DNA of 64,000 nt from Solen grandis (taxonomy: Eukaryota; Mollusca; Bivalvia; Adapedonta; Solenidae): assembly GCA_021229015.1 (NCBI GenBank), contig CM037784.1, positions 64,621,088-64,685,087 on the forward strand. Reading direction: 5' to 3'. A program made the position numbers and the translations under genes. Of this stretch, positions 1 through 64,000 are shown piece after piece (position 1 is the first letter of the stretch; every line of letters starts with the position of its first letter). Under the pieces are notes generated by a model. The model searched no databases. It was not told the origin of the DNA and saw only the letters and a program-made list of their open reading frames with translations.

Positions 1-825
1 ATCAAAGAAATTAAAAACAACTTTTGGATAGATGTATTGAAAGCATATAGTTCATATATTGATAAATTTTCTTTTGTAAACTATGAACAATTGCTTAATT
101 TACCACTGTTTTACAATGAAAAATTTCTAAACTTTTGGATAGATGTATTGAAAGCAATTTGGTGAAAAGGTTTATGATTAAATTAAACATAGAGGAAAAA
201 AAGATATCCTTTTGAATGTTCATAATCCATGTTTAAACTGCTATTTAGAGCCAATTTTAACCAAAATTGATGGAAACAAATTTGTGTATAACACATATAT
301 AAAGAATGTTGATGTCCCAACTAGTAAAGCAAAATTGATAATTATTTTTGAAAATTCTGATATTAATTGGAATTTGATTTATAGCTATATTTTCAAATGT
401 ACAAAGGATACATACATTCAGTGGTTGCAAATTAGAATTTTACACAGAATTTTACCTACTAATTCACTGCTTTTTAAAATGAAAATAGCTGATACCAAAT
501 TATGTACATTTTGTGAATGTTACGAGGAAACTTAAATCCACCTATTTTATGAATGTGACAAAGTAAAACCATTAATAAATTTCTTATTCGAAACTGTTAA
601 AACATCAGATCCACTTTTTTCAATGAATAGAAGGATTATACTTTTAGGGACTTGCCGACGAGATTATAAATATGATATTATGTTTTTAGAATATAAAAAA
701 TACATTTTTATGTGCAAGAAAAAGAAAATATTCCCCTCTATAAATGGTATGAAAGAAAGTCTAAAATTAGTGATGCTGAAAAACAAAATTGGGCAATTGT
801 AAAACAAATTTCACAAGATCATTAA
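1..825 (+). pseudogene. 3' coding end of a Tx1/L1-like LINE ORF2, decayed
   Basis: Translating this stretch gives the C-terminal tail that follows the reverse transcriptase in L1/Tx1-clade LINEs. It reads WIDVLKAYSSYIDKF, then LPLFYNEKF, then WLQIRILHRILPTN, then a CCHC-like knuckle (CTFC, followed after a stop by HLFYEC). It closes with EYKKYIFMCKKKKIFPS and EKQNWAIVKQISQDH before a stop at 823-825. The frame is broken by stops near 162 and at 533-535 and by a frameshift near 765, so the copy is dead. The RT domain itself lies outside the window to the left. The clade call rests on the residue pattern and was not tested by alignment. Confidence 0.75.
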
Positions 826-1034
826 ATTAAGAATAGATTATATATTGGAAAAAGATAGTATGTTTGAACAATTTATTCTCCATTTATTAATTAAATGAAA
901 CTAAATAAATTATATATTTTTCATGTAAATTATTGTAATTGTAAGGTGGTAAGTAGGATGGGTCCCCGACCTACTTCCATCGAATTACGGGGATAATAAA
1001 GATTTATACAAAAAAAAAAAAAAAAAAAAAAAAA
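826..1034 (+). mobile_element. LINE 3' UTR and poly(A) tail
   Basis: About 180 bases of non-coding sequence follow the last LINE stop, then a pure A run from about 1010 to 1034. This is the usual 3' end of an L1-type retroposed copy and marks the right boundary of the insertion. The left boundary is outside the window, so no target-site duplication can be sought. Confidence 0.65.
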
Positions 1035-1598
1035 GGAAAATTTGTACATGTATATAAATCAAGTATATCGATAGAAATATATTTAACCTGAATAATAAAT
1101 GCTGAAAACGATAATGAAATAAAGACAATAATGATATCAGGATATTATTTATAATGATAATAATAATATCAATTATCATATCAATATTGATAAATATAAA
1201 ATTTTCACTACCAATAATGACACTGTTAATAGCAATAACGCTAATACTTAGGTTGAGACTAAAATAACAATGGTATCATATTAAGAATAGAACAGATGTT
1301 GATAAAAAATAATCAAATATTAATTATACTCAACGGGCGCACTATCACATTTTTTTCTTCTTTTTTTGTCTTTTAAGTCTATGTTTTATTATTTTACTCA
1401 TTTTAACTTAATATATCAAATTATTCGCGTATTAAAAAATAACATTAGACATTTGCCGGCTGCGCTTGTCTCTGATCCAGACTTCTCAGTGACTCCATAA
1501 TGACTAAATAAAGGGATATTTACATTCAAATTTTAAAAAACACTGCCAAATATTATTTTCTATGAATCGGTTCTAAATGATGATTTAAATATTTCGCT
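1035..1598. other. AT-rich intergenic sequence, no gene seen
   Basis: The stretch is AT-rich with short ATA/TAA runs near 1150-1170 and stops in all frames. I see no recognisable gene, RNA or mobile element. Confidence 0.6.
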
Positions 1599-2429
1599 CG
1601 TATGTGCCCGCTGGGTTCCAGGGTTGTTGAAACAAGAAGATAAGGAACGCAGAGTGTCGGCTTCGGTTCCTTTTAGCGCCGCCTAGAAAAGAGGACACGT
1701 TTCTGGACCGAGCCATTACATTAAGCGTCTGGAAGAAACCGGCCACACCGCCTCCAAAGAAAGCCAGTCTGGTGAAATCTCTTGGTAAGATGATGTCCAA
1801 AGTCTTCCACAATAGTGTGATCCTAACGCATGCTGGACCTGAGGGACGTAGCGTGAATGCAGCTTATTTCTCGAAGGTAATTTAACAAAATATTTCCAGA
1901 GATTATTTTGAAAAATAATTATTTTTTATCTAATATGTTTGATAAATAAGATAGTGTTTGAATAAATAAATACAATAATAAACAATTTTAAAAGATAAAA
2001 CATTTTATCAGCAATTTAACGATATTGTTTTAAATGTTTCCTCAATCATTAGGTTATTCGCCTCGACGTGATGAACGCTTTACGGAAGAAACCACCGGCC
2101 CTTTATTGAAGCCCCTGATATTGTCGTATGGCATCGAGACAACGAACCCGCCCACACTGCAAGCATTACGCAACTTGAGATCGATGTGCTCGGGTTCAAG
2201 CAGGTTCGCCATCCGCCGTACTCGCCAGACCTCGCGCCTCTTGACTTTGCCTATTTCCCGCAGCTCAATGAGCAGTTACGCGGCCAGTTACGCTTGACTC
2301 ATGAATGCCACATTGACATTCAACAAAGGTTTGAACAAAGACTGGTTTGTAAATGTATTTGATGCTTGAGTAAGCCGACACCACAAGTGCGAAGATTCAC
2401 GGGGAGAGTATTTTGACAAAGGCGTTTAG
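1599..2429 (+). pseudogene. mariner-like transposase relic
   Basis: Stitched across frames this reads as a mariner/Tc1-superfamily transposase: CARWVPGLLKQEDKERR, FLDRAIT, TPPPKKASLVKSLGKMM, GRSVNAAYFSK, then VIRLDVMNALRKKPP, VVWHRDNEPAHTA, HPPYSPDLAPLDFAYFP and EYFDKGV before a stop at 2427-2429. The DN of HRDN is the second catalytic aspartate region and PYSPDLAPLD carries the third. The segment that should carry the first aspartate (TGDE in relatives) is missing after FLDRAIT, and there are at least three frameshifts or stops, so it cannot be active. The N-terminal DNA-binding half is not visible. An AT-rich 176-bp segment interrupts the catalytic domain. Confidence 0.85.
1877..2052 (+). 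other. GT-AG bounded AT-rich segment inside the mariner relic
   Basis: The transposase frame ending ...YFSK at 1876 resumes in phase as VIRLDV at 2053. The intervening 176 bases begin GTAATT, end in a T-rich stretch followed by TTAG, and are far more AT-rich than the flanks. This looks like a spliceosomal intron, but it could be an AT-rich insertion that happens to carry GT and AG ends. No transcript evidence is available. Confidence 0.4.
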
Positions 2430-3848
2430 AATGTCGTTACGTTGCGTAAATGACGTTGAACGTGCGCCGGTCGTATAGCACGTAGTCTGTTAAACATCGA
2501 CATTTGTAATGACATTGTTTTTTGTTTTTTTTTGTATTTGTAAAATGATTTTTGCATTTTATTTGTTATATGTTCATACATATTTTGCAAAAAGTTTGCG
2601 AATTATTTTTATTATTATCGTCACCATTTCACATGTCAGGGAAATTTTGGGACAACCCTCACACAAATATTTTATATAGCGGTGATGCAACATGCTGGTA
2701 AGTTATTTCTTAAATGTGTTTAGCATATCAGTAGTTACTTGTTTTTACTTTTTTTAATTTACCTAAATTCTCAGTTATTGTTGTATGAAATATTATCACT
2801 GTTGATCAGTATCACAGAGAAAATAATTCATATCCACTTAAGAAAATACGACTAAATGCCTTAGGTTGAATTGTTTAACGTTGAGAAACTTCTATTATAG
2901 ATAAGTGCGCATGCGTACTTATTTGCTGACCTGTTCCAAATTTGTTCCTCAATAGATAATGAATCCTTAAAGGAGCTTATTCAAAACACATTTAGTGGAT
3001 AGACACTCAGATGATAAGCTAATCTGATATGAATGTTTGCTACTACATTTCTACAACAATGAACTTATTTCAGGGGAAAAAAGTCCCAACTTTATTCTTG
3101 TCTATGTCTTGTTCTCACTATTCATGTTTTTTTCTTCGTTTCCTATATGTACCGATAGTCCGAGAGTTATATATCCAAAATATCACCATGCAACAGTTTA
3201 ACTATTATTCGCAACGGTTTTCTATTTATGCAAAGAGATGACAAACTGGGATTTAATAAATGAATGAGGTGGGGCATGAAATTATTTAATTAAGAGAAAT
3301 GGTATGTTGGAAATACACTTTTTTACATTTCAAGAAAACTAATGCACAAGGTTATTGTATATGAATAAATGTATGTTTATTGCATCAATATCCACCGGTC
3401 CACCGCACATATGTATGCGCAAAATTAAAACAAAACAAATCGCATATGCTCTTTACAGAATATGGAATGCAGATTAAGTATTTCATAAAAAAAAAAACAA
3501 ATCAGCCATTTAGCCATTGACATATTTGGCGCCATTAAGCGAGAGAATATGGATGATAATATTGCTTTAGAGTTTTTATGTTGTAATCATGGTCATTACC
3601 TGTTATATGTTTCATTCTTTTATTCTTTAAATGTCATTCTTTAATTACTATGATCATTTTATATATTTTCTTGCAGTAGAGGAAGTAATATTATTAATTG
3701 TAGATCCAGTCATGTATTCAGTTGAACTCTTTCTCCGATGTTCAGCAATTGCCAAATCTGTAAATTGAGCATATCTGTTCTTTAGGTAAATATAAACAAT
3801 TTTATCTTACATGTCACTGCATAACTTTATGTGACTAGTGTATAGTTT
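2430..3848. other. AT-rich intergenic sequence, no gene seen
   Basis: This holds poly-T and poly-A runs (for example near 2518-2535 and 3487-3498) and only short, unconserved open frames. I recognise nothing here. Confidence 0.55.
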
Positions 3849-4150
3849 TATTGTTGTTGTTTAGTTACTGAGTTCAAGTTCCCACTGTCAGTATTTTAGT
3901 TATTTGGGGGATTTTATTCTACATCAGACATATATAGACATATCTCACTGAGATATCTCCGAATAGAACAACTGCATTGATACCACACCCAGTTACACTA
4001 TCTAGCACTGGGCACGAACAGCAAAATTTAATTAGCGCCAATCTCACGTGTAATACGCAGTGTCATTCTAATGACTTTGGTATGTAGTGGAAGGAGATCG
4101 AAACCGCGACCTTGCGTTAGTTCCCGAACGTTATAATCATTCTTCTTCCG
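3849..4150 (-). mobile_element. tRNA-derived SINE, decayed copy
   Basis: Read on the minus strand, the copy starts with a worn A-box region, then a B-box-like GGTTTCGATCTCC (plus strand about 4088-4100). The body contains the complement of GATACCACACCCAGTTACAC near 3979, then AAAATACTGACAGTGGGA and a CAACAACAA tail near 3850. The body and 3' end match the clearer SINE at about 35.7 kb (GACTGGGTGTGGTATCATG; GAAATACTGTCGGTGGGACG). It is old, with no clean target-site duplication seen. Confidence 0.65.
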
Positions 4151-4585
4151 GATTATTGATTTTTTTTTTTTGGGGGGGGGGAGGTGGGGGTAGTAAACAA
4201 AGTTATTAATATATATACGTGCTAAATGCATATGTATTATCATTATTTTAAATCATATTTATTTATTTAGATGCACAACAAATATTTTTAGTATAACATA
4301 TCTAGCATATGTCACACAGATAACGTTGAATGTGTATATTGATAATGCTATAAAATATTTTATATTTTATTCTGAAAATTACATCATGCTTTGTTTCATG
4401 GTACAATAAGGATATCTCTCTCACACCCGATTTCTCTATATCATTTTTTCTTTTACAGTATCTCCCTCTCTTATAACCAAGATAATGGCATATGTTGAAT
4501 GATTGATTCCTATCTCTGCTCAACTTAAAACAAAAACCACATCGGGTGTTCGAAGAATACTGGAATGACAACAACTCATTTGCTC
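4151..4585. other. AT-rich intergenic sequence with a poly-T/poly-G tract
   Basis: A T run followed by a G run occupies about 4159-4180. The remaining sequence has no coding or RNA signal that I can support. Confidence 0.5.
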
Positions 4586-4589
4586 AATT

Positions 4590-4700
4590 GATTTTTTTTT
4601 TTTTTTATTATTATTATTACACCACATTTATATAGCACTTTTTTCATATATCTTATACGTTCAAAAGTGCTTTACAATCTGTTTAAACACAAAACAGAAA
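4590..4700. repeat. simple repeat plus short hairpin repeat
   Basis: A poly-T tract and (ATT)n run lead into a segment with the inverted pair AGCACTTTT (about 4636) and AAAAGTGCTT (about 4663), separated by roughly 20 bases. Repeats with an AGCACTTTT/AAAAGTGCTT stem are common in marine invertebrate genomes. I cannot assign a named family. Confidence 0.35.
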
Positions 4701-5278
4701 ACAGGAGATATAAAATACATGCAATGAAAACCATCCGCTGAAACTAAATACACTAAAATAGGTCAGAATATTATGCGTAGAGTGTTATTTCGTATGTGAT
4801 GCAAGAAAAAAGGCTTTTTATCAGTCTTATCTGTATAACTTTTCAACGACAGCATTTTGACCAGTATTACATTTAACATAAAAATACATGCGCGCTACCT
4901 ATACGGAGATACGTTCAATACAAATAAAATGTATCAATATACGACATTTATGCTCAACGGCAATGAATTAAGTACAGTGCTTAACTTATGCATAGAAATA
5001 CATGTATCGAGTTATAAAATGCTAGTAAAATACATTAATCGAACTTTGATTTTAAAAAACTGTAATCAGATAACAATAATATATATTTAAAAACGTATAT
5101 TATTTAGCGTTTGCATATTAAAACTTAACATAAGATATTACATATAAAGATGAGAATTACACATGAAATAGAACCCGTACTTCAATAAAAGGTTGTTTTC
5201 TGTTGTTATCTATTTATTTAGAGAGTTTAAGTCAGTAAAAAACCATAAACGGTTTAAACAAATACATGTAAAACTAAT
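4701..5278. other. AT-rich intergenic sequence, no gene seen
   Basis: Short open frames occur but none shows family resemblance or unusual composition. Nothing recognised. Confidence 0.5.
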
Positions 5279-5356
5279 TAATATATATATATATATATTA
5301 TATATAAATATATTTATATATATGTGTGTGTGTGTGTGTGTATGTGTGTGTGTGTG
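5279..5356. repeat. (AT)n and (TG)n microsatellite
   Basis: An (AT)n block is followed directly by a TG repeat with one TA interruption near 5341. It abuts the SINE unit on its right. The VCVCVC peptide in this region is simply this repeat translated. Confidence 0.9.
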
Positions 5357-5735
5357 TGACGATGCGTCGTCAGGGGTTTTTAAGAAAAATCTTGCAACTG
5401 CGTCAGGGAGTCGGACTCTTTGGCTCAGTGGTTAGAGCATTGGCATATCACGCGGCGGACCGGGTTCGATTCGGGCCCGGGGGGTGTTCGTTTACATTGG
5501 TGGCAGCGGTAGGATAATGTCAATGCCAGACCGGAGTTGCCTTACCCACATGTTTCCAGGCTAAGTCTCGGGTCGGGAGTTCTCGGAGGGGGAAGTAATG
5601 TGACGATGCGTCGCCACGGGTATAAGAACAATATCTGACACTGCGTCAGCGAGTCGATCTTCGGCTCGTGTTTGGCTTGGCCTATCACGCTGGCGGACCG
5701 GGTTTCGATTCCAGGCCGGGCCGTTGTTTATATAC
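5357..5735 (+). mobile_element. tRNA-derived SINE, tandem dimer
   Basis: Unit 1 carries an A-box-like TGGCTCAGTGGTTAGAGC (about 5420) and a B box GGGTTCGATTC (about 5462), the spacing expected of an internal Pol III promoter. Its body follows through 5600. A second unit begins 244 bases after the first with the same head, TGACGATGCGTCG, and repeats the tRNA-like part (A box worn, B box GGGTTTCGATTCC near 5699), ending at about 5735. A complete functional tRNA cloverleaf is not apparent. The subfamily differs from the other SINE copies in the window. Confidence 0.7.
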
Positions 5736-6083
5736 ATATATTCTAATGAAGTTATCCCAACAAAAAGTGAATGTATACCTTATAATGTAAGTAAACATTC
5801 ACATTCAATGGTTTGCTACAAAATAATATAGTTAAAACAGATTTATCGGTTCAACGTTTTTCTTGTTAATCAAAATAGAATATGCATGTGACTTTCAATA
5901 GCCGAATTATTTTTTTTTGCACAACTTTACATTGGCTTTCAAAGGATTCGTACATTCTTATTTTTTTATTGATATTCACCCAGTCTATTATCTGACCCCT
6001 AGAAAACGAGTCCTGGAACCAATCAAAGCTTTATTTTAAATGACTTTGGTATGGTAGGGAGTGAAAATGAAGTTAATTCATAC
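5736..6083. other. AT-rich spacer, no gene seen
   Basis: No feature is recognised. It lies directly downstream of the C1q pseudogene on the minus strand and could include its 3' untranslated region. Confidence 0.4.
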
Positions 6084-6594
6084 CTATATAAATCTGGAAA
6101 TCAATAAAAAGTTATCTTTAAATGTTTTTGGAACGGTAGTATACAAATCTGATTGCTGTTTTAGTTTGAACCGATCCGGCTGGTTTATCAGTGTTCCGGT
6201 GAAGATATTCCACGAAAAATATCTGTAAACAGCCTTTACCAAAGTAAATTTTCCGGCAAGGGCCGTATGCCAGATGATGACCATGTGGCTTGACACGAAC
6301 TGCAGGTTTGATAGTCAGCATCACCTGAATAACACCTGCCATATTCTTTCCTCCTACTATAACACGGGCAGAAAAGTAAAGGCGGTCTTAGTACACGCTG
6401 GACAGTAAACCCATATACAGGCGGACACTGGGGCCGTGAATATACCCGTACTGTTGTCGTAGGCGTTCCCTTCGTTCAGCAGATTGTTGTGAAGTGATCG
6501 TGTCGCCTTTAGCAGGATTTAAGTGTTTCACATCACGGGCGTTGAAAGCCACTATTGTGGTTGTTCCGAAATCTAGATTATATACATATAACAA
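6084..6594 (-). pseudogene. C1q domain of a C1qDC-type secreted protein, frameshifted
   Basis: Minus-strand frames together spell a C1q domain: VAFNARDVKHLNPAKGDTI, then LLNEGNAYDNSTGIFTAPVS, then after a degraded middle DRFKLKQQSDLYTTVPKTF. These correspond to the start, centre (GNAYD-STGIFTAPV) and end (GD-hydrophobic-KQ-SDLYT) of C1q domains. Bivalves use large sets of such secreted proteins as lectin-like immune factors. The reading frame changes at least twice (near 6480 and between 6400 and 6300), so this is a pseudogene or carries sequencing errors. It plausibly pairs with the N-terminal piece at 7.5-7.9 kb across a gap of about 0.9 kb. Confidence 0.7.
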
Positions 6595-7509
6595 AAAAAA
6601 ATTTTAATAAACAAAACAATAAATATAAAAATAATAAGGATGGAAAATATATAATATATTTAGTTGATTTTAAGATTTTAACACCACTGTTAAAAGATAT
6701 CTTGTCCTTTTCGTTGCTAAAAAATTCATTTATAAGTTAAATTTGATTTTCATGCGTATTAAAAAATAAAACATCAAATAGCAATAAAAAGGGGAGTGAA
6801 AAAGGTGCTATATTTTGCTTGATATTTTAACTGAAGAAATAAATCTCTGTAAAAGATATCGTTTCTATTTGCTTCAAACGTTTATCTTTAAGGTTAGCGT
6901 CTAAAAATGACTTTAATATTTTTTTTCACATTGTGTTTGCATTAGCATATACAAAAATTGTACAACAATATGTATCTTATTCCGTAGAAATGCATGGTAA
7001 TTTCCACTCAATTATTTTGATACCGAATTTATTAGTCATGGCCCTGAAATTATTTTGCAATAGTTAGCTTACTCATATTACTATTTGTCGTTTTGCGAAA
7101 GAGACAATGACATCATCATTGGCATCGACTTTAAACAATATTTTTTAAACAAAAAAATTTTTTTTTTAGCAATATATTTAAATTATGATCATAATCAAAT
7201 AAACGAAAAAATATTAATCGTGATGTTTTGTTTCCAACATCAGCATATGCAATGATAAACACATATTTTATCTACTTTTGATTTGAATGAAATACAACAT
7301 TGTTTTTAAACATAATTATAAGTAAGCCTACAGATATATTTGGAAAAGTACCGAAATCTCGTCGACGTTTCAAAATAGCCTTTAAACCAATTTGCTTTGA
7401 CGACTGTACTTTCCTCAACTTTTCATTTAATATCATTTAAGAAAAATTGTCAATGTGTTTAGAAAAGTGAATCTACTAACTGATAAATTTGGTTGATCAG
7501 TTGCATAAA
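6595..7509 (-). other. possible intron of the C1q-like pseudogene
   Basis: This is AT-rich sequence lacking coding signals, between the putative N-terminal exon and the C1q exon. No splice pair was proven. Confidence 0.3.
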
Positions 7510-7861
7510 ATCAATGAAACTAGACGTAGTTCAGTAATCTGTCCTTCTTGACCACGGACAATGCCCCAAAATGTCGCCTTCTGTTGTTCTACTAAGTTGA
7601 TGATTTTAGCCCCCTCGGTCTCTGTATCCTTTATGATGTTCGTAACATTCCAACAGCATCACTGAATTCTGTTTTCGCATTTGATAGTTTGTTTTCATAT
7701 TTAAAAGTGAAGTTTAACGTCGTTTTTGCAGCTCACGCACTCAAATTCCATTTTGATCAGCTTTTGTAAAAGTTTTTCTTCGTATCATACTTGAGCACGC
7801 AGGCTCCATAACCACACAGCCCAGCAGCATACAAAATGTGAAAAACGCAGAAATGAGCCAT
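7510..7861 (-). pseudogene. N-terminal exon-like piece of a C1qDC protein (signal peptide and coil)
   Basis: From an ATG at 7861 (minus strand) the frame gives MAHFCVFHILYAAGLCGYG, a plausible signal peptide. It is followed by pieces in shifting frames, LLQKLIKMEFECV, FKYENKLSNAKTEFSDAV and EGAKIINLVEQQKATFWG. Secreted bivalve C1q proteins often have a signal peptide followed by a coil with a LIKMEF-like segment. Two stops and several frame changes break it. Assignment to the C1q domain downstream is inferred from order and strand. Confidence 0.4.
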
Positions 7862-8995
7862 GATTGTTATCTGAATGCGGCTCTTTCAGAATTGCCCTTT
7901 TTTCAGAGTCGGGGTGCGGATATTTTGAGCTATTAGTATGGTGACATATTACAGCCACCAATAAAATGTATTTAAAAGAGAGGTGATAAATTTAGGATTT
8001 TATATTATAAAAATTTATGAAAAAAAAGAAAGATGTAGGTGAGAAATTAATTAGTACGTTGTAACATATAGGACGGATGATTCAGATCGAGTCACCCGGA
8101 CCTTTTTTTTAATTTTGGCTATTTATTTGAACGATATTTCGTTAATAATGGTAAATATTTATTTTTAATGCGGAACAGAACAGAAAATGTATTTCAGTGC
8201 GGCACCCGTTATCTTGCGTGTTGCTATAGCAAAATCAACGTTGTAAGAGTGGACCGTGTCCTGTTCCTCGACTTTTAACGGATGGTTATAAACGAGTGTG
8301 ACTAAGCAAATTTAAAGTTTTTACCGCATTAATTGCAAGTGACATTGGCTTTCCCTTTTTCAACCGGAGACTACAGAACAACCCAGGCATTCGAAATCGC
8401 CCCCAATATCGACACCAAAAACGGCAAAGATTACCAAAATATGTGGCAGGCAGATGTATATCTTATCGCTATCGAAAAAAATAATTCCCTAGCAAGCTGT
8501 TACCGATATGGCAGAATATTTATGAGCCTACTAAAATAATTAAATATATTTTTATCTTTTTTTTTTTTTTCAAAAATTTACATATAATTCAAGGGAAAAC
8601 CCCTTTGAAACTAATAGAGTTACTGTATGTTAAATGTTATTTCCGCAAAAACTGAATTTATCATTTACGAAACATGCGTACAAGAAATTTAGGCCCCGCA
8701 TGGTTGTAGTGACATCATATTCAATCAACATAGCTGACGCAACTAGAATGGGCTTTTCGGATAAGAATGGTAGATTTCCCTTTCCCTACCACCGGACCTC
8801 AACCCGAAGTACTTTACGTATTCAGCGGGCGGTTTAAAAAGGGACGAGGTGTGAGCCATTTGAAAACGTGTCACGTAACATACTGTTGCATCGAGCAAAT
8901 TATAGTATGACATTTTGAGAGAAAAAATACTTATATTACCCCATATGACAGCGTTTTCAAAAAGATATGTAAAAGTTAAAGTACGGTATTGATTT
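7862..8995. other. AT-rich intergenic sequence, no gene seen
   Basis: Two open frames of under 70 codons (starting near 8333 and 8634) have no recognisable domain and I do not call them genes. Poly-T tracts occur near 8103 and 8560. Confidence 0.45.
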
Positions 8996-9430
8996 TTTTA
9001 CATGGATTGCTTAATCTACAATAGAAGTGTTGAAATAATAAGAATGTGTCGACAATGATAAAAAAAACATTTTTAGTAATATCTAGGCTTTGCTAATGCT
9101 ATAAACTTGATTATATTATATATAAATGGTTTTACTGCCTTGGGTGTTTGTGCGGAAGCAAATGATGTGACCGCTATTTATTTAGTGTCAATTTATTACG
9201 CCTATGAAATGGATTAATTTCATTGTACATGGATTAGAGAGAACAATACTATACTATACATAGAGGGAACCTTTTTCCCAAATAATTTATATAGTTAAAA
9301 TAGAGTAGTAACTCTTATTTACATACATTTATTTAATCAACAATAGAAGTGTTAAAATTTTAATATAATGTGTCGACAATGATAAAAACATATTTAGCAG
9401 TATTAGGCATTTTTATTTGGTATATAACTA
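8996..9430. repeat. pair of diverged direct repeats of about 110 bp
   Basis: The sequence around CAATAGAAGTGTT...ATGTGTCGACAATGATAAAA...TTTAG occurs near 9020-9085 and again near 9342-9400, an offset of about 320 bases. Both copies are flanked by similar AT-rich sequence, suggesting an old tandem duplication or a two-unit fragment of an unnamed repeat. Confidence 0.5.
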
Positions 9431-9599
9431 GTTTTTGCTTGTTTTATTTGCGTTGTTTTAGGGTGAATTCTAAAGTCTAGCATGGAGACTAGTGCAAGCC
9501 AATGCGCAAAAACTATTTATAGATTGGAATCAGGAGGGGAATGGTTACCAGGAGTTATTCAAGAGTCCCGCTTTAAGTATTTAGACATTCTGTTAAAAA

Positions 9600-9870
9600 C
9601 AGTTTTGTGGACCTTGCAGTTTCCCGTAAGTGGTTAGAACGCCCGTTGCATATCGTAGGTCGTAGATTTGAACACTGGCATAAAATTTCACGAAAATTTT
9701 GTTGTTCTAGAACTAGGGGCCCCCAGTTTCGCTTTTGTGACCGGTATGATATTATGCTTACTTGTCTACGGTGTAAAAAACATTGTGACAGCTCTAAAAA
9801 TGTCTCATGTAGACAAAATGTACCTGAAATTGTAGGGGGGAAGTTTAACGCAAACAAACATGATCCCTTT
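9600..9870 (+). mobile_element. tRNA-derived SINE, decayed copy
   Basis: TTCCCGTAAGTGGTTAGAAC (about 9629) is a worn tRNA A-box region, and GTAGATTTGAACAC (about 9663) sits at the B-box position. The 3' end, CTGAAATTGTAGGGGGGAAG then TTTAACGCAAACAAAC near 9850, matches the tail of the SINE at 35.7 kb. Open frames of about 93 codons on both strands here are accidental translations of the SINE. Confidence 0.6.
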
Positions 9871-12800
9871 ATAAAAATACTTATTTAAATAAAACACACA
9901 CACTCGTCAAATAAGAGGACCGACATATGCCACCTACAGTTGTTCTAAAGAACATGATGCTGAGCATGAGAAAAGCTTTGTCTAAACTTTCACAAGATAT
10001 CACATGACATATAAAACACCTCTCCATAATTATTTAAGTATTTTATTTTTCTCAGAATAAGAAATGATGTCTGTTGTTTTATTTGCAACATATGTATTCG
10101 GTTTAATTCTACGCCTTTAACACAAATTAAATTACATTTCAAGGTTTTATGGCTTTCGGGTTCAAGGAAATGATACTTTTCTTAAATTTATAGATGGCCA
10201 AATTTGCAAATTTATCAACCGTAATTAAGAAAGAAAAAAAAAGTCATTCGAAAAATTTTACTTCTGGAATTTTAATTTAGGAACATAACAGAAAACATTT
10301 GTTCTTATTTAAAAGCCATTTATCGCAGGAAACTAATGATGCAAATATGTTTATGCTTTTGATAGCTTTCTATGTTTCAAATAAATTGATTTTTATTTCC
10401 CGGGGGGCAAAGCATGAAATCAAATCATCTCATCAAACAAATCTCACGAACTTTGCTGGCTCATAGACAAACTGAAACGGCATAATAATTTTCAAAAGCA
10501 TTGAGGTAATTTTTTAGATCCTTATAGTAATATTTTTTGAAATGAGGCGCTTAATTTTGCGTGTTCCCCCTTTTTTTATTTTAATATTTAATAAGCGACT
10601 CTTGTGACTCTTTCTATAGAGAAATGCATTATAATTGAGGAGAAAAAATTGCTAACAAGCACAGAAATAAGTGTATTTGCTTATTTGCCTCATCAATGTT
10701 TCAAAACCATATCAGCATATTACATCATATTTAAAATTTAAACTGACTGGTATGACATAGATTTGATAGTAGCAACGGAAGATTAGTTTAAAGTCTGTAA
10801 TTGAACAAATCATCTGTTTAAATTTTCACAGACTTAAGTATACTTACTCATTCTGATCAGTGTATGAATTTAATTACAATTAAACTATGTAAAGGGATAG
10901 GATAAATGGGTTTGTAATCAGACAAATTCATTTCCTTTGGTGAGGGGTTTACAGGGGGAAGGGGGAAACGCTGGTTCCAAAACATATAAATATTTTAAAT
11001 TTGTTTGGTAGCTACCCATATGTACAGGATTAGAGGATTTTTCCGGGACGGTTAGTTCTATCATTTAATTGCCTATGACGTTTTATCTCAGTTTGGAAAA
11101 GATAACCTATCTCAAGTACACACAGTCTCAAACGTCTTGAATATTTTCGTCAAGAGGGAAATAATTTTTTTAAAAAGCGTTTCAAAGACTTTGGGGCCCC
11201 AACATTGTGTCTTTTAAATTTGGGGGAGTCAAGATATGCAGTCTTACTCGTTCAAGTTTACTTTTCCCTTTTTACTCTTTTTTTTTAAATTATCCTTTTG
11301 TTTAATTCTTAAAAATGGGGGTTGCGTTCAAGATAAGTAATGGCTTTAAATCACATACGTTTGAATTTGCTTGGACGAAGACCCCGTTTTTTATATAGTT
11401 TAAATTTTGAAACAGTTTGTTCAAAAATACATGTATTAAAACCAATGGAAATTCGGATGACGTTTTCTTCAGCAATAATTACAAAATATGTGGTGATAAA
11501 TTAAAAAAAACCCAAAAAAAAACAAAATTGATAAACAGAAAAAGGTTTTTAGGGGCACAGGTGTAAAATAGACCTATTATTAAAAACACATATGTGTGTA
11601 CTAAAAAAAGTACATTTTTATATTTATTTTTCGTATTAAAACCCCCCACCTTTTTTCGGGCAAAAGAACATGATTGACGAATATAATCAATATCATCATA
11701 TGCAAAAAATGACAGTAAGTTCCATATTTTAGCTACATCTCAATGTTTCTTTCTGAAACGTTTGGGTCCCAAGGGGAGGACTTATAGCAAGTGTATTAAA
11801 CTAGCATACAAAAAGAACAACGATAATACCCCTGTGAAATCCAAGGGTTTCCCCGCCACTTCCCATCCTTTCCCCTTGGCCGGGGGAAGTCGATTAATTG
11901 TCAAAATTGTCAACAGAGTATAACATTTTCATTTTTTTGGCGTAAAAATACAATATTTGATCGGGGAATGGCCCCGTCATGAACAAATATACAAAATGTT
12001 GTCTCTCTTATTTAAATAGTTTTTTTAAGAGAATTAATGAATTAAAAATATGCTTAGTTAATAATTTATAAAAAATTTATACTAGTGAGGTCGGGGGCAT
12101 TTTTTTTTATTTCATAGAAATAGTTTTGGGATTTTTTGCCTTTCTCCTTTTTTATTATTCCGTATTATATTTTAAAATTTAAAATTTTGAATTGCCTCTC
12201 TCTCTTCTCTCTCTCTTTTGTTTGGGGAATTTGTACAAAAATTTCCATGTTTAAAGGGTTTAAATTACAGTGTTTTAAAAAGGGGTATTTGTCCATATCT
12301 AATCAAGGGGTTTTGTGTTCAAGGCAAGGGAATTTGATTACGCTTCTGTTAACAGGAAAAAAATTAACTGAGAACCCGGATACCTCATAATTTCATGATC
12401 ATTTTAAAACCCAAGCAAAACAATTTAAATTAAATCATTGCCTAGAATCCCCCCCAAAAAATTCCCTTTTTTACAAAAGGGTTTAAAAAAAGCTCCTTTA
12501 TATGTACTAATTGAAAATCAAATCGGAAATTAGAAACTTCTCCTTTCAATGCCTGTAATTTTTTCTGGAATAATCGGGAAGCAAAATGAGCGACCCACAC
12601 AGGGAATGTCATACCAATAGCGGGGGTGCGGTGATAGTGATCTTAGGAAAAATTATCAAAATCCTTTTTTATGCCCCTAAAATGGGGTTTTGGGGTTGTG
12701 TTTAATGTTTCAAAAAAACCCGCAATCGTAATAAAGGAAATTTGTTTTTTTCTGTGACAAAAGAAAAATATTTTCTCTAGAAATCCGTATATATTGATCA

Positions 12801-14743
12801 CCCCTTATTTAACCCAATGAAAATAGGACATTAAAAACTTGGTGTCAGCCATGAGTAGGTGAAATATGATTTACTACAAACCCCAGGTCTAATTATTGTA
12901 TATATTCTTTTTTAGTCTTACATTTTAAAAAACCCACATCGACCCCCCCAGAAAAAATTTTGTTTTTAGCAGGAAAAAGATAGGGGTTCGTGGGAGAGAA
13001 CTCATTTTTTTTCATTATGTAGCTATGTCTTTGTGAACTTGTGTAGCTGTGTACTAAAGTAGTTGTGTAGGGGGGGGTGATTATTTGGAATACGACTGAA
13101 AAAACATTTACCTCTTCTTTTTTTAAACATTTTTTAAAAATACGGTTTTATAGGCCGTAATGAAAGCTGAAATTAAAAAAAAAACGATTTTTTATTCATA
13201 TTTCTGCCCTTTTTTTATTCTAATAATTATTTATTGATGATTAGTAAAATGAATTTACTTGAGTATAATTAAAATATCTTTTATTTTTTTTCGTAGTGAT
13301 TTTTAAAAAGAACATAATGATTACATTAGTAAAGTAATAAAGAAAAACTCCGCATGTACAATAAGAACATTCAAACCCCCCATAAAAGTTACAGCAACTA
13401 CAAGCATGGGGAAGTTTCGTAAGGGTTTTTTACTTTTAATTTATCATCGAAGTTTCTTTGTTAAAGCTTATCCCCCAAATTTGTATACTACCCAAAGATT
13501 AATCTTACAAAAATTCCCCTTTGATAGGTTTTAAAAAAAGCCATAGCGGGAAACCCTATTTTGAAATGAGGTTTCTTTTATTTTTTAAAATTTTTTATAT
13601 CTACCGAATTCCTTTAAAACATTGTTGATATGGACCTATTCATCAGTATTTAATTTTTTTAAAAATTTTTTGGAAAAAAACAAATTTTTTCCCTCTATTC
13701 TTGGCATTTTAACATGTTTGATTTTTGGGATAAGCCAAAAAATAAGGGAATGTATAAAAAAGTTATTATTATTAATTTTATTAAAAAAAAATGATCATTA
13801 AAACATAATTTAAATTTTTTTGATTAATGTCGCAAAATAATTAAACATATTTTCTCAAAGTTTTAAGTACAAATAGTATTCTTAGGCAAAAAAAACAAAT
13901 TTAATTTTTATTTTTGGAAATACTTTTTTGTATAAAATGGGGTATTTCTTTTTTTATTTAAAAGGGAATAATTTTAAAAAAAAAAATGGACCGCAGTTTT
14001 TTCCCTTTTTAATTGGGTTTTTTCTTTTAATAGATAAGAATAAAAATGTCAAAAAATTTCAATAACAGGGAAAAGAAAAAAAATTTTTCTTTCGTTTTTG
14101 TTGTTTAGAAAATTTTAAAATTAAGTTCATATTTTTTAAAAAAATTTGGGAATAAATCAAACGTATGTGATTGTAAAGGTAGTTGTGAAACTTCAAGAGG
14201 TTTGGACAAATATAACAGAAGTTATAGCTATTTAAATAAGTGACAAGGATATGTTGTGTTTTCCCCAAACTTTGAGTTGAAAATATAATCAAGGAAATAA
14301 GGTATTTCTTTAAAACATAGATTTGAATATTTTTCTGAAATAATGAAACTCAATAGACTACCCCGTTTTTAAAAGGGAGCATACCCGTGATTATATAAAT
14401 GCCCTTTAAAATTTATTAGATATGGACTATGGGAAATATTTTTGGGAAAAGTCTTCCGGGAAAAGCAATTTAGTAGCAAATCTAAAAATGTCATTCTATT
14501 TAAAAACATTTAATAATTTTTTTTTTCCAGAGTCATAGATTCATGAAAAGAATTAAATAACCTTAAAGTAACCGGTTTTTTACCTCCGAGTAAGCACACG
14601 TATTTTAATTTTGTATCAAATAAAACAACAACAGTTATAATGTTTTAAAAAAAAAACCATTTTGAAAAAAACGTTAATTTTAAACCCTTTAAACAAAACG
14701 TTGTACATGTGTAAATTTTGCTGCTTTTATATTTATTTGTTTA
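9871..14743. other. AT-rich gene-poor sequence with inflated homopolymers
   Basis: I see no gene in this 4.9 kb. From about 10.4 kb onward runs of four to nine identical bases become frequent (for example CCCCCC near 11642, GGGGGGG near 13070, CCCCCC near 12451). A CT-rich microsatellite lies near 12196-12220 and a TGTAGCTGTGT-like minisatellite near 13018-13072. The texture resembles the noise at the right end of the window in milder form. It suggests a low-coverage contig end with poor consensus. Confidence 0.5.
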
Positions 14744-15190
14744 CTAATTTGAGGCCTCACAATTTGGTATCAATTTTCCCCGTGAAAAAGAGCCCTCGAT
14801 ATTCAGTGCTTTTGGGCCTCTAAACAGGGGGGTAGTGTAAAACCCTTTGGACATGGGCCGTGTCCCCCGGGCTGCATGACCGCTATAGTTTTCCCACAAA
14901 TTTACATTGCCCTGTGACATCATCATAAAAATTACAACCCCCATATTTTTTTTCCACAACAAAGGCACTGGCAGCAAACGTATGTGATTTTCTTGGCACC
15001 AGTTGTACGGTGAACAAGTTTTAGGCCCGGGTACAGGGGCCGTGAAAATCCTGTTCTGTTGTATAAGCGTTCCCTTTTGTTCAGTAGGGTTTTTTGTAAA
15101 GATGACAGTCTCGCCGGTAGCCCGGGTTTTAAAGGGGTTTCACATCCCGAGCATTAATGCCACCATCGGGGTTCTTCCGATTTCTTTTAG
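14744..15190 (-). pseudogene. second C1q-domain relic, frameshifted
   Basis: On the minus strand, fragments in several frames match a C1q domain in order: a VAL segment, then TVIFTK, then FTAPVPG, then a C-terminal stretch GDTAHVQRV and STEYRGLFFTGKI. The first half aligns at DNA level, by eye, with the C1q piece at 6.4-6.6 kb (shared blocks include AGGCGTTCCCTT/AAGCGTTCCCTT and GGGGCCGTGAA), so the two are paralogous. The frame is broken many times. It lies in the homopolymer-inflated part of the contig, so true decay and consensus error cannot be separated. Confidence 0.55.
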
Positions 15191-16239
15191 GAAAAAATAT
15201 AACAAAAAATAACTAAACAAAACGCAAACAAAGAAGAAATGAACACGAATAAAAATTTTACTTGGTATTTAAGATATTTACATCAAACAATATTTTCCCT
15301 TGTAACAAAAATTTGTCATTTTGCTTCGCTTAATTAAATTTTTACATTTACTAAGTTTAAAAGCCCCTTTACATGCTTTCTCTACGTCTAAAGTCAGTAT
15401 ATTGCTGTGATATTAAATATTACTGCAGAAATGCTTTCTTACTTCGAACGTTGTGGCATTCCATCCATTTTTCGTTTCTTAAGGGAAGTAAAAAGGTAAT
15501 GGAACTTACTTTAATTTGTCACGATAATTTTTTTGTGTTTGGCGAATGAAAACCTTGGGGCCACCCTTGGCCTGACGTTCAAACATTGCTTTCATTAAAA
15601 TTAGTTTTGGTTGACAACAATTATTACTATTATTATTAAAATTATTATATATCTCCCTCTTTTTTCCTCGCAAAATCAGTTTTAATTTTAAGAAAAGTAG
15701 TAGTAAAAACATACTATATTCCCCGGTTAACTCCTTCACGGGATCAGCAAAATGATTATTTTCGTCAAAATTTAATTTTACCATATTGCGATTAAACTGT
15801 ATATTTTCGCCCCGGGAAAAATATACAGTTTTTGTTATACCAAAAAATCATTTTGAAATTTGATTTTAGACCCTGCAATTTCTAGCAAACGTTAATTCAA
15901 GCAATTGACTTTAAAAATATTTTTTTATAGTAAAAAAACCCCTTGAGAAAGAACATATGTAAAACTGACACATTACACATTTATTTCAAGGTTTAAAATT
16001 GGATGAAATTTGAAAGCAAAGCGCATGCGAGTAACTATAGTTCTATAACCCAAAACTGTCTAGGGCTTTGATGTGTAAAAACTAACTGGAATAAAAAAAT
16101 TTAAATGAAAATTGGGCTATAAGTAAATATAAGGAAAACCCATATAATTATTTTATAAGTGTTTAAATTTTTTTGTATGAATTGTAGAGTACTAATAAAT
16201 AAAAATATAATCTTTTTTTAGGTGGTTTTATTATTATTA
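15191..16239. other. AT-rich contig end, no gene seen
   Basis: A 92-codon minus-strand open frame (15506-15784) has no recognisable domain. It could be a remnant of sequence upstream of the C1q relic, but I cannot support that. The contig stops at the N gap. Confidence 0.4.
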
Positions 16240-16339
16240 NNNNNNNNNNNNNNNNNNNNNNNNNNNNNNNNNNNNNNNNNNNNNNNNNNNNNNNNNNNNN
16301 NNNNNNNNNNNNNNNNNNNNNNNNNNNNNNNNNNNNNNN
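16240..16339. other. scaffold gap, 100 N
   Basis: Exactly 100 unknown bases separate the C1q-bearing contig from the TGACGTCA repeat array. The round length indicates a placeholder, so the true distance and even adjacency are uncertain. Peptides spanning it are meaningless. Confidence 0.98.
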
Positions 16340-17414
16340 TAAGCGAAACTCCGAAAGACCGAAGTTCTATGGCGGAAATAAGATTCGAACATAGGACCGA
16401 AAATTTCATTTTAAGATTAAAGAGCTTCAGGATGAGATACAATGTTGGGCCCTTACACTGTTTGCAGTTCTGCAGAATTTCTACATATAATTTGAGTTTT
16501 GACGTCATAGGACGTCATGTGACGTCATAAGCATACTTCTTAATTTTCATATTAGGGCAATTATTTCGACATGATACCAGTTGTTCAGAATAATGAAAAT
16601 TTCAGAGTTCTGACAGTAAAGTATGCGCTTTTGAACAAAAGCATCTTCAGCACCCTATTACGCCATATGACGTCACAGCTAAAAATAGTGTAAAATGTTG
16701 TTCACGCTCTACAGCCGCCATTTATGGTCGGATTTTTTTCAAATTTTCACTGATGGTACATCTTGAAACTAAGGTGTGCATATCCTGTAAGCTAACCGAA
16801 ATTCCGAAAGACCGAAGATCTGTGGCTGAAATAAGATTCGAACATATGACCGAAAATTTCATTTTAGGATTAAAGAGCTTCTGGATTAGATAGAATGTTG
16901 AAACTATCACAGTTTGCAGGTCTGAAGAATTTCTAAATAAATTTTGGGTCGTGACGTCATAAGACGTCATGTGACGCCATAAGCATACTTCTTAATTTTC
17001 ATTTTAGGGCAATGATTTCGACATGTTCGCGCTCTACAGCCGCCATTTATGAACAGATTTTCTTCAAATTTTTACAGATGGTACATCTTGAAACTAAGGT
17101 GTGAATATTTTGTCAGCTAACCTTAATTCCGAAAGATCAAAGTATTGTGGCTGAAGTAAGATTCAAACATAGGACGTTTAAACTAGAAATCAAGTTTGCA
17201 GTCATGTCCTGACGTCATATGACATCATGTTACGTCACAGACTAATACTTAGTTCTTATCATATGCACTAATTTCGGAATATAATGTCAATTGTTCAGCA
17301 TGAACATGAAATACTACCAGAGGTGAGACATTACATGGAACTTCTATCTCCTGCTTTTTGCATTAACCTAGCTTGCAGAAAGTCCTATCATTCGTTTTCA
17401 CGAATGACATCTAG
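16340..17414 (+). mobile_element. Helentron-like element 1 (5' cut by gap)
   Basis: About two A monomers lead into the common A-type 3' tail (CAGCATGAACATGAAATACT, then CTCCTGCTTTTTGCATTAAC). The 3' inverted repeat GCAGAAAGTCCT at 17375, hairpin ATTCGT-TTTC-ACGAAT and CTAG at 17411-17414 follow. The 5' end is lost in the gap. Confidence 0.7.
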
Positions 17415-19307
17415 TGTTTATTATTATTATTCTTTTCTTCTTCCTAACTAAACGCTTATTTTTATATGTTGCAATAGTCCTAGGACGATGAAATTTTTAT
17501 GGCTTATTAGTCACGTGAGGAAATTTTGATTTCAATGATTTTTAGCACCCTATGACGTCACATGACGTCACAGCTAAAAATAGTGAAAAATGGTGTTCGC
17601 GCTCTACAGCCGTCATTTATGGTCGGATTTTCTTCAAATTTTCACAGATGGTACATCTTGAATAAAAGGTGTGCATATCCTTTCAGCTAACCGAAATTCC
17701 GAAAGACCGAAGTTCTGTGGCTGAAATAAGATTCGAACATAGGACCGAAAATTTCATTTTAGGATAAAAGAGCTTCAGGAGGAGATAGAAAGTTGAAACT
17801 TACACAGTTTGCAGTTCTGCAGAATTTCTCAATATATTTTGAGTCGTAACGTCATATGACGTCATGTGACGTCATAAGCATACTTCTTAATTTTCATTTT
17901 AGGGCAATGATTTCGACATGATGCCAGTTGTTCAGAATAATTAAAATTTCAGAGTTATGAAAGTAAGGTATGCGCTTTTGAACAAAAGCATCTTCAGCAC
18001 CATATGACGTCATGTGACGTCAGAGCTAAAATAGTGAAAAATGGTGTTCGCGCTCTACAGCCGTCATTTATGGTCGGATTTTCATCAAATTTTCACAGAT
18101 GGTACATCTTGGAACTAAGGTGTGCATATCCTTTCAGCTAACCGTTGTTCCGAAAGACCGAAGTTCTGTGGCTTTAATAAGATTCGAACATAGGACCGAA
18201 AATTTCATTTTAGGATAAAAGAGCTTCAGAATGAGATAGAATGTTGAATCTTACACAGTTTACAGTTCTGCAGAATTTCTACATATATTTTGAGTCGTGA
18301 CGTCATATGACGTCATATGACTAAACATATTGTAATTTTATTTAGGGCAAGATTTCGACATGATGCCAAAATAAAATTTCAGAGTTATGACAGTAAAGTA
18401 TGCGCTTTTGAACAAAAGCATCTTCAGCACCCTATGACGCCATGTGACGTCAGAGCTAAAAATAGTGAACAATGGTGTTCACGCTCTACAGCGGCCATTT
18501 ATGATCGGATTTTCTTCAAATTTTCACAGATGGTACATCTTGAAACTAAGGTGTGCATATCCTGTCAGCTAACCCAAATTCCGAAAAACCTAAGTTCTGT
18601 GGCTGAAATAAGATTCGAACATAGGACCAAAAATTTTATTTTAGGATTGAAGAGCTTCAGGATGAGATAGAAAGTTGAAACTTACACAGTTTGCAGTTCT
18701 GCAGCATTTCTACAAATATTTTGAATCGTGACGTCATAGGACGTCATAAGCATACCACTTAATTAAAATTTGGGGCTTGATTTCGACATGATGCCAGTTG
18801 TTCAAAATAATGAAAATTTCAGAGTTATGACAGTAAAGAATACGCTTTTGAACAAAAGAATTTTCAGCACCCTATGACGTCATGTGACGTCAGAGCTAAA
18901 AATAGTGAAAAATGGTATTTGCGCTCTACAGCCGCCATTTATGATCAGATTTTCTTCAAATATTTACAGATGGTACATCTTGAAAATAAGTTGTAAATAT
19001 TTTGTCAGCTAACCTTAATTCCGAAAAACCGAAGTATTGCGGCTGAAGTAAGATTCAAACTTAGGACCTTTAAACTAGAAATCAAATTTGCAGTCATGTC
19101 CTGACGTCATATGACATCATGTTACGTCACAGACTAATACTTAGTTCTTATCATTTGCACTAATTTCGGAATATAATGTCAATTGTTCAGCATGAACAAT
19201 GAAATACTACCAGAGGTGAGTCATTACATGAAACTTCTATCTCCTGCTTTTTGCATTAACACAGCTTGCAGAAAGTCCTATCATTCGTTTTCACGAATGA
19301 CATCTAG
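17415..19307 (+). mobile_element. Helentron-like element 2 (A core)
   Basis: It starts with a (TTA)n microsatellite and the leader CTTTTCTTCTTCCTAACTAA, without the 5' AGGACTTTCTGC repeat. About four A monomers follow (site pairs near 17547, 18004, 18434 and 18872), then the A-type tail, GCAGAAAGTCCT, a TTTC-loop hairpin and CTAG at 19304-19307. One monomer near 18320 is internally shortened. Confidence 0.75.
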
Positions 19308-20942
19308 TTATTATTATTCTTTTCTTCTTCCTAACTAAACGCTTATTTTTATATAATGCAATAGTCCTAGGACGATAATATTTTTATGGCAAATTAGTCA
19401 CGTGAGAAAATTTTGATTTCAATGATTTTCAGCACCCTATGACGTCACATGACGTCACAGCTAAAAATAGTGAAAAATGGTGTTCGCGATCTACAGCCGT
19501 CATTTATAGTCGGATTTTCATCAAATTTTCACAGATGGTACATCTTGAATCAAAGGTGTGCATATCCTGTCAGCTTACCGAAATTCCGAAAGACCGAAGT
19601 TCTGTGGCTGAAATAAGATTCGAACATAGGACGGAAAATTTCATTTTAGGATTAAAGAGCTTCAGGATGAGATAGAAAGTTGAAACTTACACAGTTTGCA
19701 GTTCTGCAGAATTTCTACAGATATTTTGAGTCGTGACGTCATATGATGTCATGTGACGTCAAAGGCATACTTCTTAATTTTCATTTTAGGGCAATGATTT
19801 CGACATGATGCCAGTTGTTCAGAATAATGTAAATTTCAGAGTTATGACAGTAATGTATGCGCTTTTGAACAAAAGCATCTTCAGCACCTTTTGACGTCTC
19901 ATGACGTCACAGCTAAAAATAGTGAAAAATGGTGTTCGCGCTCTACAGCCGTCTTTTATGGTCAGATTTACATTAAATTTTCACAGATGGTACATCTTGA
20001 AACTAAGGTGTGCATATCCTGTCAGCTAACCGAAATTCCGAAAGACCGAAGTTCTGTGGCTGAAATAAGATTCGAACATAGGACCGAAAATTTCATTTTA
20101 GGATTAAAGAGCTTCAGGATGAGATAGAAAGTTGAAACTTACACAGTTTGCAGTTCTGCAGAATTTCTACAAATATTTTGAGTCGTGACGTCATATGACG
20201 TCATGTGACGTCATAGGCATACTTCTTGATTTTCATTTTAGGGTAATGATTTCGACATGATGCCTGTTGTTCAGAATAATGAAAATTTCAGAGTTATGAC
20301 AGTTAAGTATGCGCTTTTGAATAAAAGCATCTACAGCACCCTATGACGTTATGTGACGTCACAGTTTAAAATAGTGAAAAATGGTGTTCGCGCTCTACAG
20401 CTGCCATTTATGGCCGGATTTTATTCAAATTTTCACAGATGGTATATCTTGAAACTAAGGTGTGCATACCCTGTCAGTTAACAGAAATTTCGAAAGACCG
20501 AAGTTCTGTGGCTGAAATAAGATTCGAACATAGGACCGAAAATTTCATTTTAGGATAAAAGAGCTTCAAGATGAGATAGAAAGTTGAAACTTACACAGTT
20601 TGCAGTTCTGCAGAATTTCTACATATATTTTGAGTCTTGACGTCATATGACGTCATAAGCATACTTCTTAATTTTCATTTTAAGGGAATGATTTTGACAT
20701 GATGCCAGTTGTTCAGAATAATGAAAATTTCAGAGTTACGACAGTAGAGTATGCGCTTCAGAACAAAAGAATTTTCAGCACCCTATGACGTCATGTGACG
20801 TCAAAGCTAAAAGAAGTCCATACGAAAAAAAAAAAAGTAAAGGTTAGAGAATTTAATATATATTCTTTCTCACGGAATTAATCTTAATATTTTTCAATTT
20901 TAGCAGAAAGTCCTATCATTCGTATCAACGAATGAAATCTAG
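19308..20942 (+). mobile_element. Helentron-like element 3 (A core, ATCA-loop end)
   Basis: Microsatellite and leader, then A monomers with site pairs near 19440, 19892, 20344 and 20787. It switches to a different 3' tail (GAAGTCCATACG, then an A run, then CGGAATTAATCTTAATATTT) ahead of GCAGAAAGTCCT. The hairpin loop is ATCA and the end reads GAAATCTAG (CTAG 20939-20942). Confidence 0.75.
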
Positions 20943-22917
20943 TTATTATTATTATTATTCTTTTCTTCTTCCTAACTAAACGCTTATTTTAATATGTTGC
21001 AATAGTCCTAGGACGATGAAATTTTTATGGCTTATTAGTCACGTGAGGAAATTTTGATTTCAATGATTTTCAGCACCCTATGACGTCACATGACGTCACA
21101 GCTAAAAATAGTGAAAAATGGTGTTCGCGCTCTACAGCCGTCATTTATGGTCGGATTTTCTTCAAATTTTCACAGATGGTACATCTTGAATCAAAGGTGT
21201 GCATATCCTGTCAGCTAACCGAAATTCCGAAAGACCGAAGTTCTGTGGCTGAAATAAGATTCAAACATAGGACCGAAAATTTCATTTTAGGATAAAAGAG
21301 CTTCAGGATGAGATAGAAAGTTGAAACTTACACAGTTTGCAGTTCTGCAGAATTTCTACAAATATTTTGAGTCATGACGTCATATGACGTCATAAGCATA
21401 CTTCTTAATTTTCATTTTAGGACAATGATTTCGACATGATGCCAGTTGTTCAGAATAATGAAAATTTCAGAGTTATAAAAGCAAAGTATTCGCTTTTGAA
21501 CAAAAGCGTCATCAGCACCCTATGACGTTACATGACGTCACAGCTAAAAATAGTGAAAAATGGTGTTCGCGCTCTACAGCCGTCATTTATGGTCGGATTT
21601 TCTTCAAATTTTCACAGATGGTACATCTTGAATCAAAGGTGTGCATATCCTGTCAGCTAACCGAAATTCCGAAAGACCGAAGTTCTGTGGCTGAAATAAG
21701 ATTCGAACATAGGACCGAAAATTTCATTTTAGGATTAAAGAGCTTCAGGATGAAATAGAAAGTTGAAACTTACACAGTTTGCAGTTCTGCAGAATTTCTA
21801 CAAATATTTTGAGTCGTGACGTCATATGACGTCATGTGACGTCATAAGCATACTTCTTAATTTTCATTTTAGGGCAATGATTTCGACATGATGCCAGTTG
21901 TTCAGAATAATGAAAATTTCAGAGTTATGAAGGCAAAGTATTTGCTTTTGAACAAAAGCATCTTCAGCACCCTATGACGTCACATGACGTCACAGCAAAA
22001 AATAGTGAAAAATGGTGTTCGCGCTCTACAGCCGTCATTTATGGTCAGATTTTCTTCAAATTTTCACAGATTGTACCTTTTGAAATTCAGGTGTGCATAT
22101 CCGGTCAGCTAACCAAACTTCCAAAAGACTGAAGTTCTGTGGCTGAAAAAAGGTTCGAACATAGGACCGAAAATTTCATTTTAGGATTAAAGAGCTTGAG
22201 GATGAGATAGAAGGTTGAACCTTACACAGTTTGCAGTTCTGCAGAATTTCTACATATATCTTGAGTTTTGACGTCATATGACGTTTTGTGACGTCATAAG
22301 CATACTTCTTAATTTTCATTTTAGGTCAATGATTTTGACATGATGCCAGTTGTTCAGAATAACGAAAATTTCAGAGTTATGATAGTAAAGTATGCCCTTT
22401 TGAACAAAAGCATCTTTAGCACACTATGACGTCATCTGACGTCAGAGCTAAAAATAGTTAAAAATGGTGTTCACGCTCTACAGCCGCCATTTATGGTCGG
22501 ATTTTCTTCAAATTTTCACAGATGGTACATCTTGAAAGTTAAGTGTGCATATCCTGTCAGCTAACCGAAATTCCGAAAGACCGAAGTTCTGTGGCTGAAA
22601 TAAGATTCGAACATTGGATCGAAAATTTCATTTTAGGATTAGAGAGCTTCAGGATGAGATAGAAAGTTGAAACTTAAACAGTTTGCAGTTCTGCAGAATT
22701 TCTACATATGTTTAGAGTTATGACGTCATATGACGTCATGTGACCTAATACTTAGTTCTTCTCATTTGCACTAATTTCGGAATATAATTTCAATTGTTCA
22801 GCATGAACATGAAATACTACCAGAGGTGAGTCATTACATGAAACTTCTATCTCCTGCTTTTTGCATTAACACAGCTTGCAGAAAGTCCTATCATTCGTTT
22901 TCACGAATGACATCTAG
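20943..22917 (+). mobile_element. Helentron-like element 4 (A core, about 2.0 kb class)
   Basis: Leader plus four A monomers (open frames or site pairs at 21080, 21522, 21974 and 22427), the A-type tail, a TTTC-loop hairpin and CTAG at 22914-22917. Length and order match the elements ending at 33917, 46611 and 57505, indicating one amplified length class. Confidence 0.8.
21817..21844. promoter_or_regulatory. triple CRE cluster at 10-bp spacing (representative)
   Basis: Three TGACGTCA sites begin at 21817, 21827 and 21837, joined by TA and TG. The same triplet occurs in most A monomers. The spacing puts all three on nearly the same face of the helix. Whether any protein binds is unknown. Confidence 0.5.
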
Positions 22918-23016
22918 TTATTAGGACTTTCTGCCTAAAGCAGAAAGTCCTATTGGGTTTGTTATGTTTATTATTATTATTATTATTAGGGCTTTCTGCC
23001 TCAAGCAGAAAGTCCT

Positions 23017-24858
23017 ATTGGGTTTGTTCTGTTTTTTTATTATTCTTATTCTTTTTTTCTTCCTCTTGTATTTGTGTTTATTTTGATGTGTTGCCAATGG
23101 CCCAGAACAATGAAAATTTGATGGCATATATTTCAAACCATGAGCTTTTGGATGCAATGAATTTCATATTCATATGACGTCATATAACGTCAGATTTGAC
23201 GTCAGGTGAAAAAGTTTGTACGCGGTCTACAGCCATTATTTCTGGACCGATTTTCATCAAAATTTCACAGAATATGTATGTTACGGTCTAGTTGTGCATC
23301 CCGGTGTCCGTTTTTCAAAATTCGAAAAGTCCATGGTTCTATAGCGAATCCAAGATTCGAACCAAGGTCGTAATTTTTTAAATGCTTATAAAATCTGTCC
23401 TATTTAAGAAAGAAAGTTGATATTTATTCAGTATATAGGTCTCTAGAAGTTTTAAACATTTTGTGAAAATAAATGTCATATGACGTCACGTGACGTCATT
23501 ATATGATAATGTATTTCTAATATTAACAAGAATATTTCTATATGTTGAAATTGTCGAAGGGCAATGGAAATTTAAAGACACATGCTTCAAACGCTGAAAT
23601 TTTGATTTCAATGATTTTCATATGCCTATGACGTCATATGACGTCACATTTGAAATATGCTACACAAGTTTGTACGCGGTCTATAGCCATTGTTTGTACA
23701 CCGATTTTCATCAAATTTTCACAGATTGTGTACATTAAGTTCTAGTTGTGCATCCCGGTGTCCGTTTTTCAAAATTCGAAAAGTCCAAGGTTCTATATCG
23801 ATTCCAAGATTCGAACCAAGGTCGTAAATTTTCAAATTCTTATAAAATCGGTCCTATTTGAGATAGAAAGATGATATTAGGTCAGTATATAGGTCTCTGG
23901 GAGTCTTAAACATTCTGTGAAAATAAATGTCATATGACGTCACGTGACGTCATTATATGATAATGAATTCCTAATTCTAACAAGATTATTTCTATATGTT
24001 GAAATTTTTGAAGGGCAATGAAAATTTTATGCCGCATGCTTCAGATGCTGAAATTTCGATTTCAGTGATTTTCAGAAGCCTATGACGTCATATGACGTCA
24101 CATTTGAAATTGACTACGAAAGTTTGTACACGGTCCAGAGCCATTAATAATGGGCCGATTTTCATCAAACTTTCACAGAATGTGTATATTCAGTTCTAGT
24201 TGTGCGTCTCGGTGTCCGTTTTTCAAAATCCGAAAAGTCCATGGTTCTATAGCGAATTCAAGATTCGAACCGAGGTCGTAAATTTTTAAATGCTTATAAA
24301 ATCGGTCCTATTTGAGATAGAAAAGTGATATTTGGTCAGTATATAGGTCTCTAAGAGTCTTAAAGATTTTGTGAAAATAAACGTCATATGACGTTACGTG
24401 ACGTCATTATATGATAATGTATTTCTAATATTAAGAGTATTTCTATATGTTAAATTCGAAGGGCAATGAAAATTTAATGACAAATGATTCAGACGCTGAA
24501 ATTTCGATTTCAATGGTTTTCCGAAGCCTATGCCGTCATATGACGTCACATTTGAAATTGACTACAAAAGTTTGTACACGGTCCAGAGCCATTATTAATG
24601 GGCCGATTTTCATCAAATTTTCACAGAATGTATATATTACGTTCTTATTGTGTATACCGGTGTCCGTTTTTCAAAATTCGAAAAGTCCACGCATATATGG
24701 CGGATCCAAGATTCGAACCAATGACGTCAATATTTTAATGCTTATAAAAACTGTCCTATTTGAGATAGAAAGTTGAAATTTTGTCAGTTAGTAGGTCTCT
24801 GGGTGTCTTAACAATTATGTGAAAATAAACGTCATATGACGTCACGTGACGTAATTTG
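23017..24858 (+). repeat. module B array, about 450-bp monomers
   Basis: Four monomers spaced 448-454 bp share TATGACGTCATATGACGTCA, then GTTTGTACGCGGTCTACAGC, then TTTTCATCAAATTTTCACAG, then CATCCCGGTGTCCGTTTTTC, then CCAAGATTCGAACCAAGG. They close with GACGTCACGTGACGTCA. The order of landmarks (double site, CTACAGCC, TTCACAGA, GATTCGAAC, AGATAGAAAGTTG) equals that of module A. A and B are therefore diverged descendants of one monomer. Confidence 0.85.
23935..23952. promoter_or_regulatory. CRE/E-box 18-bp perfect palindrome (representative)
   Basis: TGACGTCACGTGACGTCA reads the same on both strands. It is two CREB/ATF sites 10 bp apart whose junction creates a CACGTG E-box. It recurs at the end of most B monomers. 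Binding is predicted only from the motif. Confidence 0.5.
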
Positions 24859-24974
24859 TTTATTATTATTATTCTTTTCTTCTTCCTAACCAAACGCTTA
24901 TTTTAATATGTTGCAATAGTCCTAGGACGATGAAATTTTTATGGGTTATTAGGCACGTGAGGAAATTTTGATTT

Positions 24975-26120
24975 ACCCCTACTGCATATATGTAGCCATA
25001 TCCCGATTTTTGTAAATATATGTATGAATAAGAATTATAGCTGAATAATTGACGTTTCCAAAGATATTTAGTTTATTAAAATTGGTTTACGCAATACAAA
25101 GTTATAAGCAAAAAAACTAAATGAAATGAAGCTAATTTTGCTGATAATATGCTGTTTTCTTGAGGTTTAACAGTCAATATCTCAGAAACGACTGAAGATA
25201 AGTTTATACATTATGCGTATAAAATGTAGTTTTAATTTCTAACGGACCAAGTTTATTGAAATTGGACTTCATATAAGAAAGTTACATGGAAAATAAGATA
25301 TTTCATAATCATGCATCATAAAAATATGGAAAAGGTCACGCGCAGGGGTCACCAAGCTTAAATACTTGCGCAACGACTTAAAAAAAAAAAAAAAAAAAAA
25401 ATATATATTATCAAATTGCAACTGATGGGCTATATCTTGATTTTTTTTTTGTTGTTGTTGTTTTTTGTCGAATGTTGACTGTTTCCAAAAAAAAGCATTG
25501 AAGTTAATACATGTACAACGGCACAAGACAAAAATCCGTATTTGCAACACTATGTAGCTAGCGAGCAGTTTGCAAGCCTTGAAAAATTCACACGCAGCCC
25601 CACATTTTAGACCATCTAAAAACTGCATTGTTATGCTAACGATATTCATATTGCATCAGTTTGTAGGCTGGGATGTTACCTTTCAAAATATCACCATAGT
25701 TCGAAATTCCAGGAATTTATGGCAAAACTACGGAAGCCCAAACACGCCAAAATCGCTAAATACGTTTAACTACGTTACAGGTGTCGAAAGGATATAGCAC
25801 TATACAAATATTCAATACTTCTTCCTACTGAGGCTAAAATTAAACAAGGTTACAACTGAGCTGGAGTGATGAAATTCTATGTGTGATGAAAGTTAGAAAC
25901 TTACATTTGAACACTGATTCATTTTTCTTTCATGTCATATGACATAGTATAAATTTTGTATGTAAACTACATGTGCAAGATATGGGCGGACTTTTATTAA
26001 AATTCACAGAATGTGTTCTATTTGTGCTATTTTATATAGAAATAGAGGAGATAGAAAGTTGCAATTTGGACAGATTATCTATTATATCATCTTCTATATA
26101 TATTCTATATAAAGCAGATG
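24975..26120 (+). repeat. C-type module, copy 1 of 3
   Basis: This TGACGTCA-free segment starts at CCCCTACTGCATATATGTAG. It holds two diverged C units (landmark TATCTC or CATATC about 177 bp apart) and continues into a stretch with a long A run (25379 on) and T-rich tract. It recurs at about 51605-52710 and 54300-55465. A 75-codon frame (25570-25797) is present in all three copies with few changes, but it has no recognised domain. Confidence 0.8.
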
Positions 26121-26162
26121 TTGCAGAAAGTCCTATCATTCGTTTAAACGAATGACATCTAG

Positions 26163-29096
26163 TTATTATTATTATTCCTGTTTATTCTTCTTCTTCTTAT
26201 TATTATTATTCTTTTTTTCTTCCTAACTAAACGCTTATTTTTCTATGTTGCAATACTCCTAGGACGATGAAAATTTTATGACTTATTAGTCACGTGAGGA
26301 AATTTTGATTTCTATGATTTTCATATGCCTATGACGTCATATGACGTCACATTTGAAATATGCTACAAAAGTTTGTACGCGGTCTACAGCCATTGTTTGT
26401 GAACCGATTTTCATCAAATTTTCACAGATTGTCTATATTAAGTTCTAGATGTGCATCCCGGTGTCCGTTTTTCAAAATTCGAAAAGTCCATGGTTCTATA
26501 GCGAATCCAAGATTCGAACCAAGGTCGTAAATTTTTAAATGCTTATAAAATCTGTCCTATTTAAGATAGAAAGTTGATATTTAGTCAGTATATAGGTCTT
26601 TAGAAGTTTTAAATATTTTGTGAAAATAAATGTCATATGACGTCCCGTGACGTCATTATATGTTAATGTATTTCTAATATTAACAAGAATATTTCTATAT
26701 GTTGAAATTGTCGAAGGGCAATGAAAATTTAATGACCCATGCTTCCAATGCTGAAATTTTGATTTCTGTGATTTTCATATGCCTATGACGTCATATGACG
26801 TCACATTTGAAATATGCAACAAAAGTTTGTACACTGTCCAGAGCCATTATTAATGGACCGATTTTCAGGAAATTTTCACAGAATGTGTATATTAAGTTCT
26901 AGTTGTGCATCCCGGTGTCCGTTTTTCAAAATTCGAAAAGCCCAAGGTTCTATAGCGATTCCAAGATTCGAACCAAGGTCGTAAATTTTTAAATGCTTAT
27001 AAAATCAGTCCTATTTGAGATAGAATGTTGAAATTTTGTCAGTTAGTAGGTCTCTGGGTGTCTTAACAATTATGTGAAAATAAACGTCATATGACGTCAC
27101 GTGACGTAATTTTTTCATTATTATTATTCTTTTCTTCTTCCTAACTAAACGCTTATTTTGATATGTTGCAATAGTCCTAGGACGATGAAATTTTTATGGG
27201 TTATTAGTCACGTGATGCAATTTTCATTTCAATGATTGTCAGCACCCTATGACGTCACATGACGACACAGCTAAAAATAGTGAAAAATGGTGTTTGCGCT
27301 CTACAGCCGTCATTTATGGTCGGATTTTCTTCAAATTTTCACAGATGGTACATTTTGAAACTAAGGGGTGCACATCCTGTCAGCTAACCGAAATTCCGAA
27401 AGACCGAAGTTCTGTTGCTGAATTAAGATTCGAACATAGGACCGAAAATTTCATTTTAGGATTTAAAGAGCTTCAGGATGAGAAAGAAAGTTGAAACTTA
27501 CACAGTTTGCAGTTCTGCAGAATTTCTACATATAATTTGAGTCTTGACGTGATATGACGTCATGTGACGTCATAAGCATACTTTTTAATTTTTATTTTAG
27601 GGCAATGATTTCGAAATAATGCCAGTTGTTCAGAATAATGAACATTTCAGTATTATGACAGTAAAGTATGCTCTTTTGAACAAAAGCATCTGCAGCACCC
27701 TATGACGTCATATGACGTCAGAGCTAAAAATAGTGAAAAATGGTGTTCACGCTCTACAGCCGCCATTTATGGTCGGATTTTCTTCAAATTTTCACAGATG
27801 GTACATCTTAAAACTAAGGTGTGCATATCCTGTCAGCTAACCGAAATTCCGAAAGACCGAAGTTCTGTCGCTTAAATAAGATTCGAACATAGGACCGAAA
27901 ATTTCATTTTAGGATTAAAGAGCTTCAGGATGAGATAGAAAGTTGAAACTTACATAGTTTGCAGTTCTGCAGAATTTCTTAATATATTTTGAGTCGTGAC
28001 GTCAAATGTCGTCATGTGACGTCATAAGCATACTTCTTAATTTTTATTTTAGGGCAATGATTTCGACATGATGCCAGTTGTTCAGAATAATGAACATTTC
28101 AGAGTTATGACAGTAAAGTATTCGCTTTTGAACAAAAGCATCTTCAGCACCCTATGACGTCATGTGACGTCACAGCTAAAAATAGTGAAAAATGGTTTTC
28201 GCGCTCTACAGCCGCCATTTATGGTCGGATTTTCTTCAAATTTTCACAGATGGTACACCATTAAACTAAGGTGTGCATATCCTGCCAGCTAAACTTAATT
28301 CCGAAAAACCGAAGTTCTGTGGCTGAAGTAAGATTCGAACATAGGACCAAAAATTTAATTTTAGGATTGATGAGCTTCAGGATGAGATAGGAAGTTGAAA
28401 CTTACACAGTTTGCAGTTCTGCAGCATTTCTACAAATATTTTGAATCGTGACGTCATAGGACGTCATAAGCATACTTCTTAATTTTAATGTGGTAATGAT
28501 TTCGACATGATGCCAGTTGTTCAGAATAATGAACATTTCAGAGTTATTGCAATAAAGTATGCGCTTTTGAGCAACAGCATTTTCAGCACCCTATGACTTC
28601 ACGTGACGTCAGAGCTAAAAATAGTGAAAAATGGTGTTCGCGCTCTACAGCCGCCATTTATGATCAGATTTTCTTCAAATTTTTACAGATGGTACATCTT
28701 GAAACTAAGGTGTGAATATTTTGTCACCTAACCTTAATTCCGAAAAACCGAAGTATTGTTTCTGAAGTATGATTCGAACATAGGACCAAAAATTTTAGGG
28801 TTAAAGAACTTCGGGATGAGATAGAAAGTTGAAACTTACACAGTTTGCAGTTCTGCATAATTTCTTAATATATTTTATGTCGAGACGTCATATGATGTCA
28901 TAAGCATACTACTTCTACTATTATTCCTAAAAAAAATTTTATTCGCTTATTTTTCGCGGAATATAATGTCATTTGTTCAGCATGAACATGAAATACTACC
29001 AGAGGTGAGTCATTACATGAAACTTCTATCTCCTGCTTTTTGCATTAACACAGGTTGCAGAAAGTCCTATCATTCGTTTAGACGAATGATATCTAG
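26163..29096 (+). mobile_element. Helentron-like element 6 (B then A core), copy 1 of a tandem duplication
   Basis: Microsatellite and leader, two B monomers (about 26330 and 26787), an internal (TTA)n-leader at about 27115, then four A monomers (27250, 27708, 28159 and 28609) and the tail. It ends with GCAGAAAGTCCT, hairpin loop TTAG and CTAG at 29093-29096. The next element repeats the whole arrangement. Confidence 0.75.
26164..26222 (+). repeat. (TTA)n/(TTC)n microsatellite leader (representative)
   Basis: TTATTATTATTATT followed by TTCTTCTT and CTTTTCTTCTTCC-type sequence occurs at the start of nearly every element and at internal leaders (for example 24859, 27113, 51488 and 54184). Copy number varies. 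Microsatellites next to the 5' end are a known property of HINE-type elements. Confidence 0.75.
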
Positions 29097-31925
29097 TTAT
29101 TATTATTATTATTCTTTTTTTCTTCCTAACTAAACGCTTATTTTTCTATGTTGCAATACTCCTAGGACGATGAAAATTTTATGACTTATTAGTCACGTGA
29201 GGAAATTTTGATTTCTATGATTTTCATATGCCTATGACGTCATATGACGTCACATTTGAAATATGCTACAAAAGTTTGTACGCGGTCTACAGCCATTGTT
29301 TGTGAACCGATTTTCATCAAATTTTCACAGATTGTCTATATTAAGTTCTAGATGTGCATCCCGGTGTCCGTTTTTGAAAATTCGAAAAGTCCATGGTTCT
29401 ATAGCGAATCCAAGATTCGAACCAAGGTCGTAAATTTTTAAATGCTTATAAAATCTGTCCTATTTAAGATAGAAAGTTGATATTTAGTCAGTATATAGGT
29501 CTTTAGAAGTTTTAAATATTTTGTGAAAATAAATGTCATATGACGTCCCGTGACGTCATTATATGTTAATGTATTTCTAATATTAACAAGAATATTTCTA
29601 TATGTTGAAATTGTCGAAGGGCAATGAAAATGTAATGACACATGCTTCCAATGCTGAAATTTTGATTTCTGTGATTTTTTTAAAAAAATTTTTCCAGAGC
29701 ATTATTAATGCGATTTTCAGGAAATGTTCACAGAATGTGTATATTAAGTTCTAGTTGTGCATCCCGGTGTCCGTTTTTCAAAATTCGAAAAGCCCAAGGT
29801 TCTATAGCGATTCCAAGATTCGAACCAAGGTCGTAAATTTTTAAATGCTTATAAAATCAGTCCTATTTGAGATAGAATGTTGAAATTTTGTCAGTTAGTA
29901 GGTCTCTGGGTGTCTTAACAATTATGTGAAAATAAACGTCATATGACGTCACGTGACGTAATTTTTTCATTATTATTATTCTTTTCTTCTTCCTAACTAA
30001 ACGCTTATTTTGATATGTTGCAATAGTCCTAGGACGATGAAATTTTTATGGGTTATTAGTCACGTGATGAAATTTAGATTTCAATGATTGTCAGCACCCT
30101 ATGACGTCACATGACGACACAGCTAAAAATAGTGAAAAATGGTGTTTGCGCTCTACAGCCGTCATTTATGGTCGGATTTTCTTCAAATTTTCACAGATGG
30201 TACATTTTGAAACTAAGGGGTGCACATCCTGTCAGCTAACCGAAATTCCGAAAGACCGAAGTTCTGTTGCTGAATTAAGATTCGAACATAGGACCGAAAA
30301 TTTCATTTTAGGATTTAAAGAGCTTCAGGATGAGAAAGAAAGTTGAAACTTACACAGTTTGCAGTTCTGCAGAATTTCTACATATATTTTGAGTCGTGAC
30401 GTCAAATGTCGTCATGTGACGTCATAAGCATACTTTTTAATTTTTATTTTAGGGCAATGATTTCGAAATAATGCCAGTTGTTCAGAATAATGAACATTTC
30501 AGTATTATGACAGTAAAGTATGCTCTTTTGAACAAAAGCATCTGCAGCACCCTATGACGTCAAATGACGTCAGAGCTAAAAATAGTGAAAAATGGTGTTC
30601 ACGCTCTACAGCCGCCATTTATGGTCGGATTTTCTTCAAATTTTCACAGATGGTACATCTTAAAACTAAGGTGTGCATATCCTGTCAGCTAACCGAAATT
30701 CCGAAAGACCGAAGTTCTGTCGCTTAAATAAGATTCGAACATAGGACCGAAAATTTCATTTTAGGATAAAAGAGCTTCAGGATGAGATAGAAAGTTGAAA
30801 CTTACACAGTTTGCAGTTCTGCAGAATTTCTACATATATTTTGAGTCGTGACGTCAAATGTCGTCATGTGACGTCATAAGCATACTTCTTAATTTTTATT
30901 TTAGGGCAATGATTTCGACATGATGCCAGTTGTTCAGAATAATGAATATTTCAGAGTTATGACAGTAAAGTATGCGCTTTTGAACAAAAGCATCTTCAGC
31001 ACCCGTGACGTCACGCTAAAAATAGTGAAAAAGGTTTTCCGCCATTTATGGTCGGATTTTCTTCAAATTTTCACAGATGGTACACCATGAAACTAAGGTG
31101 TGCATATCCTGCCAGCTAAACTTAATTCCGAAAAACCGAAGTTCTGTGGCTGAAGTAAGATTCGAACATAGGACCAAAAATTTCATTTTAGGATTGAAGA
31201 GCTTCATGATGAGATAGGAAGTTGAAACTTACACAGTTTGCAGTTCTGCAGCATTTCTACAAATATTTTGAATCGTGACGTCATAGGACGTCATAAGCAT
31301 ACTTCTTAATTTTAATGTGGGGCAATGATTTCGACATGATGCCAGTTGTTCAGAATAATGAACATTTCAGAGTTATTGCAATAAAGTATGCGCTTTTGAG
31401 CAACAGCATTTTCAGCACCCTATGACTTCACGTGACGTCAGAGCTAAAAATAGTGAAAAATGGTGTTCGCGCTCTACAGCCGCCATTTATGATCAGATTT
31501 TCTTCAAATTTTTACAGATGGTACATCTTGAAACTAAGGTGTGAATATTTTGTCACCTAACCTTAATTCCGCAAAACCGAAGTATTGTTGCTGAAGTATG
31601 ATTCGAACATAGGACCAAAAATTTTAGGGTTAAAGAACTTCGGGATGAGATAGAAAGTTGAAACTTACACAGTTTGCAGTTCTGCATAATTTCTTAATAT
31701 ATTTTATGTCGAGACGTCATATGATGTCATAAGCATACTACTTCTACTATTATTCCTAAAAAAAATTTTATTCGCTTATTTTTCGCGGAATATAATGTCA
31801 TTTGTTCAGCATGAACATGAAATACTACCAGAGGTGAGTCATTACATGAAACTTCTATCTCCTGCTTTTTGCATTAACACAGGTTGCAGAAAGTCCTATC
31901 ATTCGTTTAGACGAATGACATCTAG
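29097..31925 (+). mobile_element. Helentron-like element 7, copy 2 of the tandem duplication
   Basis: Same order and near-identical sequence to element 6; the 81-codon frame at 30101 is identical to that at 27249. It differs by small changes and by loss of about 50 bp at 29676-29700, where the second B pair of TGACGTCA sites is replaced by a T/A/T homopolymer string. CTAG ends at 31925 with the TTAG loop. Confidence 0.75.
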
Positions 31926-33917
31926 TTATTATTATTATTATTCTTTTCTTCTTCCTAACTAAACGCTTATTTTTATATGTTGCAATAGTCCTAGGACGAT
32001 GAAATTTTTATGGCTTATTAGTCACGTGAGGTAATTTTGATTTCAATGATATTCAGCACCCTATGACGTCACATGACGTCACAGCTAAAAATAGTGAAAA
32101 AGGGTCTTCGCGCTCTACAGCCGTCATTTATGGTCGGATTTTCTTCAAATTTTTACAGATGGTACATCTTGAATAAAAGGTGTGCATATCCTGTCAGCTA
32201 ACCGAAATTCCGAAAGACCGAAGTTCTGTGGCTGAAATAAGATTCGAACATAGGACCGAAAATTTCATTTTAGGATAAAAGAGCTTCAGGATGAGATAGA
32301 AAGTTGAAACTTACACAGTTTGCAGTTCTGCAGAATTTCTACAAATACTTTGAGGCGTGACGTCATATGACGTCATGTGACGTCATAAGCATACTTCTTA
32401 ATTTTCATTTTAGGGCAATGATTTCGACATGATGCCAGTTGTTCAGAATAATGAAAATTTCAGAGTTATGAAAGGAAAGTATGCGCTTTTGAACAAAAGC
32501 ATCTTCACTACCCTATGACGTCATGTGACGTCACAGCTAAAAATAGTGAAAAAAGGTTTTCGCGCTCTACAGCCGTCATTTATGGTCGGATTTTCTTCAA
32601 ATTTTCACAGATGGTACATCTTGAATCAAAGGTGTGCATATCCTGTCAGCTAACCGAAATTCCGAAAGACCGAAGTTCTGTGGCTGAAATAAGATTCGAA
32701 CATAGGACCGAAAATTTCATTTTAGGATAAAAGAGCTTCAGGATGAGATGGAAAGTTGAAACTTACACAGTTTGCAGTTCTGCAGAATTTCTACAAAAAT
32801 TTTGAGTCGTGACGTCATATGAAGTCATGTGACGTCATAAGCATACTTCTTAATTTTCATATTTGGGCAATGATTTCGACATGATGCCAGTTGTTCAGAA
32901 TAATGAAAATTTCAGAGTTATGAAAGCAAAGTATGCGCTTTTGAAGAAAAGCATCTTCAGCACCCTATGACGTCACATGACGTCACAGCAAAAAATAGTG
33001 AAAAATGGTGTTTACGCTCTACAGCCGTCATTTATGGTCGGATTTTCTTCAAATTTTCACAGATGGTACATTTTGTAACTCAGGTGTGCATATCCTGTCA
33101 ACTAACCGAAATTCCCAAAGACCGAAGTTCTGTGGCTGAAATAAGATTCGAACATAGGACCGATAATTTCATTTTAGGATTAAAGAGCTTCAGGATGAGA
33201 TAGAAAGTTGAAACTTACACAGTTTGCAGTTCTGCAGAATTTCTACATATATCTTGAGTCTTGACGTCATATGACGTCTTGTGACGTCATAAGCATACTT
33301 CTTAATTTTCATATTTGGGCAATGATTTTGACATGATGCCAGTTGTTCAGAATAACGAAAATTTCAGAGTTATGACAGTAAAATATGCCCTTTTGAACAA
33401 AAGCATCTTTAACACACTATGACGTCATGTGACGTCAGAGCTAAATATAGTGAAAAATGGTGTTCACGCTCTACAGCCGCTATTTATGGTCGGATTTTCT
33501 TCAAATTTTCACAGATGGTACATCTTGAAAGTTAGGTGTGCATATCCTGTCAGCTAATCGAAATTCCGAAAGACCGAAGTTCTGTGGCTGAAATAAGATT
33601 CGAACATAGGACCGAAAATTTCATTTTAGGATTAAAGAGCTTCAGGATGAGATAGAAAGTTGAAACTTAAACAGTTTGCAGTTCTGCAGAATTTCTACAT
33701 ATGTTTAGAGTTATGATATCATATGACGTCATGTGACGTCACAGATTTATACTTAGTTCTTATCATTTGCACTAATTTCGGAATATAATGTCAATTGTTC
33801 AGCATGAACATGAAATACTACCAGAGGTGAGTCATTACATGAAACTTCTATCTCCTGCTTTTTGCATTAACACAGCTTGCAGAAAGTCCTATCATTCGTT
33901 TTCACGAATGACATCTA
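31926..33917 (+). mobile_element. Helentron-like element 8 (A core, about 2.0 kb class)
   Basis: Leader, four A monomers (32066, 32515, 32967 and 33419), the A-type tail, a TTTC-loop hairpin and CTAG at 33914-33917. It shares diagnostic variants such as TTTGAGGCGTGACG with the elements ending at 46611 and 57505. Confidence 0.8.
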
Positions 33918-35655
33918 GTTCTTATTCTTCTTCTTCTTCTTATTAGGACTTTCTGCCTACAGGCAGAAAGTCATATTGGGTTTGTACTGTTTTTTTATTA
34001 TTCTTCTGCTTCTTCTTCTTCTTCTTATTCTTTTTTTCTTCCTCTTATATTTGTGTTAATTTCGAGGTGTTGCCATTGACTCAGAACAATGAAAATTTTA
34101 TGGCGTATATTTCAAACCATGAGCTTTCGGATGCAATGAATTTCATATTCATATGACGTCATATAACGTCAGATTTGACGTCAGGTGAAAAAGTTTGTAC
34201 GCGGTCTACAGCCATTATTTCTGGATCGATTTTCATCAAAATTTCACAGAATGTGTATGTTAGGCTCTACTTGTGCATCCCTGTGTCCGTTTTTCCAAAT
34301 TCGAAAAGGCAAATGTTTTACGGCGAATCCAAGATTCGAACTAATGACGTCAAATTTCAAATGCGTATAAAATCGCTTCCAGAAAAGCTAGAAAGCTGAG
34401 ATTTGGGCTGAATATTAGTTTCCAGATCTTCTATACATTCTGAAAAGATGAACGCCATATGACGTCACATGACGTCATAATGCTCTTAAAACTTTCGTAT
34501 TAAAACTTAACGGTTTTTAAGCCCTGTAGGCTTTATTTTTTGCATGATTTACTTGAAATTTTGTCTGAAGATGCAGTATTAGAATCTATAGAGCCATGTC
34601 ACTTCCGTTTCCGGAAAATCCCAAAGGTCAAGGTCATATATCAATTATCGGGTTTTTCTTCGGCCTTAAATATCTCAAAAACGGTAAATATTCTATCGAG
34701 ACACTATGTGTATAATTTGTAGTGCTTAGAAAGACGTTTCAAATGATATTTAGTTTTTGATGATCGGGGTTGAATCGGTTGAGTTATGGCGGAAAAAACA
34801 AAATTCGGTAACCCTCAGTGTGTTTAACAGTTTATATCTCGAAATCCTTTGATTTTTGAAAATATGATGATGAATATTATTTGTAGAGCAATGTTTGGCC
34901 GTTCTTTTGATGCTTAAAGTTTAATGATTGACCTAAGATTCATGGAGTAATGGGGAAAAAACGAAATTCGTGCATATAGCTTTGGTGATTTTTTCATTTT
35001 TCAAGAGGTTTAAGAGCTTGTATCTCAAAAAGCATTAAAAATATTCCTATAGATAAAGCGTGTGAAATGTAGAGAATTTTAAGACGATTATTTTGGTACC
35101 TAAAGGTACCGAAATTGATCCAAGTATAAGGAAGTTACATCAAAAATAAGAATTTAAACATGTAGAATTTCAGCGATTTTGTCGTTATGTAAGAGTTTCA
35201 AGGCTTATATCTTAAAACCCATATGAAATAAGTCAACACTTTCAGCGAATGAGATGTAGAGAATTTTAAGACGATTATTTTGGTACCTTAAGTTTTGAAA
35301 TTGATCAAAGTATAAGGAAGTAACATCAAAAATAAAAATTTAAACATATAGAATTTCAGCGATTTTGCCGTCATGTAGAATTTTAGATTATATCTTAAAA
35401 TCATTAGAAATAAGTTTTACATTAAGCAAGTGAGATGTAGAGAATTTTCAGACGATTATTTTGGCACCTAGAGTTTTGAAATTGATCAAGAAATAAGGAA
35501 GTTACATAAAAAATACCTTTGTAAAATTTTCATAAAATTTTTTTCCTTAATTAAGCATTTTCGGAAAATGTAAGTTTACAGATATGTATTAGTCATATAA
35601 ATTGAAGAAAAAAAAACTTTTTACTTATATCATATTGATATTACTAGCTAAACAG
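33918..35655 (+). mobile_element. Helentron-like element 9 (5' hairpin, one B monomer, C array; no 3' end)
   Basis: A 5' hairpin with one mismatch (33945-33974) and ATTGGGTTTGTACTG lead into one B monomer with TGACGTCA sites near 34155-34190 and 34455-34475, then the C array. No GCAGAAAGTCCT/hairpin/CTAG terminus follows. The same B-C segment is repeated at 58421-59915, so the unit is reproducible even though its right end is unclear. Confidence 0.6.
34660..35570 (+). repeat. module C tandem array, about 180-bp units
   Basis: Five diverged units are marked by TATCTC/TATCTT at 34671, 34835, 35021, 35208 and 35391 (spacing 164-187 bp). The last three share GATGTAGAGAATTTTAAGACG-like blocks, then ATTATTTTGG, GAAATTGATCAAAGTATAAG and GAAGTTACATC. 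They contain no TGACGTCA. The second copy of the array is at about 58990-59880. Confidence 0.75.
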
Positions 35656-35973
35656 GTGTACCGTTCCCGGTGGCCGAGTGTTTAGAGCGTCCGCCTCGGG
35701 AGCGGGAGGTCGTGGGTTCGATACCAAAGTCGTAAAAAATGGTACTGTTATAGCTCCCTTGCTTGACACTTAGCATATAAGGGTAGTTGCAGGACTGGTT
35801 GGCCCGGTATCAGGATAATGTGACTGGGTGTGGTATCATGCCACATGTCTACGACGTGATACTGCAGTGTGGCAGCACTATAACTGCATTAAGTAGACAT
35901 CGTCTCCAAATGACTGAAATACTGTCGGTGGGACGTTAAACCCAACAAACAAACAAACAAACAAACAAACAAA
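35656..35973 (+). mobile_element. tRNA-derived SINE with target-site duplication
   Basis: A-box region GGTGGCCGAGTGTTTAGAGC (35669) and B box GGGTTCGATAC (35714) form a tRNA-like head. The body includes GACTGGGTGTGGTATCATG, and the tail reads GGGACGTTAAACCCAACAAA followed by (CAAA)n. It is flanked by CTAAACAG (35648-35655) and CTAAACAA (35974-35981). The paralogous segment at 59880-59888 has a single uninterrupted CTAAACAAG, so the insertion and its duplication are directly visible. Confidence 0.88.
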
Positions 35974-36842
35974 CTAAACAAGTGTTGACAATGATTTAAT
36001 GTTTTGTCAAATCATTTTATTTACGTTACTTATGAATATCAGTTGCAGCATTGCGTTACCCATAATCCTTTGAGCGTTTTGACACATGTCATTTAGACCG
36101 TTGTTGAAACATTGCAATTTCCCGACTTTATTGTTGCATCTATCGATAAATGTTGTACAAGCTATATTCCAAATTTATGATAAATGAAAGTGAAAATATA
36201 TGTTATAGTACAATGTAATTTAATTGCCAGCTTGAGATACCATGAGCGTGTATAAGTGTAGACGTTTTAAACAAAACGATCAACACATGTCATCCGTTCA
36301 AGACGCTGCAAGCTAATTTGTCTGTAATGCGGCGTTCACACAGTGTCGATTATGGCTCCCGTTTGAGATCAGACAGCGCTACGACACGAAAAGCGAAAAA
36401 GTCGGATTACTATCCTCAATGTCCTATCATTGTCTGAACGCAGTCGTATATGTTCGTAACAGAGTCCTACGGATCGGGAATGGTCCGGAGAGGTCGGCCA
36501 AGCACTCCTGACAGTTAGGTGCGTCCCGTAACATTCGGGAAACTCAGCCGATTTTGTCTAGTCGGATTACAATCGTGACTATGTCGTGACAAATTCTGCT
36601 GTATCGGATCAGAATCGGATTGAGAACGGGATAATCGGGACGAATTCTGCTGGAAACGGCTGGATCGGGACGCCTCCTGAACAATATCTGATTGTTGTCG
36701 TGATTAAATAAATGTTTTTTTACAAAATTTAATAAAAGTTTGAATTTCCAGCCACGAATCACAGGATCTTGATCAGACTTTTGACACATTTTAATCGGGA
36801 ATGGTCCTATCAAGGACGGCAGTAAAAATCCTGAATGTGTGA
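35974..36842. other. non-repetitive-looking sequence, no gene seen
   Basis: The first 30 or so bases continue the segment shared with 59.9 kb. The remainder is higher in GC, with recurrent ATCGGGA/ATCGGAT words (36530-36800). A segment with GCGGCGTTCACACAG at about 36328 is probably an old interspersed repeat. No coding frame is supported. Confidence 0.4.
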
Positions 36843-36952
36843 CCTAGGCCACAGGGACTTGCTCCCATACACACACACACCACACACACACACACACTGT
36901 ACATACACTATCAATAAGGGTGGACATCTTTTCAGGGGTCGACTCGCTTCAA

Positions 36953-36953
<1 letters not shown>

Positions 36954-36983
<30 letters not shown>
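36954..36983. repeat. (TATC)n tail of the LINE
   Basis: A TATC repeat sits exactly at the junction with the foldback arm. On the minus strand it is a (GATA)n 3' tail, which is typical of LINEs that end in a short tandem repeat rather than poly(A). Confidence 0.75.
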
Positions 36984-36984
<1 letters not shown>

Positions 36985-37145
36985 ATATATACTGCACAAA
37001 CTCCCCTTTCGGGTATTACTGGCAGGTGCGCGTCTGTGCAAGGATAAAACTGTTAAAATAAAAATTTTGTTAGGGTGAGAAAATTTTCTGAAAAAAAGGT
37101 GAATATGTTAGGTTTAAGATCTGGTAAAAACATCTTTTTGTTGAT

Positions 37146-39104
37146 TCAGGGACGGTCTACTATCTGAAACGAGAGGAGCTTTTGTTTAAATGCTAAAAGA
37201 TCATTTTTTAAAGTGCTAGCTGGAGTATGAATTTGCCTGTAAGATAAAGAGTGTAAGTGGCGGGATATCCTCGCTGGTCTTTCAAGATATGCAGGTAATG
37301 GGACAGCAACAAGGTTATTTACTATTTTGTAAAACATAAGAAGTCTGGTGACATCACGTCTGTACTGAAGGGTTTGCCAGTCAAGTTCCTTCTGCATGCT
37401 GGTGACACTGTCGTAATAAGAATAGTTATTATTAACCCACCGGACTGCTCTGCGTTGTACTTTTTCTATTTTATCTATATATGTCTGTGTATGAGGACTC
37501 CAGACTGTAGAGGCATATTCTACTTGAGGTCTAACCAATGCTTTGTAAGCTGCTTCTCTAACTTCCTTATTCTTTATCTGGATGTTTCTGTGGAGGAAAC
37601 CAAGAGTTTTATTAGCAGAAGAAGTAATGTTGTCAATATGTTTATTCCAAGAGAGATCTTTTGATATTGTAACTCCTAAGTATTTGGCATTATCCACTGT
37701 TTCTAAAGCTTGTCCATGTAATCTGTAATCAAAGGAAAGTGCTTTCTTCTTTTTAGTAATATTTAAAACAATGCATTTACTGGGATTAAATTCCATTTCC
37801 CATTTCTTTTCCCACTGCACCAGCTTGTCGAGGTCTTTCTGAAGTGTAATACAGTCCTGCTTGTTGTTTATAGCTAGGTAAACGGCAGTGTCATCTGCAA
37901 ATAAACGAACTTGAGAAGTTATGGTATCTGGAAGATCATTTATATATAACAGAAAGAGAAGTGGGCCAAGTACAGATCCCTGAGGTACTCCTGATGTTAC
38001 TGGGACTTCTGATGAGCATCCTCCCTCCAAAACGACTTTTTGTGTTCTGCCTATGAGAAAAGATTTTATCCACAACAGGGTTGAATTATTGACTCCATGT
38101 TCCTGTAATTTGTACAATAACTTTAAGTGGCTGACCTTGTCAAAAGCTTTACTAAAATCTAAAAGAACTAAATCAGTCTGTTGTCCATTAACAAGATTTC
38201 TCGCTAGTTGGTCAGTAAGTTGCAGGAGTTGTGTTTCACAGGAACGTTTTTCTCTGAAACCATGCTGTAAGTCATAAAGTATATGCTTATTGAAGTGCTT
38301 TGTTAAGTTTGAAGCTACAATATGTTCAAGCACCTTACAAAGAATACATGTTAAAGATATTAGTCTATAATTTGCTGGATCTTCTTTGTTTCCTTTCTTG
38401 AATAGAGGGGTCACGTTTGCAGATGTCCATACCTTGGGGAGGGTACCTGTATCAAGAGACTTTTGGAATAGTATTAGCAAGATTGGTGAGATTTGTTGAC
38501 AAAGATTTTTTAAAATTAATGGTTTGATGTTGTCTGGTCCAGCAGCTTTATCTGGTCTTAAATTTGATATAAGTTTTTCCACTCCACTGATGTTTATGGT
38601 AATTTCAGGCATGATTGGGTACTTCCTGTAAAAAGAAAAATCTTGTGTATTAATATTTCGAATAGCTGCGAAGCAAGATTGAGCAAGTGAGATAGGTGTC
38701 ATCTGAGTGAATACTGACTGAAACTGTCTGTTCAAAATATCTGCTTTTTCACTGTTGTCTGATTTGATGGAACCTGAAATTTTGTCAAATAGTGGGGGAA
38801 TGCCTGTTGCATCCTGCTTGGCGTTTTTGATAAGGCTGAAAAGTTTTTTTGAATTAAAGCTGTTCTTTTCCTTTTCGTCTATGTTGTCTTCCAGGCCTAA
38901 AATATATTCAATGTATTTATTATAAGACAGTTTAATTTGTTTTTTTATGTGATTTTTCATTTTTAGAAAAGCCGCCCTCGTCTTGTTGTTCCCTTCCTTC
39001 TTGAGTCTGAAATAAATTTTATCTCTTTTTCTCATTAACCTTTTTATGGGCCGGAACCTTTTTATAAGTCCTTTTACACTATAGCATTTGAAAATTCTAA
39101 CCAA
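37146..39104 (-). CDS. reverse transcriptase of a Jockey/CR1-like LINE (652 codons, 3' main part of ORF2)
   Basis: The protein would copy the element's RNA at a nicked target site. Visible blocks, in order, are LRPDKAAGPDNIKPLILKN, then FKKGNKEDPANYRLISLT (RT 2), QHGFREKRSCETQLL, LVLLDFSKAFDKVSH (first catalytic Asp), SGVPQGSVLGPLLFLLYIND, RLFADDTAVY (catalytic DD), FNPSKCIVLNITKKKK, AKYLGVTISKDLSW, and the thumb-like VRPQVEYASTVWSPHT and VQRRAVRWV. It is open for 652 codons with all catalytic residues in place. The first Met is probably not the native start: the native ORF2 begins upstream with the endonuclease, in another frame. The C-terminus is short after HTPASTLKNDLL, lacking the usual final aromatic-rich segment. 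Plus-strand frames here are shadows. Confidence 0.92.
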   Translation of the reverse strand: MVRIFKCYSVKGLIKRFRPIKRLMRKRDKIYFRLKKEGNNKTRAAFLKMKNHIKKQIKLSYNKYIEYILGLEDNIDEKEKNSFNSKKLFSLIKNAKQDATGIPPLFDKISGSIKSDNSEKADILNRQFQSVFTQMTPISLAQSCFAAIRNINTQDFSFYRKYPIMPEITINISGVEKLISNLRPDKAAGPDNIKPLILKNLCQQISPILLILFQKSLDTGTLPKVWTSANVTPLFKKGNKEDPANYRLISLTCILCKVLEHIVASNLTKHFNKHILYDLQHGFREKRSCETQLLQLTDQLARNLVNGQQTDLVLLDFSKAFDKVSHLKLLYKLQEHGVNNSTLLWIKSFLIGRTQKVVLEGGCSSEVPVTSGVPQGSVLGPLLFLLYINDLPDTITSQVRLFADDTAVYLAINNKQDCITLQKDLDKLVQWEKKWEMEFNPSKCIVLNITKKKKALSFDYRLHGQALETVDNAKYLGVTISKDLSWNKHIDNITSSANKTLGFLHRNIQIKNKEVREAAYKALVRPQVEYASTVWSPHTQTYIDKIEKVQRRAVRWVNNNYSYYDSVTSMQKELDWQTLQYRRDVTRLLMFYKIVNNLVAVPLPAYLERPARISRHLHSLSYRQIHTPASTLKNDLLAFKQKLLSFQIVDRP

Positions 39105-39404
39105 ATTTCTTCCACTGATTTAGATACATGGTGTTTCAAAATATCATTTTTTACCAGGTCCATGTAATTTTTAAAACTATCCCAGTCTGCTTTCTTGTAG
39201 AGGGGAACATGTCTGGGAGGTTGTTTTATCTCCTGCGGCTTTATATCTGCAAAAATAGAGACAATACTGTGATCTGCAATACCAGGGAGACATTTTACAT
39301 TTTTAATTAAAGTATAATTTGAGGTTAGAAAAAGGTCCAGTGTGTTTTCTCCTCTGGTGCTTTCAGTGACCATCTGGGTAAGATTCAAATCTGAAAGTAA
39401 ATCA
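39074..39404 (-). pseudogene. C-terminal end of the LINE endonuclease, frameshifted from the RT
   Basis: The minus-strand frame VDLLSDLNLTQMVTESTRG, then NTLDLFLTSNYTLI and VKCLPGIADHSIVSIFAD is the end of an APE-type endonuclease domain (the DH of ADHS is the conserved Asp-His pair). It continues into the linker ADWDSFKNYMDLV and SVEEIWLEFSNAI, then stops. The RT frame resumes one frame over at VKGLIKRFRPIKRLMRKRDK, so a single small indel near 39075-39105 separates what was one ORF2. The domain's N-terminal half is missing through 5' truncation. Confidence 0.85.
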
Positions 39405-39648
39405 ACTCCGTTTTTTCAAATCATTCAAATAAATCTATGAAGTTAACATACGGAATCACTCAAATATATATTTCTCTATCGAAATATACAAAATTGTCGT
39501 GAAAATAATCCTCCTTTGTATGTTTATTTGTTTGAAATATATGCGAATCCGAGAAAAGGACAACAACCTGGACCAGCAGCGCAGTACATTTCGGGATGAT
39601 TCGGATTTTTACGCTGCGAAATTGGTCAGCGATATTGCGATTATTTTC

Positions 39649-39959
39649 CGGCAATCTGTCAAACCGTTAAATTTAAATTATTAAAGGGCTGACTATTCGG
39701 GCGTTGAAAGAAAAAAAAACCCAAGGCAGTATGGAGAAATCAGCTGTTTCTTGGTAATTTTATTGTTGTAAAATAAATTATTTAAAGACTTAGATATAAA
39801 TTCACTTGTCTGTGAATGTGTGTTTTTAAATTGAAATAAATATCACAGGGATTTGAAGTTCAGTAATTTAAAATAAAATTCTGAAAATAATAGTACTCCA
39901 TACATACAAAACATATTTTTTCTTATATATACGGAATACTAAATTCTACTGAACTTCAA
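39649..39959. other. loop of the foldback element with a small nested inverted repeat
   Basis: TTTGAAGTTCAGTA (39852-39865) and its exact inverse TACTGAACTTCAAA (39947-39960) bound a 109-bp AT-rich piece, which could be a small MITE-like insertion. The other half of the loop shows nothing recognisable. Confidence 0.5.
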
Positions 39960-40314
39960 AAATAATCGCAATATCGCTGACCAATTTCGCAGCGTAAAAA
40001 TCCGAATCATCCCGAAATTTACTGCGCTGCTGGTCCAGGTTGTTGTCCTTTTCTCGGATTCGCATATATTTCAAACAAATAAAAATACAAAGGAGGATTA
40101 TTTTCACGACAATTTTGTATATTTCGATAGAGAAATATATATTTGAGTGATTCCGTATGTTAACTTCATAGATTTATTTGAATGATTTGAAAAAACGGAG
40201 TTGAAGCGAGTCGACCCCTGAAAAGATGTCCACCCTTGTTGATAGTGTATGTACAGTGTGTGTGTGTGGTGTGTGTGGTGTGTGTGTGTATGGGAGCAAG
40301 TCCCTGTGCCTAGG

Positions 40315-40645
40315 CATTAGCTAAAAGCGCAAAATTTAGTAACTTTGTGTAATACAGTCGTCTCGATCGTATGTACAAGTGTTATTTGAATTTTACTCAC
40401 GAGGCTACACGCGTCGACGATTCTATTGCATGGTAGCATTTACTATTTCATTCCCGCGACTGTAAATGAAAAAAAAAAAAAAGATATGCAGAATTAAGAG
40501 GTTTAAGTTTAATTGTTTATATTTTGAATACCTATAAAACTAGACCCAAATATGCTACAATGGAATTTCAGGCCATTTATTTTGGTACCTAGAATAGTAA
40601 AATTGGTCAAGTTATAAGAAAGCGATATCAAAATAAAGATTTATT
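40315..40645. repeat. unique flank, then a solitary C-type unit
   Basis: After about 150 bp of unremarkable sequence and a poly-A run near 40469, the text TATTTTGGTACCTAGAATAG, then AAATTGGTCAAGTTATAAG and AAAGCGATATCAAAATAAAG (about 40576-40636) matches a module C unit. It is probably the 5' remainder of the outer element that received the 40646 insertion. Confidence 0.5.
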
Positions 40646-40841
40646 AGTCCCCTACCGGTGTTCACACCGGAGAGGACTATAGGTTTGCCCTCCGTCTGTC
40701 CGTCCGTCTGTCTGTCCGCTCAAATCTGGATCTCGCGATAACTTAATAACTAAGCAAGCTAACTTGATGAAACTTGGTTTATGACTAGATGGCAATGTGT
40801 AGATTATGCACATTGTTTTATTTTTTTATTCGACTATAATT
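40646..40841 (+). mobile_element. second Helentron-like family, 5' part (split by the concatemer)
   Basis: It opens with the 15-bp repeat AGTCCCCTACCGGTG, which folds on an imperfect inverse (CACCGG, then GGACT) 4-20 bases later. A GTCTGTCCGTCC-rich stretch follows, then most of one 158-bp core unit (CGCGATAACTTAATAACTAA...TTATGCACATTG). It stops at GACTATAAT, directly before the AGGACTTTCTGC end of the inserted array. The remainder resumes at 57506. Confidence 0.8.
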
Positions 40842-43371
40842 AGGACTTTCTGCCTAAAGCAGAAAGTCCTATTGGGTTTGTTATGTTTATTAGGACTTTC
40901 TGCCTAAAGCAGAAAGTCCTATTGGGTTTGTTATGTTTATTATTATTATTCTTTTCTTCTTCCTAACTAAACGCTTATTTTTATATGTTGCAATAGTCCT
41001 AGGACGATGAAATTTTTATGGCGTATTAGTCACGTGAGGAAATTTTGATTTCAATGATTTTCAGCACCCTATGACGTCACATGACGTCACAGCTAAAAAT
41101 AGTGAAAAATGGTGTTCGCGCTCTACAGCCGTCATTTATGGTCGGATTTTCTTCAAATTTTCACAGATGGTACATCATGAATCAAAGGTGTGCATATCCT
41201 GTCAGCTAACCGAAATTCCGAAAGACCGAAGTTCTGTGGATGAAATAAGATTCGAACAAAGGACCGAAAATTTCATTTTAGGATTAAAGAGCTTCAGGAT
41301 AAGATAGAAAGTTGAAACATACACAGTTTGCAGTTCTGCAGAATTTCTACATATATCTTGAGTCGTGACGTCATATGACGTCATGTGACGTCAAAAGCAT
41401 ACTTCTTAATTTTCATTTAAGGGCAATGATTTCGACATGATGCCAGTTGTTCAGAATAATGAAAATTTCAGAGTTATTAGAGTAAAGTATGCGCTTTTGA
41501 ACAAAAGCATCTTCAGCACCCTATGACGTCACATGACGTCACAGCTAAAAATAGTGAAAAATGGTGTTCGCGCTCTACAGCCGTCATTTATGGTCGGATT
41601 TTCTTCAAATTTTCACAGATGGTACATCTTGAATCAAAGGTGTGCATATCCTGTCAGCTAACCGAAATTCCGAAAGACCGAAGTTCTGTGGCTGAAATAA
41701 GATTCGAACATAGGACCGAAAATTTCATTTTAGGATTAAAGAGCTTCAGGATGAGATAGAAAGTTGAAACTTACACAGTTAGCAGTTCGGCAGAATTTCT
41801 ACAAATATTTTCAGTCAGAACTCATATGACGTCATGTGACGTCATAAGCATACTTCTTAATTTTCATATTAGGGCAATGATTTCGACATGATGCCAGTTG
41901 TTCAGAATAATGAAAATTTCAGAGTTATGAAACTAACGTATGCCCTTTTGAAGAAAAGCATCTTCAGCACCCTATGACGTCACATGACGTCACAGCTAAA
42001 AATAGTGAAAAATGGTGTTCGCGCTCTACAGCCGTCATTTATGGTCGGATTTTCTTCAAATTTTCACAGATGGTACATCTTGAAACTAAGGTGTGCATAT
42101 CCTGTCAGCTAACCGAAATTCCGAAAGACCGAAGTTCTGTGGCTGAAATAAGATTCGAACATAGGACCGAAAATTTCATTTTAGGATAAAAGAGCTTCAG
42201 GATGAGATAGAAAGTTGAAACTTACACAGTTTGCAGTTCTGCAGAATTTCTACAAAAATTTTGAGTCGTGACGTCATATGAAGTCATGTGACGTCATAAG
42301 CATACTTCTTAATTTTCATTTTTGGGCAATGATTTCGACATGATGCCAGTTGTTCAGAATAATGAAAATTTCAGAGTTATGAAAGCAAAGTATGCGCTTT
42401 TGAACAAAAGCATCTTCAGTACCCTATGACGTCACATGACGTCACAGCAAAAAATAGTGAAAAATGGTGTTTACGCTCTACAGCCGTCATTTATGGTCGG
42501 ATTTTCTTCAAATTTTCACAGATGGTACATTTTGAAACTCAGGTGTATATATCCTGTCAACTAACCGAAATTCCCAAAGACCGAAGTTCTGTGGCTGAAA
42601 TAAGATTCGAACAAAGGACCGATAATTTCATTTTAGGATTAAAGAGCTTCAGGATGAGATAGAAAGTTGAAACTTACACAGTTTACAGTTCTGCAGAATT
42701 TCTACATATATCTTGAGTCTTGACGTCATATGACGTCTTGTGACGTCATAAGCATACTTCTTAATTTTCATTTTTGGGCAATAATTTTGACATGATGCCA
42801 GTTGTTCAGAATAACGAAAATTTCAGAGCTATGACAGTAAAATATGCCCTTTTGAACAAAAGCATCTTTAGCACACTATGACGTCATGTGACGTCAGAGC
42901 TAAATATAGTCAAAAATGGTGTTCACGCTCTACAGCCGCTATTTATGGTCGGATTTTCTTCAAATTTTCACAGATGGTTCATCTTGAAAGTTAGGTGTGC
43001 ATATCCTGTCAGCTAATCGAAATTCCGAAAGACCGAAGTTCTGTGGCTGAAATAAGATTCGAACATAGGACCGAAAATTTCATTTTAGGATTAGAGAGCT
43101 TCAGGATGAGATAGAAAGTTGAAACTTAAACAGTTTGCAGTTCTGCAGAATTTCTACATATGTTTAGAGTTATGATATCATATGACGTCATGTGACGTCA
43201 AGACTAATACTTATTCTTTCATTTGCACTAATTTCGAATATAATGTCATTGTTCAGCATGAACATGAAATACTACCAGAGGTGAGTCATTACATAAAACT
43301 TCTATCTCCTGCTTTTGCATTAACACAGCTTGCAGAATGTCCTATCATTCGTTTTCACGAATGACATCTAG
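40842..43371 (+). mobile_element. Helentron-like element 10 (duplicated 5' end, five A monomers)
   Basis: A 50-bp 5' end (hairpin plus ATTGGGTTTGTTATGTTTAT) is present twice in exact tandem, at 40842 and 40892. Then (TTA)n, leader, and five A monomers (41071, 41523, 41974, 42426 and 42879) lead to the A-type tail. The 3' repeat has one change (GCAGAATGTCCT), the loop is TTTC, and CTAG is at 43368-43371. Confidence 0.8.
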
Positions 43372-44616
43372 TTATTAGGACTTTCTGCCTAAATCAGAAA
43401 GTCCTGTTGGGTTTGTTATGTTTATTATTATTATTCTTTTCTTCTTCCTAACTAAACGCTTATTTTTATATGTTGCAATAGTCCTAGGACGATGAAATTT
43501 TTATGGCGTATTAGTCACGTGAGGAAATTTTGATTTCAATGATTTTCAGCACCCTATGACGTCACATGACGTCAGAGCTAAAAATAGTGAAAAATGGTGT
43601 TCGCGCTCTACAGCCGTCATTTATGGTCGGATTTTCTTCAAATTTTCAAGATGGTACATCATGAATCAAAGGTGTGCATATCCTGTCAGCTAACCGAAAT
43701 TCCGAAAGACCGAAGTTCTGTGGATGAAATAAGATTCGAACATAGGACCGAAAATTTCATTTTAGGATTAAAGAGCTTCAGGATAAGATAGAAAGTTGAA
43801 ACATACACAGTTTGCAGTTCTGCAGAATTTCTACATATATTTTGAGTCGTGACGTCATATGACGTCATGTGACGTCATAAGCATACTTCTTAATTTTCAT
43901 TTAAGGGCAATGATTTCGACATGATGCCAGTTGTTCAGAATAATGAAAATTTCAGAGTTATGAGAGTAAAGTATGCGCTTTTGAACAAAAGCATCTTCAG
44001 CACACTATGACGTCACATGACGTCACAGCTAAAAATAGTGAAAAATGATGTTCGCGCTCTACAGCCGTCATTTATGGTCGGATTTTCTTCAAATTTTCAC
44101 AGATGGTACATCTTGAATCAAAGGTGTGCATATCCTGTCAGCTAACCGAAATTCCGAAAGACCGAAGTTCTGTGGCTGAAATAAGATTCGAGCATAGGAC
44201 CGAAAATTTCATTTTAGGATTAAAGAGCTTCAGAATGAGATAAAAAGTTGAAACTTACACAGTTTGCAGTTCTACAGAATTACTACGTATATTTTGAGTC
44301 TTGACGTCATATGACGTCATGTGACGTCATAAACATTCTTCTTAATTTTCATTTTAAGGCAATGATTTTGACATGATGCCAGTTGTTTAGAATAATGAAA
44401 ATTTCAGAGTTACGACAGTAAAGTATGCGCCTTTGACAAAAGAATTTTCAGCACCCTATGACGTCATGTGACGTCAAAGCTAAAAGAAGTCCATACGAAA
44501 AAAAAAATAAGTAAAAGGTAGAGAATTTAATATATATTCTTTCTAACGGAATTAATCTTAATATTTTTCAATTTTAGCAGAAAGTCCTATCATTCGTATC
44601 AACGAATGAAATCTAG
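43372..44616 (+). mobile_element. Helentron-like element 11 (short A core, ATCA-loop end)
   Basis: 5' hairpin 43377-43405 (one mismatch), ATTGGGTTTGTT-like segment, (TTA)n, leader, and A monomers at about 43555, 44008 and 44459. The ATCA-type tail, GCAGAAAGTCCT and GAAATCTAG ending at 44616 complete it. At 1.25 kb it is the shortest complete element with both termini. Confidence 0.82.
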
Positions 44617-46611
44617 TTATTATTATTATTATTATTCTTTTCTTCTTCCTAACTAAACGCTTATTTTTATATGTTGCAATAGTCCTAGGACGATGAAATT
44701 TTTATGGCTTATTAGTCACGTGAGGAAATTTTGATTTCAATGATTTTCAGCACCCTATGACGTCACATGACGTCACAGCTAAAAATAGTGAAAAATGGTG
44801 TTCGCGCTCTACAGCCGTCATTTATGGTCGGATTTTCTTCAAATTTTTACAGATGGTACATCTTGAATCAAAGGTGTGCATATCCTGTCAGCTAACCGAA
44901 ATTCCGAAAGACCGAAGTTCTGTGGCTGAAATAAGATTCGAACATAGGACCGAAAATTTCATTTTAGGATAAAAGAGCTTCAGGATGAGATAGAAAGTTG
45001 AAACTAACACAGTTTGCAGTTCTGCAGAATTTCTACAAATATTTTGAGGCGTGACGTCATATGACGTCATGTGACGTCATAAGCATACTTCTTAATTTTC
45101 ATTTTAGGGCAATGATTTCGACATGATGCCAGTTGTTCAGAATAATGAAAATTTCAGAGTTATGAAAGGAAAGTATGCGCTTTTGAACAAAAGCATCTTC
45201 AGCACCCTATGACGTCATGTGACGTCACAGCTAAAAATAGTGAAAAAAGGTGTTCGCGCTCTACAGCCGTCATTTATGGTCGGATTTTCTTCAAATTTTC
45301 ACAGATGGTACATCTTGAATCAAAGGTGTGCATATCCTGTCAGCTAACCGAAATTCCGAAAGACCGAAGTTCTGTGGCTGAAATAAGATTCGAACATAGG
45401 ACCGAAAATTTCATTTTAGGATAAAAGAGCTTCAGGATGAGATGGAAAGTTGAAACTTACACAGTTTGCAGTCCTGCAGAATTTCCACAAATATTTTGAG
45501 TCGTGACGTCATATGAAGTCATGTGACGTCATAAGCATACTTCTAAATTTTCATTTTTGGGCAATGATTTCGACATGATGCCAGTTGTTCAGAATAATGA
45601 AAATTTCAGAGTTATGAAAGCAAAGTATGCGCTTTTGAACAAAAGCATCTTCAGCACCCTACGACGTCACATGACGTCACAGCAAAAAATAGTGAAAAAT
45701 GGTGTTTACGCTCTACAGCCGTCATTTATGGTCGGATTTTCTTCAAATTTTCACAGATGGTATATTTTGAAACTCAGGTGTGCATATCCTGTCAATTAAC
45801 CGAAATTCCCAAAGACCGAAGTTCTGTGGCTGAAATAAGATTCGAACATAGGACCGATAATTTCATTTTAGGATTAAAGAGCTTCAGGATGAGATAGAAA
45901 GTTGAAACTTACACAGTTTGCAGTTCTGCAGAATTTCTACATATATCTTGAGTCTTGACGTCATATGACGTCTTGTAACGTCATAAGCATACTTCTTAAT
46001 TTTCATTTTTGGGCAATGATTTTACATGATGCCAGTTGTTCAGAATAACGAAAATTTCAGAGTTATGACAGTAAAGTATGCCCTTTTGAACAAAAGCATC
46101 TTTAGCACACTATGACGTCATGTGACGTCAGAGTTAAAAATAGTGAAAAATGGTGTTCACGCTCTACAGCCGCTATTTATGGTCGGATTTTCTTCAAATT
46201 TTCACAGATGGTACATCTTGAAAGTTAGGTGTGCATATCCTGTCAGCTAATCGAAATTCCGAAAGACCGAAGTTCTGTGGCTGAAATAAAATTCGAACAT
46301 AGGACCGAAAATTTCATTTTAGGATTAGAGAGCTTCAGGATGAGATAGAAAGTTGAAACTTAAACAGTTTGCAGTTCTGCAGAATTTCTACATATGTTTA
46401 GAGTTATGATATCATATGACGTCATGTGACGTCACAGACTAATACTTAGTTCTTATCATTTGCACTAATTTCGGAATATAATGTCAATTGTTCAGCATGA
46501 ACATGAAATACTACCAGAGGTGAGTCATTACATGAAACTTCTATCTCCTGCTTTTTGCATTAACACAGCTTGCAGAAAGTCCTATCATTCGTTTTCACGA
46601 ATGACATCTAG
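44617..46611 (+). mobile_element. Helentron-like element 12 (A core, about 2.0 kb class)
   Basis: Leader, four A monomers (44757, 45209, 45661 and 46112), the A-type tail, a TTTC-loop hairpin and CTAG at 46608-46611. It lacks the 5' AGGACTTTCTGC repeat. It is nearly the same, block by block, as the element ending at 57505. Confidence 0.8.
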
Positions 46612-49600
46612 TTAGGACTTTCTGCCTACTGGCAGAAAGTCCTATTGGGTTTGTACTGTTTTTTATTATTCTTATTCTTCTTATTATTCTTTTTTTCTTC
46701 CTCTCATATTTGTGTTAATTTCGATGTGTTGCCATTGACTCAGAACAATGAAAATTTTATGGCATACATTTCAAACCATGAGCTTTCGGATGCAATGAAT
46801 TTCATATTCATATGACGTCATATAACGTCAGATTTGACGTCAGGTGAAAAAGTTTGTACGCGGTCTACAGCCATTATTTCTGGACCGATTTTCATCAAAT
46901 TTTCACAGAATGTGTATGTTAGGATCTAGTTGTGCATCCCGTTATCCGTTTTTCCAAATTCGACAATTCAATGGTTCTATAGCGAATCCAAGATTCGAAC
47001 CAAGGTCGTAAATTTTTAAATGCTTATAAAATTTGTCCTGTTTAAGATAGAAAGTTGATATTTAGTCAGTATATAGGTCTCTAGAAGTTTTAAACATTTT
47101 ATGAAAATAAATGTCATATGACGTCACGTGACGTCATTATATGATAATGTATTTCTAATATTAACAAGAATATTTCTATATGTTGAAATTGTCGAAGGGC
47201 AATGAAAATTCAATGACACATGCTTCAAACGCTGAAATTTTGATTTCTATGATTTTCATATGCCTATGACGTCATATGACGTCACACTTGAAATATGCAA
47301 CAAAAGTTTGTACGCGGTCTACAGCCATTGTTTGTGAACCGATTTTCATCAAATTTTCACAGGTTGTGTATATTAAGTTCTAGTTGTGCATCCCGGTGTC
47401 CGTTTTTCCAAATTCGAAAAGTCCATGGATCTATAACGAATCCAAGATTCGAACCAAGGTCGTAAATTTTTAAATGCTTATAAAATCTGTCCTATTTAAG
47501 AAAGAAAGTTGATATTTAGTCAGTATATAGGTCTCTAGAAGTTTTAGAAATTTTGTGAAAATAAATGTCATATGACGTCACGTGACGTCATTATATGATA
47601 ATATATTTCTAATATTAACAAGAATATTTCTATATGTTGAAATTGTCGAAGGGCAATGAAATTTTAATGACACATGCTTCAAACGCTGAAATTTTGATTT
47701 CTATGACTTTCATATGCCTATGACGTCATATGACGTCACACTTGAAATATGCAACAAAAGTTTGTACGCTGTCTACAGCCATTGTTTATTAACCGATTTT
47801 CATCAAATTTTCACAGAATGTGTATATTAAGTTCTAGTTGTGCATTCCGGTGTCCGTTTTTCAAAATTCGAAAAGACCAGGGTTAAATGGCCAATCCAGG
47901 ATTCGAACCAAGGACGTCAAATTTCAAATTCTTATAAAATCTGTCCTATATAAGATAGAAAGTTGGTATTCACTCAGAGTATATGTCTCCATAACTTTTT
48001 TTATATGTTATGAATATGGACGTCACATGACGTCATCAGACTAAAATGTATTTCTAATATGTACAAGTCAATCGCTGTATGTTGCTGTGGTCTTCGGACG
48101 ATGAAATTTTGACGGCAAATAATTCAGATGCTGAAATTTTCATTTATATGGAACTGTAATGCCTATGACGTCATATGACGTCACACTTGACATATACTAC
48201 AAACGATTGTACGCGGACTACAGCCATTGTTTATGAACCGATTTTAATCAAAATTTCACAGAAAGTGTATATTAAGTTTTGGTTATGGGTCCTGGTTTCC
48301 GTTTTTCAAAATTCGTAAAGACCAAGTTTCTATGGCGAATCCAAGATTCAAACCAAGGACGTCAAATTCTAAAAGCTTATAAAATCGTTCCTATATATGA
48401 TAGAAAGTTGATTTTTTGTCATTATGTAGGTCTTTGGGTGACTGAAAGATTTTGTGAAAATGAACGTCATATGCCGTCACATGACGTCATTACATGAAAA
48501 TTTATTTCTAATATTTACAAGAAAATTGCTATATGTTCAAATGGTCCATTGAAATGAAAATTGTATGACTTATGCTTCAAACGCTGATATTTTGAATTCT
48601 ACAATTTTCATATGCCTATGACGTCATATGACGTTACACTTGCCATACGCTACAAAAGTTTGTACGCGGTCTACAGCCATTGTTAATGGACCGATTTTCA
48701 TAAAAAAATTCACAGAAAGTGTATATTAGGTAAAAGTTGAGCATCCGGGTGTCCGTTCTTCCAAATTCAAAAATGCAAAGGTTTTATGACGGATCCAATA
48801 TTCGAACCATTGACGTCAAATTTTAAATACGTATAAAATTCTTTCAAGATAAGTTAGAAATCTAATATTTGGAATATTAGGTCTCCAAGAGTGCTTTACA
48901 TTCTATGAAGATGAACGTCATTTGACGTCATATGACGTCATAAGGTCAAAAATTATTTCTGATATATACGCGTAAATTTGTTATGTTGTAACTTCCCAGG
49001 ACCATGAAATCTTATGGTATATACTTCAGAAATGCTTTAGAATGCAATGTAATTCATATTAATTTGACGTTATATCACATCAGATTTGACGTCAGGACAA
49101 AAAGGTTTTACGCGGTGTACAGCCATTATTTTTGGACCAATTTTCAGCAAATTTCAAAGAATGTATATGTAACGCTCTAGTTGTGTATCCCGGGTCCTGT
49201 TTTACAAATTCGAAAAGACGGAAAGGCAATGGATCTATGGCGAATCCAAGTTTCGAAACATTGACGTCAAATTTCAAAAACATATAAAATCGCTTCGAGA
49301 TGATTTAGAAAGTTGATATTTGGACTGAATATTAGTCTTTAAGACTTATTTATATTCTGTGAGGATTAACGTTATTTGACGTCATAAGGTCAAAAAGAAT
49401 GTTAATATATCTACGCGTTAATTTCTATATGTTGCAAAGTTGCAAGGAGCATGAAAAAATTACTTATATTTAAGATACTTAATATTTCATTTCATTGATT
49501 TTCTTATGCCTATGATGTCATGTGACATCAAACTTGACGTTATCTACACACTCTTGTACGCGGACTACAGCCATTATTACAGGATGGAATTCGAATTGTA

Positions 49601-49860
49601 AGCGTTTTAAATAAATTTGATTTGTAACATAGATTATAAAAATAGTTCAAGTTAAATAAATGGATATAAAAAAATGATTCTCAGTTACTTTTGCCATTTC
49701 CTCCAAGTTAAACGGTTTATTTTTCAAAGTTCATTTAAGTTATGGCCATACAAAAGCAAGTTAAAGGATGCAATTTCATATCCTCTTACTGTTTTTGCTT
49801 TTAAGTATTTGACAAATGTAGCAGAAAGTCCTATCATTCGTATCAACGAATGACATCTAG
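46612..49860 (+). mobile_element. Helentron-like element 13 (5' hairpin, about seven B monomers)
   Basis: It follows the previous CTAG after exactly TT. The 5' hairpin lies at 46614-46643 with loop CTACT, then about seven B monomers (46812, 47269, 47720, 48167, 48617, 49070 and 49510), increasingly diverged to the right. The tail differs from other elements. The 3' end has the ATCA loop but GACATCTAG (CTAG 49857-49860). Confidence 0.8.
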
Positions 49861-52755
49861 TTATTATTATTATTATTCTTTTCTTCCTCAAGGATTTTCA
49901 TATGTTGCAATCGTCCTAGGAGAATGAAATTTCGATGGCATATTATTCATATGCGTAATTAAAAGATTCTATAATTTTCAAATGCCTATGACGTCATTAT
50001 GACGTCACACTTGGCAATTGCTACAAAAGTTTGTACGCGGTCCAGAGCAATAATTAATAAACCGATTTTTATCAAATTTTCACAGAATGTGTATATTAAG
50101 TTCTAGTTGTGCATCTCGGTGTCCGTTTTTCAAAATTCGAAAAGCACAAAGTTCTATGGCGAATGCAAGATTCAAACCAAGGACGTCAAATTGATACATG
50201 CTCATAAAATCGTCCCTAAATGAGACAGAATGTTGATATTTTGTCAGTATATAGATTTCCGATAGATTTAAATATTTTGTGAAAATGGACGTCTTGTGAC
50301 GTCATATGACGTCATCAAATTTCTAATTTTTAAACACATAACTATATATGTTAATATGGTCCAAGGACAATGAAATTTTGATGTCAAATTCTCCAAGAGA
50401 TGATATTTTGAATTCTATGATTTTCATATCTCTATGACGTCATATGACGTCACACTTGAAATAAGCTACAAAAGTTTGTACGCGGTCCAGAGCCATTATT
50501 AATGAACCGATTTTCATCAAATTTTCACAGAATGTGTATATTAAGTTCTAGTTGTGCATCCCGGTGTCCGTTTTTAAAATTCGAAAAGTCCAAATTGATT
50601 CCTTAACCAAAAATTTTTTTTAAACATTTTGTGAAAATAAACGTCATATGACGTCACGTGATGTCATTATATGATAATGAATTTCTAATTCTAACAAGAT
50701 TATTTCTATATATTGAAATTTTCGAAGGGCAATGAAAATTTAATGTCGCATGCTTCAGATGCTGAAATTTCGATTTCAATGATTTTCAGAAGTCTATGAC
50801 GTCATATGACGTCACTTTTGAAATTGACTAAGAAAGTTTGTACACGGTCCAGAGCCATTATTAATGGGCCGATTATTATCAAATTTTCACATAATGTGTA
50901 TATTAAGTTCTTATTGTGTATACCCGTGTCCGTTTTTCAAAATTCAAAAAGTCCATGGTTCTATAGCGAATTCAAGATTCGAACCAAGGTCGTAAATTTT
51001 TAAATGCTTATAAAATCGGTCCTGTTTGAGATAGAAAAGTGATATTTGGTCAGTATATAGGTCTCTGGGAGTCTTAAACATTTTGTGAAAATAAATGTCA
51101 TATGACGTCACATGACGTCTATAAATGAAGATGTATTTCTAATATTAACAAGAGTATTTCTATATGTTAAAATTATCGAAGGACAATGAAAATTTAATGA
51201 CAAATGTTTCAGACGCTGAAATTTTGATTTCAATGATTTTCAGAAGCCTATTACGTCATATGACGTCACATTTGAAATTGACTACAAAAGTTTGTACACG
51301 GTCCAGAGCCATTATCAATGGGCCGATTTTCATCAAAAGCAATATCAAAATTCAAAATATATTTAGTTAATACTTATAAAAATTGTCCGATTTGAGATAG
51401 AAAGTTGAAATTTTGTCAGTTAGTAGGTCTCTGGGTGTCTTAACAATTATGTGAAAATGAACGTCATATGACGTCACGTGACGCCATTTGTTTATTATTA
51501 TTATTCTTTTCTTCTTCCTAACTAAACGCTTATTTTAATATGTTCCAATAGTCCTAGGACGATGAAATTTTTATGGGTTATTAGGCACGTGAGGAAATTT
51601 TGATTTCACCCCTACTGCATATATGTAGCCATATCTCAATAAATATCGATTTTTGTAAATATATGTATGAATAAGAATTATAGCTGAATAATTGACGTTT
51701 CCAAAAATATTTAGTTTATTAAAATTGGTTTTACGCAATACAAAGTTATAAGCAAAAAAACTAAATGAAATGAAGCTAATTTTGCTGATAATATGCTGTT
51801 TTCTTGAGGTTTAACAGTCAATATCTCAGAAACGACTGAAGATAAGTTTATACATTATGCGTATAAAATGTAGCATGTTTTAAGAGCTTTCTAACGGTAC
51901 CAAGTTTATTGAAATTGGACTTCATATAAGAAAGTTACATGGAAAATAAGATATTTCATAATCATGCATCATAAAAATGTGGAAAAGGTCACGCGCAGGG
52001 GTCACCAAGCTTAAATACTTGCGCAACGACTGAAAAAAAAAAAAAAAAAAAAAAATATCAAATTGCAATTGATGGGCTATATCTTGATTTTGTTGTGTTT
52101 TTTTTTGTTTTTTTTGTCGAATGTTGACTGTTTCCAAAATAAGCATTGAAGTTAATACATGTACAACGGCACAAGACAAAAATCCGTATTTGCAACACTA
52201 TGTAGCTAGCGAGCTGTTTGCAAGCCTTGAAAAATTCACACGCAGCCCCACATTTTAGACCATCTAAAAACTGCATTGTTATGATAACGATATTCATATT
52301 GCATCAGTTTGTAGGCTGGGATGTTACCTTTCAAAATATCACCATAGTTCGAAATTCCAGGAATTTATGGCAAAACTACGGAAGCCCAAACATGCCAAAA
52401 TCGCTAAATACGTTTAACTACGTTACAGGTGTCGAAAGGATATAGCACTATACAAATATTCAATACTTCTTCCTACTGAGGCTAAAATAAAACAAGGTTA
52501 CAACTGAGCTGGAGTGATGAAATTCTATGTGTGATGACATAGTATAAATTTTGTATGTAAACTACATGTGCAAGATATGGGCGGACTTTTATTAAAATTC
52601 ACAGAATGTGTTCTATTTGTGCTATTTTATATAGAAATAGAGGAGATAGAAAGTTGCAATTTGGACAGATTATCTATTATGTCATCTTCTATATATACTA
52701 TATAAAGCAGATGTTGCAGAAAGTCCTATCATTCGTTTAAACGAATGACATCTAG
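49861..52755 (+). mobile_element. Helentron-like element 14 (B core, C module)
   Basis: A (TTA)n and short leader, four B monomers (49987, 50434, 50797 and 51251, the second and last internally deleted), an internal second leader near 51490, then the C-type module (51605 on). The TTAA-loop hairpin and CTAG at 52752-52755 close it. Compared with element 5, the stretch between TGTGTGATGA and CATAGTATAAA near 52534 is shortened. Confidence 0.75.
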
Positions 52756-54723
52756 TTAGGACTTTCTGCCCTTTCGGCAGAAAGTCCTATTGGGTTTGTA
52801 CTGTTTATTCTTCTTCTTCTTATTATTCTTTTTTTCTTCCTAACTAAACGCTTATTTTTCTATGTTGCAATACTCCTAGGACGATGAAATTTTTATGACT
52901 TATTAGCCACGTCAGGAAATTTTGATTTCTATGATTTTCATATGCCTATGACGTCATATGACGTCACATTTGAAATATGCTACAAAAGTTTGTACGCGGT
53001 CTACAGCCATTGTTTGTGAACCGATTTTCATCAGATTTTCACAGATTGTGTATATTAAGTTCTAGTTGTGCATCCCGGTGTCCGTTTTTCAAAATTCGAA
53101 AAGTCCATGGTTCTATAGCGAATCCAAGATTCGAACCAAGGTCGGAAATTTTTAAATGCTTATAAAATCTGTCCTATTTAAGAAAGAAAGTTGATATTTA
53201 GTCAGTATATAGGTCTCTCGAAGTTTTAAAAATTTTGTGAAAATATTTCTCATATGACGTCACGTGACGTCATTATATGATAATGTATTTCTAATATTAA
53301 CAAGAATATTTCTATATGTTGAAATTGTCGAAAGGCAATGAAAATTCAAAGACACATGCTTCAAACGCTGAAATTTTGATTTCTATGATTTTCATATGCC
53401 TATGACGTCATATGACGTCACACTGGAAATATGCAACAAAAGTTTGTACGCGGTCTACAGCCATTGTTTATGAACCGATTTTCATCAAATTTTCACAGAA
53501 TGTGTATATTAAGTTCTAGTTGTGCATCCCGGTGTCCGTTTTTCAAAATTCGAAAAGTCCAAGGTTCTATAGCGATTCCAAGATTCGAACCAAGGTCGTA
53601 AATTTTCAAATTCTTATAAAATCGGTCCTATTTGAGATAGAAAGATGATATTGGGTCAGTATATAGGTCTCTGGGAGTCTTAAACATTTTGTGAAAATAA
53701 ATGTCATATGACGTCACGTGACGTCATTATATGATAATGAATTTCTAATTCTAACAAGATTATTTCTAAATCTTGAAATTTATGAAGGGCAATGAAAAAT
53801 TAATGCCGCATGCTTCAGATGCTGTAATTTCGATTTCAAAGATTTTCAGAAGCCTATGACGTCATATGACGTCACACTTGAAATATGCAACAAAAGTTTG
53901 TACGCGGTCCAGAGCCATTGTTTATGAACCGATTTTCATCAAATTTTCACAGAATGTGTATATTACGTTCTTATTGTGTATACCGGTGTCCGTTTTTCAA
54001 AATTCGAAAAGTCCAAGCATATATGGCGGATCCAAGATTCGAACCAATGACGTCAATATTTAAATGCTTATAAAAACTGTCCTATTTGAGATAGAAAGTT
54101 GAAATTTTGTCAGTTAGTAGGTCTCTGGGTGTCTTAACAATTATGTGAAAATAAACGTCATATGACGTCACGTGACGTCATTTGTTTATTATTATTATTC
54201 TTTTCTTCTTCCTAACTAAACGCTTATTTTAATATGTTGCAATAGTCCTAGGACGATGAAATGTTTATGGGTTATTAGGCACGTGAGGAAATTTTGATTT
54301 CACCCCTACTGCATATATGTAGCCATATCTCAATAAATATCGATTTTTGTAAATATATGTATGAATACGAATTATAGCTGAATAATTGACGTTTCCAAAG
54401 ATATTTAGTTTATTAAAATTGGTTTACGCAATACAAAGTTATAAGCAAAAAAACTAAATGAAATGAAGCTAATTTTGCTGATAATATGCTGTTTTCTTGA
54501 GGTTTAACAGTCAATATCTCAGAAACGACTGAAGATAAGTTTATACATTATGCATGTAAAATGTAGCATGTTTTAAGAGCTTTCTAACGGTACCAAGTTT
54601 ATTGAAATTGGACTTCATATAAGAAAGTTACATGGAGAATAAGATATTTCATAATCATGCATCATAAAAATAAGGAAAAGGTCACGCGCAGGGGTCACCA
54701 AGCTAAAATAGTTGCGCAACGAC

Positions 54724-54754
<31 letters not shown>

Positions 54755-55508
54755 AAATTGCAATTGATGGGCTATATCTTGATTTTTTTTTTTTTGTTGT
54801 TGTTGTTGTTGTTTTTGTCGAATGTTGACTGTTTCCAAAATAAGCATTGAAGTTAATACATGTACAACGGCACAAGACAAAAATCCGTATTTGCAACACT
54901 ATGTAGCTAGCGAGCAGTTTGCAAGCCTTGAAAAATTCACACGCAGCCCCACATCTTAGACCATCTAAAAACTGCATTGTTATGCTAACGATATTCATAT
55001 TGCATCAGTTTGTAGGCTGGGATGTTACCTTTCAAAATATCACCATAGTTCGAAATTCCAGGAATTTATGGCAAAACTACGGAAGCCCAAACACGCCAAA
55101 ATCGCTAAATACGATTAACTACGTTACAGGTGTCGAAAGGATATAGCACTATACAAATATTCAATACTTCTTCCTAATGAGGCTAAAATTAAACAAGGTT
55201 ACAACTGAGCTGGAGTGATGAAATTCTATGTGTGATGAAAGTTAGAAACTTACATTTGAACACTGTTTCATTTTTCTTTCATGTCATATGACATAGTATA
55301 AATGTTGTATGTAAACTACATGTGCAAGATATGGGCGGACTTTTATTAAAATTCACAGAATGTGTTCTATTTGTGCTATTTTATATAGAAATAGAGGAGA
55401 TAGAAAGTTGCAATTTGGACAGATTATCTATTATGTCATCTTCTATATATACTATATAAAGCAGATGTTGCAGAAAGTCCTATCATTCGTTTAAACGAAT
55501 GACATCTA
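52756..55508 (+). mobile_element. Helentron-like element 15 (5' hairpin, B core, C module)
   Basis: It follows the previous CTAG after exactly TT. 5' hairpin 52758-52788, ATTGGGTTTGTACTG, leader, three B monomers (52949, 53400 and 53855), an internal leader near 54190, C module (54300 on), TTAA-loop hairpin and CTAG at 55505-55508. It carries the full set of parts and is a good type copy for the B-C subfamily. Confidence 0.82.
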
Positions 55509-57505
55509 GTTATTATTATTATTATTATTCTTTTCTTCTTCCTAACTAAACGCTTATTTTTATATGTTGCAATAGTCCTAGGACGATGAAATTTTTATGG
55601 CTTATTAGTCACGTGAGGAAATTTTGATTTCAATGATTTTCAGCACCCTATGACGTCACATGACGTCACAGCTAAAAATAGTGAAAAATGGTGTTCGCGC
55701 TCTACAGCCGTCATTTATGGTCGGATTTTCTTCAAATTTTTACAGATGGTACATCTTGAATCAAAGGTGTGCATATCCTGTCAGCTAACCGAAATTCCGA
55801 AAGACCGAAGTTCTGTGGCTGAAATAAGATTCGAACATAGGACCGAAAATTTCATTTTAGGATAAAAGAGCTTCAGGATGAGATAGAAAGTTGAAACTTA
55901 CACAGTTTGCAGTTCTGCAGAATTTCTACAAATACTTTGAGGCGTGACGTCATATGACGTCATGTGACGTCATAAGCATACTTCTTAATTTTCATTTTAG
56001 GGCAATGATTTCGACATGATGCCAGTTGTTCAGAATAATGAAAATTTCAGAGTTATGAAAGGAAAGTATGCGCTTTTGAACAAAAGCATCTTCAGTACCC
56101 TATGACGTCATGTGACGTCACAGCTAAAAATAGTGAAAAAAGGTGTTCGCGCTCTACAGCCGTCATTTATGGTCGGATTTTCTTCAAATTTTCACAGATG
56201 GTACATCTTGAATCAAAGGTGTGCATATCCTGTCAGCTAACCGAAATTCCGAAAGACCGAAGTTCTGTGGCTGAAATAAGATTCGAACATAGGACCGAAA
56301 ATTTCATTTTAGGATAAAAGAGCTTCAGGATGAGATGGAAAGTTGAAACTTACACAGTTTGCAGTTCTGCAGAATTTCTACAAAAATTTTGAGTCGTGAC
56401 GTCATATGAAGTCATGTGACGTCATAAGCATACTTCTTAATTTTCATATTTGGGCAATGATTTCGACATGATGCCAGTTGTTCAGAATAATGAAAATTTC
56501 AGAGTTATGAAAGCAAAGTATGCACTTTTGAAGAAAAGCATCTTCAGCACCCTATGACGTCACATGACGTCACAGCAAAAAATAGTGAAAAATGGTGTTT
56601 ACGCTCTACAGCCGTCATTTATGGTCGGATTTTCTTTAAATTTTCACAGATGGTACATTTTGAAACTCAGGTGTGCATATCCTGTCAACTAACCGAAATT
56701 CCCAAAGACCGAAGTTCTGTGGCTGAAATAAGATTCGAACATAGGACCGATAATTTCATTTTAGGATTAAAGAGTTTCAGGATGAGATAGAAAGTTGAAA
56801 CTTACACAGTTTGCAGTTATGCAGAATTTGTACATATATCTTGAGTCTTGACGTCATATGACGTCTTGTGACGTCATAAGCATACTTCTTAATTTTCATA
56901 TTTGGGCAATGATTTTGACATGATGCCAGTTGTTCAGAATAACGAAAATTTCAGAGTTATGACAGTAAAATATGCCCTTTTGAACAAAAGCATCTTTAGC
57001 ACACTATGACGTCATGTGACGTCAGAGCTAAATATAGTGAAAAATGGTGTTCACGCTCTACAGTCGCTATTTATGGTCGGATTTTCTTCAAATTTTCACA
57101 GATGGTACATCTTGAAAGTTAGGTGTGCATATCCTGTCAGCTAATCGAAATTCCGAAAGACCGAAGTTCTGTGGCTGAAATAAGATTCGAACATAGGACC
57201 GAAAATTTCATTTTAGGATTAGAGAGCTTCAGGATGAGATAGAAAGTTGAAACTTAAACAGTTTGCAGTTCTGCAGAATTTCTACATATGTTTAGAGTTA
57301 TGATATCATATGACGTCATGTGACGTCACAGACTAATACTTAGTTCTTATCATTTGCACTAATTTCGGAATATAATGTCAATTGTTCAGCATGAACATGA
57401 AATACTACCAGAGGTGAGTCATTACATGAAACTTCTATCTCCTGCTTTTTGCATTAACACAGCTTGCAGAAAGTCCTATCATTCGTTTTCACGAATGACA
57501 TCTAG
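55509..57505 (+). mobile_element. Helentron-like element 16 (A core, about 2.0 kb class)
   Basis: Leader, four A monomers (55650, 56102, 56554 and 57007), the A-type tail, a TTTC-loop hairpin and CTAG at 57502-57505. Its 3' end is the right edge of the whole concatemer. Confidence 0.82.
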
Positions 57506-58251
57506 TTGTGGTTGCTATGGTAACGGAAATAGTGAAAATATGGCAAAAATAGGATCCCGCGATAACTTTATAACTAAGCAAGCTAACTTGATGAAACTTA
57601 CTTGGAACTAGATGGCAATGTGTCGATTATGCACGTTGTTTTATTTTTGTTCTTGAAATAAAATTGTTGTTGCTATGTTAATGGAAATAGTGAAAATATG
57701 GCAAAAATGGGATCCCATGATAACTTTATAACTAAGCAAGCTAACTTGATGAAACTTGGTATATGACTAGATGGCAATATGTAGATTATGCACATCATTT
57801 TAATTTTGTTCTTTGACTAAAATTGTGGTTGCTATGGTAACGGAAATAGTGAAAATATGGCAAAAAATGGGATCACGCAACCGCGATAACTTTATAATAA
57901 ATTTTATAAGGCATGTATATAGTCAGGGTGGTGATGCAGAGTGAAAGTTCTCATTTCTCATCAACAAGACTAAAGACTAAAGAAAAACATTTTGGATCAG
58001 GCAAGCTAACTATTATTAATTCTATTTCTTGCATCTGTCTTGCTTGCATGAATTGTATAGTGGGCACAGCAGAGACAACAACTCTACATGTAAGTCTTGC
58101 TTAAATGGACATAACTTAAATATTCCCTTACATTTACTTTAACCAAAGTCTTGTTTTTCTTGGACCAAAATTCCGGTTGCTGTGGTAATGGAAAAATTAT
58201 GCACCTCACCGGTAGGGGACTCAAGTGTTGCTTGCAACACCAGTTACTTGT
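57506..58251 (+). mobile_element. second Helentron-like family, 3' part
   Basis: Core units repeat at 158-159 bp (TTGCTATG at 57512, 57670 and 57829), each with AATAGTGAAAATATGGCAAA and AAGCAAGCTAACTTGATGAA. A non-repeated stretch follows, then the 3' repeat CACCGGTAGGGGACT (58207-58221), an exact inverse of the 15-bp 5' end at 40646. A hairpin GTGTTG-CTTG-CAACAC (58225-58240) and CAGTTACTTG precede a T-rich flank. The layout is the same as in the main family, but the sequences are unrelated. The 63-codon frame near 57913 has no recognised domain. Confidence 0.8.
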
Positions 58252-58420
58252 TTATTTTTGGAATATGGCTTATTTCAAAAAGTTCATGCATGAGAAGTCC
58301 ATACGAAAAAAAAAGTAAAAGGTAGGGAATTTGATATATATTCTTTCTAACGGAATTAATCTTTATATTTTTCAATGTTAGCAGAAAGTCCTATCATTCG
58401 TATCAACGAATGAAATCTAG
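58252..58420 (+). mobile_element. 3' end of the outer Helentron-like element (ATCA-loop type)
   Basis: GAAGTCCATACG, an A run and CGGAATTAATCTTTATATTT match the tails of elements 3 and 11. They are followed by GCAGAAAGTCCT, the ATCA-loop hairpin and GAAATCTAG ending at 58420. Its 5' portion probably lies left of 40646, so the second-family element is itself nested in a main-family element. Confidence 0.65.
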
Positions 58421-59915
58421 TTATTCTTTTTTTCTTCCTCTTATATTTGTGTTAATTTCGAGGTGTTGCCATTGACTCAGAACAATGAAAATTTTATGGC
58501 GTATATTTCAAGCCATGAGCTTTCGGATGCAATGAATTTCATATTCATATGACGTCATATGACGTCAGATTTGACGTTGGGTGAAAAAGTTTGTACGCGG
58601 TCTACAGCCATTATTTCTGGACCGATTTTCATCAAAATTGCACAGAACGTGTATATTAGGCTCTAGTTGTGTATCCCGGTGTCCGTTTTTCCAAATTCGA
58701 AAAGGCAAATGTTTTATGGCGAATCCAAGATTCGAACTAATGACGTCAAATTTCAAATGCGTATAAAATCGCTTCCAGAAGAGCTAGAAAGCTGATATTT
58801 AGACTGATTATTAGTCTCTAGGTCTTCTTTATATTCTAAAAAGATGAACCCCATTTGATGTCACATGACGTCATAATGCTAATAAAACTTTCGTATAAAA
58901 ACTTAACGGTTTTTAAGCCCTGTAGGCTTTGTTTTTTGTATGATTTGCTTGAAATTTTGTCTGAAGATGCAGTATTAGATTCTATGGAGCCATGTCACTT
59001 CCGTTTCCGGAAAATCCCAAAGGTCAAGGTCATATATCAATTATCGCCTTTTTCTTTGGCCTTAAATATCTCAAAAACGGTAAATATTCTATCGAGACAC
59101 TATGCGTATAATTTGTAGTGCTTGGAAATACCTTTCAGATGATATTTAGTTTTTGATGATCGGGGTTGAATCGGTTGAGTTATGGCGGAAAAATGAAAAT
59201 TTGATAACCCACAGTGTGTTTAACAGTTTATATCTCGAAAACCTTTGATTTTTGAAAATATGATGATGAATATCATTTGTAGAGCAATGTTTGACCGTTC
59301 TTTTGATGCTTAAAGTTTAATGATTGGCCAAAGATTTATGGAGTTATGGGGAAAAAAACGAAATTCGTGCATATAGCTTTGGTGATTTTTTCATTCTTCA
59401 GGAGGTTTAAAAGCTTGTATCTCAAAAAGTATTAAAAATATTCCTAAACATAAAGCGTGTGAAATGTAGAGAATTTTCAGACGATTATTTTGGTACCTTA
59501 AGTTTTGAAATTGATCAAAGTATAAGGAAGTTACATCCAAAATAAGAATTTAAACATGTAGTATTTCAGCGATTCTGCCGTGTTGTCAAAGTTGTACGGC
59601 TAATATCTTAAAACTCTTCGAAATAAGGGCTCACATTAAGCGAGTGAGATGTAGAGAATTTTAAGACGATTACTTTGGTACTTAGAGTTTTAAAATTGAT
59701 TTAAGTATAAGGAAGTAACATCAAAAATAGGAATTTAAACCCTATTGTAGAATATTCGAAAAATATCCTACTTTCGCTTTCACCTTAATTGAAGCATTTT
59801 CGGAAAATATAAGTTCACAGATATGTATTAGTCATATAAATTGCAAAATAAACTTTTTACTAATATCATTTATTACTAGCTAAACAAGTGATGACAATAA
59901 TTTAATGGTGTTTCA
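58421..59915 (+). mobile_element. Helentron-like element 17 (B monomer plus C array), paralog of 34.0-35.6 kb
   Basis: Leader TTCTTTTTTTCTTCCTC, one B monomer (sites near 58550-58565 and 58868), and the C array (58880-59880) follow the copy at 34.0-35.65 kb block for block, including AGCCATGTCACTTCCGTTTC. The final shared block CTAGCTAAACAAGTG (59876 on) lacks the SINE found in the other copy. Confidence 0.7.
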
Positions 59916-60389
59916 ATTCTATTCTTTATCAATATAGTATACCCTAGTACATTACAGTACAGTACACAGAGCTACCCAAGATGTAAACAAAATGGTCGCC
60001 CTCGTGTAAAAGGGGGTTTGCAGATTAAAACTTTTAAAAATACAATGTTCTACCAATAATTAAACGGATTTACTTGGCATAAACCTTAATTATAACTTGT
60101 AAAAGTGAATCAAGCTGGAAATGACATCTAAATCACACTGAAAATCTAAATACAGACATTACAGAAATAGATTACTGTAGCCTACATCAGTACATGGCAT
60201 TTTTACATCGAGACAGATTGCAAATGTGACACGGAGGTGAAGAGAATATTCCTGGCGTAATGCATTAAATTTGGATAGTTTGCTGGCAGACAAGTCAGTC
60301 AACTGTCAAAATTTATGTGATTTGTCAGAGACCGCTGCAAATAGCAGATACAAATTGTCCAACCCAAAGACAAAACAAAGGTAGAAAAA
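59916..60389. other. unique-looking sequence, no gene seen
   Basis: No coding frame or repeat is recognised between the C-array element and the inverted element. A CAGTACAGTACA stretch lies near 59955. Confidence 0.45.
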
Positions 60390-60890
60390 CTAGATGTCAT
60401 CGTGAAAACGAATGATTAGGACTTTCTGCAAGCTGTGTTTTTTTTTTTAATGCAAAAAAGCAGGAGATAGAAAGTTTCATGAATGACTCACCTCTGGTAG
60501 TATTTCATGTTCATGCTAACAATTGAAATTATAAATTTCCCAAATTAGTGCAAATGAAAGAACTAAGTATTAGTCTGTGACGTCACATGACGTCATATGA
60601 CGTCATACTCTAAACATATGTAGAAATTCTGCAGAACTGCAAACTGTTTAAGTTTCAACTTTCTATCTCATCCTGAAGCTCTCTAATCCTAAAAAAGAAA
60701 TTTTCGACCAAGTTTGAATTTTTTTCACCCCAAACTTTGGTCTTTGGAATTTGGTTTCTGAAGGGTTGCAACTTAACTTTTTAAGATTACCTCTGTGAAA
60801 ATTTGAAAAAAAACCGACCAAAATGGCGTGTAAGCGTGAACACATTTTTCACTATTTTTTTGCTCTGACTCACATGACTCATAGTAAAAT
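60390..60890 (-). mobile_element. Helentron-like element 18, inverted, degrading rightwards
   Basis: Read on the minus strand, the 3' end is on the left. CTAG (60390-60393) and the hairpin arms (one base lost) adjoin GCAGAAAGTCCT (about 60416-60427), the A-type tail, and a TGACGTCA triplet at 60577-60606. Landmarks AGTTTCAACTTTCTATCTCA and TTCTGCAGAACTGCAAACTG follow. From about 60690 the copy departs quickly from all other monomers and merges into homopolymer noise. Confidence 0.75.
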
Positions 60891-61815
60891 TTTTTTTTTA
60901 AAAAATTTAAAAAATTTTTTAAAATTAATTTTAAATTTAAAAAAATTTTTTTAAAAAAAAAGGGGGGGGGTTTTTTTTTAAAATTTTTTTTTTTTTAAAA
61001 AAAAAAATTTTTTTTAAAATTTTAAGGGAATTTTTTAATCCCCAAAACCAAAAAAATTTTTTTCCCCCAAAAAAAACCAAAGGAAAAAAAAATTTTTTTA
61101 AAAAAAAAATTTTTTGGCCCCTTTTTTTAAAAAGGGAAAAAAAAAAAATTTTTTTTTAATTTTTTTTTTTTTTTTTTTTTTTTTAAAATTTCCCAAATTT
61201 TTTAAAAAAAAAAAATTAAAACCGGCAAAAAAATTTTTAAAAAAAATTTCCTAAAAGAAAAAAAAAAAAATTTTTTTTAAATTTTAAAAATTTTTGGGTT
61301 TTTCCCTTAAAAAATTTCGAAATTTAAATTTTTTTCCCAAAAAAAATTTTTTAATTTTTTTGGGAAAAAAATTTTAAAAAATTTTTTTTTTAAAAAAAAA
61401 TTTTTTTTTGGGGGGGTTTTTCCCCCTTTGAAACCCCAAAAAACGAAATTTAAAAATTTTTTTTCCAAAAATTTTTTTTTAAAATTTTTTTTTTTTTTGG
61501 GGAAAAAGGTTTTTTTTTCCCAAATTTAAAAAAAAAAAGGGTTTTTTCCCCCCAAAAAAAAATTTTTAAAAATTTTTAAAAAAGGAAAAAAACCTTTAAG
61601 TTTTTTTTAAACTTTTTTTAATTTTTTTTAAAAAAAATTTTTTCCCCCTTTTTTTTTTTTAAAAGCCCCTTTTTGGGGTTTTTTTGGGTTCTGGGAAAAG
61701 GGGGGAAAAAAAAGGGTAAAAATTTTTTTTTTTAAAAAAAAAAAATAAAAAAAAAATTTTAAAAAATTTTTCCCAACCCTTTTTTAAAATTTTAAAAAAT
61801 TTTTTTAAAAAAAAA

Positions 61816-61847
<32 letters not shown>

Positions 61848-62790
61848 TTTTTTTAAAAAAATTTTAATTTTTTAAAAAAAATTTTTTTTTTAAAAAAGGA
61901 ATTTTTTTTTTTTTTAAAATTGGGGGAAACTAAAAATTTTTTAAAATTGAATTTTTTTTAAAAAAAATTTTTTTGGGTTTTTTTTTTTTTTTTTAAAAAA
62001 AATTTTTTGGGTTTAAAAAAAAAAAAAAAAAAACCCCCCTTTTTTAATTTAAATTTTAAAAAAAACCGAAAAAAAGGGGGTTTTCCCGAAACAAAATTTT
62101 CCCCCTTTTTCAAAAAAACCCCCCCAAAAAAATTTTTTTAAAAAAAAAATTTTTTTTTTTGGGGGTTTTTTTTTTTTAAAAAAAGGGGGGGAAAAAAACC
62201 CAAAAAAAAAAAATTTTTTTAAAACCCCAAAAAATTTAAAAACCCCAAAAAATTTTGGGGCCCCGGGGTTTTTAAAAAAGGGAAAACCTTTTTTTTTTAA
62301 AATTTTTTAAAAAAAAAAATTTTTTTTAGTTTTTTTTTTTTAAAACCCCCCTTTTTTGGTTTTTTAAAAAAAATCCCCTTTTTAAAATTTTTTTTTTTAA
62401 AAAAAAAAAGGGGGGGCCCCCCTTTTTCCCTTTTTTTTTTTGGGGTTTTGGGGGGGGGAAAATTTTTTTAAAGGGGTTTTTTTTTTTAAAATTCAAAATT
62501 TAAAAATGGGGGAACCCTTTAAAATTTTCCAAAAAAAAAAAAAAAATTTGGAATTGGAAAAAAAATTTTTTAAAAAAATTTTTTTAAAAATTTTTAAAAC
62601 CCGGGGGTTTTTTTTTTAATTAAAAAAAAAAAAAAATTTTTTTTTAAAAGTTTTTTTTTCCCCAAAAAAATTTTTTTTTAAAAATTTTTTTTTTTTTAAA
62701 AAATTTTTTAAAAAAACCCCTTTAAAATTTGGGAAATCCCCCCCCGGGGGGGGCCCCCCAACAAATTTTTTTTAATTGTAAAAAAAAAAT

Positions 62791-62826
<36 letters not shown>

Positions 62827-64000
62827 GTAAAAAAAAATTTTTTTTTTTTTTAAAAATTAAAATTAAGGGGTTTTTTTAAAAGGGGAAAAAATTAAAAAAA
62901 AAAAAAAATTAAAATTTTTTCCTTTTTTTTTTTTTTAAAAAGTTTTAAAATTAAAAGGGATTTTTTTTTTCCTTTTAAAAAATTTAATTTTATTTTTTTT
63001 TTTTTTTTTAAATTTTTTTTTTTTTTGTTTTTTTAAAAAAAAAAAAGGAAAAAAAGTTTCTATTTTTAAAAAAAATTTTTCCCCCCTTGGTTTTTTTTTA
63101 AAATTTTTTTTTTTAAAAAATTTTTTCCCGTTTTTTAAAAAAAAAAAAAATTTTAATTAAAATTTTTTTTTTTTTTTAAATTTTAAAAAAATTTTTTTGG
63201 AACCCAAAATTTAAAAAAACCCCAAAAATTTTTTTGGGCCCCCCGGAAAAAAAAAAAAAAGGGGTTTTTTTGGTTTTTAAATTTTTTTTTTAAAGGGGGG
63301 GGGTTTTTTTTTTTTTTAAAAAAAAAAAAAATTAAAACCCCCCCAAAAAGGGGGAAAAAAATTTTTAAAAATTTAAATTTTTTTTAAAACCTTTTAAAAA
63401 AAAAATTTTTTTTGGAAAAAAAATTTTTTTTTTTGGGGGGGCCCCTTTTTAAAAAATTTTTTTTAAAAATTTTTTTTTCTTTTTTTTTTTTTAAAAAATT
63501 TCTTTTTTCCTTTTTAAAAAAAATTTTTTTTTTAAAAAAAAAAAAAAAAAAAAATTTTAAAAAAAAAAGGAAAAAAAAAAAAGGGGGGAAAAAAAATTTT
63601 TTTTTTTTTAAAAAAAAAAAATTTTTTTTTTAAAAATTTCAAATTAAAAAAATTTTTTTTAAATTTTAAAAAAAAAATTTTTTTTTTTAAAACCCAAATT
63701 TTTTCAATTTTTTTTTTTAAATTCGGGGGTTTTTTAAATTAAAAAAATTTTTTTCCCCAAAAAAAAAAAAAAAATTTTTAAATTTTTTTTTTTAAAAAAA
63801 AATTTTTTTTAAAAAAATTTTTTTTAAAAAAAAAAAAAATTTTTTTGGGTTCCCCCAAAAAAATTTTAAAAAAATTTTTTAAAAAATTTTTTTTTTTTAA
63901 AAATTTTTTTTTTGGGTTTTTTTTTTGGGTTTAAAAAAAAAAAAAAAAAAACCCCGGGGGGGGGAAACTTTTAAAACCCCCTTTTTAAAAAAAGGGGAAA
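60891..64000. other. homopolymer-block noise, probably artefactual consensus
   Basis: Over 3 kb the sequence is almost entirely runs of 3 to 20 identical bases, mostly A and T with occasional G and C blocks. There is no word-level resemblance to any other part of the window. The change is gradual from the inverted element. A biological repeat would show periodicity, and none is visible. The 73-codon K/F-only frame at 63412 is a by-product. Confidence 0.85.

Follow-up and report, generated by a model that had tools for sequence, protein, structure and literature searches.

A CRE-bearing, probable HINE family in Solen grandis forms one-strand arrays that look like nested self-insertions

HINEs, the nonautonomous form of the rolling-circle Helentrons, have been described as carrying subterminal inverted repeats (subTIRs), a microsatellite, a tandem core, and a 3' hairpin and as inserting at TT (PMC4067079, PMC7492417), and an identical subTIR of at least 11 bp has served as the rule for a family (PMC4067079). 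The available text on Cg_HINE of Crassostrea gigas reports features that are also found in the Solen family analyzed here: an 11- to 12-bp subTIR with a nearby inverted repeat 1 to 12 bp away, a microsatellite in the left flank, a satellite-like core in fixed orientation, a 3' subTIR with a palindrome, insertion into other repeats, and modules common to several elements (PMC7492417). In oyster HINEs, flank and core modules are thus already known to be mixed, and 437-bp Helitron-type satellites are reported from the oyster satellitome (PMC8268682). Likened by description only, HINE-Mo and DINE-1 share palindromic subTIRs, a 3' stem-loop, a microsatellite, central repeats, and TT targets with the Solen family; their clustering is mentioned, but a landing pad in the element's own leader was not found in the portions of these sources consulted (PMC4067079, PMC2374699). 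For FoHeli of Fusarium, self-insertion and re-mobilization have been invoked to explain why copies are nested and why several 5' termini can accompany one 3' end (PMC5148889), and arrays in which a lone 3' end goes with many 5' ends are reported elsewhere (PMC12628747). The bivalve elements pearl, CvA, CvE, CvG, MgE, and DTC84 are also similar, by description, in that terminal modules surround tandem cores (PMC7492417, PMC11136912).

We analyzed 64,000 nucleotides of S. grandis DNA (the window), in which the first-pass annotation had placed a modular family of Helentron-like elements, rich in the cAMP response element (CRE), at positions 16340 to 58420. We confirmed these coordinates with two corrections: an assembly gap (N, 16240 to 16339), rather than an element end, forms the left edge, and related material continues, by eye, to ∼60.9 kb. 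The 3' subTIR, GCAGAAAGTCCT, had 33 matches at ≤1 mismatch in the 64-kb window, compared to 0.17 expected from shuffles. In the full 3' terminus it is followed by ATCATTCGT-NNNN-ACGAAT-GA(C/A/T)ATCTAG and then T; the T in the bracket is additional to the C and A noted before. The 16 direct copies of this terminus that had been annotated were recovered on the plus strand, one of them with a substitution (43332); a 17th copy in the window is degenerate and lies on the minus strand (∼60390 to 60900). The eight 5' termini annotated as the inverse of the 3' repeat were also confirmed, seven as exact AGGACTTTCTGC and one as the variant AGGGCTTTCTGC (at 22988). Overlooked earlier was the hairpin potential of the 5' terminus: the complementary sequence lies 5 to 7 bases beyond every copy, mismatched at 22988, 33945, and 43377. 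In two copies folded as DNA, this 5' hairpin had 12 and 13 bp (z, −6.8 and −8.1), giving the 5' subTIR the inverted partner expected of a HINE. The 3' hairpin, also folded in two copies, provides the short palindrome near the 3' terminus: an 8-bp stem (z, −5.1 and −6.1) with arms ATCATTCGT-ACGAATGA, 7 bases before the end of CTAG. The subTIR is 12 bp at each end (AGGACTTTCTGC at the 5' end and GCAGAAAGTCCT at the 3' end), in agreement with the 11-bp minimum set for a family.

Between the ends lie a T-rich TTA/TTC microsatellite leader, present in the family members read, and tandem arrays, again as in HINEs. Of the three annotated kinds of core, A (452 bp) and C (∼181 bp) kept their periods, while B measured 454 rather than ∼450 bp. 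A fourth core, of 158 bp, is part of a different element (D) with a GTCY microsatellite, which looks pearl-like by eye and by description only. Consistent with the lack of coding capacity in HINEs, 318 kb contained 17 frames of ≥120 amino acids; one, in the window, is a reverse transcriptase frame (RVT_1 profile), and the others were judged by eye, with several LINE-like frames at locus L044 and no Rep or helicase frame recognized among the 17. Rfam gave no match in the window at gathering thresholds. In its architecture, the family closely resembles the HINEs known from bivalves and insects. The comparison with Cg_HINE is by anatomy alone, and two differences emerged: the Cg_HINE core consensus is 138 to 181 bp, whereas the cores here include 452- and 454-bp units with CRE doublets, and one-strand self-nesting with stacked 5' ends was not found in the available description of Cg_HINE (PMC7492417).

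A genome search with both ends (1.32 Gb, ≤1 mismatch) revealed a very abundant family, with 9,121 3' ends and 10,832 5' modules and no matches to either reversed control. It is important to note that diverged ends are missed at this threshold and that repeats may be collapsed in the assembly. CTAG was followed by T at all 68 sampled 3' ends, the next 12-mer was richer in T than in A in 68 of 68, and TT directly preceded 50 of 54 sampled 5' modules, which bears out the T-T insertion proposed from the window and typical of HINEs. Exact CTAG-TTATT-AGGACTTTCTGC junctions numbered 404 genome-wide (control, 0). Among the first 30 3' ends listed, 22 adjoined a family leader or 5' module, and 8 were followed by unrelated DNA, again with this T polarity.

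In the window, all elements but the degenerate copy lie on the plus strand. An A-core element with tail T1 (16340 to 17414), its left part lost in the gap, is followed by three A-core elements whose leader A lacks a 5' module (17415 to 19307, tail T1; 19308 to 20942, tail T3; and 20943 to 22917, tail T1). A stacked 5' module (22923 to 22987) then stands immediately before a second one, which belongs to a B-core element with a C-like leader and tail T2 (22988 to 26162). Two units with leader B1 and tail T1 come next, the first with a B array and then an A array (26163 to 29096) and the second with an A array at 30091 to 31730 (29097 to 31925); they are 98.4% identical over 2,827 aligned bases. 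The A-core element at 31926 to 33918 (tail T1) shows 98.5 to 99.1% identity with those at 44617 to 46611 and 55510 to 57505. An outer element with a 5' module, leader C, and a C core (181 bp) occupies 33945 to 35560; the T3-type 3' tail at 58251 to 58420 may be its own and probably closes it. Beyond this, a C-type element resumes with leader and core but no 5' module (58421 to 59880), and the degenerate copy in opposite orientation (60390 to 60900, minus strand) runs into low-complexity sequence.

Element D, HINE-like by eye, is split by a 16.7-kb nest with seven 3' ends and five 5' modules (40842 to 57505), located at a TT within a D unit. Its left part (40646 to 40841) has an inverted CCCCTACCGGTG end, the GTCY microsatellite, and the 158-bp core, and its right part (57506 to 58250) has further 158-bp units, an inverted end, and a GTGTTGC-TT-GCAACAC hairpin. 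The nest contains two stacked, identical 50-bp 5' modules (40842 to 40941); A-core elements with a 5' module at 40892 to 43371 (tail T1) and 43377 to 44616 (tail T3); an A-core element with leader A and no 5' module (44617 to 46611, tail T1); a B-core element with a 5' module, a C-like leader, and tail T4 (46614 to 49860); a unit with leader B2, no 5' module, 12 CREs in its core, and tail T2 (49861 to 52755); a B-core element with a 5' module, leader B1, and tail T2 (52758 to 55509); and a final A-core element with leader A, no 5' module, and tail T1 (55510 to 57505). The D units supply a built-in empty site for this block, in which nothing but extra T is seen at the junction. This extra T may be the element's own or a 2-bp duplication, and no duplication longer than TT is present at this single site, compared to TT insertion without target site duplication in Cg_HINE (PMC7492417).

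The arrays look like nested self-insertions in the same orientation, in the manner of Russian dolls. Among the first 100 3' ends listed genome-wide, strands agreed in 59 of 61 neighboring pairs <10 kb apart, in 6 of 6 at 10 to 50 kb, and in 18 of 32 beyond 50 kb. Stacks of 5' modules were of mixed subtype: runs of two to five held 59 of the first 100 5' modules listed, and at one place six differing modules stood in a row. Stacked 5' neighbors differed almost as much as modules from separate loci (mean identity, 0.896 [n = 26], versus 0.865 across loci [n = 1,336]), but they were slightly more alike than random modules (P = 0.014), so some stacks include duplication. Only 3 of the 26 stacked pairs were identical and 23 differed, and simple tandem duplication was therefore rejected as the chief origin of the stacks. 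In some stacks (L031 and L050), 5' ends outnumber 3' ends. Both kinds of end were listed for 27 of 49 clusters, and in these we asked whether the ends are ordered like brackets; 20 of the 100 3' ends, from clusters with no 5' module on the list, were left out. An unmatched 5' module was found to the left of 48 of 80 3' ends, compared to 39.2 (standard deviation, 3.3) under permutation, and 7 of 2,000 permutations reached 48. Perfectly balanced nesting was rejected, with 32 of 80 3' ends unmatched and five 5' modules against seven 3' ends in the block at 40842 to 57505. There was no significant correlation between stack size and how many 3' ends followed (rho = 0.20; P = 0.15; 50 runs).

In the mechanism we propose, a Helentron Rep-helicase would act in trans on both hairpin ends. 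Because TT targeting is strand polar and only one strand of the leader is T rich, every element would offer its own family a landing pad, and members would come to lie within each other, all facing the same way. The expected layout is a pile of 5' ends at the left, with the order core, 3' end, leader, core, 3' end to its right. Later re-mobilization, which could start at any of the 5' ends and stop at any of the 3' ends, would unbalance the end counts, as would slippage between near-identical 50-bp 5' modules. Strand-polar TT insertion combined with a T-rich internal leader could thus produce one-strand nests without a tandem duplication step, a simple and testable route by which transposons could form long satellite-like arrays. 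Self-insertion itself is already described in fungi. The available description of FoHeli gives few cases (PMC5148889), whereas the Solen family has thousands of copies, which would nest in a strand-polar manner via an element-borne microsatellite.

Two other origins of the arrays were weighed. It is unlikely that they are concatemers, produced by rolling-circle replication past the terminator and inserted as one piece: tandem Helitrons of such origin are reported (PMC4067079, PMC12628747), and the surplus of 5' ends in some stacks would suit them, but leader, core, and tail vary among the units of one array, each of tail types T1 to T5 precedes at least two leader types, and stacked 5' modules are mostly nonidentical. 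Moreover, the leader lacks a 5' module at 43 of 55 family junctions, where end-to-end concatemers should have one, so the arrays are not made of near-identical units each with a 5' end. We similarly doubt that the clusters arose mainly when separate copies recombined at their TTA/TTC microsatellites, since the T after CTAG at all 68 sampled 3' ends, the D empty site with only extra T at its junction, the 8 of 30 first listed copies whose T polarity holds in unrelated DNA, and a layout of stacked 5' modules as in nested insertion point to targeted insertion, even though junctions sit in microsatellites, end counts are unbalanced, and a B core switches to an A leader without a 3' end at locus L050 (near 5410).

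We consider the family likely to be a very large HINE with strand-polar TT targeting, self-nesting arrays, and re-mobilization. The Helentron/HINE-like identity first suggested is supported by the subTIRs, the inverted 5' partner, the leader, the tandem core, the 3' hairpin, and TT insertion. The autonomous Rep/helicase element sharing these ends that had been envisaged was not found: the genome has 150 scored Rep matches, and 7 of the 8 Rep domains read carry the published Helentron-type signature RGSPHxH, but none of the matches was linked to the family's ends. The 6 kb (L051, with 100 N) read near one Rep gene, 3.4 kb from the Rep match, contained no subTIR half and no long frame, and an NCBIfam scan of three Rep fragments gave no match. 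Canonical Helitrons (Helitron1) begin with 5' TC, end in CTRR, and insert at AT, and membership in that group is very improbable, as the 3' hairpin followed by CTAG is compatible with CTRR but the 5' end begins AGG with no TC, both ends have the 12-bp subTIR, the flanks are TT, and the Rep domains read, though unlinked to these ends, are mostly of Helentron type.

The CRE is a control sequence known from animal gene switches. Its palindrome, TGACGTCA, occurs 232 times in the window (0.5 expected), and CRE doublets at 10-bp spacing number 68,476 genome-wide, compared to 2 in the control. The doublets are probably bound by a bZIP factor. A CRE-bearing Helitron/HINE or satellite core was not found in the literature searched; of the two features that the first-pass annotation took as possibly undescribed, the satellite core and the mix-and-match modules, the latter are known from oyster HINEs. 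The family ties a well-known transcription factor palindrome to a mobile satellite, and with this number of doublets in one genome, the question of a transposon-spread CREB regulon becomes directly testable. Speculatively, the family could be a self-seeding amplifier of bZIP sites, its leader an evolved landing pad that holds new copies inside old ones, away from genes and in one orientation, and its TGACGTCA doublets, one helical turn apart, functional as a CREB/ATF-driven germline promoter/enhancer for the element or as iteron-like Rep sites. If so, most of the roughly 68,000 dimeric CREs of this animal genome would owe their positions to the family. An earlier look at CRE conservation (122 A and 73 B units) was biased because its anchors included the CRE; with anchors that excluded it (67 A and 52 B units), conservation was only moderate, and exceptional conservation was rejected, with the octamer ranking in the top 0.24 to 1.0 of all 8-bp windows in A and the top 0.025 to 0.23 in B. 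An internal 150-bp periodicity of the 452-bp unit was also discarded, since the best shift (34% identity, versus a mean of 27%) was not near 150. The A and B consensus units are 67% identical overall, and the CRE blocks are common to both.

In the window sequence, elements of this putative family of non-autonomous Helentrons (HINEs) are limited by AGGACTTTCTGC at the start and CTAG at the end. The 5' hairpin is followed by ATTGGGTTTG, a leader formed by a TTA/TTC microsatellite, a core and a variable tail, after which come the 3' subterminal inverted repeat (subTIR), an 8-bp hairpin and CTAG. Core units are of three types, A (452 bp), B (454 bp) and C (181 bp), and both ends fold as hairpins (two copies folded per end). 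Sequence checks in the window bore out the positions that the first-pass annotation had assigned to the terminal sequences and tandem cores. A 100-N assembly gap at 16240 to 16339 adjoins a TTA microsatellite; the array therefore lacks its left part, perhaps including the 5' stack. The stretch from 61000 to 64000, with GC content down to 17% and short homopolymer runs throughout, looks like poor-quality assembly rather than biology. Earlier work (PMC7492417; PMC4067079) had already described the anatomy of HINEs, their satellite cores, the mixing of modules and insertion at TT.

The genome search with both ends that the annotation had proposed returned thousands of each and none with reversed controls. 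With no more than 1 mismatch allowed, a 33-place pattern found 4,595 + 4,526 3' ends and a 23-base pattern 5,402 + 5,430 5' modules in 1.324 Gb. In the fetched sample, 5' modules lie 1.2 to 5.5 kb before the nearest following 3' end (median, ∼2.8 kb; 19 cases), from which we estimate that the family may make up ∼2% of the genome. Identity among three A elements of the window is 98.5 to 99.1% over ∼1,993 bases, a sign of recent spread. The rule given in PMC4067079 defines a family by an identical subTIR of at least 11 bp and a subfamily by 80% over the last 60 bp. Agreement over the last 60 bases in the window was 0.90 to 1.00 within tail type T1, 0.73 to 0.82 between T1 and T2, 0.70 to 0.75 between T1 and T3, and 0.83 to 0.87 between T3 and T4. 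The rule would merge the last two types; by it, the window holds one family with at least two subfamilies. Just before a 5' stack in a fetched region (L043; C1:13390800-13400600, minus strand), a related 3' end carries a different hairpin, GCAGAAAGCCCTTATCGTTTGTGGGACAAACGAAGTCTAG, which suggests that more families have part of the subTIR in common.

The arrangement of these ends is best explained, and probably so, by members of the family nesting inside their own kind, in one orientation, through the T-rich leader. We compared strands between neighbors in the first 100 3' ends of the list, which all come from one contig (C1): 59 of 61 pairs less than 10 kb apart agreed, versus 18 of 32 pairs separated by more than 50 kb. 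What follows the 3' end is a leader or 5' module of another member in 22 of the first 30 and unrelated DNA in 8. Because leaders make up, very roughly, only ∼0.05% of the genome by our estimate (∼10,000 copies of ∼60 bases), this points to a strong preference. A larger sample, biased by 16 fetched regions chosen for a lone listed 3' end, gave 55 of 68 3' ends abutting a family leader or 5' module (56 with one diverged leader recognized by eye). Fifty-nine of the first 100 listed 5' modules stand in runs, and one fetched stack (L031) holds six that differ from one another. Another region (L033) has the balanced two-level order 5', 5', 3', 3', with CRE-bearing sequence also upstream of the set. 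In the window, we infer that the 5' end at 33945 and the 3' end at 58381 form one pair around element D, which itself contains a nest. Helitron clustering and self-insertion are known in outline (PMC4067079, PMC5148889 and PMC12628747); in the accessible open-license literature, we came across no account of a leader that serves members of its own family as a strand-polar landing pad.

The annotation had expected insertion between two T's without target duplication. A search of the complete fetched DNA, which merges to 318 kb with the window included, allowed up to 4 substitutions and found 68 3' ends and 54 5' modules. A T directly followed the 3' end in 68/68, T outnumbered A in the next 12 bases in 68/68, and TT preceded the 5' module in 50/54 (no TT in 4). 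At one empty site, no duplication beyond an extra T or two was seen. There, the closed block 40842 to 57505 splits the 158-bp repeat of element D, adjacent units of which represent the empty site. The D flanks, joined minus one T, match the adjacent unit across the junction save for scattered substitutions; a 2-bp TT duplication is indistinguishable here from the element's terminal T. The junction agrees with HINE insertion at TT. Element D (40646 to 40841 and 57506 to 58250), the target of the nest, looks by eye like a second, pearl-like HINE with CCCCTACCGGTG inverted ends, a GTCY microsatellite, a 158-bp core and a GTGTTGC-TT-GCAACAC hairpin.

We examined end order in a bracket test. It started from the 100 listed 3' ends, together with the 86 listed 5' modules that fall within their stretch (the 14 outside it were dropped), and took in the 27 of 49 same-strand clusters with both end kinds, leaving out 20 3' ends. 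Forty-eight of 80 3' ends were matched, versus 39.2 (SD, 3.3) in permutations, 7 of 2,000 of which reached at least 48. The other 32 were unmatched, and the closed block itself is unbalanced (5 5' modules versus 7 3' ends). Re-mobilized composites, as proposed for Fusarium Helitrons (PMC5148889), slippage among near-identical 50-bp modules, or assembly collapse could each produce such imbalance. Adjacent 5' modules were slightly more alike than random ones (0.896 versus 0.865; P = 0.014), and stack size did not predict the number of following 3' ends (rho = 0.20; P = 0.15; 50 runs).

The cores carry cAMP response elements (CREs). The CRE-bearing sequence TGACGTCANNTGACGTCA occurs 68,476 times in the genome, with overlapping triplets entering twice, and 2 times in the reversed control; the first 100 listed all lie on one C1 stretch that also carries family ends. 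Among 998 sites in the fetched sample, spacing was exactly 10 bp in 358 consecutive pairs. At 67% identity, the A and B consensus units nevertheless have both CRE blocks in common. A conserved block in both, AAGATTCGAAC, around TTCGAAC, reads on the opposite strand as GTTCGAATC, which we take to be tRNA B-box-like; the core might thus have had a Pol III origin. The CREs may serve bZIP-driven element expression, act as Rep-binding iterons or be passengers; conservation of the sites within subfamilies was only moderate after removal of anchor bias. We found no description of CRE-bearing HINE cores in the accessible open-license literature.

As for the autonomous Rep element sharing these ends that the annotation had envisaged, the genome contains Helentron-type Rep genes, none of which could be linked to the family's ends in a search of 6 kb near one of them. 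Pfam PF14214 gave 150 scored matches (228 candidates) and none in 14 control genomes; dozens of the matches sit in open frames of 1,000 to 2,575 codons. Among eight Rep domains of our own selection, seven had the RGSPHxH motif with FYR, diagnostic of Helentrons according to PMC4067079, and one lacked it. At 36900 to 40300 of the window, a minus-strand reverse transcriptase frame of 652 amino acids (RVT_1; E = 1e-38) lies inside the C element that begins at 33945 and, judged by eye, has inverted copies on either side of it (near 36918 and 40200).
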